Of a DNA stretch of 64,000 bases, positions 1 to 64,000 are shown piece after piece (positions within the stretch are counted from its first letter, which is position 1; every line of letters begins with the position of its first letter). The stretch lies in NCBI RefSeq assembly GCF_000002985.6, contig NC_003282.8, forward strand, positions 4,278,001 to 4,342,000, written 5' to 3'. Position numbers and translations under genes: made by a program. The notes under the pieces were generated by a model, which was not told the origin of the DNA, did not search any database, and was given only the letters and a program-made list of their open reading frames with translations. This DNA is from Caenorhabditis elegans (lineage: Eukaryota > Nematoda > Chromadorea > Rhabditida > Rhabditidae).

Positions 1-965
1 GAAGATTGGGCCACCTGGAGAGGAATTATTTGCGTATTTCCAGGCGTTTCTTAATATTTTAATTTGAAATTGGAATTCTCCAACTATTATTTGGTACTTG
101 TCAGTTTTTGCTCAAAAATCTTCAAATGCCCTAAAATAAGGCACGCAATAATTTTGTGTTTGTCAGTTACAGTAACCTCCTCCGAAAAGTTGAATTTCCC
201 TGCAAAAAATGTCTTTTTTTAAAAGTAAATTTGAATTTCCCGCCAGAATTTTTTCTCGCAAAATTTGAATTTCCCGCCAAAATGCTATTATCTCAGAAAA
301 TTGTAAATACAATTTTATTTCGAATAATTTGAATTCCCGCAAAAAATCATTCAAAAAATTGAATTTCCCGCCAAAAATGTTTTTTTTTCAGAAAATTTGA
401 ATTTCCCACCAAAATTTTTCTTAATCGTTGCCCGTAAATCCACACAATAATTGCCTCGCCCTTTTAGGCCACTTCGTTCATTCACTCTCTACGATGTCGC
501 CAAGACGCATCGTCGGCTAGCCAACCGACGATGGATTGACCCTGGATCTTTACCTAATTCTATCTTGTGTGTCTCATTCCTTTTTATTCCACCAATAAAT
601 TGGGATTCGTCTAAACTGTGTACTGTTATTCCTCATCGCACCGCTCATCTTCACTCGCCGCTTGACAGTTGCTCCGTGTCCTCCGCGCGTATTGGAATAC
701 GTCGTTTTCACCCGATGGGTTGACTCTCCCATTCGGTCTCGGGTGTCAACAGCTTTGGCAATGGGGGTCCTTCTAGATATATAATATTTGCTGGAACTGC
801 TTGATCAAGAGTCCCACCCGAACTGTTTTTTTTTGTTATTTTACTCTTCAAATGATTGTGATGTCAATGATTTCCGGACGTCAGATAGTTTATGTGTGTT
901 ATTACTGATTATTTAATAAATGTTAACTATTTTGAACATGAGAAAACGAAGAATAACATACATCA
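1..965. other. Intergenic, with an unexplained GC-richer island
   Basis: No convincing gene is seen. Positions 180-420 hold a short AT-rich motif (GAATTTCCCGCCAAAA-like) repeated several times, typical of worm intergenic DNA. Positions 451-770 are clearly richer in G and C and less repetitive. They contain a 90-codon plus-strand reading frame without recognisable similarity, ending near a TATATAATATT stretch. The island could be an old transposon or LTR fragment, but no terminal repeats were found. Confidence 0.4.
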
Positions 966-3900
966 TTAGTTATTACACGAGCAGAGCTCTTGAATCTTGT
1001 CAGCGCTGAGTGGTGAGATTGTATCCACAAATTTATCGATTCCATTCTCCTTTCTCCAATCATCAATACAATTCATAATACACGAATGAACAGCTCCACA
1101 TGACATCATCAGTGGTGGTTCACCAATTCCTTTTGATGAGTATACTTTTGCTCCATTTGCCTTGTTAATACCCAGGAGCTTCACTCTAAAGTCTTTCGGA
1201 ACATCACTAGACTTCGGTATTTTGTATTGTCCCGCCGAGTTTTGATTCAGTTGTCCAGTTTCTTTATTGAAAGTTATTTTTTCACAAGTGACGAGCCCGT
1301 ATCCCTGCATGAATGCTCCTTCGATCTGTCCAATGTCGATGGCAGGATTCAAGCTCTCTCCGACATCCATGACAATGTCCACACGGAGCAGACGGTTGTA
1401 TCCAGTCATTGTGTCGACTTCCATTTCTACTGCACAGGCTCCTGTTGTATTATAAGGGTACTCAAACTCACCAATGCTGAGTTTTTCCCGGTCAACCCTG
1501 AAATACATATTTCAAATTCTACAGGATCAGATAGGAACGACTTACGATCCATATTCTGTGCACTGCAATGGAACATAGGCTCCATATGCATCTCGAATTG
1601 ATTTTTCCCAATCACCATCGTTCTTATCAATGATCGGTTGCAGTCTAGACATTATCCTCTCACAACATGCCAAAACTGCCAACCCATTTGTATCTGCATT
1701 ATGGCTTGCCCCTGTTTCCGGAGCATTCGTTATTTTGTCAGTGCTGCAGTCAACAATGGTGATGGTATCTATTGGTCTCTGGAATATTTTAATAAGTGAA
1801 GTTTGATGTGTGCTTATGAACCTTCAACGCCTCACTGCAGACTTGTAGCATTTTCTGATTGAGTCCCTGACCCATCTCAGTTCCACCAATTGATAGCTGA
1901 ATAGATCCATCTAGATTGATCATAAGACTCGCTACACCATGCCCTGGTGGACCAGGATGGGAAAGTGCCAGACGGACTGATGACATCGCAATTCCTCTCT
2001 TTACAATTTTTGATGTTTTGTTGAAATTTTCAATAGTTTCCTTTCTCTTTTCAAAATCACTCCATCTGGTACAATATTCCCAACACTCGATATGTGCATC
2101 ACTGTAAATGTTCCCACTGAGGTACCGTTTTTCTCCCTCGAATGCGAAATTCAGTTTCTTAACTTCCTCCGTGCTCTTCCCAACTTCCCGCGCAATTCTT
2201 CTCATCACGCCTTCACTAACGAGCTTCGCTTGTGGATTCCCGTATCCTCGAAAAGCAGTATTACTGTTCGTATTGGTTTTAACCGGGTATCCATCATATC
2301 GAACGGTTCCCATATTATACACATCATCCACAAATTGACCCATAACCATTGTGACTCCTTCTGTATGATCTTTAGACCATCCGCCGTTCAGCCAAGCCTG
2401 ATGGTGAATTCCTTGTACTTTTCCATCGGAATTTATTCCTACTCTGTAAAAAATAATTTGATGCAGAGGTCAGCTGGGAAAACCGAAAGATGTTCGTGAA
2501 TTTGTCAAGGGATACCTAAGCAAATAAAAAAAGTGGGCTCACTTACGGTGGGTTGTGGGACTATTTATGGCCAGAAAAGCTAATTCTTTGCAGATGCTCT
2601 TGGTTTTTTAAACATAATAATATTATATGAAACTTGCTTGCCCAATCTTGATTAATATGGGTGCTAGAAAGCCCCGTTTGTTTCTGACCAACCTATATTT
2701 TGTATAAACCCCATGCCGCTTCCCAGTAATTGCCAAATCCTCTTCCCTCGAAAGATACCCGTAAGTTGGACGATTGAGCTTCTTTGCAACAACTGAACAT
2801 ATACATGCAATCCAGGAAGCATTATTCAACTTCCCACCAAATGCACCACCCATTCGTTTTGTCTAAAACACAAGTGATACATCTAATATGTCAAATAATC
2901 TTCTTACTAACTTTTACGATGATCTTGTGTGCTGGGATTTTCATTGTTTCGGCAACCATTAGCTGAGTGAAACTTGTTCCTTGGGTTGAGCAGTGCACAA
3001 TCCTGTAATTCTAAGATAAATTTTTTTCTCAAATTTAATGACATCTTACGACTCATCACCCTCCCCTGGAATCACCAAACTGCTCTGAGTCTCCAAGTAA
3101 AAGTGTTCTTGACTACCAAGGCTTGATTCTCCTTCCAAAACTTTGTAAGAATGTACCAAACTTTCATTGACCAAATATTCACTTTTCCCAAAATGCCGAA
3201 CTTTTCCGAGCAGTGATTTTGCTACGATAGCATCTTTCAATTCAACTAATGCTGGTAGTTCCTTATACTCCAACTTAACCAATTTTGCAGCACGTCTCGC
3301 CAGAAGAACATCGTTCGCAGCGATCACTCCGACCACTTGACCAACCGATTCTACCTGTCAAAAACACAAATAATTGAACTTATTGAACCCACGCTCACTT
3401 TCTTATCGGCAAATATAGTAGCGTCGTCTGGAAGGTTCATATTTGAAATTTGAAGACCAGGCGAGTTATTTCCAGGTACATCAGAAGCCCCAAAGAAACC
3501 GACAACACCTTCAAGCTTCAATGCTTCAGTAGCATCTATACTAAGTATTTCAGCATGCGGGACTGTAGAAAGTACAAAACCGAGATGAACAGGATCTGAA
3601 ATCAATAATTGTTTTGGATTGCTTTTAATACAGTCGTACTATATGTTTGAATGTCGTTCACATAAAGAGCTTCCCCTGTAATTGCACGCTCGTTAAAATA
3701 GTTGGCAAGCGGCCTTCCAACGGATTTGCGTTCAGTTGGCTGAAATCAACAAATTTAAAGTTTTATTTCAGATAGTTTCATTTCTACCTTGAAGTATTGA
3801 AGGTAATTTAATCCATCAACTGTTTCGGCTGTCTTTTCCACGTTTTTCATAAATTTGGAGAGCCTCGTGAGAGCAATTTTTATATTTTTGTTCTCACCCA

Positions 3901-6118
3901 TCCCACTCGTTTTACAAAGGTCAGGCACATCCAAATTTTTCAGGGCAAAAATATGTTCTTCCAAGGAAGTCAGCCGCTTTGGTGGACCGCCAAGCCCAAC
4001 GAAAATCCTGCTGATGTTGTTTCCAACAAGAGCAGCAAAGTTGAAGCTTGTGGAATCTTGTTCGCTGGTTTCGCCGAGTTTCAGGCAGAAAAGTTGACCA
4101 GTCTAAAGTTTAAAAAAAAAAATAATTTGATTCTCGAGTCAAAATAAAATAATTTACAATAGAACTTGAGAAGACGGTATTGACTATTGTGTTAGTAGCG
4201 AACAACTTTTTCTCTACGAACTCTTCTATGTTCACTTGAGTGAGATCTCCTGAATCGGTGAGCAAAGTTAGCTTAGCGTTGAGCACATTGAACAGGAGCA
4301 GCAAGTCGCTAACAGATATTGAAGATTTGGCTCCAGAAACGATACCTCCAGTCCAGGTCTGAAACGAACTGTGATAGCTTGGTGAACAATTAATGCAAAC
4401 TGAATGCTAATGTTACGAGACAAAGGAGACATAAGGTCACAATAGCTTAAACGAGCGATTAATGGAAATTTTCACGGTGGAACATCAGCAGTTTGAAACT
4501 GCAAACGCGCTTAACCGAACAAACGGTGGCACAGTCAGGTTGGGAATGTATAAACTTTAAATTGTCTCTGTTCAAAAAACAACGGATTTTATTGCGGTCA
4601 TTTTTTATATGCAGCGCACAACGCAATCTTAGAGAGTTTTTGAGACAGCAGAAAATATAGGTTTTTAGACTGAGTATCATGAAGGGGGTCATCTAGTTTT
4701 TGTGCTGCAAATGTGCTCTAAAAATAGGTGTAACACCGACGTTAATACAATACTCCGTTCTCTGAAAAAACTCACAGCAAAATTTGCAATCTGTGGAGAG
4801 GAGAATTTTTTTATAAATGCATCGACTTCTTTCCCGATATTTTGGCTTAATGATCTGGAGAGGATGTCAGACATTTCTGAATTTATGATTTGCTCCCAGG
4901 AAGAATTAAGTTACTTACTCTGAATATTTACCGCAGCACCAATCACCACGGTTTCTGGATTTTCAATGACCTCATTAAACTCTTTCACATATTTGGTTGT
5001 AATCCACTTTTGAGAAAACTCTTTTGGGTTACGGGTTGCTACTGAAAAATGCATTTAATTTCTAGGCAACTGTGTAGCAAAATTCACTAAATCTAGTTAT
5101 AAGCCCGGAAGAAATGACGGTTCGATCTTTTTTGAACTCTTTGAATTGCTCAATACTTTTTGGTAGTAGAAGCTCAATCCTGTCACCTTTAAGTGTAACT
5201 GGGTTTTCAGAGTCCACAAAGATCTGTAAAAAAAGTTCTTACTATTAGTATTTTTCTAAACCTTCAACATACTCTGAGCGAAGGCGGAAAAATGATTTCC
5301 TGCGAGGGATCATATTCTGGGAAATCATTGAACGAAGTGAGTTTTTCATACGCTTCGTCTTCACTGCTTAAATCTTTACAACATCCTGCTCCAGCTTTTT
5401 TACCCCCACAGCATCCTCCACCACTTGACGAGAAACTGTAAAGAGCTTCAAGAATCGGTCGGTATCCGGTGCATCTGCATAGATTAGCTCGGATCGCTGC
5501 ATTTATTTGTTCAATCGTAGGGTTCGGATGATTACGGAGGAGCGCATATGCTGACATTACAAATCCGGGTGAGCAGAAGCCGCCTGAAGCCGAAAGTACT
5601 GGTTGAAGCATGTTTAATTGCTAAAGGTTGAACTGCCGCCTCAAGGATCTAAGGAATAGCGAGATCCGTTCTGGGTAAACCCTAGAGGCTGACTATGTGG
5701 GAAGACACGATTTCTCACAAAACCTACATTGCACCGCATGTCCTCTAGCCATTCTATCCTGAATCGGGTGAATCTTATCCCGACTTCCAACTCCTTCCAC
5801 AGTAATCACAAAAGTCTTGTGAACATGAAACAATGGGACCAAACATGCATTGACTGCACTGTAGACTGCCTTGTTAAGAGAATCATCCCATGTACCAAGA
5901 ACAACAGTACAAGATCCACAGACACCTTCTTCACAACCTAGCTTTGTTCCTCGAAGACCCACTGGAATATTACAACGTTAGGCAGATAACGTCATCATTT
6001 AAATAATTGTGACCTTACACTTGTTTCTCAAATAATACGCCAATGTTAGTTCGGGATCCACATTTTCTTCTTTAATATCTTTTCCATTCACATTGAAGAA
6101 TATACCAGTAGGTGGCAT
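966..6118 (-). CDS. Aldehyde oxidase-type molybdo-flavoenzyme (xanthine dehydrogenase family)
   Basis: Sixteen phase-consistent exons encode about 1273 residues: 6019-6118, 5728-5961, 5273-5583, 5088-5223, 4919-5041, 4776-4876, 4158-4358, 3788-4102, 3640-3739, 3399-3595, 3050-3354, 2912-3002, 2642-2862, 1822-2443, 1546-1778 and 966-1497. Two N-terminal 2Fe-2S domains are visible (CEEGVCGSC; QCGFCSPG with NLCRCTGYRP), then an FAD domain (TWTGGIVSGAKSS), then the molybdopterin domain (QEHFYLET, MGGAFGGK, FRGYGNPQ, GGTEMGQG, GEPPLMMS with the catalytic Glu). The xanthine-binding Glu after FGGK is Leu, and the conserved Arg about 32 residues before FRGYG is Val. Those changes fit aldehyde oxidases, which oxidise aldehydes and N-heterocycles in the cytosol. 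The ATG directly follows a TTTCAG acceptor, so trans-splicing is likely. The intron after 2642 starts with GC. Confidence 0.93.
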
Positions 6119-7501
6119 CTGAAATCCGCTTAAAGAAATGACTGAATTCCAATTGACTCATTCGGGTGCATGATTAATACAAATAGGAAAAGATTAAGGA
6201 AAACAAGTTGGGGTTGGTAAATATGTTTTTTTTTTCAAATAATTTTAACTGTTACTTTAAGCGAATTGTTCAATTTTAAATTGGCAAAAAATGTAATTAA
6301 AACATGTAAGCATGTAAAGAACAAGTATGGGCGTTCAAGCGATAAGAGAATAATTGTAATCGAAAATCATGTTCTTGTAAATAAAATGTTGTTTGTTATG
6401 GATATGGATACAACTCACAAGTCAAATTGAAATTTGAATTTCCCTCTTTTTTTGAAAACCATCAAAAAGTTTCAAAAATAATTCAAATTCTGAATTCCTA
6501 CAAAAAAAATTACAGTATAGTAGACATCAGGGGTGGGCGGCATTCGGTAAATTTATTTGCCGACAATGGCAAATTGCCCGTTTGCCAATTTGCCGGAAAT
6601 CTTTACTTGTGGCAAATTGCCGTTAGTCGAAAATTTATGGAATCTCTTTAAACTGTTCTTTTTTGAAGTTTTTTCCTCGTTTTTTCAAAATATTTTCAAA
6701 AAATTGCCTCATTTTTCTAAATAGATATAGAAAAATTCATATTATGCGTACAGTTTCGCAGACTAAAATTGAAATTCTAAAGCTTCAAAAAAGAATGTGC
6801 AAAACAACAATTTGCCTTTTTTTTCGGCAAATTCGGCTAATCGGCAATTTGCCAGTTTGTCACCCACCGCTGGGTTACATAACATAACTTATACGGCAGA
6901 GTACGGCTATTGGGGAAAGAAATACTGAAACTTTAAAAATGTAAAGCACAGGCGTCTTTTCGAACCCCTACAATTTTGAAATATGAATATAATTAAAACA
7001 TAAAACAGGTAGAAAAATGTTTTTTGATCGACGACTTCCAAAAAATAGGTATATTTTTGATTCGACAACATTGAAAAACTATTAATCATTTCCCTAATGA
7101 AGAGAGTCAATGAGCAAATAATATCAAACAACCCTTCGTCAAAAATCATGCTCGCATTATCAGAGTAGAAAGAAAATGGCAACATTAATACAGTCTTTGG
7201 TATCTATGCAAACAGTTTCGCAACATTGATGATAACAGACCTATAACTTACAGAAAAAAAGATGGAGCATGTCAATTCTGAAAGTGTTTCTAGTTAAAAA
7301 ACGGGTTTCATACTGTCTACTTCAAATTGATATACAATTGTTTTCTAAAAATTTACAATTTTTTTTACAAGACTATTCACAAATTAAAACACAAAAAAAA
7401 CATTGCAGTCGAGTAAAAATATTAAAATCTAGTAGACAACATTGAAGAAATATTTTCCTGTCGTTTTCTGCATCTGAAACTTTGAAATTTCAAAATTATT
7501 T
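6119..7501. other. Intergenic, mostly repeats
   Basis: The stretch lies between the aldehyde oxidase start and the chemoreceptor stop. It holds the 6530-6880 foldback repeat described separately and AT-rich sequence. No coding exon with a recognisable product was found on either strand. Confidence 0.5.
6528..6882. repeat. Foldback element with GGCAAATTGCC ends (left copy)
   Basis: About 350 bp begin near GGGGTGGGCGGCATT and end near CACCCACCGCTGGGTTACAT. Both ends are packed with GGCAAATTGCC and TTTGCCG palindromes in opposite orientation. The core holds a conserved stretch containing AGATATAGAAAAATTCATA. A second member of the same family lies at about 63600-63990. It looks like a non-autonomous foldback or MITE-type repeat without coding capacity. 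Confidence 0.6.
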
Positions 7502-10432
7502 TTAGTTTTTTTTCTTAAAAACCAACCTTTTCGGTATAAATTCCTTTCGCAATTTTGAGCTACTCACTAGTAAGCTCCACGGAGAACTGATGCACATTAT
7601 TTCCGTAGTGAAGAACCTGGGAAAATGAAATGTTCGTAACTTTTTGATGTGAAATTCAAATTCACCATGTTTCAATTTGCGTATCCATCAATTTTAAGCT
7701 CGAAAGCTCCAAGTTTCACAAAAAACGGTGTTTGGTACGCAATCATTCTGCGTTTGCGTACTTTTGGCGCTACAGTGATCCGGAAGTTTTAAGATTCTCA
7801 GAATATGCTTTCAAATTGACAAGAGTTGTGAAATTTAGAATTTGGTAGTAATTTTTCAGTCATTTTCTTCAAAACTTCGGGATAAACTTCATTATTGTTG
7901 TTTTTTTGAAAATTTTTCATTTAAAATCAGTTTCGTGAATTTCGGTGTTTGGTACGCAATCGTGCGTACTCTTGACGCTACAGTAGCCCCAAAATTTTCA
8001 AATGCAAGCTAGGGACTTCTCGTTTTTTGGAATTCCACTGAAATTTGACAGAGATTCTTGGATTGAATGCAAATTTGGAAAGTTCCAGTTCCAAACTTGA
8101 ATTTCAGCAATTTTTCTCAAATCCTACCAAAGTTCCGTTCCAATATCCACCAGTTGAGGATTAGTGGAGAAATATAAAACCATTGTTTTTGCGAAATTTG
8201 GCACAAACAGAACAAATGAGAAAAATGCACATTTGAAAATAATTAGGTCTGTTGGTGGGTTGAGATTTGAAGATTCCGATCGATTAATACTGAAGAATGT
8301 GTTTGACATCTGAAAGTAATACTGAATGAACTGAAAATTTTAGGTAAGAAGTTTGTATTCGCTGTTATTCAATTAGTCTTGTCGAATAATTTCAGCTTGA
8401 AAGCTCTCAGTAACCTATGGTGTTTGGTACGCAGTCACTTGGTTTTTGCGTACTTTTAGCGCTAGAGTAACCTAGAAATTTTTAAATTAATGCTAGAAAC
8501 ACCTGGTTTTTTTTATTTTGACAGAAAACGTTTAGTTTATGCATTTCAAAATTTATTCTCAAAAGTTTCAAGTGTGTAAAAAAATTTCGTTTGACTACAG
8601 GTGTAATTTCTTTTCGAAATATTCATTCTTGAACTGACAAAATATATTATTTATGTTTATATTTTTTAGATTTGGCATTACATTTTAAGTTATTAATGTG
8701 ATTCCGGGAACATTTTGGTTTCTCTGCTCGAGCATGATGTATAATTAGAAGTTTTCTTCAATCTCTAGGTGTTTGCGTACTTTTGAAGCTACAGTAACCC
8801 ACAGTTTTCGGCAAAGTCTGCACCAAATGCACAAAAGTGATGAGATACAAAAATGAGCTGACCAGGAAGCAAAATATCGATAAAGTGAGGTCCTGGAGCA
8901 CATCTAGCTAGAAAAATTTAAAAGTTAAAAAAATTTCAGACATGTCAGACTTTGATGAACTCCGGACTGGCGCGTAGAAACAATCCGCCAGAAGGGGCAG
9001 CGATGAGTGAGAAATTGTGATTTCCAGTGTAGAATAGTGGAATTAATACAATTGTTGGAGCCAGCCATTCAGATAAGTAAACTATTAGGATAAGGGTTGG
9101 AGACCAGAACTGGAAAATTTTGAATGAAAGGAAGTTGCGTAGAAAATTGGCGTTTAATTGTGGAGAGGGGGCAGAAATTCGACGGAAAGTAGGTAGAAAA
9201 TTGATGAAAGGTTACAGAAAGTTGCAGAAAATCGCAGAAGGTACAAAAAGTTGCCAAAAAGCTATAACAAGTTACAAGAAGATTTGAAATGCTCTCAAAA
9301 AATTGCCAAATAGCTACAGAAAGTTGGATAACAGCTACAACAAGTTTCAAAAAATTATAAAATGCTGGCAAAATCTTCATAAAATTGTGAAGAAGGTACA
9401 GAGTTACAGAAATTACAGAAAATTAAAAAAAGCTACAAACAGTCACATACAGTTATAATAAATTTTCAAAAAAGCTACAGAAAGTTACAAAAAATTACCA
9501 AGAACGCACAAAAATGCCAAAAAGCTACTTCATAAATCAACGACATGGCTCTTCACTTCTCCCGGATGCTCAATGGATTCCTCCTGAAGCTGCTGGGCTC
9601 AATGGTCAGCACACTGCAATGATGAAGCTGCTGCTGGATGCTCTTGCATGACTGGTCATCACGATGCACATATGGAACATCTGCTCCTGCTCGGACTCAT
9701 ACAATCATCAAACAACTAGCCACTTGTGGAGAACATAAAGTCGAAGTGATCTTTGTGAGAAAATGGTTGTTTTAAATAAATTTTATTTTCTCCAAAAAAA
9801 AAATAGCTACAGAAAGTTGGTAAGAAGCTACGAAATTAACAAGCAAATTTCACAGGACATTGACCTAAAGAGCTCAACATTTGACCAATATATATGGAAA
9901 ATTCTATTAAAAGTTCACAGAAAATTACACCAATTTCTCATAAAGCCGAAATGTACCTTTACATGATTCCTAAACCGAAATATCTCGGAGCACCGATTGA
10001 CGGCAACTACCGTATACCCTAGGAACATGGCATTTTTGATAACTGTCAATGAAAACCACAACAGCTGAGGAATCCAATGATCGTTTGCTGCTTCGAATAG
10101 GTTATGAACTCGGTATTTGCGTGGGCGAGCAACCAGCTCCACGTATAGGAACATAAGGAGGTCCGTGATAGCCTAAAATTCTAGGGGTTTTTTAAATTTG
10201 CTCAATGGGAAAATGGACCGATGCAGCATGATTCTAAGGCACTGTCCCAAGAAGAAACCTCTCAACTTACATGCATCCTGATAATCAAGAAAAACGACGA
10301 TTTGAAAACATTTTTTCTTAATTGGTGAATAATATACAAAACCCGCAGGTACAAAAACACAGAAAACCAGCATATCGGAATAAATATCAAATGACTTATT
10401 GGGAGTAGACTTAGATTTATGGAGAGCGGCAT
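7502..10432 (-). CDS. Seven-transmembrane nematode chemoreceptor (Srg superfamily, srv-like)
   Basis: Six phase-consistent exons (10271-10432, 9963-10172, 8951-9109, 8803-8907, 8128-8309, 7502-7616) encode 310 residues, the usual size for this family. Hydrophobic helices follow one another: LIFIPICWFSVFLYL, LLMFLYVELVA, LWFSLTVIKNAMFLGYTVV with the NRCSEIFRF turn after helix 3, LILIVYLSEWLAPTIVLIPL, LSIFCFLVSSFLYLITF, CAFFSFVLFVPNF and EIMCISSPWSLLVSS. It ends in a basic tail. The NR(C/F)-type turn and the closing 'SPW.LL..S..LRKEF' pattern are typical of worm serpentine receptors expressed in chemosensory neurons. The exon 3 donor (AAA|GTCTGA) is weak. Assignment to srv rather than sru or srg is a guess. 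Confidence 0.8.
7700..8820. repeat. Dispersed GGTGTTTGGTACGCA / TTTGCGTACTTTTGGCGCTACAGTA repeats
   Basis: Near-identical blocks of about 60 bp occur at about 7725, 7950, 8420 and 8768, all inside introns of the chemoreceptor gene. They share the motif of a GTACGCA pair around GCGTACTTTT followed by GCTACAGT. This is a small interspersed repeat family with no coding capacity. Confidence 0.55.
9535..9806 (+). pseudogene. Possible processed retrocopy inside a chemoreceptor intron
   Basis: A GC-richer, non-repetitive stretch stands out from the AT-rich intron between chemoreceptor exons 9963-10172 and 8951-9109. It ends with AATAAA at 9775-9780 and a run of ten A at 9794-9803. That is the arrangement expected of a reverse-transcribed, polyadenylated transcript inserted in the plus orientation. 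Short open stretches run through it but are broken by stops, and no product is recognised. Target-site duplications were not identified. Confidence 0.3.
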
Positions 10433-10745
10433 TTTTAGGACATCAACCAAAAACACGTGTCATTCCAAGAAGATATGAAGAATGGTGGGAAAATAAGAAA
10501 AGTTGAGAGAGAAAATTTGAGAGATTGAGAGAGGGTGAGCAGGTGATTTTTGTGTTGTGTTGGGGAAAATTGGAAAAAGGAAAGTAAAGTATTAAACAAG
10601 ATGGCAACAAACATTAATTTCAACGTTTGACGAGACCAGTTTGTTTCACATGATCCCGAGGAATATCATTGTTCTGACTAAAATTGTTGTGTAACTATAC
10701 AAAATTCATATACAAATACAAAAATTGCGAGAACGGAATATTTTC

Positions 10746-10994
10746 TCATTCCCGCATCCAGGACAAGATTTTCGGAAAATTTGAATAGCCGAATATATTA
10801 GCTAACAATGTATGGGTCTCTTCATCGCTTAACACTATTTCCTCGTGGCTCGCTTCCGCAGGATACCTGCCGCGAGTCAACTTGCCTGTCAGGCGGCTAG
10901 CCCCTTCCTTGCTCTTCTCATCGTTTAGCATTTCTACTATAATTTGAATTATCCCAAATGGATAAAGTTCCTTTTCAAATCTTGAATCTACCAC
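10746..10994 (-). CDS. Unidentified 82-codon reading frame
   Basis: This minus-strand frame is open with charged, gene-like composition (EMLNDEKSKEGASRLTGK; EEIVLSDEETHTLL) and stands out from its AT-rich surroundings. No family is recognised, and there is no clear ATG. An acceptor-like TTTCTCAG lies just upstream at about 11007. It could be an internal exon of a decayed gene or a mobile-element fragment. The call rests on composition alone. Confidence 0.2.
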   Translation of the reverse strand: MVDSRFEKELYPFGIIQIIVEMLNDEKSKEGASRLTGKLTRGRYPAEASHEEIVLSDEETHTLLANIFGYSNFPKILSWMRE

Positions 10995-11204
10995 CTAGAC
11001 AGCTGAGAAATGCTTTGAAATCGATGGATCTGTTATCTTTGTGAGTTCGAAATTAAATCCAAAACGATGAACTGTAATTTTAAATTATTTGGTAAACAAG
11101 TCTAGATTCGTTAATTCGACTAATTAAAAAATTTTGAGTAACCTTTTTGACAGAAAATGCCAGTAAAAAATTATCTATGCAAATAAAAAATGGTTTTTGT
11201 TATT

Positions 11205-12061
11205 TTTAGAACATGATTTATTTTCAGAATCTGTCTCTCCTTCACGTCTGGAAACTCAAAAATCCTTCGTTTTCACAGATCCATCAAACCGTGATCGTAT
11301 TTTTGCGGGAATGTTTAATAACCCACATTCATTTTTGAATGGTGTACTGCCAACCGTCAGCAAATGCACTCCAACTCAATTCCGATGAGTTAATCCGAAA
11401 TTGAAGGTGAATGAATTTGTGATACATTTGTATATTCCATCAACGAGTGGTTGATGAGGTCTACCTCAACAAGAACAGTTTTCGGTGGATACAAAAAGAG
11501 CTGCACGGATTGGAATTCCAATGTCTTCACTTAAAACCATTTAAAAGGAGTACTTCAAATCTGAAAATGCTGAAATCAAATGCTGAGCAAATCGTCTTTA
11601 AAGGGTATCCATTACCCGACAATTCAATTCAAACTTATCAAGAAGTTCAAGAAACCTTTCAACACAATCTTAAAATTCTTGAAATCCCATCCAACTATCC
11701 TCTAACTCTTAATGATTTATTGATCATCAATTGTTGTATTTTACGAGTCAAATGCATACTGACTCCAAACGTACTGAACTTATTCATAAAGCACTGGATG
11801 AACGGGTCCAACCCTTTATTGAAACATTTTTCGGCGAGAATATCAACAGAACTAAACCGCCATCTACGACCATTCATAAATAGACTACTAGCTGGTTTGA
11901 AATATGAGACGACAGTTCTAGAGTTTGAATTGAATGCCCAAGAAAATATTGCAGCTCAAGAAGTTTATGTAGTTCAGGGAAACGAAGAAACTCTAGCGAT
12001 TATAACATTCTCTGATGAAGGTCGTTATTTCCAAATGTTTACTCAACCAGAAGAAAATTAG
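11205..12061 (+). pseudogene. F-box-associated (FBA_2) gene lacking its F-box and upstream frame
   Basis: The frame 11447-12061 encodes about 200 residues that follow the worm F-box-associated type 2 domain. Landmarks are a TLNDLLIINC block and, shortly after, LNLFIKHWMNGSNPLLKH, the usual 'L..F.KHW..GSNP.L' signature. Upstream, 11205-11385 is another open piece in the same strand, but stops and frame changes separate the two. No N-terminal F-box is visible. The family supplies substrate adaptors for SCF ubiquitin ligases and is one of the fastest-turning-over families in C. elegans. I judge this copy decayed; a short functional protein starting downstream cannot be excluded. Confidence 0.6.
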
Positions 12062-12295
12062 AGATTTTAATAATTAAGGTCTTAATAATTAAAATTTGAA
12101 GCCCAATTGAAAATTTTCTGAAATCAATAATACATATATTGATTGTTTGGCTGTCTTTTAATTTTTAACTAAATGTATGTATATCGTATTGTGTTTATCG
12201 TAACTGTATTACTGTTTTTCATGTTTAATAAATATTTGTATTGCATATTCACAATTAATACATTTCAAATTTCAAAAAAAAAAACCGAAAACAAG

Positions 12296-12551
12296 TTATC
12301 CCAAAAGTCCTCCAACAAGTCCTCCTCCAACACCTGGATTGACTCCAACACCGGCATTTCCGTAGGCTCCTTGGTTTCCATATCCATTTCCATACATATC
12401 TGGAAATTAGTCTTAAATTGCACCAACTCTTATAAGATAACTTACTTCCTCCAGCTGGTCCGAGTCCCAATCCAGTGTTGAGTCCGATTTGTGCAGTGGC
12501 CATAGCAATAAGGCCGAGGAGAACAATGAGATTGCAAAGGAAGCCGAACAT
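12296..12551 (-). CDS. Small secreted glycine-rich peptide 1
   Basis: Two phase-consistent exons (12446-12551, 12296-12399) encode 69 residues. A signal peptide (MFGFLCNLIVLLGLIAMATA) is followed by a Gln-Ile start of the mature chain. The body is rich in Gly, Asn and Tyr (YGNGYGNQGAYGN) and ends in a conserved 'GVNPGVGG..VGGLLG' tail. The intron sits after the first base of an Asn codon, as in the three relatives at 13489, 15100 and 16935. A TATA box (TATATAA, about 12598-12605 on the plus strand) lies about 50 bp upstream of the ATG. Such peptides in worms are often epidermal or intestinal and antimicrobial-like, but no activity can be read from the sequence. Confidence 0.85.
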
Positions 12552-12594
12552 GATTTAAAATTCAAGATAACTTGCTGATCGGTTCCTTTCCATG

Positions 12595-12607
12595 AGCTTA
12601 TATACAG
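12595..12607 (-). promoter_or_regulatory. TATA box of glycine-rich peptide gene 1
   Basis: Read on the minus strand this is CTGTATATAAGC, about 50 bp upstream of the ATG at 12551. A TATA-like element at a similar distance precedes the other three members of the cluster. Confidence 0.5.
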
Positions 12608-13440
12608 TCTCCATGTTTTGATTCACCAAACGGTTTAATCCTAGACAATCACATGATCACCATATCCTTATGAGGACAAACTTATCAAGTACGACGTCAT
12701 GAATGTGTGTTTCATTGGGTTTTGAGAGATTGGGAGAAAGTTTGAAGATCAACGAGTGCGAGTAATTACAATGATCAGATCTATCTTCAAGTGCATAGGG
12801 GATACTGTAGTTCAGACTACGTACATATATATATAGGAAGTACCCTTGAACGTTTCCCCTAAGAACAATGATGAGAACTAAGTCAACCTTCAAGGTTATA
12901 ATGTTGATGTAAGATCAAAGTAACAACTGACAAGGTAGGACTGAATGTGGTGTTCAGTTAAATAATTATAAATTCTCTACTTGATAGTTAAACTAGTCAT
13001 GAGTGTTATGAAAGTTTTAGATATTTCTAGCTAGGCAGAGCTTCAGTAAATGCTAGTCGGAATTGGATCGACCCTACTAGAGTTGTTGCAAAATTGTGTT
13101 ATCAAACTGACGGAAGGGTTATATTAATACTGCGGTATTAAGATTATCTTCAATTAGTTATGATTACTTTATAAGTGTATTAGTTAAGTTTCAATGTGAC
13201 CTGACCTATACTCTCAATACTGTGATTTCAAATCACAGTTAGAATTTGAATCTGATCACGACTATCATTCACTGTATCAGTTTCTCTCAATAATGGAACA
13301 AACATATCTGGGCGATGACGTCAATTCAGACATCAAGAGACAAGATCTGGTCATTGGAACTTTCCACGAACAGTTTGGAGACAGAACATGAATCATGGAG
13401 ATTTAGAGAATTGGGTTGTTGTTTCAAACTTCTTAAGGAA

Positions 13441-13451
13441 CAATATATAAA
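13441..13451 (+). promoter_or_regulatory. TATA box of glycine-rich peptide gene 2
   Basis: CAATATATAAA lies about 45 bp before the ATG at 13489. The spacing matches the oppositely oriented neighbour at 12551, so the two genes form a divergent pair with about 900 bp between starts. Confidence 0.5.
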
Positions 13452-13488
13452 CAGTCGCCTAATGATTGGAATTAAACCAAATCAAAAA

Positions 13489-13815
13489 ATGCTTTCCTTC
13501 CTCCGTAACCTTATCGTTCTTCTCGGCCTTATTGCAATTGCCACTGCCCAAATTGGAGTCAACACAGGATTGGGCGTCGGGCCAGCTAGAGCCGGAGCAA
13601 GTAAGTTTTATAGATTACGACAAAGTTTAGTCAAGGATAATTTTGAGATTGTTATAATAGTGTTCACCATAGATAAACTCTGAGGTTAATAACAATTTCA
13701 ATTTCCAGACTTGAACGGAGGCGGCTATGGAAACGGTTATGGAAATCAGGGAGCTTATGGGAACGCCGGACTTGGTGTCAACCCAGGAGGCGTCGCTGGA
13801 GGAGTTCTTGGATAA
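13489..13815 (+). CDS. Small secreted glycine-rich peptide 2
   Basis: Two phase-consistent exons (13489-13600, 13709-13815) encode 72 residues. The signal peptide (LRNLIVLLGLIAIATA) and the 'AQIGVNTGLGVGPA' start of the mature chain nearly match peptide 1. The second exon has the same YGNGYGNQGAYGN core and ends 'GGVLG'. The conserved intron position and strong similarity indicate a tandem or inverted duplication with the divergent neighbour. Role unknown; a secreted structural or antimicrobial-like peptide is the most economical guess. Confidence 0.85.
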
Positions 13816-15099
13816 TTTAAATTTAATTGTATATGTATGTGAAAGTTTTGAATTTAATAAATATTAATGCATATCGAACGTGGTTTCAATTTTTCCGAGC
13901 ACAAGGGTTTCCGAAAATATGGGTCTGTTATGATAAAGTAGGATCGCTAAATGAGGGTTGTAGGGCTAGTGGTACTACTGTAGGGATACTATAGGGATAC
14001 TGTACAGTATTTTATCTTTAGTGGCATTGGAAGGATACGCTGACTGTTTTCAACTTTGAACGTGTATAAAGTGATTCATTGTAAGATTCATTTAGGAAAA
14101 CCGTAAAAAGATTTAAAATCTGACTGTGAATCCGATGAACTTTGTTTCAAAAAACGTTAAGTGGGGCTTTTTTCTCAGCACCAGCAAATAATTGATTTTC
14201 TCACAATCAGTACTGACTTTTTCGAAACTTCTCAATTCTGAACTCACTATCCTCTTTCTTTCGGTGTTGTAATTTTTGAAATCCTCTTATCTGTTTTGAT
14301 TTTCATATTCACATAAACTGTCAAAATCTAATTCCCTACAACGAGACACAATGTTTTGGCGCGTGTTTTTGGGCTCGATAGTCAATCATTAGTGAAAAGG
14401 GTACCGTAGGAGTCTTGTACCAAGTTGCCGGTTGCCGAAATTTTTAGGGTTTGGCAACATCGGTCAAACATGTCAAACATCTTGTAGCTCAGAAAAAAGC
14501 ATTCAGACAGCTTGAAAAATGTTAGCATTTCTATGTAAACAAAAACAACGACCATGCTTTTTCCAGAACGCTCAAAAATATAATTTCAATTTTAAAAAAG
14601 CTTTGAGACCTTTGAACGTTTTCAGCGTTCGGCAACTTTGACAATTGCTGGAGAACGTTAAGGGCACTGTAGAATTGTTTTAGTTCTCTAGTAGAATATC
14701 TGTATCTCTGTTTTGATAAAATAATAACAATTCCTGCTGTGAAAATCCTTTTTTATAGTGTACAGTTTTGGACAACCTTATTGAGACATCACCACTGATC
14801 ATTTGATCTTCTAATTTTCAAGTTTCATCTCTCGGCTAGTAATGATCAGCCAATTGTTTTCTTTGATTCTTCAAAAATCATACAAATCCAGTTCCAAAGA
14901 TGCATTTCTACTGAAAATATTTACAACGCACCTGTGAAGATCATGAGATTCTCATGAAAGTGATGCTAAACGACCAGAAATACGACATTATTTTGGTGAA
15001 ACTTGGTTGATAAGGCCGTTAAAAAAATTGTATAAATACATGTGTACGCAATGAAAAAATTAGTTGATTTTTAAAAAAAATATTTTGAAAACTCTAAAA
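13816..15099. other. Intergenic spacer in the peptide cluster
   Basis: The stretch holds a poly(A) signal (AATAAATATT, about 13856), a few 'TACTGTAGGGATACT' repeats near 13970-14010 and otherwise AT-rich sequence. No exon was found. A TATA-like TATAAATA lies at about 15029, some 70 bp before peptide gene 3. Confidence 0.45.
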
Positions 15100-15552
15100 A
15101 TGCTGTACTTTCTCCGAAATATTTTTTTCCTTCTCGGATTACTTGCTGTAGTATCTACTCAGTATTTGAATACCGGATTTGTACCAGTTGGCTATGGAGC
15201 TAGTGAGTTAAATTTTTAATTACATATAATCGACAAAAAAATTTAAAAAATTTTTGCCAAAATTTTACAGCGACATGAAGCTTTGAAGTTGCCGCAAAAA
15301 TTCTTTTAAAGTTTGAATTTTATATAGATTTAATTTTTGAGAAATTTAACATTCAGTTACCCAAAATTTCTTGAACAAAATTAAATCTGAATACGCGCCA
15401 AAATTGAAATACATACAATTAGATATCCAACAATTCAAATTCAATTTTCAGATCTTTTTGGCGGTAGCTATGGCGGTACAGGACTTGGAAATCCTGGAGA
15501 CGGAGTGGATCCAGCGACCGGAAAACTTCCAGGCGGACGAGTTGGAAAATGA
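15100..15552 (+). CDS. Small secreted glycine-rich peptide 3 (divergent member)
   Basis: Two phase-consistent exons (15100-15202, 15452-15552) encode 67 residues. The signal peptide (LRNIFFLLGLLAVVST) and the intron phase match peptides 1, 2 and 4. The mature part has diverged: it has 'YLNTGF' and 'GGSYGGTGLGNPGDG', and a more charged C-terminus with Asp, Lys and Arg replaces the glycine tail. An AATAAAATATT poly(A) signal follows at about 15596. The end lies only about 70 bp from the convergent stop of the STAND gene at 15621. Confidence 0.75.
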
Positions 15553-15620
15553 GCAATTCTCAGTTTCAATTTGTAATTATGTACATATTTTTTTAAATAA
15601 AATATTCTTTCTTTTTTAAT

Positions 15621-18600
15621 TCAAAGATACATTTTAATTTGTCGATTGCGATTCCATTCTTTTCCAGAAAAATTTGTCAAAAATTCCTTGAAATTCTTCT
15701 TGAAGTGCTCCAAGTTGTGAGGGTGCTTTAGGTATCTGAAAACCAAGTGTTAAATTTTAAAAATTGTTTAAAATCCGACTTACTTCTTAAAAACCACCCT
15801 TCTACAAGCTGATGGTAGTACAAAATGATTGCTATCCCCATCAATTTTCATGAAAAGATGTCCGAGCCGGTGCAAAACAAAATACCAGCGAAGTGGCAAA
15901 GTTTGAGTACAACTCGTGGTACCAAACTCGTCCGGACAATAATCTGGAAATTGTTTTATGGTTAATGGCAATATTAGCAGAAACTGATTACCAAACGGCA
16001 AATTTTTATAATTCCTTCGTATTGCTATTGGCAACAGGTTATACTCCAAAATGAGCAAACTTCTCAGCTCCATTTCGTTTAGGCCGGACTCCACAATTGT
16101 CAAATAGCAAAGTGTTGCTATTAGGAGATGTCCTTTTCCGTCAGATTCCATAAGGCACATGTCAGCTTCCACAACACTGAAAAATAAAAAAGTTGAGACA
16201 AGCGTTAATTGGTATGTACACCAGAATTCTTATACAAGAATCATTTTTTTAAATTTGCAAGCTCGATCGCAAAGCTGAAATTTTTTGTTTTTAAAATCAG
16301 TGCTCAATTTTCTGAAAATGTACATTTTACGCGTATAGAAAAATCTAGTTCTTCAAGTACTTTAATTAGTTTTACGTTTACAAAATTTGACAGTATGTAC
16401 TTATGAAAAGATACCTCCATGTGCTCAGTAATATGTAGCTAGTAGCATTAAATTTTTATAAATACTAACTTATGTATTAAGACTGATGTATTACATTAAG
16501 AAACTATCCATTTGGATTTGTTAATTTTTAGTGAAATTGTTTTCATCCGTAGCCTAGAAGTGTTTTTATTCGATAGACACATTGTGATTTAGTGTCAACT
16601 ACTACTAGATTCTGATCACCTTTCTGATCTTTGCGCTATGTCAGAAAATTCGGAACAAACAATATCCTACGTCACCGTGATGACGTTGCCGACCAAACCA
16701 GAAAATCTTTGCCCTCTAGAATTCAGATCATGCGATCACTTAGTGGGATCTGATCAGTTCTGATCACTTGGGTCATTCCCCGAACTATGCATAAACAGTG
16801 TGGAAAACTGAGAGACGCAGAAAGAAAACGCCTGTCAAATTTTGGAATGATAAGGGAAGTAAAAGAATATAAAAACAAGACGAATGGAAATTAACAACAA
16901 GGTCTCTACATTTGATCTACTTTTCTGATTTGACATGTCTGTTTTCAAAGTTTGTGTTCTGCTTGGCCTTATTGCAATGACGGCAGCCCAATTCGGACTA
17001 AACTCGGGACTTGGGCTTGGAGTTGGACCGGCGAGAGCTAATGCTAGTAAGTTTTTGATGTTAAATGTGCTATGTGGAAATATTGAAAAATTTGTTTTCC
17101 GGGAATTTTGAAACATCTGTAACTTTGCTAGTTTTACAGATGTCAAAATCTTGTCAATTGACCAAACATTTAAAATAAAATTTTGAACATTTTGTCAATT
17201 TACAATTTTTGAATATCACCAAAATGAACAATGTTACAAAGCTTTGAAATTTGTTAGCTAGTCTGCAAATATTCAGATAGTTATTCTCACTGAATTCACA
17301 AAAATTTTCCAATTGACGGAAATTGCCAAACTTTTCAAATTTTCAGACCTAAACGGAGGTTTTCAACGTGGCTACGGCGGCAATGGCTACGGTAACCGAG
17401 GTGGATACGGTCAGCAGGGCGGCTATTATGGCCAGCAAGGAGGTTACGGTCAACAGGGTGGATATGGTGGCAATCAGGGCTACTATGGGCAACAAGGAGG
17501 CGGTTATGGAGGTGGCCGCGGTGCCTATGGAAATGTTGGACTTGGGGTAAATCCAGGAGTCGGTGGAGTTGTCGGAAGTTTTTTGGGATAATTTTTATAT
17601 GGATTTTTAAAAATTTTTGAATTTTTTACAACGTTTTTTTGACAAGTTTGCTTTATGTAAATAAATACCTAATAAATTAATTATCGATTTTTCAATTTTT
17701 TTAACTACCAATTTTCGGTTCAGAGTTCACCTCAAAGTTGACAGCTGAGCCAGCTGAGCACACTTCTCGTCGGAGCTCCCAATCCTTCCCAGAGTCCCAA
17801 TTACCCGGCATTTCAAGCTGTTCCAGCCGATATTTTCGTCGGGTTGGTGTCCGTCTGCACAATCTTTTTTGTGAATTTTTCTATTTTTGCAAGTAAAATT
17901 ACCTTCTACAGTGCCAATGCTCCGCCTACGCTTTTGTTGGGACATTTTCAAAATATTGGAGGCTTTTACCGATGGGACCCCACTCTTCTCCTTTTCACCG
18001 CCGTTGAGCCAAAATGAAAGCTCGTCCTGAAAAAATAGAAATAAAAATGATGAAAACATGCTAGTTAGGATTTGGAAAATTTTGTTAATTACACAGAAAA
18101 ATTACGATTTTATTTTGAATTTGTCAAAAATTTTTGTTCGAAATTTTTCAGATAATCTTCAGAAAGTTTACAATACAAAATTTCCCGAACATTTTTCTGA
18201 AGGAACTTTTTGAGAAGAGAAATTTTAGTGAAAAGTTGTTTTAATTTCTAAAATTTTTTTAAAAAACTTGCTTCAAACATTTTCAGATTATTTTCAGAAT
18301 GTTCAATAGAATTTTTTATTAATTTTCTCTAAAAATATCTCCGTTTTTTTCAGAAAACTTTCACAAATTTCTTGGGGATTTTTCAAGATTGTTCCTTAAA
18401 CATATTTAAGGAAGTTTCCCGGAAATTTTTATAAAAAGAAATTCCTGGCACACTTACCAAAATGTCTTCCGGCTCTAAATGCGGAATTATAATCCGATTC
18501 ATGTCAACTTCAAGCTTCTTCTTTCGACTTGTGGCAACTATAACCAGCTCTTCATTTCCAATCAAATACTGCTGAGCTTCTTTTGAAGCCTGAAAAAAAT

Positions 18601-21072
18601 TAATGAAAATTTGCTTTAACAAACTAAAAATTTGAGCAAAACAATTAAAATTTTGCAAAATTTGGCTCAAGGTTATCTTTACTTTAAAATTTTCACAAAA
18701 ATTCTAAAGCACAACTAATTGCTCTAAATGCTCCAAAATCACTAACCAAATGAATATCATCTACCAACAGATACCGTACCACTTTTTGCTCAACATCATG
18801 CAGAATCTGCAAAAAAATGCTCAAAAATTTCAGATTTTCTATCCCGAATCTTACTACATTTGTTTTTGCCTCGATTGCTCTTCGGAGCTCGATTGCACTC
18901 ATTTTCTCCTTAGCTTGAACTATTACAGCGTCTCGGTATTTCCATTGAATTCTGTGAAGAATTGACGTTTTTCCGGTACAGTAGTCACCGACGAGCAATA
19001 TGGATTTATGAGATTTCAGGTTGTATTCTATCTGAAAAAAAATGTTTTTTTTTCTTTTAATATTATGAAAAAAATATGAATAAAACATTTTTTTTCTCCA
19101 ATTCCAATTACTTTTCCGCTTGTTCTTGCACAAATTAGAGCCGCAAATAAAGTTAAAATGGAAATTAAATTTTTCGAAGTTTTGGGAAAAATCTGGAAGT
19201 TTCCCAGAAAAAAATTATTTCCAGTTGCTCACCTTTGACATAATAGTCTGATTAACATGAAGCTGTGAATAATATTCGTTCATAAACTCCTCAACACTCG
19301 GAATTCCCGCTTCTCCATCTGGAAGCTTCTCCAAATACTTCCCCACCATTGCTTCTATCGGCTTAGTGATTCCACTTAATTCGTCAAACATAATATGTTT
19401 AAAGTGAATATTGTTAATTCCAGATGTTCGTACAGAATACTCAATGAATTTCGACGCAGGTGCCTCTCCTCTCACCATAGTTGTCAGGTATTTTGCTCGT
19501 TCCCGATTCACAGGACCATCTATAAAATGGGTCACATTAAAGGGAAGCTCCTGGTGAAAACTTGGGTTACGGTAGAGGAAGAGAGCTGTAAAAATGCAAT
19601 TCAGAAAAAGCTACATCTAAAAAGTCTACATTTTTCGTTTTGAAGACCTGAGAGTTGGAGGAAAACTTCTGAAAACGATTGGCCTGTGGAAATTGAGTGC
19701 TGCCGGAGAAATGATTGGTCGGTAAAGTTGGGATCGAGTATGTATCCGGAACATTCTCTGGAATTGACGAAATTGCGTGCTTGGTTGCCTTCCTCCCTTT
19801 TTTTGTTACAAAAAATCTTTCCTGCGTACTTGCCCTTTTCAAAGCGATCTGTCTAAGTCGGCCTAATGCCTATCTACCTACCTTTAAGGCGGTACCTGAC
19901 TGCCTTTTTATCAATGTGACCTTAAGACAGCCTATGCATGCCTTCCTGCTTACCGGTCTTTAAGGCGTTTTAAGCCTGTTAACCTGCCATGCTTATTTAC
20001 ATTCAGGGCATTCTATGCGCGCCTCCTTACCTTAAATGTTCATGTGCCTGCCTATGTACATGTCAACGCCTTTTCCAGGCAATCTATGCCTGCTTACCTA
20101 CGTCAAAGGCAGCCTATACCTTTTACAAGGCATCCTTTACTTTTTAGATTTAAACACAATAATTAAGAAACTGGATCCCCCTGTCCTTAATCCCAACAAA
20201 ACATTATCCAGAAATCATGTCCACCAGCGTATTTCGACAATCATAATCATTTTTTATCCGTCCTCTAAGAGACGTCCTTCATTGCCGCCACTAAACAAAA
20301 CAATGGTCAATCAGCCCCTCTTTCCAGTCTCCGAACGCCTGTTTCCAACTGGTTTTTGGTTCTCTGTCCTGATCAGCCATCATTATCTCACCCGAGGAAG
20401 TGCAAATAGAAGTATGAGGAACTTGAAACCGCTTCTCGACACAGTCTTTCTATCAGGTATAGACTAGAAGCTTCCTCCAAATGCGCCTTTGATCCCTGTA
20501 AGATTTTGAATATAGTTTTGACTTAAAACCGCCTATTATCTGCCTATTGCCTGCCTAGTACCTGCCTACTGTCTACCTACTGTCTGCCTACTGCCCGCCT
20601 ACTGTCTATCTAGGTTTGAAAACTCACCCAACTGAAGTCCTCCACCTGTAAAATCACATGCTTCTCCGATGCAATTGGCTGTAATTTGTTTTCCACCTGA
20701 AAACTTCATTTTTTCAAGTGTACTATAATTCTAGCGCATATCCCAGATTGCAACAAAAAGAGGCGTAGCTTAATAGTCCCCACCCACAAATTGGGCGGAG
20801 CTTATTGTATGTTTCGTAAATCACAAAGCTGATCACACGTGAGCGGCACTTACCAAATCCAAAACCGCCCGTCTTTCATTCCTGAAATCCTTGTAAGTAG
20901 AAACAAGTAGAATTCTCAAAATCTTCCACCCGCCGTGCTCCGCGAGCACATTTTTCGGTGGCTTCTTCCCGTGGCTCGGCACGGGCTCCGACACGGAATT
21001 CATGCGCTTCCACAGTTTATCATAGTCTGACCTTTCAAATTGACTACCATCAGTGGACACTTGACAGCCCAT
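15621..21072 (-). CDS. STAND-type P-loop NTPase with DUF4062-like head and NACHT-like core (TEP1/NWD1/NPHP3-like)
   Basis: Thirteen phase-consistent exons encode 643 residues: 20854-21072, 20628-20696, 20392-20495, 19648-19757, 19233-19585, 18855-19031, 18747-18806, 18458-18589, 17903-18026, 17731-17854, 15992-16176, 15784-15943 and 15621-15735. The N-terminal region follows the DUF4062 pattern: LLVSTYKDFRNERRAV, VILQVEDFSW, YFYLHFLG, GQSFSEV, ALFLYRNPSF. Next come a Walker A loop (LLVGDYCTGKTS, about residues 297-308), a Walker B (YLLVDDIHL), a sensor-like LVIVATSR and a winged-helix-like block (LLIATLCYLTIVESGLNEMELRSLL). The chain then stops, without WD40 or TPR repeats. The family contains signalling and immune-type switch ATPases; this protein's role is unknown. 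Peptide gene 4 is nested in its long intron. Confidence 0.82.
16935..17591 (+). CDS. Small secreted glycine-rich peptide 4, nested in an intron
   Basis: Two phase-consistent exons (16935-17046, 17347-17591) encode 118 residues. A signal peptide (VCVLLGLIAMTAA) leads to 'QFGLNSGLGLGVGPARA'. The second exon is an expanded repeat of GGYGQQGGYYGQQ-type units of 7-9 residues, then the family tail 'GLGVNPGVGG'. It is the longest member because of this internal expansion. The gene lies wholly within the 17731-16176 intron of the minus-strand STAND gene. A TATA-like AATATAAAAA occurs at about 16866. Upstream 16600-16770 holds several TGATC-rich motifs, also seen before peptide gene 2. Confidence 0.87.
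19858..20615. repeat. TGCCTACC-type simple repeat tracts
   Basis: Two tracts (19858-20140 and 20528-20615) are built from irregular copies of TGCCTAC or its variants with CTACCTACC. Both lie in introns of the STAND gene. The same repeat recurs at 42610-43130, 55850-56110 and 57930-58000, often on the other strand as GTAGGCAGG. Confidence 0.6.
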
Positions 21073-23308
21073 TCACCCCAGCTGGAAATAATCGATTTTT
21101 TAGGAGGAAACTGGTTCGGCGGACGGGTATAAGAAAAAGGTAGTGTGTTATTGGGTGGAAAGATGTTTGGCAGAAGATTAACGACGGAAATTAGTTTCTG
21201 CCAATTGTTTTTTATAGGAAATGTTTTTAGGTTTGGTAGGAATGTAATAATTTTTTTTTAAAATTAATTTTTTCAATTGTTTATTCCATTATTTGTTATT
21301 TTTTTGTTTTGCAAAAAATTAAACGAAAATTCAATTTTTTCAGTTTTGGAGGAAATTTTTATTTTAAAAATTGGTTTTTTTACTGGAATTTGAAAACAGT
21401 TTTGCCGGAAATTTCAAAAAAAAAACTTTACAAAAATTCTAATGTTCCAAAGTGTTGTGAAGAGTTTTGGCGGAAATTTCAAAATTTATATTTTTAAAAC
21501 AAAAAATTGGCACTTCGGGATAATTTTGATTTTAAATTATCTAACAATTTTTGGCGGGAATTCAAATTTTGTTTTAATTTTTTTCAAAGTTTAAAAACAA
21601 TTTAAACTTTAGTTTAAAAAACAATTGGCGGGAAATAAAAAAAACATTTTTAACAAAATATCTTCCGACAAGACAAGAATTTCAAATATCTTTAAAAAAT
21701 ATAATTTGAATTAAATTTCATTTTTCAAAAAAAAGAACCGGAATTTCAAATTTTAAATATCCTTTTAAACATTTTATCCAAAAAAAAAACCGGTCCTCTC
21801 TTTCATTTTCAGTCTGGGTTAAAAAAATTATCTATAAAAAATATGTATAATTTTATTCTTCTAAATTGTTAGTTGGAAAACTTTTGATGTCCATAAGCAA
21901 TTAAGTCATAAATCAAAAACCAGCGAAATTCTAGTTTCTATCTCAAATCCCGATTCCAAAATCAGAAAATCCCATGACAGTCTAATCCCATAACGATTTG
22001 ATCATTGGAAAGCCCTTTGTCGGTTTTTGCATGTAGGTGTCTTTTCTCCCCCGTCATTATCATTATCTCGGGAACAGGCCCCCACTTTACAACCTTATCA
22101 TTATCTCAGCAGACCTGTTGCGTCGTCGTCAACGAGATCTGATGAGAAGAAGCTTAAGGCGGTGGCGGCGGCGTGTGGCGGCTAACTAGCCTTCGGACAA
22201 CCCGTTTGGGGGATGTGAAGCTGGGCGGACGGGTCTCTCTTGCTTTTTTGTCGCGTTTATTGTTTCTTTTTTCGAGTCGTTTGTGGTCATTATCGGCATG
22301 TTTCGTACTTTTGATGAAAACCTTGCTTTCCGAGAATCAATTGGTTTTAATTTTCATTAATTTATATTATGTAAATATGGAATTTTTTCAAGTAAACTAC
22401 TCTCTCCAGTCTTTTTTGCTCATTCAATTTTAATAAGTTGCGGCCGCCGTTTCCCTACTTTCAATCCAAGCAGAGTTCCTCTAAGGCCCCTCCACTTGAT
22501 TACACATATCGGTTAAATTTTTAATTTTTGTAAGTTTTTGATTGAAGTAATACTTTTTAAACAAAACTAAACCCAAACGAGATATAAGCTGTAAAAAAAA
22601 AAGAAATAAGAAAATCCGATAACAGAAACAAAAATTGTTTGTAAACATTTTCGTTCTGCATAACTAATTGAAAGTGAAGTTTTTTTTTCAATAATTTTCA
22701 AATCTATGAATAATCTTCAAAACGTTCACTAAGGCTTATCAAATCACCTGTGACGGCACAAAGGAGCTTTCTGTAGTTATAAAGAGATGGCCAAAGAGCC
22801 ACACGTGAACTCACAAAACGAAACCTCTCATTGGCCGAAAAAGTTTTTAGGACGTCACCATTTTGAATTTTCTAGGCTCCCTGTAACATCATAATTGTAA
22901 CCTATAGGACTAGCAGGTGACCGTGGCCGAGTTATTTTCAGGCCGAATGGCTTTGACCGAAGCAATTTCTAAGCTCACTGTCATCATTATATCTTCATCA
23001 ATTTATTTTTAAAATGGTCAATTCAATTGATCATGTCAAAAAAGGTCGCCGTTCTTACACAAAGTCATATGGGGTAAAAACAGAAAAAAAACCAAAAAAA
23101 AGTTGAAAATCGACCATTTCAAATCTAGTTTACACAACAAAAAAAGAAGATACAAACGACGAAACCGGGGCGGTTCGTATTCCATTCCTCTCGTTACCCT
23201 TGACTACCACTTAATTATTGATGATCACTTTTCTTTTCAGTTGCCTTCTTTTTTTTTCAACCATTCTTTCAAGTCCGTTATACTCTTCAATACTTAAATA
23301 CTTCCAGA
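21073..23308. other. Divergent intergenic region between STAND gene and channel gene
   Basis: About 2.2 kb separates the two starts. Positions 21240-21800 hold AT-rich sequence with repeated TTGGCGGGAAATT motifs. Positions 21900-22500 are less AT-rich, with purine and pyrimidine tracts and a GGCGGTGGCGGCGGCG stretch at 22158. Promoters of both genes should lie here, but no specific site could be assigned. No exon was recognised. Confidence 0.4.
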
Positions 23309-26300
23309 ATGCTTCGGCTTCTCATTGCCACGTCACTGGCCGCCACGTTAGCGTGGGCGGCGGGCACCGCCGGCGGCTGCGAGGACGCGGACCCCAAATG
23401 CACCGAATGGGCGGCCACCGGGGAATGTGCTACCAATGCGGTCTGGATGATGGCAAACTGTAGGAAATCTTGTCATTCCTGTCAGGGAGGAGACAGGGCC
23501 TGGAAGCTCAGGACCCATATCCAGACCACTTACCAAAATGCGACTGATAACAAGACGAAGGTGGTGAGAGTTGAGAGCGTCCGAATCAACAATGTCGAGA
23601 TTGACGAACGTCGGCAGAATGTGAAGGTGTTTGGCAGATTCGTGCTCAGCTGGAACGACACTATGGTCTCTTGGGATAAGGAACAGTGGGGGCTCAGTTG
23701 GTTGAACTTCTACTGGATTCAAATTTGGACCCCAAATATTGTGCAGATCAACGGTGGCTCTACATCAAACCCTGGACAGGTGACATCAAAAGTTTTGGCT
23801 GCAAATTACACCGGACAGATCTACTTATGGTCGGATTTCTCATTCACTACACCGTTCAGATTCCAGTATGAAGACTATCCAAATGATATGCAGAGGGTGG
23901 GTAGATTTTATTATCAATGTTTTAAGAATCAATTTGCCGTTTGGCTTGAAAAAATTTAGAAACACGTACAAAACTATAGAAAAATACTGGTTTACAACAT
24001 TCTGTCAGTTGGCAATTTTTGATGGAATATGCCAGATATCTTTTGAGAAACTTGAACAATTCGGTGCAAAATTTTTGAACATGGTGCATCGACCCAAATT
24101 TTATATCTTTTATCTCTATTTATTTCAAAATTATAGGGGTTAGAAAGCTGAAAAAGTATTAACCCAGTGACTAATTCGTAGGTAACACCTTGTTTGAAAA
24201 CATGATTCACCGATTACTTATTAATGTAAAATTTTGAATAAAGTTTTTGAGATTTTAAAATTTGAATTTAAGTGTATAGAATCTTGTTTGACAAAGTAAC
24301 CTTTTTTGAATTTTCAAATTTTCAAATTCAGGTTTGCTATAAATTCGACGACAAACGTCTTATGGCAGTACACTTCACAGTTGCAGAGGGTGTTAAGAAT
24401 AAGGAAAGAGAAGCCACCACTGATCCATTCGTGTCTGGATGGAAGATTGAAGACGTTGAAGTTGTGGTGAGTTTTTGAGATACTTTGGAAACTTGCAGAA
24501 GTTATAGCATTTTTTCAAACCAAATTTTTTGTGTGTTTTTTTTTTAATTGAAATTAAAATTTTCTTTAAAGTCAATTACCCACTCTCCGGATAACGGAGG
24601 CACTGGAAAAAATGGATTGGCAAGTTTTGTGTGATGCTTCTCATTTCACAGCTTCTTGTAAATATAGTACAGAGCTTTCGCTTAATTTAACCGCAATATT
24701 TATCAATTTTTAATTCAGAGCTTCAGCTTCTACCTAACAGTCTCAATTTTCACCATTTTCAATGTTTTTTCAGGAATCCCCATACACCGTGGAGCAGCTC
24801 TCGGATCCTCGTCGTAATCCCTTCGATGTCCAAGCTGACAACGGTGAGCTCTGTATTTCGCTGAGAAGAAATGCGGTATATTTCACCGCCGAAATGTTGC
24901 TCCCAGCTCTGATCACCTCTCTATTCACGCTGGCCGCTGTGTTCTTCCAACTTTCTAAGACCCAGCCGATTCTTTTGGGATTCTCGGTAGTTGCACAGAT
25001 TTTGTCACTTATTTTAGTGTCTCAGAGACTTCCATCGTTCACTGCACATACTCCAACTATTTGTAAGTTTATTTCTGTGCCAAGAAAGCTAATATGTGAG
25101 CGGATTTGCGTCAAAATCATTTGAAAATTAAAAAAAATTATTTTTGAACAAAAGTTAATTGCATATCGCTTCATTTTATTTTTCGGAAAAAACTACATTT
25201 CAGTTTTGCGCCAATTTAAATTGAAAGACTAAAAATTAAATTGTTAGCAATAATTTAAAATTTTATTATTTTTCGTAAAATTTTTTCCTTATAAAACTTT
25301 TTAATATTTTCAAATATTTTTAATTTTGGCCACTTCTAATTTAAACTCTGAAAAGTTTAGCTTGATCAAAAAAAGTTAACCTTAGTTTTTGAAAAAATTT
25401 CAAAATTTTCAGAAATTTTTCGAAATAATTCCCAAAAAATTCAAACATTTTCATACTCGAATATGTTAGGCTTTTCGTTGTTAAAACTGCCAATATGTGG
25501 ACGGACGGAGTCGCATCAAAAATATCAAAAAAATTTTGAAATCGATTTTAAATAATTTTCAATCATTTGAAATTGGAATTTGCCGCCAGATTTATTTGAA
25601 AAATCGCATCTCGCCTCAATGTTTTTTTTTTTGGAAAAATTAAACGTTTTTTTTTTTTATATTTCAATTTGGTTTTATTTTTTAAATTTTTGGAAAAATT
25701 AAATTTCAATTTTGCACCAAATTAATTTGAACATTTTAAAGTTTGTCAAATACTTTTGGCTGAATTGTAAATGTTTTGAAATTAAAAAAAAACACCTCGA
25801 ATTCAACACTTTTGGGAAGTTTAGCTAGATCAAAAAATTAAAAGCATTATTTTTTTATTTTACAGAACCAAGTTGTAAAAAATGATCAAAAGACTGCTAA
25901 AATTCAAAAAAAAATAATAAAAATTTTCCAATAACTTCCAAAACTTCAAATCGCTCTGAAATTATTGATATAAATTTTTTGCAAAATCTCAGAAAATTTT
26001 CGAAATTTTTCTCAAAGCTTCCGAAATTTCAAAATTTTTCAGTGAAATACGCCGGCTTCAACATGACGTGGACAGCGATCCTCTTCGTAATTTCCCTAGT
26101 TCTCGAGAGAATGGCAACTTCACAAGTAGACATCCCACCCCCACATGGAGTCTCCACATTTGCCGGGCTCGTGAACAAGTTCCTTCCAATTCCGAAGAAC
26201 TCAAAACACGAAGATTCAACTCTCCAATACGCTGCATTTGCTCATGCTCTGAACCACGTCATCTTCGCTTTATCCACTGTTCTCTACTTTATCGTTATAT

Positions 26301-26320
26301 TGTTCTCTTTTGTTTTTTAA
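23309..26320 (+). CDS. Ligand-gated ion channel subunit (LGC family) with N-terminal ShKT domain
   Basis: Four phase-consistent exons (23309-23896, 24332-24466, 24774-25062, 26043-26320) encode 429 residues. A signal peptide (LLIATSLAATLAWA) is followed by a six-cysteine ShKT domain at about residues 24-58 (CTEWAATGEC, ANCRKSCHSC). A Cys-loop receptor ligand-binding domain follows (YEDYPNDMQ). Four membrane helices come next: M1 AEMLLPALITSLFTLAAVFF, M2 ILLGFSVVAQILSLILV, M3 WTAILFVISLVLE and M4 HVIFALSTVLYFIVILFSFV. The usual C-x13-C loop is not conserved: the first cysteine is missing and the second is shifted by one. The gene therefore belongs to the divergent LGC subfamily of pentameric surface receptors; ligand unknown. 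Its last codons and 3' end lie in a direct repeat also found at 47738-47957. Confidence 0.85.
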
Positions 26321-26519
26321 ATTTTAGTTTTCTTTTTGCAATATTTTTTGTAAAAATTAGTTGTTCTTGCTCAGTTTCTCTTGACACTAATAATTTCGCC
26401 ATATCGAAAATCATGTATAATAAAGACATTTTTAATGAAACATTGATTCTAGCAATACTTCAATTCAGACCAAATTCTAACTTTTGTTTTCTAAATTTTG
26501 GTGGGAAGTACTTAAGTTT
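26299..26519 (+). repeat. 220-bp direct repeat, left copy (end of channel gene)
   Basis: The segment begins at ATTGTTCTCTTTTG and runs to TACTTAAGTTT. By eye it is identical to 47738-47957 over its whole length. It contains the last seven codons and stop of the channel gene and its ATAATAAAG poly(A)-type signal at about 26416. Both copies are in the same orientation and bracket the set-9 block. The right edge abuts the broken mariner element. Confidence 0.85.
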
Positions 26520-27580
26520 CGTTTCGACGACCTTTCGATCATGAAACTTCTGCCCGGCAAGGTGATTCTGGAGTGAGCGGAACAGATGGTAGTCAGTAGG
26601 AGCCAAGCCCGGCGAATACGATGGGTAAGACAAAATTTGGATTCCGACTGTCTGGAGCTTCTGGCGGGTCTTAGAAGTTGTATGCGGTCTTGCGTTGTCA
26701 TGGAGCAGCAACAACTTTGATCCTCTAGGGCGATGTAATCGATGAGCATGGACCACCTCTTCCAATTAAATGCAGTATAGGCCAGCGTTGATTGTAGCAA
26801 AGTCTGGAAGAAGCTCTCTGGAAATGACACCCTTACTGTCCCGCCCAATTGAGAGAAGCACTTTTTTCCGTGAAGTTCTCATTTGAGGTCAGGTGTCGCG
26901 GTTTCCTCGACCGGGACCCACTCTTTTTTCCTGGTATGGCTAACATACAATACCCATTTATCATTTCCAGTAATGATATCCTTAACCCAGTCCGTTGTTC
27001 GTTTCCTAGTGAGCAGCGAAAGAGAGAGGTCACAAAGCAATTTTTCTGAGAATCGGACAATTTGTGAGGAACGAGTTGACCGAACTTTTCTATCTTTCCG
27101 GTTTTTTGGAGATGGTTGATGATGGTTTTTTGGGGATGCTTGAAAGTCGCAGAAAGTTCGCGTGACGTTGCTCTTGAATCATCTTCCAGGGCTCTCGAAA
27201 TATCCTCATCGATATCCGAACGAGAGCTATCTTATCTTGGTTTATCATCGAGATCGTAGTTCTTTTTCGTGAACTTTTCGAACCAAAACTTCATGGTATT
27301 GTAGGTGACAGAGTTCTTGCCTAACACTGCACACATGTTACGACGAGCTTCGTTGCAATTGCAGCTTTGGGGGAACTCGTACAGAAAAACCCCTCGGAGG
27401 GCGTGACGTTCGGCGAGCAAATTCTCGGTCATTTTGAACAGCACCCAAAAGTTTTTTCAAATGTATTAAACATGCTCATTACGTACTATACAAATAACAA
27501 AAACGGAATCAGAAAAAAATGAATTAACGCTGAGAAATGAAGAAAAGCACAAATTTTGCAAAGACTTTTTGCTCAACCTA
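26520..27580 (-). mobile_element. Degenerate mariner (Tc1/mariner, DD34D) element, truncated at its 3' end
   Basis: Reading on the minus strand, the 5' end is a mariner-type inverted repeat (TTAGGTTGAGCAAAAAGTC, at about 27562-27580) next to a TA. The transposase starts with a MTENLLAERHALRGVFLYEF helix-turn-helix region near 27430. It then continues in several different frames. The catalytic 'LHDNARPH' and 'SPGLAPTDYHLF' motifs are visible near 26700 and 26590. Frameshifts and stops make it inactive. The expected second inverted repeat is absent: similarity ends at 26520, where the 220-bp direct repeat begins. Confidence 0.85.
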
Positions 27581-28060
27581 ATATAAAGCGCGTGTCCTTC
27601 CGTCCGTTTGTAGTTTGTAGTTTGATCTTTGATCTTTCAACTCTCTATTCTGTAGTTGGAAGTTGTATTGGGTTGGGAGTTGGTGATGGATAATGCCAAG
27701 CTACTGTAGTAGTACTGTAGGAGTACTGTAGGTATACGGTAGGGTTACTGTAGTTTAGGAAAAATTGAGTTTTTGTCTACAGAAGAGGTATTGGGTTGGG
27801 AGTTGGTGGGAGATAATGCCAAGCTACTGTAGTGGTACTGTAGGAGTACTGTAGGTATACGGTAGGGTTACCGTAGTTTAGGAAAAATTGAGTTTTTGTC
27901 TACAGAAGAGGTATTGGGTTGGGAGTTGGTGGGAGATAATGCCAAGCTACTGTAGTGGTACTGTAGGAGTACTGTAGGTATACGGTAGGGTTACCGTAGT
28001 TTAGGAAAAATTGAGTTTTTGTCTACAGAAGAGGTATTGGGTTGGGAGTTGGTGGGGTTA
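27581..28060 (+). repeat. 123-bp tandem repeat array, left member of an inverted pair
   Basis: After a unique head (AAAGCGCGTGTCCTTCCGTCCG) come about three units of 123 bp. The start TATTGGGTTGGGAG recurs at 27666, 27789, 27912 and 28035. Each unit holds a run of TACTGTAG(G/T)AGTAC and GTATACGGTAGGGTTAC followed by TTTTTGTCTACAGAAGAGG. The same head and units occur in reverse orientation at 46860-47727. Confidence 0.9.
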
Positions 28061-28269
28061 ATATTGCGAGTGTAGGCGTTTTCTACTTATAAACATTTTC
28101 ACAGTAAATGTTCAAATGTTTCCAAAAATCATCAAGAACGTTTTTGAAATTTTGGAGAAATTTTGAAGTTTGTGGAATTTTTTGAAAGCTTGATAATTTA
28201 TTTCGAATTTTTTTCTCTCTCCCGGTACATTGTCACCAAAAGATGCAAAATTCCTAATTTTATAAAAAA

Positions 28270-29180
28270 TTCAGGCAAAAATCGTGCTCAATAAGACAAG
28301 GCCCTACTACAGTCGACGGTTCCAGCCAAATAAGCCGGCAAAGCAGCTCCAACACCACTCCCACCATGGCAAACGTCACCGACGGCATAGGGGACAGTTA
28401 GCTGGCACGGAATACCTATCAAAAAGTGAGTAACGTTAGAAAATTACGTAAAAAAGAGCTCGAACTCAATATTTAAAAAATAAATTCGTCATTTCAGACC
28501 GAAATCAGTGAATCGTAAGCCGATCCAAGACAACTTCAGTCCAAGGAGCAACAGATGCTTAAAAAACGACAACGTCACTCCACAAATTGGATTAATAAAT
28601 TCCATATCGAGTAATACACGTCAAAATCCTTAATAAATGATTGATAAGTCGAATAAACTGTAATTTAATCTGAACATGGGAGAAACAGTGAAGAATATGT
28701 AATTATCGCTCCGCAGAGCCCACGGAAGACTAAAATATAGCACGTGGAAAGTTCAAAAGACGCAAAAAGTTGCGAATCTATATTCAGATCAATAATTCCC
28801 CATTTAGAGTCAGCTTTTAACATCAGTCCAGGCACAAAACGATTCACCGGTCGAAATCGAACAAATATCCATAGAAATTGACGTCAGAAATAATCGATAA
28901 TTCTCCAAATTTGGCGATAGATAGCGGAAAACCTGTAAAATCTCTGCGAAAGGGCAAGAATTATGGGAAATTAGGCAATCCATTCGATAAAATCGTTATA
29001 ACGGCCGCCATAGACGCCAGTGGAACAGAATTACACCGCCATCGGTCACAATTTTCGAGAAATTAGAGATTTTAGAGATATTTCGTTGATGAATTTTCAG
29101 TTCAGAGAAGAATCCTTCGACAAGGTGAACGTAGAAAGATGAGTGAAGTTGAAACGTCCACAGAAGACGAGAAAACCTGA
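28270..29180 (+). pseudogene. Stranded gene fragment upstream of set-9
   Basis: Several exon-like stretches look coding but do not join in frame. Positions 28277-28424 (acceptor TTCAG, donor GTGAGT) read as a basic chain including KTRPYYSRRFQPNKPAKQ. Positions 28500-28625 stay open in a different phase. Positions 28748-28876, 28870-29066 and 29100-29178 each stay open in yet other frames. The lower A+T content supports former coding DNA. No family is recognised. The simplest reading is a broken partial gene carried along with the set-9 block; a gene with an unrecognised splice pattern is the alternative. Confidence 0.3.
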
Positions 29181-29945
29181 AGAAAATACTTAATTAATGG
29201 GAAGATTCGCAAAAAACTCACTGAGAAACAATTCCATGAGCCAAGATGCAATTTTTTCAACCCAAAATACATTATTTGGCGTGATAATCGATATAAAATC
29301 TGAAATTATACGAAAAAACCCCCGGAACAACTTTATATTGTCGATTTCCTTCGTGAATGACGCAAAATAATTTGAATTCCGCGAGGCGAGAGTACGGTAG
29401 AATCTGGTGTGTGCACTTGCACACAACCTTACGCGCAAATGCGGAAGGCGGGAAAGAAACTTCTGGATGCGAATCCTAAAATAATTTCGCAATTTTTCCG
29501 TCATTTTCCGTACTTTTTTTGATGGAATTATCATGTTGGAATTGCTTACTGCTGACCAGAAACCTCAGAAGTTTGAGAATTCTGACGGCTTTGAATTTTT
29601 TGAAAAATCGGCTGGAAAAAAATATTCCGACAGGTTTTTGATCAGTTTTTTGATGTAAAAACGTTAGAAATGATTAGTTTTATTGAAAAAGTAGGTAAAA
29701 TCTGAAGAAAAGCGTAATAAAACCATGCTACGATTTTTTCAAACATCTCTCCACAATCATGCGGAAATTATTGATTTTTGATATTTTTCCTGGCGTTTTC
29801 TTTGGTTTTTCATGTCTCTCAATTTTTTTCCTGGCGTATTCGATAGTTTTTCTAATTTTATCGATTGTTCTCACCTTAATTTTGTCAATTTTCAGGTTCG
29901 TCAAGTATTGCATGCCAGAAAGTCGTCGTCGCTAGACAAGGAAAA
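29181..29945. promoter_or_regulatory. Upstream region of set-9
   Basis: About 760 bp precede the set-9 ATG. An acceptor-like TTGTCAATTTTCAG ends at 29894, about 50 bp upstream of the ATG, and would suit SL trans-splicing or a 5' UTR intron. Near 29404-29430 there is a short palindrome (GTGTGTGCACTTGCACACAA). No specific factor site can be named. Confidence 0.35.
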
Positions 29946-32900
29946 ATGGCAGACGGAGAGCATACGCTTCCAGCCGACGAGGAGCTCTTCGAGCAACCAC
30001 CACCACAGCAACAACAACCCGAAATCGCCGAGCCAATTGTTATGGCTCAAGGTAGGATTTTGCTGTGTAATGGCGCGAAATCTAAGTTTAAAAATTTTCA
30101 GAGCCCATTCAAGGAGTCTCAGAGGATCCACAAGCTTCTGAAGCGACACACGAGGCTCCAGACAATTACCCAGTTGACCATCAAATGGAGAATCAGGAAT
30201 TCTACCACGAACCGCAAATCCCCGAGCCGCAGCAGATTCCTCAGATTCCAGTCTTTCAACCGGCGGCCTACAATCCGCCAAACTACGTTGCTCCACAGCA
30301 GAGAGCGAATAATTTTGGTGAACCAGCAGCAGCAGATGCTCGTCCATTGACAGAACAAGAACAATTGGCAGCCGAACGACCGACTGAAGACACAGTTTGG
30401 ATCGATTCTGATGATGATACTGATGTGGAAGAGGCGATTCTGAGGGCAAACTTCTGGTTGCCGTATAGTGTAAGGAAAAAGAAAAATCTCGATTTTAGAG
30501 GCTATTTTCCATTTTTAAATCAATATTTGCAATGCAAAACTTAATTTTCTGTATATTTCAGGACCACAACTACGATCCGCCGGATCCCGCGGACCGAATC
30601 ATTCTCCCGACAGAAGGCCCGTTCCCGTGTATCGCCGGCCTGGACGAAGACTGCAACATTGTCAAGCAATGGATGCCCGAAGACGCCGTCGGCCCGGGAT
30701 CCCCGGGAACACAGTACCGACGAAACCAGCAGGCGGGCGGTGGTCTTCCATCAACGTCAGTGGCTTCCCAGCAGCAACAGCTTCCTGTGCGCCATAATAT
30801 TCAAAATCGGCCGATGGTTGCTGCGCAGCCTTTCTCGATCGGTGGAAATCAAGTGGAGTATGGTGGAATGGATTCGAGAATGCAGCAGAGAGGGTATGGA
30901 AGGCTTAGAAGTCTGAAAAAGCCCGAAAAGGCCTGAATAAAGACTACACCCTGTGGGGAAATTGCTTTAAAACATGCCTATGTGGTCACAATGACCGAAT
31001 ATCTTGATAAAAAAATTCAAAAAAATTTTCTAGATTTTAAATGATTTTTTGAAAATTGAAAAAATCTAAGTTTTCCCCTAATTCCTATTTGAAATTCCGC
31101 CAATTGGATTTGTTCGGTGGAGCGCGCTTGCACGTTTTTATTTTTATTCATTTTATTTTTTGTTATTTTCCACCGATTTTTAAAGTTTTCGTTGTATTTT
31201 TGCTTGAATTTTAGAGAAAAAGTCAAAATAAATGCAAATTTTCGATTAAAAAACACGATTACAGGCGTAAAAATGAAAAAGTAACGCCTTTAAACGATTT
31301 CAAACCTGAATTAACTAATTTCACTGATTTACGCCTGAAATTAGAGTGACATTAGTTAATTCAGGTTTGAAATCGTTGAAAAGCGTTACTTTTTCATTTT
31401 TACGCCTGTAAGCGTGCTTTTTTAATCGAAAATTTGCATTTATTGTGACTTTTTCTCTAAAATTCGAGCAAAAATACACCGAAAACATTAAAAATCGGTG
31501 GAAAATAACAAAAATTTTAAAATAAATAAATTTAAAAACGTGCAAGCGCGCTCCATCGAACAAATCCAATTGGCGGAAATTCAAATAGGAATTAGGGGAA
31601 AACTGAGATTTTTTCAATTTTCAAAAAAAATCATTTAAAATCTAGAAAATTTTTTTGAATTTTTTATCATGATATTCGGTCATTGTGGTACCATAGGCGT
31701 GTTTTAAAGCAATTTCCACACTGGCGCTACTCCACATTAAAAAGCCTAAAAAAGCCTTTAAAAACACTAAAAAAAACACTAGAAAACATTAAAAATCTGA
31801 ATTTTCAGCGTCGTCCGAGATGGTCCGCAATATCGCGTCATGAACGATTTTGGAAATGGTCTACCAATGCGCGGGCTACTTCCACCACGAAACTCGCCGG
31901 CCGCCAACGCGATCAACAGAGCTCGAGAGCAGCAACAACAAATGTATCATCAAGCTGGAGCACGTGGAAGCTTACAGCAACGTGCTGCCCCGGCTCCGGC
32001 GGATCCAACACCCGGCTCTTATCAGCATATCGTGAATGCGGTGCCAGGTGGAGGAGCTAATCCGATGCGTCGTGTTCCACCACAAGCTAGACCTGGAATG
32101 ATTGGAGGAGCGGCGAACAATAATCGTGCTCGTCCGACCCATGTGACTCGTCCGATGGATACCCAAGAGTTTGAGCATCCTGTTGCTCCAGCAGCTGCTC
32201 CACCGCACAGAGTTGTCGACGTGGCTCCTCACAGAATGACTCCGGAGCAACGACAGGAGCTTCAGCAGATGAACCGTCAACGGGCGGCTCCACAATTTCC
32301 GGCTGCTGCAGCTCAAAGATCCGCGGAAGTGATTGTGATTCAGCAGAGACCAGGAGCTTCTAGCAGAGCGCCAAGACCATCTATGGCTCAGGAGGACTTG
32401 CTCCGCTCACCGACTCGCCGACTTTCGGAACGAGTTCCACAAGAACATCAGACGCCAGTGCTGGAGCCGAGAAGATTCCAGGTTAAGGTGACGGATACCT
32501 ACTCGACGCCGATTCCGAAGGCTAGTGATCAGCTACCAGCACAGTTGACTGAAGAGGATCCGCCAGAGGAGTCGGCTGCTGCTGCTGCTCCAGAAGATGT
32601 GCCGGATGCTGCTCCAGAAGATCCTCCAAAAGTAATCCTGAAGCCGACGCCGCCGCATCGAATGACTCAGGAGGAGAAGAATGCTCATTTTGCCAGGCTC
32701 ACTACGGATAAGGTGATTTTTGATAGAATAATCGTAAAATAGCGAATTTCGCGGTGAAAATTCGAGAAAAATGGCCTAATTTTAGCTAAAAATCTCCAAT
32801 GTTGGACTAAAAACTGGCCAAAAATGGAGATTTTAGCTAGATTAGGCCATTTTTCTCGAATTTTCATCAGGATTTTTTTTCATTTAAACGTATTTTAAGG

Positions 32901-35900
32901 TCTACACGCTCAAAAAAAAAAATTGCCTGATTTAACTAAAAATGTCAATTTTGTCAATTTTGGCCAGTTTTGCGGCCCGAAATTGACTTTTTTTGAATTA
33001 TAATCCTTTATTTCATATTTTAAAGGCTCAAATATGGGATAAAGGATGATAAATCAAAAACAAAGTCAATTTTGGACCGAAAATGGAGATTTTAGCAAAA
33101 AGAAGCTAGATTAGGGCGGAATTTCGTTCATTTAAGCTTATTTTAAGGTCTATACGCTCAAAACTGAAGAAATATATTAAAAATTTCAATTTTCAGGACC
33201 CATATCGTGGTGAAAATTCGAAAAAAAAATGGCCTAATTTTAGCTAAAAATCTCAATTTTGGACTGCAAAACAGGCCGAAATTGGAGATTTTAGCGAAAA
33301 TATGCCATTTTTCTCGAATTTTCAAAAGGAACTTTGTTCATTTAAGCCTATTTTAAGGTCTATACGCTCAAAAGTATTAAATATTTCAATTTTCAGGGCC
33401 CATGTCGTGGTGAAGATTCGAGAAAAATGGCCTGATTTAACTAAAAATTGTAATTTTGGCCAGTTTTGCGGCCCGAAATTGGCTTTCATTCATTATTTCA
33501 TATTTTAAAGGCCAACATATGGGATAATTCAGCGCAAAATTTGCCGAAAATGGAGATTTTACCTAGATTAGTCCATTTTTCTCGAATTTTATTACAAAAT
33601 ACTTTTATTTAAGCTTATTTTAGGGTTCAAAAACGTTCAAAAACTAAAGAAAAACAAATTAAATCTTTAAATTTTCAGGAAAAGCCGACTTCAAGTACCT
33701 CCATTCTTCCACAAGATGCTGCTCCGCCACACGTTCCACCACCACCACCACCACTTGTCCTCCGTCCCCATCATCAAGACGAGACCCTGGCAATGGTTCA
33801 ATCCGTGTTCGAATCGAAACCACGCCAGCCGGACACTCCAAAGGACAAGGAGACGATCTCGAAGATTGCCGATTTGTTGAGATTCAGTGCTGACGAGTTT
33901 ACCGGACAATCTGGGAGCTCTGCTGCTGCTCGGCAGAGAACTGTCAGTGGAAGTGCCGCACGAGCTCAGACTTATCAGATGCATCATCAGCAGCAGCAGC
34001 ATCATCATCAAATGCCGATGGATCAGAGAAAACGACCAAGTTCTGGAAGATATGATGCTCTGATGGGAGCGATGCCACTTCAGCAACAGCCTCCACCACC
34101 ACCATCACAATTTCAGCACACTGATTCGATTGCTCATCGTCCACGTGGAAGGCCGAAGGGAACGAGGCATCCTTCAGTTGCAGTGCAGCCTCAAAGATCT
34201 GGAGGAGCTCGAACCCTACCGCCACGAGCACAGACTGTCGCAATGTCGGCTCGAAATGGAGCAAACGCGAAGAATTCGGATTCCGAATCCGAGGGAATCG
34301 ATGAAGCCGCCGAGGAGAGCTGGACGATGCGATGCCACTGTGGTATGGATCATGGTGATGGGGATACGATCGAGTGTGAGGGATGCAAGACGTGGCAGCA
34401 TATGGCTTGTATGGGTCTGACGCTGAAGAGCAACACGTCAAAGTACAAATGCGAGATGTGCTTGCCGAGGCGGCTTCCCGTGTCGAAGGCGGAAGCGGCT
34501 CGAGAGCAGGAGCGGATTTTGAATCGGCTTCGAGCGGCGGCCAGGAAGCAAAAGAGGAAGAGTGAGCCGGTGGAGCAGAAGCAGAAGTCATCACAGCCAT
34601 CAACATCGCGAAAATCGGCGCCAATGGCTCTCCAACAACCGGCGGAACCCCGTGTCGCTCAGCTCAATGACTACTCGAAGCAGGCGTCGGCTCTGCTGTT
34701 TGGAATGGAGCAGACCGCAGGTGCGGACACGCTGCTCGCCGAGTCGCGTCTCCACAAAAAGGCTCGTCGAATGTTTGTGGAGGAAGCCGTTGAGGCTCTG
34801 GTCACGACGGATCTTGTGCAGATTCGGCAGGTGATTCTCGAAGTGAATGGACACGTCTCGATGTCGAGTGAGGTGAAACGGCAGCCTGGCGGAGGAAATT
34901 GCATTTTTATGTACGATGGATTGATGAAAGGAACCGCCGGCGAGGATATGGGTGACGGGCAGGAGCTGGTTTGTATCGATACGAAGCGGAAAGGAAATGA
35001 TACGAAGTTTACGCGGAGATCGTGTGTTCCCAACTGTGTTCTGAAGCACGTGCTCGGCTCGAATGCCACACTGGGTATTATGATTGTCGCGACGAAGGAT
35101 ATCACGAGAAACACGGAAGTCACACTTCCATTCGATGCGGATTGGCGAGAATCAGAGGTTGAGCTCGAGTGTGCTGAGCATATGAAGGAGCTCCAGGCGT
35201 GTCCATTCGAAAGTGAGAGACGTCGATTCGCGGCCGAACGACATCGAGCGATGGATCATAAGAAGCAAGAGGCTGAAGAAGCTCGTCGAGCTGATGAGGA
35301 GCGTCGGAGGCTTGAGGAGGAAGTTCGGCGGGAACGGGCCGCGAAGACGAAGCAGATGGATGAGGCGGAGAAGGCGAGGTTGGAGGCGGAGAAGGCGGCC
35401 GAGAAGGAGAAGAAGGCGAAGGAGAGGAAGAAGATGGAAGCTTCGGCGGCAGCAGCACCAGAATCTACTAATTCGATAACGGTAAAAATAAAAAAAAAAC
35501 TTTTTTTTTTTTTTTCACTCTGAAATTTAAAATTTAAATTTTGCTAAAAAAAAAAGCACTTTTGTGATTTTTTTTTTCCCGAAAAATAGAGAAAAAGCAC
35601 TTAAAGTTAAGATTTTATTTTTTAAAAAATCCACAAAAAACCATGCGGCAGGGTTTTTCCAAATTTTCCAACGTTTTTTTTCCCACGTTGCATAGAATTC
35701 CAGGTGTAAATTCGAGGCACCACGTTTTCAAGATTTGTGCAAAAACAAGATCTACGAAAAGAAGATCTACGTTTTCAGGATCTGGCATCGTGCCAACTGC
35801 GGTTTTCTCGATGAAAAACGAAAAAAAAAACGATGCTCCGATTTTACGCGTCGCGTGTTGTTTAGCGTTCAGAAAGATATTTTTTAAATTTTCTTCTAGA

Positions 35901-38613
35901 AGATACGCTAAAAAACACGCGACGCGTAACATCGGAGCATCGTTGTTTCGTTTTTCATCGAGAAAACCACAGTTGGCACGGTGCCAGATCCTGAAAACGT
36001 AGATCTTGTTTTTGAACAGATCTTGAAAACGTGGTTCCATCTGTAAATAGTGAAATTTTCCAAAAAAAATTAAAATTTTCCAGGCGCGAGAAGAACGTCG
36101 CATCCAGCAAGCCGAAGAGATGTTCCGCCGCCAAGAAGAGGAAGGAAAGCGTAAAGAAGCACGACGTCGCTCGAAATCTGTGACTCCTGGTGTGTTGGAA
36201 GCCGCCGGCACCGCGGCTCGAGAAGATGCTCCAGAAGCATCGATTCCTGTACCAGCACCATCACCACCGGCTTCACGTCGATCTGTGAGCCGAACAACTC
36301 AGCCGAGCACTTCAAGCTTTGCGACGCCTACGGAGCCTCCGGCGAAAAATAAGAGAAGTGAGGGATTTTTAATCGAAAATTCATCTAATTTTTGATTTTT
36401 AATCGAAAATTCATCTAATTTTTGATTTTTAATCGAAAATTCAGCTAATTTTTGATTTTTAATCGAAAATTCATCTAATTTTCGAAATTTTTTCAGTGCG
36501 AAGCGTCGTTCCACCGAAATCCGAGCCAGCTTCATCGGCGAAACGTGTGCGAGCAACTACTGTGGCCACACCGAAAGCCACCACCGCCAATGATTCCAGA
36601 AAACGAACAGCCTCCGCTACTGGGAAGACTCCTGTCGCGAAACGCTCGAAGAATGTTGCTCCGACATCATTCGCGCTCGCGCTCATTGAGAAGGAGCTCC
36701 GCGAGCAGGCCCGCAACTCGACGGTTTTGGAGATGATTTTGCCGGATTATATAATGAATGAAGAACGAAGTGGGCTCCTCGCAGGGCAGTCGCCGGATTT
36801 CTCGGAAGTTCGAGCTCAGATTGAGGAGGAGAATCGGATGAAGGAGCGGTCCAGGAAGAGGGAGGCGAAGAAGAAGGCGGTGGAAAAGGAGAAGAAGGAG
36901 CACAGGAAGGAGCCTAAGAAGACCAACGAGCCTGGCCCAGCGCCGAAGTCTGAAAAGGCTGTGGAAAAGGCTGTAGAAAAAGTGGAAAAGAAGCCGAAAT
37001 CTCCGCAAAAGCCGCCTGCAAAGCCTACTGCTCAAAACCCGCCGCTCAAAAAAACCGAAGAAGTTGATGGAATCGAGCGAGAAGCGTCTGAATCATCGTC
37101 GAAAGAGTCGTCGGTGGCGCCCGAGGAGAAGAAGAATCCGAAGAAGATCACATTTGCCGAGTACAATAGTCGTAGATCACAGAAGCGTGAAGCTGGCGAG
37201 TGCTCGACGCCACCGGCAGTGACTCGACGTGGATTTATTCCGAGTACGGAAGGCGAGGATTTGGTGAATGTTGAGGTGCGGACGGAATTTTTTTTGGAGA
37301 TTTGGAGCTTGGAAATGTGAAAATGTCGATTTACGGTGAACTACGCAAGATTCTGCACGATTATCCTCATTTTCTACTGTTTTTTCCTTTTAAAATAACC
37401 AAAAATTCATCGATTTTGGTTGAAAACCCCCAAGATTACTAGAAAAAGGCTATTTTAAATGGAAAATGCAGTAAAAATGAGGAAAATCGTGCAGAATCCT
37501 GAGTAGTTCTGCGTAAATCGACGGATTTTCTTCATTTTTTTACTGAATTTTCCATTTAAAATTGATTATTTCTAGTATTTTCTTCGTAATTATCAAGTTT
37601 CCCACCGAAAATTCATCGATTTTTGTGGAAAAAACCCCAAAATTACTCGAAAAAGGCTATTTTAAATGGAAAATTCATTAAAAATGAGGAAAATCGTGCA
37701 GAATCCTGAGTAGTTCTGCTTAAATCGACATGAGAGCATTAAAAAATTGTTTTCAGCATTTATGTCGAATTACGGTGAACTACGCAAGATTCTGCAGGAT
37801 TTTCCTCAATTTTTACTACATTTTCCATTGAAAATTACTAATTTCTAGTATTTTCTCTGTAATTATCAAGTTTCCCACCAAAAATTCATTGAAAAACCCC
37901 AAAATTATTTGAAAAAGGCTATTTTAAACGGTAAATGCAGTAAAAATGAGGAAAATCGTGCAGAATCCTGAGTAGTTTTGCGTAAAACGACATGAGAGCC
38001 AAAAAATGGACCAAAAAGCAAAAAAATTTGGAATTTCTCCAAAAAACACTTTAGAAAACCAAAAAAAAAGAAGAGAACCGCGCGGCAGGTTTGCAATTCG
38101 ACGCCCCGCCCCTTCTGAATTTTTCATAGATTTCTTTTCCAGCTCTCGGCGATCCCACTCGACGATCATCCCTCATCATCCAACACGGCCCCCACCACGA
38201 CAATTGCTCCATCCGTCGGTGGTGCTCCAAAACCCACAAGCGTCGTCGTCAAATCTCCGAGCACACGTTCTCGAACTCGTGGAGCCGCTAGCGAAAGTGC
38301 CGACGATGCTCCAGCTGAGCACAGTATGTCGCTTCAGGACCGAGTTTTTTCAATGTTCGGATCGACAGTTGATGCTCCAGCTCCACCACCACCACCAGCG
38401 AGTGGTGAGTTTTTTGAAGAAGCAATTTTTCCATGCGGCACAGAAAAATAGGCGTGGTCTCAATCGAAACCACGCCCATTTTTCCGTGCCGCACGGAAAA
38501 ATAGGCGTGATCTCTGTTTTCCCGCTCAAAAATCTTAAAATCCCCTTAAAAACCCTCAATTTTTTTCAGCTGAAACAAACTCGAGACGAAGCCGTTCAAC
38601 CCGTTGGAATTAG
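29946..38613 (+). CDS. set-9: SET-9: PHD finger and SET domain chromatin protein (MLL5/SETD5-like)
   Basis: Nine phase-consistent exons (29946-30051, 30102-30469, 30562-30893, 31809-32712, 33679-35481, 36084-36357, 36497-37275, 38143-38404, 38570-38613) encode 1623 residues. The N-terminal half is low-complexity and Gln/Pro/Ala-rich. A PHD finger lies near residues 785-835 (MRCHCGMDHGDGD, IECEGCKTWQHMAC, YKCEMCLP). A SET domain lies near 905-1080 (RRSCVPNC). A long Glu/Arg/Lys coiled coil and a basic tail (SRRSRSTRWN) follow. In C. elegans, SET-9 and its near-identical paralogue SET-26 bind H3K4me3 through the PHD finger and affect germline function and lifespan. The SET core resembles MLL5, which lacks clear methyltransferase activity: the catalytic Tyr region reads PFDADW. 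The identification rests on domains and the remembered length; set-26 is the only alternative. Confidence 0.9.
30950..31728. repeat. Large palindrome in set-9 intron 3
   Basis: Two arms of about 380 bp are near-perfect reverse complements. The left starts CTGTGGGGAAATTGC and the right ends GCAATTTCCACAC. They meet around 31320 at a spacer containing GATTTACGCCTGAAATT. The element fills most of the 30894-31808 intron. It has no coding capacity and resembles foldback or palindromic DNA elements common in this genome. Its transcript would form a very long hairpin in the pre-mRNA. Confidence 0.85.
32713..33678. repeat. Diverged tandem repeats in set-9 intron 4
   Basis: The intron is built from irregular copies of a block containing 'TCGAGAAAAATGGCCTAATTTTAG', 'ATTTTGGCCAGTTTTGCGGCC' and 'TTAAGGTCTATACGCTC', some of them inverted. 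No exon is visible inside. Confidence 0.6.
35717..36041. repeat. Palindrome in set-9 intron 5
   Basis: Two arms of about 150 bp are reverse complements. The left contains CACCACGTTTTCAAGAT and GATCTGGCATCGTGCCAACTG; the right mirrors them as CAGTTGGCACGGTGCCAGATC and ATCTTGAAAACGTGG. The centre is near 35890. It is a non-coding foldback element. Confidence 0.8.
36365..36484. repeat. 30-bp tandem repeat, four copies, in set-9 intron 6
   Basis: GATTTTTAATCGAAAATTCATCTAATTTTT is repeated four times with one base changed in the third copy (AGCTAATT). It nearly fills the small intron between exons 36084-36357 and 36497-37275. Confidence 0.85.
37276..38142. repeat. Repeats in set-9 intron 7
   Basis: The intron contains two to three copies, some inverted, of a block with 'TACGCAAGATTCTGCACGATT' and 'GAAAATCGTGCAGAATCCTGAGTAG'. 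The copies could pair with each other as long stems. No exon is visible. Confidence 0.6.
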
Positions 38614-39452
38614 CAAGGAATCTGCGAAAACCTTGAAGAATAAAATTGTCCCATATCTCTTTCTATCTCGATTCGAGCCCCCAATGCTTTCTCATAATTG
38701 TTTTTTTGTTGTGGATTTTCAACTCTTTTGCCACTTTTTCCCCTTTTTTCTCTAAAAATCTCAAAAGTTATTCGTTCGTCAAACTGTTTTATAGGTCAGG
38801 TACCTTTTTTTTGCCGTTTTCAAAATCCACGATATGGAGATTTCATGGAATTTTTAAAAGATCTCTCTTTATCACCACTAAAAAACCTCTATTTTCACTT
38901 GTTCTTTTTTTCATTTCTTTTTTCTTTTTATTCCCCCCTGCACCGCAATTTATTGAACTGGTAGTACAGTACCACTCCTCCCCACAACGCCCACACACCG
39001 CATACAGTAATCCTTCACTTTTTCTTCTAGAAAAAAAAACTGCTGCATTTCCCTAAATATTTGTTTTTTGTGTTCTCTCTCTCTGTATCTCTTTTTTTTG
39101 TCTCGAAATATTATTAATTATCATATTACGATATATCCCCCCCCCCCCCCCGTATCTCTAGCGTTACGCTTTTATGATAATCTCACCAAGTGTTTCTTCT
39201 TTTTTTTTGTTGGGGAATAAAAACTGCTGAATTCAGCTGAAATTTAAAAATTATTGAAAAAAAAATTAAATTTTCAAACGTGACCCCCCCGCTAGCACTA
39301 GGAAAATAGCCTCAACGCGTGGCAAAAACATGGCAAAACAAAAAAAACCAAAAAATCGATTTTACGAGAAATTGCGAAAAATTGAATTATTTCTGACTTT
39401 TCTCAATTGCCTACTGCACACACACACGCAGTCATACACACAGTATTGAACA
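38614..39452. other. set-9 3' region and spacer with a C15 tract
   Basis: The 840 bp between the set-9 stop and the next ATG are pyrimidine-rich. They hold a run of about fifteen C at 39137-39151 and an AATAAA at about 39216. On the minus strand the C run is a G15 tract able to form a G-quadruplex. No gene is seen in it. Confidence 0.6.
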
Positions 39453-42400
39453 ATGAATGTCGATAATTTCGGATGGGAAAGCAGCCTTTCAGTCGTTGCA
39501 AATGAACAGACACGCACCGCCCGTCCACGTCATCATCACGGAAATTCGGTGCCGACACTGCTTCGACCGGTTTTTATGAATGCCGTCGAAGTTGGATACT
39601 CGTGAGTTTTTCCTGGAAAAATCGCTAAAAAAAGGGGAAAAATCGATAATTTCGCAATATTGGAAAAATCGATTATTTCGCATAATAGGGTTTAGCGGCG
39701 CCACTGGAAAAATCGATATTTTGAGTAAAAATCGATACGGCGGCCACGTAGCGGAATTATCGATTTTTTAAAGTGTGCTGATTGAAAATCAATAAAATCG
39801 TGCAAATTTCTTACAGATAATCGATTATTTCGCAATACCGGAAAAATCGATTATTTCGCAATATCGTAAAAATCGATAATTTCGCAATATTTTGAAAACT
39901 CGATAAATTTGCAATATTGCAATACAGCGCGACTGAAAAATCGATATTTTGAGTAAAAATCAATACTTTCGCGGCGGCGGCCACGTAGCGGAAATATCGA
40001 TTTTTGAAAGTGTGCTTCTTGAAAATCAATAAAATCGCCCTTCGAGAAAATCGATCGATTTTTCCGCAATATCGGAAAAATCGATATTTTGAGTAAAAAA
40101 TAATACTTTTGGCGGCGGCCATGTAGCGGGATTATCGATTTTTTGAAGTGTGCTTGAAAGTCAATAAATCTATTTAAATCGCCCAAATTTCGTCCAGAAA
40201 ATCGATTATTTCGCAATACCGAACAAAAATCGATTATTTCGCAATACCCGAAATATCGACGATTTCGCAATATTTCGAAAAAAATGATTATTTCGCAATA
40301 CAGCGGCTGGAAAAATCGATAATTTTAATAAAAATCAATACTTCGAAAAATTGTGCGAATTATCGATTTTTGAGCAGTTTTCTCCGAAATTCGATGATTA
40401 ACTGCTGAAAATTCGATAAAATTGTAGCGCGCTACCGAATTCGTTTTAGAAAATCGGTAATTTCTCGAATTTTGGAAAAATCGATAGTTTCGCAATAATC
40501 GATTAATTGGAAAATTGAGAGAATTATCGATTTTTAAGCAGTTTTCTCTGAATTTTTCTTTTTCAAGGATTATATGCAAGAAAATCGATAAACTGGCTAA
40601 GCCTGGCCGCATTTAATTCAGAAAATCGATAATTTCGCAATATAAAAAATCGATTTTTTATATTTGGAAAATCGATTATTTCCAGAAAATCAATAATTTC
40701 GCAATATTTCAGTTACGCACATTGCGACCGTGACAAGAAGCTAAACGTCCGCGGTGTCACCATTGCCCTATGGCATTTCATCTGTCGTGGACATCAAGCG
40801 ATCGCTCTTCTTCCGTATTGCTTTAAGAATTATGCGGAAAAATCGTCGAGATACTCGGAGCTCATGATGCTTTATCGTCTCAATTTGATCGAGTTTACAC
40901 CGGGTTACGGTAGCGAGAAGTACACCGAAGTCAATCGTATTATGGTTAATCGGGCCTATGAGACTGGTGGATGCCTTGTCGCAAGATCACAGATGCAGGG
41001 AATCACTGATAACAAATCGCATTTGATCGATGTCGTTGAGCAAAGGTGATTATTGATTTTTTTGAAGGCGTGGCGGAGGAAAATCGATAGTTTCGCAATA
41101 TTGATTGTTTAGAAAAATCGATAATTACCATCGATTTCTTTGAAAAGCTTGATTATTGGTCTCGCAGGGAATACCGAATTTCTGAGTAGTCTCGCGCTCC
41201 ATTGACAATCGCCTGCCGGACAACGCGTGGGAAAGTCGTGTACTTCACACGAACAAATACATTTAGTTTTACAACTAAAACCGAGCCGCGACACGCAACG
41301 CGCCGTAAATCTCTCCCATATATGGCCGAACCAAAATGGCCTAGTTCGGCAAAAACTCTTCCATTTCAATTTATGAGGGAAGCCAGAAATCCGTGTTCCT
41401 CATGAATTGAAATGGAAGAGTTTTTGCCGAACTAGGCCATTTTGGCTATCTGGGGTAGATTTACGGCGCGTTCCGTGTCGCGTTGCGGCTCGGTTTTAGC
41501 TGTAAAACTAAATGCACTTGTCCGTGTGGAGTACACGGCTTTTCCACGCGTTGTCCGGCAGGCGATTGTCAATGGAGCGCAAAAAATTCAATGGGAAGGC
41601 CAGAGCCCAAAGGGGAAAAATCGATAATTTCGCAATCCAGAAAAATCGATACTTCATCGATTTTCGTAAAAATCGATTATTTCTCGAATTTTTGAAAAAT
41701 CGATAATTTTTCGAATTTTAGAAAAAAATAGATTATTTCTCGAATTTTCGAAATAATCGATAATTTCAAAAGTTACCAGGAAAAAGTTGATGGCCGAGTT
41801 TTCCAAGTTTGTAGACCCCAAATCCGGCCATCTTAACTCAAAATTTGCAGACTCTTGATGCCAACGTTCAACGGAGACGACATCATGTTCCCGATTGACG
41901 GTCCACTCGGAAGAAATGGTCCATCGCTGGAGCAAACTCTCCAGTGTGATCAAGGCTTGTCGGATTGGAGATCGTGCTCGGAGCATCAGCTTCTGCTCTC
42001 CGACCAACGTCATTGGCTCGAGAAGTTGGCTCTTTTGGTGCCGGAGAAGGTCGTCTGGACGCGTATGGTTCAGATGATTCAGGGAGGTGGAATCGACGAG
42101 CAGATCGAGGGAGCAGGAGGCAACGATGGATTCTTTGATGAGTAGGTGTTCACAAGGATCCCGAGGATCCTTAAACATCCTAATTTCAGACCTCCATCTC
42201 CACCACTGGAGAATCCGTTCCATCGCCAAACTTGCACTGTTCCATCCAACACCAACATCCACAATGATCATGGTCCTGGCCAAGCACCTCCGGATCCATA
42301 CCAACCTCATGGTCATCCAGCCCATCACATTCCGAATCCCCATCAACTTCACCACCAGCACCGTCGCCGCTATTCTTCGCCAAGACGCTTCCACGGCAAC

Positions 42401-43811
42401 CATCAGCCGAGACGTAATCCATCGTCGACTCGTCTTGTGATTCGCTACGGATCCTCACCGCCTGAGGTGGTTGGTCGTGGTGGAGTGGATGGAGGTGGAC
42501 ATCAGCAGCAGCATCAGCATCAGCGTCGGACTTCGAAGCACTCGGCGACTACGGATTCGGTTGAGTCGACTGCTAGTACACAGTCGGGAGAGAGAACTGA
42601 GGTTGGTGAAGGCGAATGCCTAGCATAGGCAGGCAATCAGACTTCAGGCACGTAGGTAGACTGGTAGGCATGGAGTAGGCGCGTAGGTATACATTCAGGC
42701 ATAGGCTGGAACATCTAGGGTGCCTGCGTGCCAGCCTGATTCTAGCCAACAAGCCTACCGGTTTCCCAGCTCGAATCCCAGAACCCGTGAGATGTCGGGC
42801 GCTGTAAAACACATCCCTTTCTCAGCACCCGACATCTACTGGCTTCTGCTAATAGCTCATTCTGCGAGCCGGAACCCTGCAAGTGTCGGTAGGCATGGTG
42901 TAGGCGAGTAGATTTCCAGGGCCTGAAGAGTGAAGGAAGGCGGGGGGAGCCTAGGCCCTAGGGCTCCTCTAGGCCCTAGAGCCTAGGATAGGCAGGCAAA
43001 CTTAGGTATGGCTTGGGCGCGTAGGTGCACAGGCAGGCATAAGCTGGCTCACTTAGTGTGCCTGCCTTTCAAAGTGCCTGCCTGCCTAATGTCGTCTCTT
43101 GGCCTACAAGCCTACCGGCTTCCCTGAGCTATATATTAGATTTCCTGGTTTCTACCAGAACTCGTGAGATGTCGGGCGCTGTAAAACATATCCCTTTCTC
43201 AGCACCCGACATCTACCGACTTCTGCTAATAGCTCATTCTGCGTAGCGGAATGAGCTAATGAGCATTGACTCAAATTTCACGATTTCAGAGCTCCACTCA
43301 ATCCATAGAAGCCGACGAGGATATTGCTCGCGAGCTCGACGCTCAACTCATTGAAGAAGCCCGCCGTGAGACTGAAAAACGTGTGAAAGAAGAGGCGGAC
43401 CAGAGAAAGAAGGACGAGTTGCTCGCCAAATTGTCGCAGATTTTTGGATACGCAAAGGTAGGTGTCGTAGATCAGGATCTCCCGAATTCCTGTTTTTTAT
43501 TTTTTTTTCAGTCGATTCGTGTCATGAAGAAGTACCCAAAGATGTTGACCCTCTCACTTCTTGTCGAAAAATGCATGCAAGAGAGTGATGAAGCCGGAGA
43601 TGGAGGAGAGTTTTCGGATGTTTGGGCTTGTGTCGCCGAGGAGATTCGGGCTCTGCCGACTCCGACTCCGACTCTGACTCCGACTCCGGAGCTCGTTGAG
43701 GATTTGATTGACTTTTCCGATGAACCATTGATCCCGTCTGTTGAGATGAGCGGCCGCCGTGAACAGGAGACGAGAAATAAGGAATCGATACTCGTGGATT
43801 TAATGTTTTGA
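39453..43811 (+). CDS. Zc3h12a/Regnase-type NYN domain protein with degenerate active site
   Basis: Six phase-consistent exons (39453-39601, 40713-41045, 41851-42141, 42190-42601, 43290-43457, 43512-43811) encode 550 residues. Residues about 38-165 follow the N4BP1/YacP-like nuclease fold of Regnase: LLRPVFMNAVEVGYS, LWHFICRGHQAIALLP, IEFTPGYGS and, best conserved, RLLMPTFNGDDIMFPIDGPLG. The metal-binding Asp of the 'VIDGSNVA' strand reads 'FMNAVEVG', and the later 'SNDNYRD' aspartates read 'ARSQMQG', so RNase activity is unlikely. No CCCH zinc finger is seen. A His/Pro/Gln-rich linker, a charged helical segment (LDAQLIEEARRETEKRVKEE) and a 'PTPTPTLTPTP' tract follow. It probably retains an RNA- or partner-binding role; the role is inferred. 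Confidence 0.8.
39602..40712. repeat. AAAATCGATAATTTCGCAATAT-type repeats in intron 1
   Basis: The 1.1-kb first intron of the NYN gene is filled with dozens of copies of 'AAATCGAT(A/T)ATTTCGCAATA' interspersed with 'GGCGGCCACGTAGCGGAAT'. The same motif continues in intron 2. No exon is visible. Confidence 0.75.
41190..41582. repeat. Palindrome in NYN-gene intron 2
   Basis: Arms of about 185 bp are inverted copies. The left contains GCGCTCCATTGACAATCGCC and the right ends GGCGATTGTCAATGGAGCGC. The centre lies near 41390, between TTTCAATTTATGAGG and CCTCATGAATTGAAA. It is a non-coding foldback element with TIR-like outer ends. Confidence 0.85.
42602..43289. repeat. Intron 4 of the NYN gene: hairpin pair and TAGGCAGGC tracts
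   Basis: Two nearly identical units of about 80 bp (42788-42868 and 43163-43244) each contain AGATGTCGGG and, about 30 bases later, CCCGACATCT, so each can fold into a 10-bp stem. Between and around them are TAGGCAGG/GCCTGCC simple repeats related to those at 19858-20615. Confidence 0.75.
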
Positions 43812-46330
43812 ATTATTGACTTTTTTTGTGTCTAGAGAATAATTGGATTTTATTTGTGTATTTGTGAAATGTAAATGTATTGGGTTTTGATCGATTATTT
43901 ATGATAAACTTTATGAAGTGACTGGTGCTTTTTGTTTGAGGGTATTGACTGATGATCACAATACTTAAACCAACATTTGTTCGCTTTAAGTACATCTTGA
44001 AACGGTAGAAACTTGTTGGATTCCAGAGGTTTATTACTTTTTTACTATTATAGTTTCCATGACTTTCAGGAACTGAAGAAGAGATTTTTTCAAAAAACTG
44101 CTCTATTGAAGATGTAATTTGTTATACTTTAATTGCAATTTGAAACAGTAAAAGTTGCAAATTTTTTAACTCTTGAAATCAAATGTTCCTGACAGTTTCC
44201 GAATGAGAAGGATCAATTAAAACTCAATTAGCTTTATTAGCTTTGACTAAAATTTGAAACGGTAGAATTTTAAAATAGTAAATTTTTGTCCAAACCAGAT
44301 TTTTTTTCAATCGCTGCAGCATGAAAAAGAAATGTTTGCCAACTTTGAATGCATTTTAAAAGTTGCAAATTTTTCAACTCTTGAAATTAATTGATTTTGA
44401 CTGTTTCCGAGCTAGCTGAATGCGAAAATTAACCGCAATAAACTTTGTTAGCTTTGACTAACGTTTAAGTAGAATTTAAAAAAAAATTAAATCTTCGTTC
44501 AAGGCAAATTTGGTTCTCTTCTAACTGATTAAATTCGTTTAATTTTGCAATTTTAAATTCAGCAAACTTAGAAAACTGCTGAAAATTTACAACGATTTTA
44601 ATACTTTTTTCGTTGTAATTACTAAAATTTTCGCTGTAACTTGCTGTTTGTTGAACTTGCAGTATTGAGAGATATTGAAAATTTGAATATGAAAACCTAA
44701 GTTTGTTAGCTTTGAAAGCATCCTGAAATGGTACAATTTTGGAGTTCAAAGCTCAAAGTTTGTTTATTGGAGTTAAATTTTATCTTTTTTTATCTCAAGA
44801 ACATTTTATATTGTATTTCTCTTTGATTTGATTATACGATTACAACTAGATAAATAAACAAATATAAAGATTTTATTTGTTCTACAACATCAGTGTTCAT
44901 GGCTTACAAATACAGTATTACGGAAGATATAATTTAGTATACTATAAATGCTGAAACAGTAAAAGTTTTTCATTTTTTTCACTCTTGAAATGAATTGTTC
45001 TTGGCCATTCCCAATCTTCAATATATTGATTAAAATGCAATTATCGTTGTTACTTTTGAATAAAATTTGAAACGGTAGAATTTTAGAATATTAAATTTTC
45101 GTACAAGCCAAATTTGGCACTATTCGAGATTTTGTTTAATTTTGCAACTTTATTGGCTTCCAGCAAGCTTTGATTTTAATAATGAAGTATTTTGTTCTCT
45201 ACTGTGGTTTCACTAAAACAAAATCTTACATTAGGGAAAGAATCACAGAAAAAGTTTTCCATGTTTCACTCACAAATTATAGATATTCAATTTTCACAAC
45301 TGTCAGTCGGTAGTGATTATTCTAACGAGTAAATACACTTATTCAACTTACCAAAACTGATAGATTATCATAATAAAACCCTCCATAAATATTTAAGATT
45401 TTCCATAATTTCCAGTCAAAGTTTTGGCAAATTAGCAAAATAAATTTAAAAAAAACGAGCTTTTGAGGAAATCCACTTATTAAAACGCAAATATCTTTGG
45501 TAGCTTTGAATAAAATTTGAAACGGTAAAATTTTGAAATGTTGAATTTCCGTCTAAGCCAAATTTGGGCCTCTTCGAGATTTTGTTAAATTCGTTTGGTT
45601 TGCAACTTTGTGGGTTTGTAGATTTCATTACTTTTTCGTAGTAAATACTGAAATTTTTGCTATTACTTGTTGTTTGTTGTACCAGCAGTATTGACGGAAA
45701 CAAAGAGGGAACATTCGAATGGGAAAACCTAGCTTTGTCAGCTTTGAAAGCATCTTGAAACGGTAGAATTTTAGAATTTTAAGTTTTTGACGGGACGAAT
45801 TTGCCCATTTTTTAGATTTTGTTTAATTCTTTTAATTTTGCAACTTTATGGTCTTTCAGAAACTGTTGACAATTCGAAAAATGGAATCTTGATTACTTTT
45901 TTGAAGTAAATTCTGCTTTTTTTTTCAAGACGCTGTTACTTGTTTTTGTTGGAAATACAATATTTACGGAAATAGATTTGTTGAAAGCTTTTAAAAAACA
46001 GTAAATGAGTGACAAAAACTAAGAAATTGTCACTTTTTGGCAAACAAAAAAAATATTAAAACATTTTTGAAAAGTGTGTGATATTCGATCGTACTGAATG
46101 CATCCAATAGTTGTTCGTTTTGAGTACATATTGAAACGGTAAAATTTTGAAGTATATAGCTCGGATAATTTTGTTTGGCCTTTTATGGGCTTCCAGCAAG
46201 CTTTAATTTTAATATTGATTTTTTTTGCAAATTCAAACAAACTCAATTATTTTGTTCTCTACTGTGGCTTCACTAAAACAAAATTGTACATTAGGTAGAA
46301 ATTCACAGATTTTCCACTGTTTCACTCATA
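43812..46330. other. AT-rich spacer with diverged tandem repeats
   Basis: From about 44050 to 46260 the DNA consists of old copies of a block a few hundred bases long. Its recurring parts are 'TTTGAAACGGTAGAATTTT', 'AAGCCAAATTTGG' and 'GAGATTTTGTTTAATT', seen near 44230, 44450, 45050, 45500, 45740 and 46130. No gene was recognised. Confidence 0.5.
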
Positions 46331-46699
46331 CAGTGCGTGCAACTTCTATTGCGCCCCTATTTTTTTCAAGTTTCAGTATTTTCCAAAATTTCCAAAACAG
46401 AAAAAATAAGACCTTATGATCATTTTTGTTCAGGAATAATACAATATTTATTTCAGAAATCTCATAAAACTAGGTATTTTATCAAAAATATGAAAAATTC
46501 GAGGGAGCGCTATAGAAGTTGCACGGTCGTTTTTACGATTTTTGACTTAGTAATGTTTGATATTTTTTGATAAAAATTTACGACAGGGGGTCTTTTGACA
46601 TTTAAAATCAAATGGCATTCGCCATTTTTCGAAAAAAGTTTTGGAAAGTACTGAAACTCGAAAAAAAATAGGAGGGCGCTATAGAAGTTGCACGCACTG
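46331..46699. mobile_element. Tc1-like MITE with TA target duplication
   Basis: The element begins CAGTGCGTGCAACTTCTAT and ends with the reverse complement ATAGAAGTTGCACGCACTG. The terminal inverted repeats extend about 50 bp with few mismatches. A TA flanks both sides (46329-46330 and 46700-46701), the target used by Tc1/mariner transposases. There is no transposase inside the 369 bp, so it is non-autonomous. Confidence 0.85.
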
Positions 46700-46859
46700 T
46701 ATATTATAATCCAGCCGCTGACCGCGCCTACGGCGCGGCCAATGACTGGCAACATTTGAAATGTTTGACACAATCATTCAAAAATGTCTTATGAAAAAAT
46801 AATGAAACTTTCACATCTTCCCAAATGTTCCCGACTCTAAGCAAGAAACTATCAAAATA

Positions 46860-47727
46860 TCTTGACATTATCCTCACCAATTCCCAAGCCAATACATTTT
46901 CAAAAACTTAAAACGCAATTTTCCACCAAACTCCAATAATCCTACAATAATCCTACAGCACCCCAACAGTACCACTACAGTACCTTGACACTATTCCCTA
47001 CCAACTCCCGAGCCAGCACTTCTTGAAAACGTTTTAAACTCAAAATTTCCTAAACTACAGTAACCCTACCGTGTATCTACAGTACTCCTACAGTACTACT
47101 ACAGTACCTTGACATTATCCCCCAGCAACTCCCAACCCAAAACCTCTTCTGTAGACAAAAACTCAATTTTTCCCAGACTACAGTAACCCTACCGTATGCC
47201 TACAGTACTCCTACAGTACTACTACAGTACCTTGACATTATCCCCCAGCAACTCCCAACCCAATACCTCTTCTGTAGACAAAAACTCAATTTTTCCCAAA
47301 CTACAGTAACCCTACCGTATACCTACAGTTCTCCTACAATACTACTACAGTACCTTGACATTATCCCCCCCACCAACTCCCAACCCAATACCTCTTCTGT
47401 AGACAAAACCTCAATTTTTCCTAAACTACAGTAACCCTACCGTATACCTACAGTACTCCTACAGTACTACTACAGTACCTTGACATTATCCCCCCTACCC
47501 ACTCCCAACCCAATACCTCTTCTGTAGACAAAAACCCAATTTTTCCCAAACTACAGTAACCCTACCGTATACCTACAGTACTCCTACAGTACTACTACAG
47601 TACCTTGACATTATCCCTCACCAACTCTTAACCCAATATCTCTTCCAACTACAGAAAAGAGAGTTGAAAGATCAAAGATCAAACTACAAACTACAAACGG
47701 ACGGAAGGACACGCGCTTTATATATAG
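46860..47727 (-). repeat. 123-bp tandem repeat array, right (inverted) member
   Basis: Five to six units of about 122 bp, each with CTACAGTAACCCTACCGTATACCTACAG and CCCAACCCAATACCTCTTCTGTAGAC, are the reverse complement of the array at 27581-28060. They share the head sequence ending GGACACGCGCTTTATATA. The outermost units (46860-47050) are more diverged. About ten bases separate the head from the right 220-bp direct repeat. Confidence 0.9.
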
Positions 47728-47737
47728 TAAATAAATG

Positions 47738-47957
47738 ATTGTTCTCTTTTGTTTTTTAAATTTTAGTTTTCTTTTTGCAATATTTTTTGTAAAAATTAGT
47801 TGTTCTTGCTCAGTTTCTCTTGACACTAATAATTTCGCCATATCGAAAATCATGTATAATAAAGACATTTTTAATGAAACATTGATTCTAGCAATACTTC
47901 AATTCAGACCAAATTCTAACTTTTGTTTTCTAAATTTTGGTGGGAAGTACTTAAGTT
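47738..47957 (+). repeat. 220-bp direct repeat, right copy
   Basis: By eye this is a perfect copy, in the same orientation, of 26299-26519, including the last codons, stop and poly(A)-type signal of the channel gene. Here it has no gene upstream and is followed by TACTAGCTAAACTAGC. It marks the right edge of the set-9 block. Confidence 0.9.
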
Positions 47958-48715
47958 TTACTAGCTAAACTAGCTAAATTCGAAATTTCAAAAACGTTTC
48001 AATTATTTTTTGTAGAAATTTTGAAATTTTCATAGATTTAAAGGAGGACTAACGGTTGACTTTTTAGGAATTATCATCCATTATTGCCTATTTTGGTAGT
48101 TTATCTTATTAAATTTCGCTGATTAACGTAAATTTAAAGCCGATAGGTAACCAAAAATCATGGAAATTCGTTACCTATCAGCTTTACTTGTACCTTAATA
48201 AACGAAATTAATTGAGATAAACTACCAAAATATGCAATAAAGGACGATAATTCCAAAAAAAATCAACTTCGGACTGCTGCGACAGAGAAAAGTGACCAAA
48301 ATTTAAGAATTTTGCTAGAACCAGTGTAATTTTTTCGAAATTTCTGAATCGCCATAAAAATTTTTTTGAAACACTTTAAAATTTGGAAAATTTTGAAACA
48401 CTTTTTAATTACAAATTATTTGAAATTGAGGCGCGATTTTCAAATGTTTACAGAATATTAGATTAAAAATTTCAAAATTTCAATCAAATTTCAAAATTTA
48501 ATTAAATCCCAAAAAACCAAATTTCAATCGTTTAATATTTGGCGGGAAAATTTAATTGTGATATGTATTTTTGGCGCCAAATTCGAATCACATTTCCTAC
48601 AGAAAATATTGTTGCCATTCTCCTGCTCCGCATACTCTCTTATCAATGCTGGTCAATTGTTTGTCTATGATGATGAACACGTAGTGCAAACGCAGTGACT
48701 CACTTTTTAAAAATT
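47958..48715. other. Spacer upstream of the TRPM-like gene
   Basis: The stretch is AT-rich and contains a short inverted pair near 48040-48260 ('TTATCATCCATTATTGCCTA' against 'GCAATAAAGGACGATAA', and two 'ACCTATC' stems). The promoter of the downstream gene should lie here. Nothing coding is seen. Confidence 0.4.
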
Positions 48716-51700
48716 ATGAGCTCTTCCTCTTCTTCTTCTTCATCGACTACCTCACAATATTTTACTGCAACTTCTAGACTTGAAATGTTTGAAAAAAATT
48801 CATTTGAATTAGCCCCACTGATGAAAAAAGAATCAATAGTAACGATTGGTTCTTCTACGGTTTTACCAGAACAACCGGATACCAAAACCCGCATTATCGA
48901 AATTATTGGAATTTATGAAACCAGAGTAAGGATGTTTTTTTTTAAAGATCTTTCAATGAAAATGTTGATATGAAAACCGATATTTTCAATTTTTCAAAAT
49001 TCAAGGTACTAGTCCTGAATCACCCCGCCACTTTTTTTCTTTAAATTTAAATAAATTTTCAAATAAAAACGTGTGGAGTTTTTGTATTTTTAGGCTTTGG
49101 ACCATTTCAAATTTTAATTTTTTAAAAACCGACGCTTGACTCTAACTTGTACAGAAATCGAATTACAAAATATATACATGTTGGCGGAAAATTCAAACTA
49201 AAAATTTTGCAAACATTTATTGGAAAATTTAAATTCCAAATTCAAAATAAATTTTCAGATCAGTGGAAAATTAAAATTTTAAAAACTTCAATTTTTTCTT
49301 GAAAAATATGTAAATGATTTCACATTAAAAAAATTATTTTTCTGAGAATAAATGGCAGGAAATTTGAGCTTTAAGTTTTTAAAAATTATGGAGCAAAGTA
49401 CAAAAGGAATATAAAAATAGCAAAAAATATGAATTCACATTTATAAAAAATGTTCCCAAAAATTAAATGTCTAAATTTTAAAAGCAAAAATAATTTACAG
49501 TTCAAAGTCTTCACAGCTTTGAGTATGGAAAAACATGAAGATATTTACAACAAGGCATTGGATATTTTATTGTTAGAACTAAATATTGATATACGTGAGT
49601 TGTAATTTTTGTCTTAAAATTTCAAGAAAATTCTTTCAAAAATCTGAATAGAAAACTCATATTATTTGTATTTTATTTTCAATGTTCTGTAGTGCTTTTT
49701 AAGTAATTCATTACAAAATTTTCAGAAACCTTATTTCTCAAAGACTATTACGCGTTTTCAATGATCTTGGCAGCATTTTACGGGAGAAAATTTGCACTCG
49801 ACATTCCAATAATTAAAGATGAACGGGAGCAGTGAGTAATTTTTTTTGGAATAAAAAAAAACACTTTTAATATTTTTTAAAACTTTTTTTTTAATTTCCA
49901 GATTCGTGGAAAAAGACTATTTATCGGGGTGCAGTCAACCTTTACATACCCTCATGGTCATGTGTTTTGCTGCTTATTCAATGAGGAACACTCAGGAAAA
50001 GTATGATTTTGGGCAGTCGTTGAAGCAGGAGACATATGAAGCCCTGAAAGAGTGAGGGTTTTCTGGAATTTGCAATCTACAAAATGTTTTTAGTCGACTA
50101 AAGTGTTTAAAATAATACGTGAAGTATGGAAAATTCCGTTAAAACATTTTTGTTTCAATTGTGCACAAAAAAGTAACAAAAATCAAATCTCAAAACATGA
50201 GAGGCAATATGAAAATTTCGATTTTCTGTAGTTTATTTACAAACTAATTATAAAATTCAAATTTTCTAAAAAATATTATGACGGAAATTAAAAAAAAAAA
50301 CTTACGAATTGTTTGGCAGGAAATTCTAAATTTCTGAGAAACAATTTTGGCGCAAAATTCAAATTCTAGAAAACTACTGAAATTTTCTGAAAAACTTGGG
50401 ACCTTTTTTGAACTATCTGAAAGCTTTTTCTTTAAATATAGCAAAGATTTATTCTTCGAAAAATTAAGAAAAAATCAAGGAAAAATTTCCAGATTTCTAG
50501 AAAGTTGTATGTTTTCCAGACAACTTGAAAAACTGGCTTGCAAAATAGTGAACAATTTGTACTTAAGTGAGCCAGATGGTCCATTTCAAGTACGAAAAGT
50601 GCTCCTGGCAGACTGCAAATTAACAAATTTGACTAATCCAGAAATTGGTCCTTATGAAGATTATCTGGATCAGAAATTCAATAAAAGCAGGGAGATTATG
50701 GCAATTGCGTATAAGGCTAAAGCTATGGTGAATTTCTTTGCTAAAAATGTATTGAAAAAAAAAACATCGTTTTCAGGAATTTCTGTCACAAAGACCTTGT
50801 CTGAACCTGATGAGGATCCGGAATGAGAGCAGAAACCAGCACAAGCTATGGGTACACGGAGTGAGCAGTTTTTTTTTTTTTGAATTTTTCTTGCTATAAA
50901 TTATATGCTCTCAAAGCTAAAAAATTCTCAAGCTAAATTCTCAAGAAAATTTTCAGATGTTCCGTGGAATCTATATTGCCATGTTTGCCTACATGCTTTG
51001 CGCATTTCCCAATTATGGAACCTACGGAATGCCGACCAATAAGTCTGGAATAACGAAAAGAAGTCTGAAGGAGTGGATACCTTTTTATGTGCTCGCCGTG
51101 CTCACGGCTCAAGTCATCATGGCTTTTATCAAGGCCAAGGATTTTAAGGTATTGCTTTGCCGTGTGGAGCACACGTTTATTTTTTAAAAATTAAGATTTG
51201 AATTTCGCGGCCATGTGTAACAAAAAAAAAATTGAATTTGTATATCATCATTCATTAATATAAAAAATAAATTCTCCTAATTTTCTAAACTATTTAATTT
51301 TTAACTTCCCGCTAAAATAAATTGATAACTAAAAGTTAAATGTTGAGCAAAAAGTTCACAATAAAACATGTTTGATTTTCCTGCCAACTAGTTTTAAAAC
51401 AACATTTTTCTAAAATTAAACTAAAAAAAAACTAAAATTTTTATAAAATTGTAAAGTTGAGTTTCAAGCCTAAATTTTTGAAACAAAATAAAAACATTGC
51501 CCTAAACGTTTTGAAGTTAATTTTCCGCCCACAAAATGAACATGATGAAATCACATAAAATTTTCAGAACTACGACGATTTCAAAATATCAAAACTGCGA
51601 CAAATCAAGAATTCCAGCAGCTGTTCCAGATTTTTTTCAATTTTCGGAAAAAATCGTCTAATAACCGATCGGAGTGATTCGCCACTTCGAAGATACTTCC

Positions 51701-53893
51701 AGAATAATCAATTGGCTTTTTGGAGAATTGTTCTAGTTGTCCCGCTTCTGACTCTGGAAGCTGCGAGGCTTCTTATATTTGCGTTTGTTATCGAGAAAAA
51801 GAAATCGTCGGACAAGAATTTTTGGTCAGGAGCTTGGGTCCTGATACCGATCACGTTGGAGCTTCTGTATTGTGCGCTTTTTGCAATTGCCACTGTTTCT
51901 ACTCTGAGATTTTTCCATTCTATTCAGTCACTTGGATTCTTTATTCATCTTTTTAAGAAAATGGTAAATTTCAGTTTTTCAGGTTAAAAAACTATCAAAA
52001 GTTCTGATACTTTGGCTCAGAAATTTTAAAATTCTTGCATTTTTCAGATGAAAACTGTCGGAATGTTCATTTTGATATTCTGCACTTTCTGGTTTGTACT
52101 TGCAGTTATCCATGTCAGTATTTCAAGTAAGTTTGCTTCTTTTTTAAAATATTTTTTAAATTTTATTTCACAAAAAATCGTATTCAGGAACCCTGCTAGC
52201 CACCAGCAACTCCTTCCTCTACACCGTCACGTTTCAAGGAAAATTCGAAATTTTCGGCGAGGTCCAAGATGAGGATCGAATTGGAATTCTGCTGAATTGC
52301 AGTGAATATAACAAAACTGTCATGGAATTCTTTGATATGGAGTACGCTGAAGCAAGTTGCCTATTCAGGAGTACTATCATGCCATTTGTAGTTTTCACCT
52401 ACATTTTTGTCACCGGGATTTTGCTTGTCAATTTGCTGACAGCTCAGTTAACGTAAGTTGGAAAAGCACCCTGAAATGAGCGGAGACTTCCAGGTCACTC
52501 TATAAATTCCGAAATACCGTATTATGTGGAGGTTTCCTAAAAGATCTTACCCATTCTGTGCTGTGAAAAGCTTGCATATTTTATGGGCGTGTTCATGTGC
52601 ATATTTTAGGCTCAAATGTTGTCAAGAGTGGTTTTTGCTAGTTGGCTTAGAAAAGACAACAACTCTGCAAAAATCTTTTCTTAAATTTCCGACAATTTTG
52701 TTGAACGGTTTCTATTGTTCCAACGAGCCGATTTTCAGGAAAATGCTTCTAACTTATTTTATGAGAATGGTAGAATTTTTGTTTTTAACATTTATTTTGA
52801 CAGTTTATTCGAAATCAGTCGAGGCAGAACATCAAGTTAATTATCGAGTTAATTGCAATACCACTCTAGCACAAGATTTGCACATTTCCCAAAAACTCTT
52901 CAGAAAGGTTCCATTGTTGCGGAGAGTTCTAGACGTAGTTTTCAACATATGAAATAATTTACCTAGTTGACAAAGGTCGTGCACGTTGCGGGGAAACGAG
53001 AAGAAAGTAAAGTGTTCCATAAACTTATGTCAACATTCATTGTGAGAAAGTGATGGTGATTCTGGTCAAAAATTGTAATCCTCAAAGTTGGACGTCATTT
53101 TGTGGTTGCGTCATGCTCTAAACAGCTTTTGGAAATTATAATCATAAAGATGATGATGTGCTTCCACATTATAGTTTTCTTATTTTTCAGGAAGGAGTAC
53201 GAGAACGAGTCAAAGAACAGTGCCTACTACAAAGGATACCTCAAATATGAGCAATTGACAAAGTGAGGTCAGGCCCCTTTCACCTGCCAAATTAAAATTT
53301 CCAGAATAGAGTCAAAACTCTACCTGCCACCGCCTTTCTCGCTGTTTTATGTGGTGCTACGTTTTTGGTATTCTTGCTTTTTCAAGTATATTGTGATTTT
53401 TACCACTTGGCTCACCTCGGGATGCTGCAAATGCTCATCTACAGCAATTTCCAGCCTATACTGGAGAAATATAGTGAGAATCGTCGAGGGGTACCCGTGG
53501 GGAGCGGTCAGGCAAACCGATAACGAGATTGACACGAAAGTCGCGGAGTTTTTAAGGAAACGACCGGATAATGCGTTGGAAAAGCTGAAGGATCTAGTGA
53601 ATAACTATGATAAAGATGTGGATGATGAGGAGGCACTAAAGAAGCTGGGGAAAGAGATCAAGAAGTTTTTGGCAAAGGAAATCGGAGAGGAACGGGAGAG
53701 GGCTCAGTCGAATTTGGAAAATCATCCAAGATCGGGATCAGTATTAGATCCGAAAAAAAAGCATAGACTATCAAGAACTTTTGCGTTTGTTCCGGTTGGA
53801 AGCAGTGCTGTTTCACTTGATCAGGAAGGTTCAACTGCGCCATCACTAGATGAAGATCCGACCGCTGAAGGAGACATTCCAAAATATTACTGA
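48716..53893 (+). CDS. Divergent TRPM-like cation channel
   Basis: Twelve phase-consistent exons encode 814 residues: 48716-48925, 49501-49594, 49726-49831, 49902-50051, 50520-50727, 50777-50860, 50957-51148, 51568-51963, 52048-52126, 52188-52452, 53191-53262 and 53305-53893. A soluble N-terminal part of about 280 residues precedes six hydrophobic segments: MFRGIYIAMFAYMLCAF, WIPFYVLAVLTAQVIMAFI, FWRIVLVVPLLTLEAARLLI, VLIPITLELLYCALFAIAT, VGMFILIFCTFWFVLAVIHV and VVFTYIFVTGILLVNLLTAQ. The pore region FEIFGEVQDEDRI and the last helix, running into LLTAQLTKEYEN, match the TRPM pattern. The large TRPM homology regions and the C-terminal enzyme domain of long TRPMs are absent. The gene uses Ser-repeat codons at its start. 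It acts presumably as a membrane cation channel; paralogy to ced-11/gon-2/gtl genes needs a search. Confidence 0.72.
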
Positions 53894-53984
53894 ATGTTTT
53901 AAGAGATAATTCCAATTTAATTCCATTTTTCATTGCAAGTATTTTTTTTTGAAAAGTACCCCAAATTGTTCTCAGTGCCTCGAC

Positions 53985-54500
53985 GTTTGCCCTTCCATTA
54001 TGCGACTCCCTTGCGATCTTGTGAACTTGCATTGTATTTGACGATGTTTGAATTCTTATACAAATAAATTTTCAAAATGAATGAAAATCTGGAGTCCCAG
54101 CTAGAACCGGTCAAATGCAGATTTCATCTAGGAAGCATACTGTAGAAATATACAATTTTTGAAACAATGGATTTTCTAGATTTTTCTCATTTCACTGTTT
54201 GGACTCTCATTGTGCTTGGTGATTCTGGTTATAATCTCTAAAAAATCCCAGAAGCCGTCGAAAAGGTTAGACCTTCAAGGGATCCGAGGTATTGCTATAA
54301 TAGTGGTACTAGATTTTCATTTCTATCCAGAAGTATTTCCAAATGGATATCTTGGAGTTGATCAGTAAGTTTTTTTTTTGCCCGTGCACTCTCGGTACTA
54401 CAGTTCGGGCGCTTTTTTTTGGCAAAAAATTGTTTTGATGTATATAATCAGGATGTCAAAAACCTCTAGTCTCTAGGTTTCATGGGCTTATTATGGACTT
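53985..54500 (+). pseudogene. Stranded first exon copy of the OAC acyltransferase gene
   Basis: About 510 bp match 58588-59090, the 5' part of the intact acyltransferase gene. The first exon (about 54229-54362) still reads RLDLQGIRG and VFPNGYLGVDQ and keeps the GTAAGT donor, but the start ATG is ATA. None of the later exons follow. It is a truncated duplicate and cannot encode the enzyme. Confidence 0.8.
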
Positions 54501-54755
54501 TTTTTCAAGGACTTAGTCATGGACATTTTCAGCATGCTAACTATCAATGCCAGTGAAAAAATCTCAGCATTCGATTATTGAACGTTGAGAGATTGATGTG
54601 TACCGGCAAGACCGTGACAGAAAACTGGCGACAAAATAAGACACTTGATACGGATAAGGAGATTAAACATTTTTTATTGATGTGGAAAAAAATAATCAAG
54701 AACATGGTTTACTTATTTAATATTTATTAAACATTATTGGAAAGAACTCAAAGAT

Positions 54756-55697
54756 CTATTTTAGGGGTTTCACAGCAGTCTTCAGAGCCTCGGCTGATTG
54801 TTGTGGGTCGGACATGGCGCGATGGGAGAGGATGGCTTCATCACGGAATCTGAAACGAAGTTATTAGGATCTGAAATCAGCCAGGAACTGTACTTCAGAA
54901 TAGCATCACAATGCTTTGGTCTCTGATCGAAAATCCCGTTTTTGATGAAATCCATCAGTTTCTGGCGACAATCATTTCTCCAATTTTGAGCGTTGACAGT
55001 GATTCGCTCGGCTTCCTCAGTGCGATCTTTGCTCTGTTGGGTCAGCGCATCGTCATAGGCTTCCAGGCCATCCCAGTACACTGAAATATGAAATTTTACT
55101 AAAAGCGGGGGAGCTGCAGTAGACACCGCAAGACCCGCGTGATGTCGGATGCTTTTTACCTCTCCTCAACCGTGCGTACTCCCAATAGTCTTCTCCAATG
55201 AATTTTGTCAGCGGCTTCAAATTGTCCAACTGCTTGCGAACACGAGATTCGCGTTCTGCATCCAACAGAGAAAGCGTACTAATCGCTGGCTCCAAGCTCT
55301 CATACTTTGTCTTATCCCGTCCCTTATTTGCAATTGCCTCATAAGTTTTGAGATATTTTCCAGCATAACGATAATTTGGTTCAGTTTTGAAGTGAGTCAC
55401 CAAATCCTTTGAAATTTCTGGACTCTCGACGAGCATGAACAATAGTGCCTGATGGAGCTTGTCGGAGCATGTCTTGTAAGCTTCAACCTTCCCGCACATC
55501 TTCTTTACGTCTTCTGTCATCTTGATTTTGCGGCGTTTCCTCTTCAAAATCGATGCAATAAGCCCATGATTTGGATGATCCTGAAATGATTTTCAGTCCT
55601 CAATGGAAAGTGATCGAATAAAACTCACAGCTAATCCATAGAATCCACCCTGAGGAATTGGACTTTCATCGGTACTTTTTGTACTATCTTTTGCCAT
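54756..55697 (-). CDS. Helical BAR-like protein, intact copy
   Basis: Four phase-consistent exons (55629-55697, 55160-55580, 54894-55080, 54756-54849) encode 256 residues. The protein is almost wholly helical and charged, without signal peptide or membrane segment. It includes a Lys/Arg-rich stretch (SILKRKRRKIKMTEDVKK), a 'NYRYAGKYLKTYEAIAN' segment and a long third helix (VYWDGLEAYDDALTQQ). The three long amphipathic helices resemble BAR domains, which bind and bend membranes. This family assignment is by shape only. It faces a broken paralogue at 56248-56989 in opposite orientation. Confidence 0.7.
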
Positions 55698-55849
55698 CGT
55701 TTAACGTAGAAATGATTGCAAATTTACTTTAAACCAATAAATCACGTGGGAAAAAATTTCTTAATTACTAAATTTAATGAACTTTTGACCTCTCACTTTT
55801 GATCATTTTATGGATTAGCTGTGAGTTTGAAAAATTGTCTGAATGCAGC

Positions 55850-56110
55850 AGGCAGAGTAGTATGCGTGTAGGCAGGTAGGTGAAAAGGTTCTCAGAAAAC
55901 AAGTATGTAGGTAAGAGTAGGCACGCGGATATGTAGGCAGGTATAGTATAGCTAGTTGACAGACCGCCCATGATATACGACCATGTAAACTAACGGGTAG
56001 GCACATACCTGCTTGAAGAGGCGCCTAATCATGCTTGCCTGCCTACATACCTCCACCATTTCTACATTTTCGCTTTCGTGCCTGCCGGTGCCCACGTATC
56101 TGCCTGTATC
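55850..56110. repeat. GTAGGCAGGTAGG-type simple repeats between the inverted gene pair
   Basis: Irregular GTAGGCAGG/TGCCTACC units fill the region between the two helical-protein genes. The plus-strand copy's first exon would be expected here. The same simple repeat family appears at 19858, 20528, 42610 and 57930. Confidence 0.6.
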
Positions 56111-56247
56111 TGCTGTTTTCTTGCCTTGATACAATTTCTCTCCTCTGAGAAATTTGGTTATCCGGACGCCAAACCATCTTTTCGAAAGTTTTTATTTCAT
56201 TGAATCGTTATAACAATTAAAAATAAACCTAACTAACATTTTTACAG

Positions 56248-56989
56248 GAAGAATCATCTCGTCAATTCTAAAGCGTAAAAAGCGACAACAAGAGAAGCTC
56301 TCCGAGGATGTGAAGAAAAGGTGTGACCGCGTGGAGTCTTACAAATCCTGCTATGATCGCCTTCATCAAGCGCTCATGTACATACTCGTCGAAAATGCGG
56401 TCACTTCGAAGCAACTGGTAACCGGAGTAAGAACGGAGCCACACTATCGCTATGCCGGGTATTACTTGAAGGCCTATGAAATCGTTGCGAATCAGGAAAG
56501 AGATAAGACAAAATACGAGAGTTTGGAGCCAGCTATCAAAGCGCTTTTCACACTGGATTCGGAGCATGAGAAGAAGGTTCGGACGCAGTTGGAAAACCTC
56601 AAGCTACTTACCAAGTTTAAGTTCACTGGAAGTACGTCAGATTGAAGAAAGGTACTTTATTCAGGTTTTCAAATTCATTGAAAAACCCAGTATTTTCAGT
56701 CTATACGGAATCTGTTGATAGATACAACAAAGCCGTTGTTCTGCAGGATAAGGGAAAAACTGAAGATGCTGAAACAGCTACAACAAATGCTCAGACTTGA
56801 ATGACCGATTGTCGTACCAAATTGATTGATTTCATCACGATCTCAATCTCCCAACAGAATGCGAAACATACTGATTGTGTCCTCAAGTTCCGCGACGAGT
56901 CCGTATCTTATCATAAGATCATGGCTGATTCGATCACGACTGCCGAGCCGGGGAAGGGGAGCAAGAGTATGGTTAAAACTCTGAAGTAG
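56248..56989 (+). pseudogene. Broken paralogue of the helical BAR-like gene
   Basis: The plus-strand copy parallels the intact minus-strand gene from its second exon to the stop (for example SEDVKKRCDRVESYKSC; PHYRYAGYYLKAYEIVAN; YESLEPAI). The first exon is missing, apparently lost to simple repeats. A TGA at 56798-56800 replaces the Trp codon found in the intact copy ('NAQ-W' against 'NAQT-stop'). The last intron of the intact gene is absent: the sequence runs straight through VLKFRDES. It is inactive unless it encodes a truncated product. Confidence 0.8.
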
Positions 56990-57052
56990 AGAGGAAAGTG
57001 AAACTGAATAAAATTTTGTATTGAAATTTTTATTTTCGACGCACAGCGCGTA

Positions 57053-57147
57053 GCGCTATTTTTTGATAATTCTTGTTTTTTTGATAATTCTTGATTTTTT
57101 GATAATTCTTGATTTTTTGATAATTCTTGATTTTTTGATAATTCTTG
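57053..57147. repeat. 18-bp tandem repeat
   Basis: GATAATTCTTGATTTTTT is repeated about five times with little variation. It lies just beyond the poly(A) signal of the broken helical-protein gene. Confidence 0.85.
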
Positions 57148-57426
57148 AGAGCCATGTATTACAAATGAACTAATGGATGAAATTTACTCAATTTAAAAAA
57201 TTATAAATGTACCTCGATCTCAAAAGTTGTTCCCGTTTTTGGTCCTTTAGATATTTCTAAGATATAACTTTTATCCCTTTCTGATCCACGTTTTCACTTC
57301 CAATAGATTGTACTCATTGTCTGTTATATTGGTTGAAATTTTTAATGGTTTTGGAAAATCGTGCACCGATAGATATGTACCTGAAATTTTTTTTTTGCCT
57401 TTTTTGAAAATATTTTTTTTAACTTG

Positions 57427-57689
57427 GGGGGCAGATAGCTCAGTCGGTAGTGGTGGCCGCTAGCAGTCTGGAGGTCACGAGTTCAAGTCCGGCCTCAACC
57501 CCTAGGTTCACCCAGCCTCTATTGGGAAGTGGAGCAATCCACGACTGGATTATCGACCACAGTCCCCGGCTAGGACGTGGCTTAAATTACAGCCCAGAGG
57601 GATCACCACCAGGCAGTGTACCTGAATCCCAGATCCGCAGTGCATAGCACTTGAAGAACGGATCGTCCTTTAACAAAAAAAAAAAACAA
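57427..57689 (+). mobile_element. tRNA-derived SINE-like element
   Basis: The first 75 bases look like a tRNA gene. TAGCTCAGTCGG at 57437-57448 matches an internal A box and GTTCAAGTC at 57481-57489 matches a B box. The cloverleaf is not complete. About 170 bp of unrelated, GC-richer DNA follow and end in an A12 tract at 57675-57686. A tRNA-like head with Pol III boxes, a unique body and an A-tail is the architecture of a SINE. No target-site duplication was recognised. Confidence 0.6.
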
Positions 57690-58833
57690 ATTGTGAGTAC
57701 TATTCTGGAAATCAAAGTATAAACTTTTGAAATTTTAAAAACCCTGACCGTATAAAAATAAATGCCTAATCCGGTTTCATATTTCTAGTCCGTTTTGCAG
57801 AATGTGTAAAGTTTTGTCAGCCCAAATCCCGGTTAAATGTGCTCGGATATATGTAGAGCTTCACAACCGGAAAGTAGTAGGACTTTTAAGTGGGAACATG
57901 GGAATATTTTACAGAATAAAAGCTCATAAAGAAGGTAGGCAAGCTTACAAATAAGGTAGGCACAACTTCATACCTACGTACCTGTCTATATAGGTGTGTG
58001 AAAAGTGCACAACAGGGGCACGGATACTTGTGGTGTTCAATATTTTTTGAAATTACTATCAATTGAAAGATCATGGTTGGTAACTTAAATTCCCATAATT
58101 TCAGAAAAATCGATAAGCTACGAAAAGAATTACCAATTCTGAACCGGAACTTATTGACAACCCTAATGCAAATAGTATCTCAGGAATAAAATTTGAGAGA
58201 GAAAAGAGAGAAAACAACCAAAAACATTTCAATAAATTATACATTCAGAAAATATTTCCCTCCCAAAATCCCAAATTGCATGCAATTCTAATTTTTAATT
58301 GACCTCATGTTTTAGAAAAAAAATCGATAAGTAACTTTATCGGGAAGTCAAAAAAGAAATTAAAAACTGAAAAGCTAATAAGAAAAAAACCCCCCGGTTT
58401 TTGAAATTTTTGTAGCTTATCAGGTTCAGAAGCTACTTCAGTTTTGGTTTTTTTACAGCCAGTGGGGTCCTATAGGAAAAACTGTACATGCTACCGTATT
58501 CAAAACGATGGAACTCCTTAAAATGTCCTCGTTTTCCTACATATTCCGCCAGTATCGTCCGTTATCGGTGTGATCTTCCGATACCACGCCTGCCCTTCCA
58601 TTATGCGACTCCCTTGCGATCTTGCGAACTTGCATTGTATTTGACGATGTTTGAGGTCTTAGCCAAATACATTTTCAAAATGAATGAGAATCTGGAGTCC
58701 CAGCTGGAACCGGTCAAATGCAGATTTCATCTAGGAAGCATACTGTAGAAATATACAATTTTTGAAACAATGGATTTTCTAGATTTTTCTCATTTCACTG
58801 TTTGGACTCTCATTGTGCTTGGTGATTCTGGTT
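57690..58833. other. Spacer and 5' region of the OAC gene
   Basis: The stretch contains a short TAGGCAAG/TAGGTACC simple-repeat tract at 57930-58000 and a 'CGTTATCGGTGTGATCTTCCGATA' motif near 58558. A related copy of that motif sits in an OAC intron near 60413. The segment 58588-58833 belongs to the duplication shared with 53985-54230. Confidence 0.5.
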
Positions 58834-61800
58834 ATGATCTCTCAAAAATGCCAGATACCGTCAAAAAGGTTAGACCTTCAAGGGATCCGAGGTATTGCTA
58901 TAATAGTGGTACTAGGTTTTCATTTCTACCCAGAAGTATTTCCAAATGGGTATCTTGGAGTTGATCAGTAAGTTTTTTGTTTTGCCCTTGCATTACTACA
59001 GTGCGCGCGCTTTTTTTGACTAATAGTTGTTGTGACTTATAGAATCAGAATGTCAAAGACCTCTAGTCCCTAGGTGTCATAAATTTATTATAACAATTGA
59101 AAGCATCTGACCAATATTTCAAAATAAGGTTCGTTTTCTATAGGAATAAAAGTGGAAAAATAATTTATTGACTTGAAAAACTATATAAGTTTAGTCGGAA
59201 ATCATATCACGGAAAAATTGAAAAATCGAAAAATTGAAAAATCGCAATAAACGAAAAAAAAATGTAGCGAAAATGTACGAAAACAGAGGGACAAATTTTA
59301 TTTTCGATGAGAAGAGATGAACATTTCTTCAAACAAATAGATAAATGTTCGGAAGTTATGGAAAATTTGAAAATTTTCGATTTTTTGGAGAATCGGAAAT
59401 TCGACACGATAAAGATCTTTGTACTCTAAAGTATTTGGGAAAATCACTGCCAACTGTCAAATTAAGACCAATTCCAGATTCTTTGTCTTATCCGGATTCC
59501 TAATGTGTATGTTGCTAAAGCGTGCTGAAAACCAATCCCCATACTCTCTGGTCACAATTTTCTATTCACGACGATTCAAACGAATACTTCCATTATATCT
59601 CCTTATCATTCTGATCTCTATGATTTGTCTCTACAAATTCTTCCCGGATACCGCAATAGAATCAAATCAAAAGTCTGCTGTTCAAGCTCTTCTTTTCATG
59701 TCTAACCGACCAAAAACAGTGCACGAGGATTACTTTTCACAGGCATTTATTTAGACAACATTTCGGTTTTAAACATTAATTCCAGCTTGCTCTGGCAGTC
59801 GACATCTTCACTCATACGTGGTCTTTATCTGTTGAAATTCAGTTTTATTTCCTAGTTCCATTAATTTTCCTTATTTCAAAATGGATTCCAAAGAAGAATC
59901 AATATGAATATTATGCAATTATAGGTTTATTAACTTTTAGGTGTTTTTTAATACAGTTTTCAGGTTGTCTATCGTATATTTTTTCATTTTGCTCACCAGA
60001 TTCCACAGCCTTCAATAGCGTTTTTGCAAGAATTTGGCAGTTTTTAATTGGTAGGTTCCCATTTTGCTAACACATTTTTAAGTTCAAATGTGGACTGTTT
60101 TACTTTAACTGTTGAACTTCCACTTTATTTGGCAATTTCACAGGTTTCATTATCATTTTTATGTTTTAAAACGTAAGCCTGACTGAGCCCAAAAAGTATG
60201 TAGATTTTAAAAATGCTCAAATTTTGTTTAAAATTTTTAAAAAAGAAGTGAGCAAAAAGTGTTGTAAATTTACAAGTTCCTGTCTCGAAACCATTTTCCT
60301 ATTGCAACACACTAGTAAGCAATTTTCCGTGAAATGCGCTACAGTACTCAGGCCGATGAATATCTGCCTGATTATTGCTGTAACCCTCCAAAGGGCTGCA
60401 CTACCCTCGCCCGTTATCGGTGCGATCTTCCGATGCGCGTCCTTGTTTTCTGAGACTTTATTTTGATTTTTTGAACATTAACTAGAACTTTGATGTTTGG
60501 TTGTTTAGGTTAATTTCAATATTGCTCATATTATTAAAGGAAATATGGTACGTTGAAAGGATACAAGACATGATTTTCTATATTCTGAAATGAAATGCTG
60601 ATCCGATTTAATAATTTAGGCATGGTAGTTTACACCGCTCTGTGGAACATTGAAGATCAAAATAAGCAATTTAAAAACCGTGTGGTAAGGAAAATCGATG
60701 ACAACAACCGACTGAATTCATCATATGTATCCTATTTTTCTTTGGCTGCATTGCTATTTATCACTGCTTTCCCGTACACTCTGAAAGCATCAATTGTTAG
60801 GTAATATTAACTTACAAGCTTTACTCTAAAATTACTCTAAAATAAATATGAATTCAGACCATTGGTAACTGTTGGAACAGGATGTTTAATGCTTATATCG
60901 GAAGATAATGTCATGTTGTCGAATAAAGTTTTGACATACATTGGAGATATTTCATATTCACTATATCTGATACACTGGCCTATTTATGCATACTGGAAGC
61001 TCACCTATGATGGAGAGCAGTATTGTAAGTTTGTTCCAGCTTTCTTTTAGACTTCCTAATGAAACCCATTTAACCTGTAAGATAACTTTTTCAACCACTT
61101 TGGAAGCTTGTAAAATTTCTGAAAATGTGGATTTTTGCAGTTTTTATTTTGCTTTTCAGACTGTCTTGGTGTACACAGGTCGCTTTTTGTAGTTTTTATT
61201 GTTTTTGAAAAATAATATCTGAGATCATGTTCAGTTTTTTTCTAGAAAATAAAAACATTTCAAAAAGTTTCCTGAGTTTTTTAATATCAAAAATTTTAGA
61301 ATATCAAAAATTCACATTTGGAGCAGCAATTTCACGAGCGAAGTAGTCAAGTAGTTCTCATCCGTGGCTTAAACTTTTGTAGGGGCCTAAATTCGAGGCC
61401 CAGTTCTTAAATTGCCCAGTGGGAAGTCTAAATGTGATCTGAAAAACTTTCCCTCTTACGTTAGGAAAATATTTATATCTTAATTCGAAAAATTTCAGTG
61501 CTTTTCATGACGCTAGTCACATCTATTGCGCTGGCTATTCTGGTATTTGAAACATTTGAAAAATGGTATCTAAAACTATCATCTACATCTACTGCCATGC
61601 TAATTGCAATACTTTTCGTTTCAAGCATAATTGTGATTAAAAAAGATGAAATATCGAATTCCATTGATTCATTCGGAAAGAATATTTCAAGCCTGGATAA
61701 TGTTACAAGCGACATGACCGTTGATGATGCTACCAAGAAAAATTATCAATGGAATATTAATGACGTCGCGAATCTTATCGCACCGTCCTGTGAATATGAG

Positions 61801-63264
61801 ACTGTTCGATCAATACCAATGGGATGGTGTAGGCATAAGGTAATTTGGGGATCGAGCAGGACGCTACAGTGTTTTTTTCCAATCCTGAGGCGCTGTCAGA
61901 AAGTTTGAGGTAGAAGGTCTGAGTTTTCTTCTTTGGAAAACCAAATTCGTCTAGCAACAATTAGGATTTCAAAAACTATTCTTCAGGACCTGAAACCTTC
62001 CGGAAAATACAAGATTGCCATGATTGGCAACAGTTGGACTGCGAATCACGCTTCCCTTGTCTACCAAGAGTGTGGTTATCAGGCCAACAGTATTCTACAA
62101 GGATCGTTTGGATGTATGCTAAAATTGCACTTTCTATCTATTTGATTGATCTTTTTCAGACTGTGAAGTTTTGTATCCGACAACTCTAAGACCACATTGT
62201 CATGCGAGGTTTATTGACTATGAACAGCGGATCCGAAGCGAGAAGCCGGATTATGCGTTTGTACTTGCAAGGTACTTGTGAAACTGGTAAAAAACTGTCA
62301 GAGTTAGTCCGAGAAGGAAAGGTTCAGAACGAGACATATTTCATTCGAAATTATTCTAATCGACAAAGCTCCGCTTCGATCTGAAATTGTTTCAGTGCAC
62401 CTCCTTCACTACTTTGGAGGCCTGTAGAATTGCTCCAAATGCTTTTCTTCTAAACTTTCTTTGTTTCTCAGAGCGTTTAGGAGATTTTCAAAAAGTGTGT
62501 TTTTTTTTTTTGGAAAAAATCAACATTTTTCGACCGAAGCCAAGTCAAGAAAATTTGAAAACTTTAGATTTTTTCCAAAAAAATCAAATTTACCTCTAAA
62601 CGTTATATATTCCTCGAGTCCTCGAGACTAGTGAAAAAATGCACTGAAGCAATTTCAGCCAAAGTATGAACATGATCTACCCATTCTTTGCACAAGTTGT
62701 AAACATCTAATAATATGCGAATGAAACTTTTGTGATTGTTTCAGATACTTTTCTGTCGGATCCCCGGCTCCCAAAAATGTGACAAGCTTCGATGATGACC
62801 CGTTTTATCAAGTTATGAAAGAACAAACGTTGAAACTTTTATCTAGTATCAAACATAAAATGTATATTCTTGACGCCTTCCCTAGTATCAACGATCTAGG
62901 AATTTCCCAAATAGCGCCTATGTTGAAAGATGGAACCGATCGAGTGGTTATAGATGTTGGTAACACGCCATCTTCTCAATGTAATCGGTTAATTTTTTAG
63001 AAGTTTCTCTTAAAAACGAAAGAATATCAAAAGGACGAAGAAAGTTACCAAATGGCGCGGAAAAGATATGCTCAGCTCGTGAAGGATTGCAATGGAAGAT
63101 GTGTTCTGATAGATTATGCGGAGAAATTTTACAATGCAACGACTGGGACTTATCGATTATTTGATGAGAAAGGGTTCACATATTTCACTTCGGGAACACA
63201 TTTATCGCCACATGGCGTAGAACATGTAAGGAACGTCTGGACAGATATTTGTGCAAAGTTGTAA
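58834..63264 (+). CDS. OAC-type O-acyltransferase with C-terminal SGNH-like domain
   Basis: Eleven phase-consistent exons encode 675 residues: 58834-58967, 59478-59742, 59786-59924, 59964-60050, 60620-60800, 60858-61024, 61499-61839, 61987-62113, 62160-62271, 62745-62955 and 63001-63264. The acyltransferase-3 pattern opens with KRLDLQGIRGIAIIVVLGFH and continues with DQFFVLSGFLMCMLL, IFTHTWSLSVEIQFYF, FARIWQFLIG and YIGDISYSLYLIHWPIYAYW, spread over about ten membrane helices. The luminal C-terminal part has SGNH-like blocks (MIGNSWTANHASL and TSGTHLSPHGVEHV). C. elegans has a large oac family of unknown substrates. Intron 2 begins with GC rather than GT, and the last intron uses a weak GTTGGT donor. 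The start ATG is conserved in position but mutated in the 54.2-kb partial copy. Confidence 0.88.
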
Positions 63265-63599
63265 ACTACGTTTAATTTATTACAATAAATGATCATATTA
63301 ATACTTTTCCGCTTTTTGTTTTAAGAGAATTTGGTTGTTTTGCTTGGAATAATCTTGGAGGTGGATCAGTACCGACGGTAAAAGTATACACAAATGGTAC
63401 ATTTTTCTCATTGCTCATTTTTGCATGGAATTTTGGGAGAATATGTATTAAAAGTGGTAAATATAATTTTACAGAATAAAGGTTTCAGTGAAAAACAAAA
63501 AATTAAACTGTTATGAGAAATTTAAAAAAATTGAAAAACCTTGATTTTTAGAAACTATAGAAACTAAAGTATTATAATATAAAGAAGTGTAAAGGTAAA
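63265..63599. other. OAC 3' region
   Basis: An AATAAA signal lies at about 63284. Beyond it the sequence is AT-rich, and no coding exon is seen up to the foldback repeat. Confidence 0.5.
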
Positions 63600-63995
63600 T
63601 CTGGGGTAAGCGGCAATTTGCCGATTTGACGGAAATCTTCATTTCCGGCAAATTGCCGATATGCCGTTTGCCGAACTTCAATTTGCCGGAAGTTTATAGA
63701 GGGATTTTTATAAGACGGAAACTGTGCTTTTTTGAAATTTTTTCCCGTTTTTTTTTCATAGAATTTGCTTATTTTTCAAAATAGATGTAGAAATATTTAT
63801 AGAATGCGTAAAATTTTGCCGATTAAAATTGAAGTTCTGAAACTTCCAACAAAAAAGTGCAAAATCAGTATTTGCCGAAAATTTTTGGGAAATTCGGCAA
63901 ATAGTCAATTTACTGGTTAGCCAATTTTTCTGAAATTTTCAATTCCGTCAAATTGCCGATTTGCCGGATAAATCGTTTGTCACTTACACCTGGGT
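63600..63995. repeat. Foldback element with GGCAAATTGCC ends (right copy)
   Basis: About 400 bp of the same family as 6528-6882. They have TTTGCCG/CGGCAAA palindromes at both ends, a matching core (AAAATAGATGTAGAAATATT) and the same terminal ACCTGGGTTA. The copy runs to the window edge. Confidence 0.65.
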
Positions 63996-64000
63996 TAAAT

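Follow-up and report, generated by a model that had tools for sequence, protein, structure and literature searches.

How did the block of DNA that carries set-9 come to lie at its present site, and do the edges of this block record the event that first separated set-9 from set-26 (Y51H4A.12)? We addressed this question in a stretch of 64,000 nucleotides of Caenorhabditis elegans DNA (NC_003282.8, positions 4,278,001 to 4,342,000), which we refer to as the window and whose own numbering is used throughout. The duplication that gave rise to the two genes is itself already published, and it is specific to C. elegans among the species listed by its authors (Wang et al. 2018, PMC6010342). What the locus adds is a dispersed duplication in which both junctions appear readable to the single base, together with a flanking repeat that serves as an internal clock and can be compared with the divergence of the paralogs. 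The date at which the gene was copied becomes separable from the date at which the copy reached its present site, a distinction that bears on both set-9 and set-26 and makes a prediction about the presence or absence of set-9 in wild isolates.

Results

A perfect direct repeat marks both edges of the block

The two edges of the block are formed by a direct repeat, whose left copy (26299-26519, + strand) and right copy (47738-47958, + strand) have the same orientation and agree at 221 of 221 bases, the identity extending 0 bp past either edge. The initial annotation had already recognized an apparently mismatch-free, same-orientation repeat at these positions; the repeat is real, but its right end had been placed one base short, at 47957, and its length given as 220 bp. 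With a minimum length of 40 bp, this pair is the longest exact direct repeat that the window contains. A sensitive BLAST search of the whole window yielded no third full-length copy, and the other matches to the repeat, which has an A+T content of 75%, span 44-112 bp at 63-79% identity (E up to 0.005). On each side, the 300-bp flanks of the two copies resemble one another no better than shuffled sequences do (125 of 200 and 120 of 200 shuffles reached or exceeded the real score). An exact scan of viral contigs with 31 bases of the repeat returned 0 stretches, and a plasmid megablast with 26299-28300 as the query returned no match. Elsewhere in the window, 53988-54483 and 58591-59080 are also direct repeats of each other; they are separated by 4.6 kb and share 92% identity, with a 129-bp exact run.

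The left copy belongs to the end of a ligand-gated ion channel gene on the + strand, as had been proposed; the Neur_chan_LBD and ShK domains confirm the channel assignment. The reading frame of the gene ends in FIVILFSFVF* at 26320, such that the left copy comprises the last six codons, the stop codon, an AATAAA at 26419 and DNA further on. Upstream of the right copy, the coding sequence of the channel gene is absent. Thanks to the duplication, the insertion proposed below would leave the stop codon and the 3′ end of the channel gene intact. The window also contains an oxidase-like gene with MoCoBD domains, which we take to be F15E6.6. A glycine-rich open reading frame at 17262-17588 fits the F15E6 clone, because F15E6.3 and F15E6.8 are listed as glycine-rich secreted genes of that clone (PMC3651406).

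A mariner remnant appears to be cut at the left junction

Directly inside the left copy lies a mariner-family element (26520-27581, - strand) that lacks its carboxy-terminal end at the junction and whose transposase frame is interrupted by stops and frame changes upon three-frame translation. In phmmer searches the remnant matches SETMAR best (7.8e-19) and Mos1 next (1e-13), and its amino-terminal part gives a second Mos1 match (3e-05). The Mos1 matches stop at query residue 82, that is the codon at 26522-26520, which coincides with the left junction and leaves the last 37 residues of the 345-residue Mos1 chain unmatched. By contrast, the match to SETMAR extends five residues past the junction into the 221-bp repeat. 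We read this overrun as a short chance extension and the mariner as cut at the left junction; the earlier claim of an exact cut agrees with the Mos1 match, which ends at 26520, and sits less well with the SETMAR match.

We place the other end of the mariner at 27581, on the assumption that the motif TTAGGTTG... represents its terminal repeat. This end is followed by TA and then by the outer end of a tandem array. Near the left junction we found no partner terminal repeat, the best other site in the window being at 49205 with 8 of 28 positions mismatched. Because the mariner end abuts the array end with only the TA between them, the mariner was probably in place before the junction cut it.

Inverted arrays lie inside the block at unequal distances from its edges

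The left array (27584-28057, + strand; ~3.2 units of 123 bp) and the right array (46861-47720, - strand; ~6.3 units of 125 bp), each taken together with its outer terminal segment, lie in opposite orientations. The BLAST match between them starts at 27578 on the left and reaches 47727 on the right, pairing 27578-28057 with 47727-47243 in inverted orientation at 93.4%; the aligned arms are identical at 450 of 481 columns and their outer ends match. A TA adjoins both arms, and at the left the same TA also borders the mariner. Toward the inner ends of the arrays we found no convincing further inverted homology (best match 58 bp at 72%, E 0.002). An exact scan of viral contigs with 33 bases of the array end returned 0 stretches.

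On the right, the gap between the array and the 221-bp copy amounts to 10-17 bp, depending on whether the arm is taken to end at 47727 or 47720. The 17-bp spacer at 47721-47737 occurs a single time in the window at up to 2 mismatches. Inverted 123-bp arrays had been described just inside both ends of the block. Their inversion stands, as does the proximity at the right; "just inside" fails at the left, because ~1.06 kb of mariner separates the repeat from the array. The left end of the insert is thereby located inside mariner coding sequence and the right end 10-17 bp outside an array, and neither lies at a transposon terminus.

Two further elements are found in this region. Inside the block near the right array, a short element at 46328-46702 has inverted ends of 39 bp that are 87% complementary. 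A palindromic element occupies 47978-48349, starting ~20 bp beyond the right 221-bp copy (74% across 300 columns, with inner arms 84% complementary).

The block carries the likely set-9 gene and its 3′ neighbor

Between the repeat copies lie 21,218 bp (26520-47737), in which the initial annotation had placed set-9 and an NYN gene and in which PHD/SET and NYN domains were confirmed. The first gene, on the + strand with an approximate extent of 29880-38652, encodes PHD and SET domains (Pfam PHD_5, SET and PHD on 33613-35520), and published SET-9/26 oligos match it at 34279-34297, 34517-34537, 38553-38594 and 38617-38652. These matches show that the gene belongs to set-9/set-26, and it is likely set-9 itself, which we take to be F15E6.1. 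The second gene, also on the + strand (40633-42142), encodes a Zc3h12a-like NYN ribonuclease in open reading frames at 40633-41046 and 41837-42142 (PF11977 at 4.2e-29 and 3.1e-05). It is presumably Y24D9B.1, a name assigned by position from Wang et al. 2018 (PMC6010342), where the genes 3′ of set-9 and set-26 (Y24D9B.1 and Y51H4A.13) are reported to be duplicated too. Open frames at 28275-28633 (+ strand), which have splice-like borders and lie between the left array and set-9, form a candidate two-exon gene tail, possibly that of another gene brought in with the block.

A further homolog, Y73B3A.1, lacks the PHD-SET region (PMC11703099), which raises the possibility of more than one copying event for the set-9/set-26 gene. 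A scan of genome contigs with the PHD-SET exon gave 53 pattern matches, of which 0 were confirmed as relatives. Differences between the two paralogs in tissue expression and in phenotype have been reported (Wang et al. 2018, PMC6010342). Just upstream of the last exon of set-9 as placed by the oligos, 38425-38502 (- strand) matches the Rfam mir-16 family at 41.2 bits and folds into a hairpin of 37 bp closed by a 4-base loop (z -14.7); a small palindromic repeat is a likelier identity for it than a microRNA. No tRNA genes were found in a scan with a bacterial-code program.

The repeat appears younger than the paralogs

The flanks of set-9 and set-26 (±500 bp) are near 90% identical (Wang et al. 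2018, PMC6010342), a figure that the authors give as a summary over this interval and that stands in the relevant passages without its treatment of indels; the genes themselves are 97% identical at the nucleotide level (PMC5295584). A repeat as old as ~10% divergence would be expected to carry ~22 differences in 221 bp, and we observed 0. The probability of zero differences is 8e-11 at 10% divergence and 0.0012 at 3%, and the 95% upper bound on the divergence of the repeat is 1.35%. If only the right copy were free to change, the probability of zero changes at 5% divergence would be 1.2e-5. Selection on the channel gene should not keep the right copy identical, since the gene's upstream coding sequence is missing there.

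With 0 of 221 differences against flanks near 90% identity, the repeat is not as diverged as the paralogs, a comparison that gene conversion could mask. The contrast implies that the junction formed later than the paralogs split, that the donor was already diverged, or that gene conversion homogenized the two copies.

Six published oligos placed on the window offer an additional comparison. The two longest, armF2 and armR2, represent the set-9/26 3′ ends in a repair template. Over 91 aligned non-coding bases they show 4 substitutions and 2 indels relative to the window; 2 of the substitutions and 1 of the indels fall at an oligo end and depend on the alignment (ungapped, the 60-mer has 4 mismatches). 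Set against 0 of 221, this difference gives a Fisher p of 0.007, or 0.0006 with indels counted, a weak contrast that presumes that the template follows set-26. The remaining four oligos comprise two exact matches (the 42-mer and the 19-mer) and two with 1 mismatch each (the 36-mer, which lies within armR2, and the 21-mer in the coding part). As far as these short stretches can be compared, the armF2/armR2 result agrees weakly with a repeat younger than the paralog split.

The proposal that the birth of set-9 left this repeat as its scar therefore finds no support on timing, with 0 of 221 differences in the repeat against flanks near 90% and genes 97% identical. The 221-bp scar looks too young for the event that first parted set-9 from set-26, although gene conversion or an already-diverged donor could rescue the link to the birth of set-9.

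Discussion

A model for the arrival of the block

The anatomy of the locus is likely explained most simply by an insertion of 21,218 bp with duplication of the target. As expected of break repair that duplicates its target site, the direct repeat immediately adjoins both ends of the insert. The initial annotation had pictured a staggered-break insertion of a duplicated segment; the anatomy fits an insertion with target duplication, while the accompanying suggestion that this insertion may have been the birth of set-9 clashes with the published divergence. We give an even chance to the reading that a break at the 3′ end of the channel gene took up the piece from 26520 to 47737, that this event duplicated 221 bp of the target, and that the scar records the arrival of the block rather than necessarily the origin of set-9.

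Before this insertion, the 3′ end of the channel gene with a single 221-bp copy would have run straight into TACTAGCTAAACTAGC. A double-strand break at this position would have left complementary overhangs of ~221 nt. Both overhangs would then have been filled in and a fragment captured between the ends, giving rise to the 221-bp target duplication, and the fragment at the time of joining would have comprised set-9, the NYN gene, the two inverted arrays and the truncated mariner. We propose break capture with long complementary overhangs because the direct repeat is exact, the mariner is cut and the right junction lies just outside an array. Fill-in of complementary overhangs before end joining is known to produce small tandem duplications, with overhangs of 43 bp in mouse ES cells (PMC8355091). 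Speaking against fill-in capture, the overhang assumed here would be ~5 times as long, and the reported cases are tandem duplications and not captures of 21 kb. Alternatively, the same scar would result if replication switched template and resumed 221 bp upstream of the point at which it had departed. A simple inversion by staggered breaks is ruled out, as it leaves inverted duplications and the 221-bp copies are direct.

We also consider, as a doubtful elaboration, that the set-9 block is a recent arrival: it would have acquired its differences from set-26 beforehand, either on a divergent haplotype or at a different site, and would then have been inserted or moved in one break-repair event too recent for mutations to have accumulated in the scar. 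Hyper-divergent haplotypes could provide the background for the first of these origins. If this were true, wild C. elegans should still differ in whether they carry set-9 at the site, and a germline chromatin regulator would then segregate as a structural variant.

Other explanations of the repeat

The block may instead already have been in place when 221 bp of the channel gene's end were copied to 47738 in a separate small event, so that the repeat would not mark the insertion at all. A young repeat beside an older duplication would then be explained without moving 21 kb, yet chance must have placed the new copy 10-17 bp outside the right array, and an additional event must have cut the mariner at 26520, and we regard this course as unlikely.

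Quite unlikely in our estimation is that the insertion was the original set-9 duplication and that the 221-bp copies afterwards lost their differences through gene conversion between them. Conversion tracts between C. elegans paralogs have a mean of 117 bp and a range of 12-2,958 bp (PMC3966223), which makes conversion over the full 221 bp feasible, and both copies reside on one chromosome in direct orientation. Against it, identity reaches both extreme edges of the repeat with no leftover difference, and the frequency of conversion in C. elegans drops with distance over 1-8 kb, whereas these copies are 221 bp long and 21.4 kb apart (PMC3966223; a human study cited in the same review found no distance effect).

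Foldback elements have arms made of tandem units, and the matching outer ends and 450 of 481 identical columns of the inverted arms invite the idea that the arrays are the long terminal inverted repeats of a composite, foldback-like transposon that mobilized 20 kb including set-9. We find this highly improbable: the 221-bp repeat lies outside the arms with the mariner between and is consequently not the target duplication of such an element, the mariner remnant is the sole transposase match among the 19 block ORFs searched with Pfam (of 104 ORFs of at least 70 aa), and the inner array ends show no convincing match to each other. An assembly artefact at the boundary of the F15E6 and Y24D9B clones, which would lie inside the block since the names Y24D9B.1 for the 3′ neighbor and F15E6.1 for set-9 indicate that two clones are joined between the repeat copies, is very hard to credit given that the flanks of the copies differ on both sides, which would be unexpected from a simple false join.

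Comparison with known systems

The insertion with target duplication that we favor concerns the same gene pair as the duplication described by Wang et al. 2018 (PMC6010342), in which the 3′ neighbor is likewise duplicated. The passages of that paper on the duplication cover identity and gene content and do not mention the junctions, the 221-bp repeat, the mariner or the arrays. In main-text passages of the open literature retrieved by gene and clone names, we found no published description of the junction of the set-9 block.

Duplicated DNA is likewise inserted at a distance as a unit in duplications that arise through circular or lariat DNA (PMC7188851, PMC7450558); their hallmark is an altered order of segments, which is read against the donor locus. 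Small tandem duplications that Pol alpha-primase forms by filling in complementary 3′ overhangs (PMC8355091) share with our model the direct duplication of the target through filling of both overhangs before joining; they differ in their 43-bp overhangs, in their origin in mouse cells and in having no 21-kb insert between the copies. Finally, the 108-kb segmental duplication on chromosome V (Vergara et al. 2009, PMC2728738) is likewise recent, occurs in C. elegans and has mariner-family elements (Cemar1) at its borders, and it is polymorphic, being present in 29 of 76 N2 samples. That duplication is tandem, with near-identical Cemar1 copies at its borders and duplicons that are 99.7% identical (PMC2728738), whereas the set-9 block is dispersed, carries a truncated mariner at one border and is flanked by a 221-bp repeat of its host gene.
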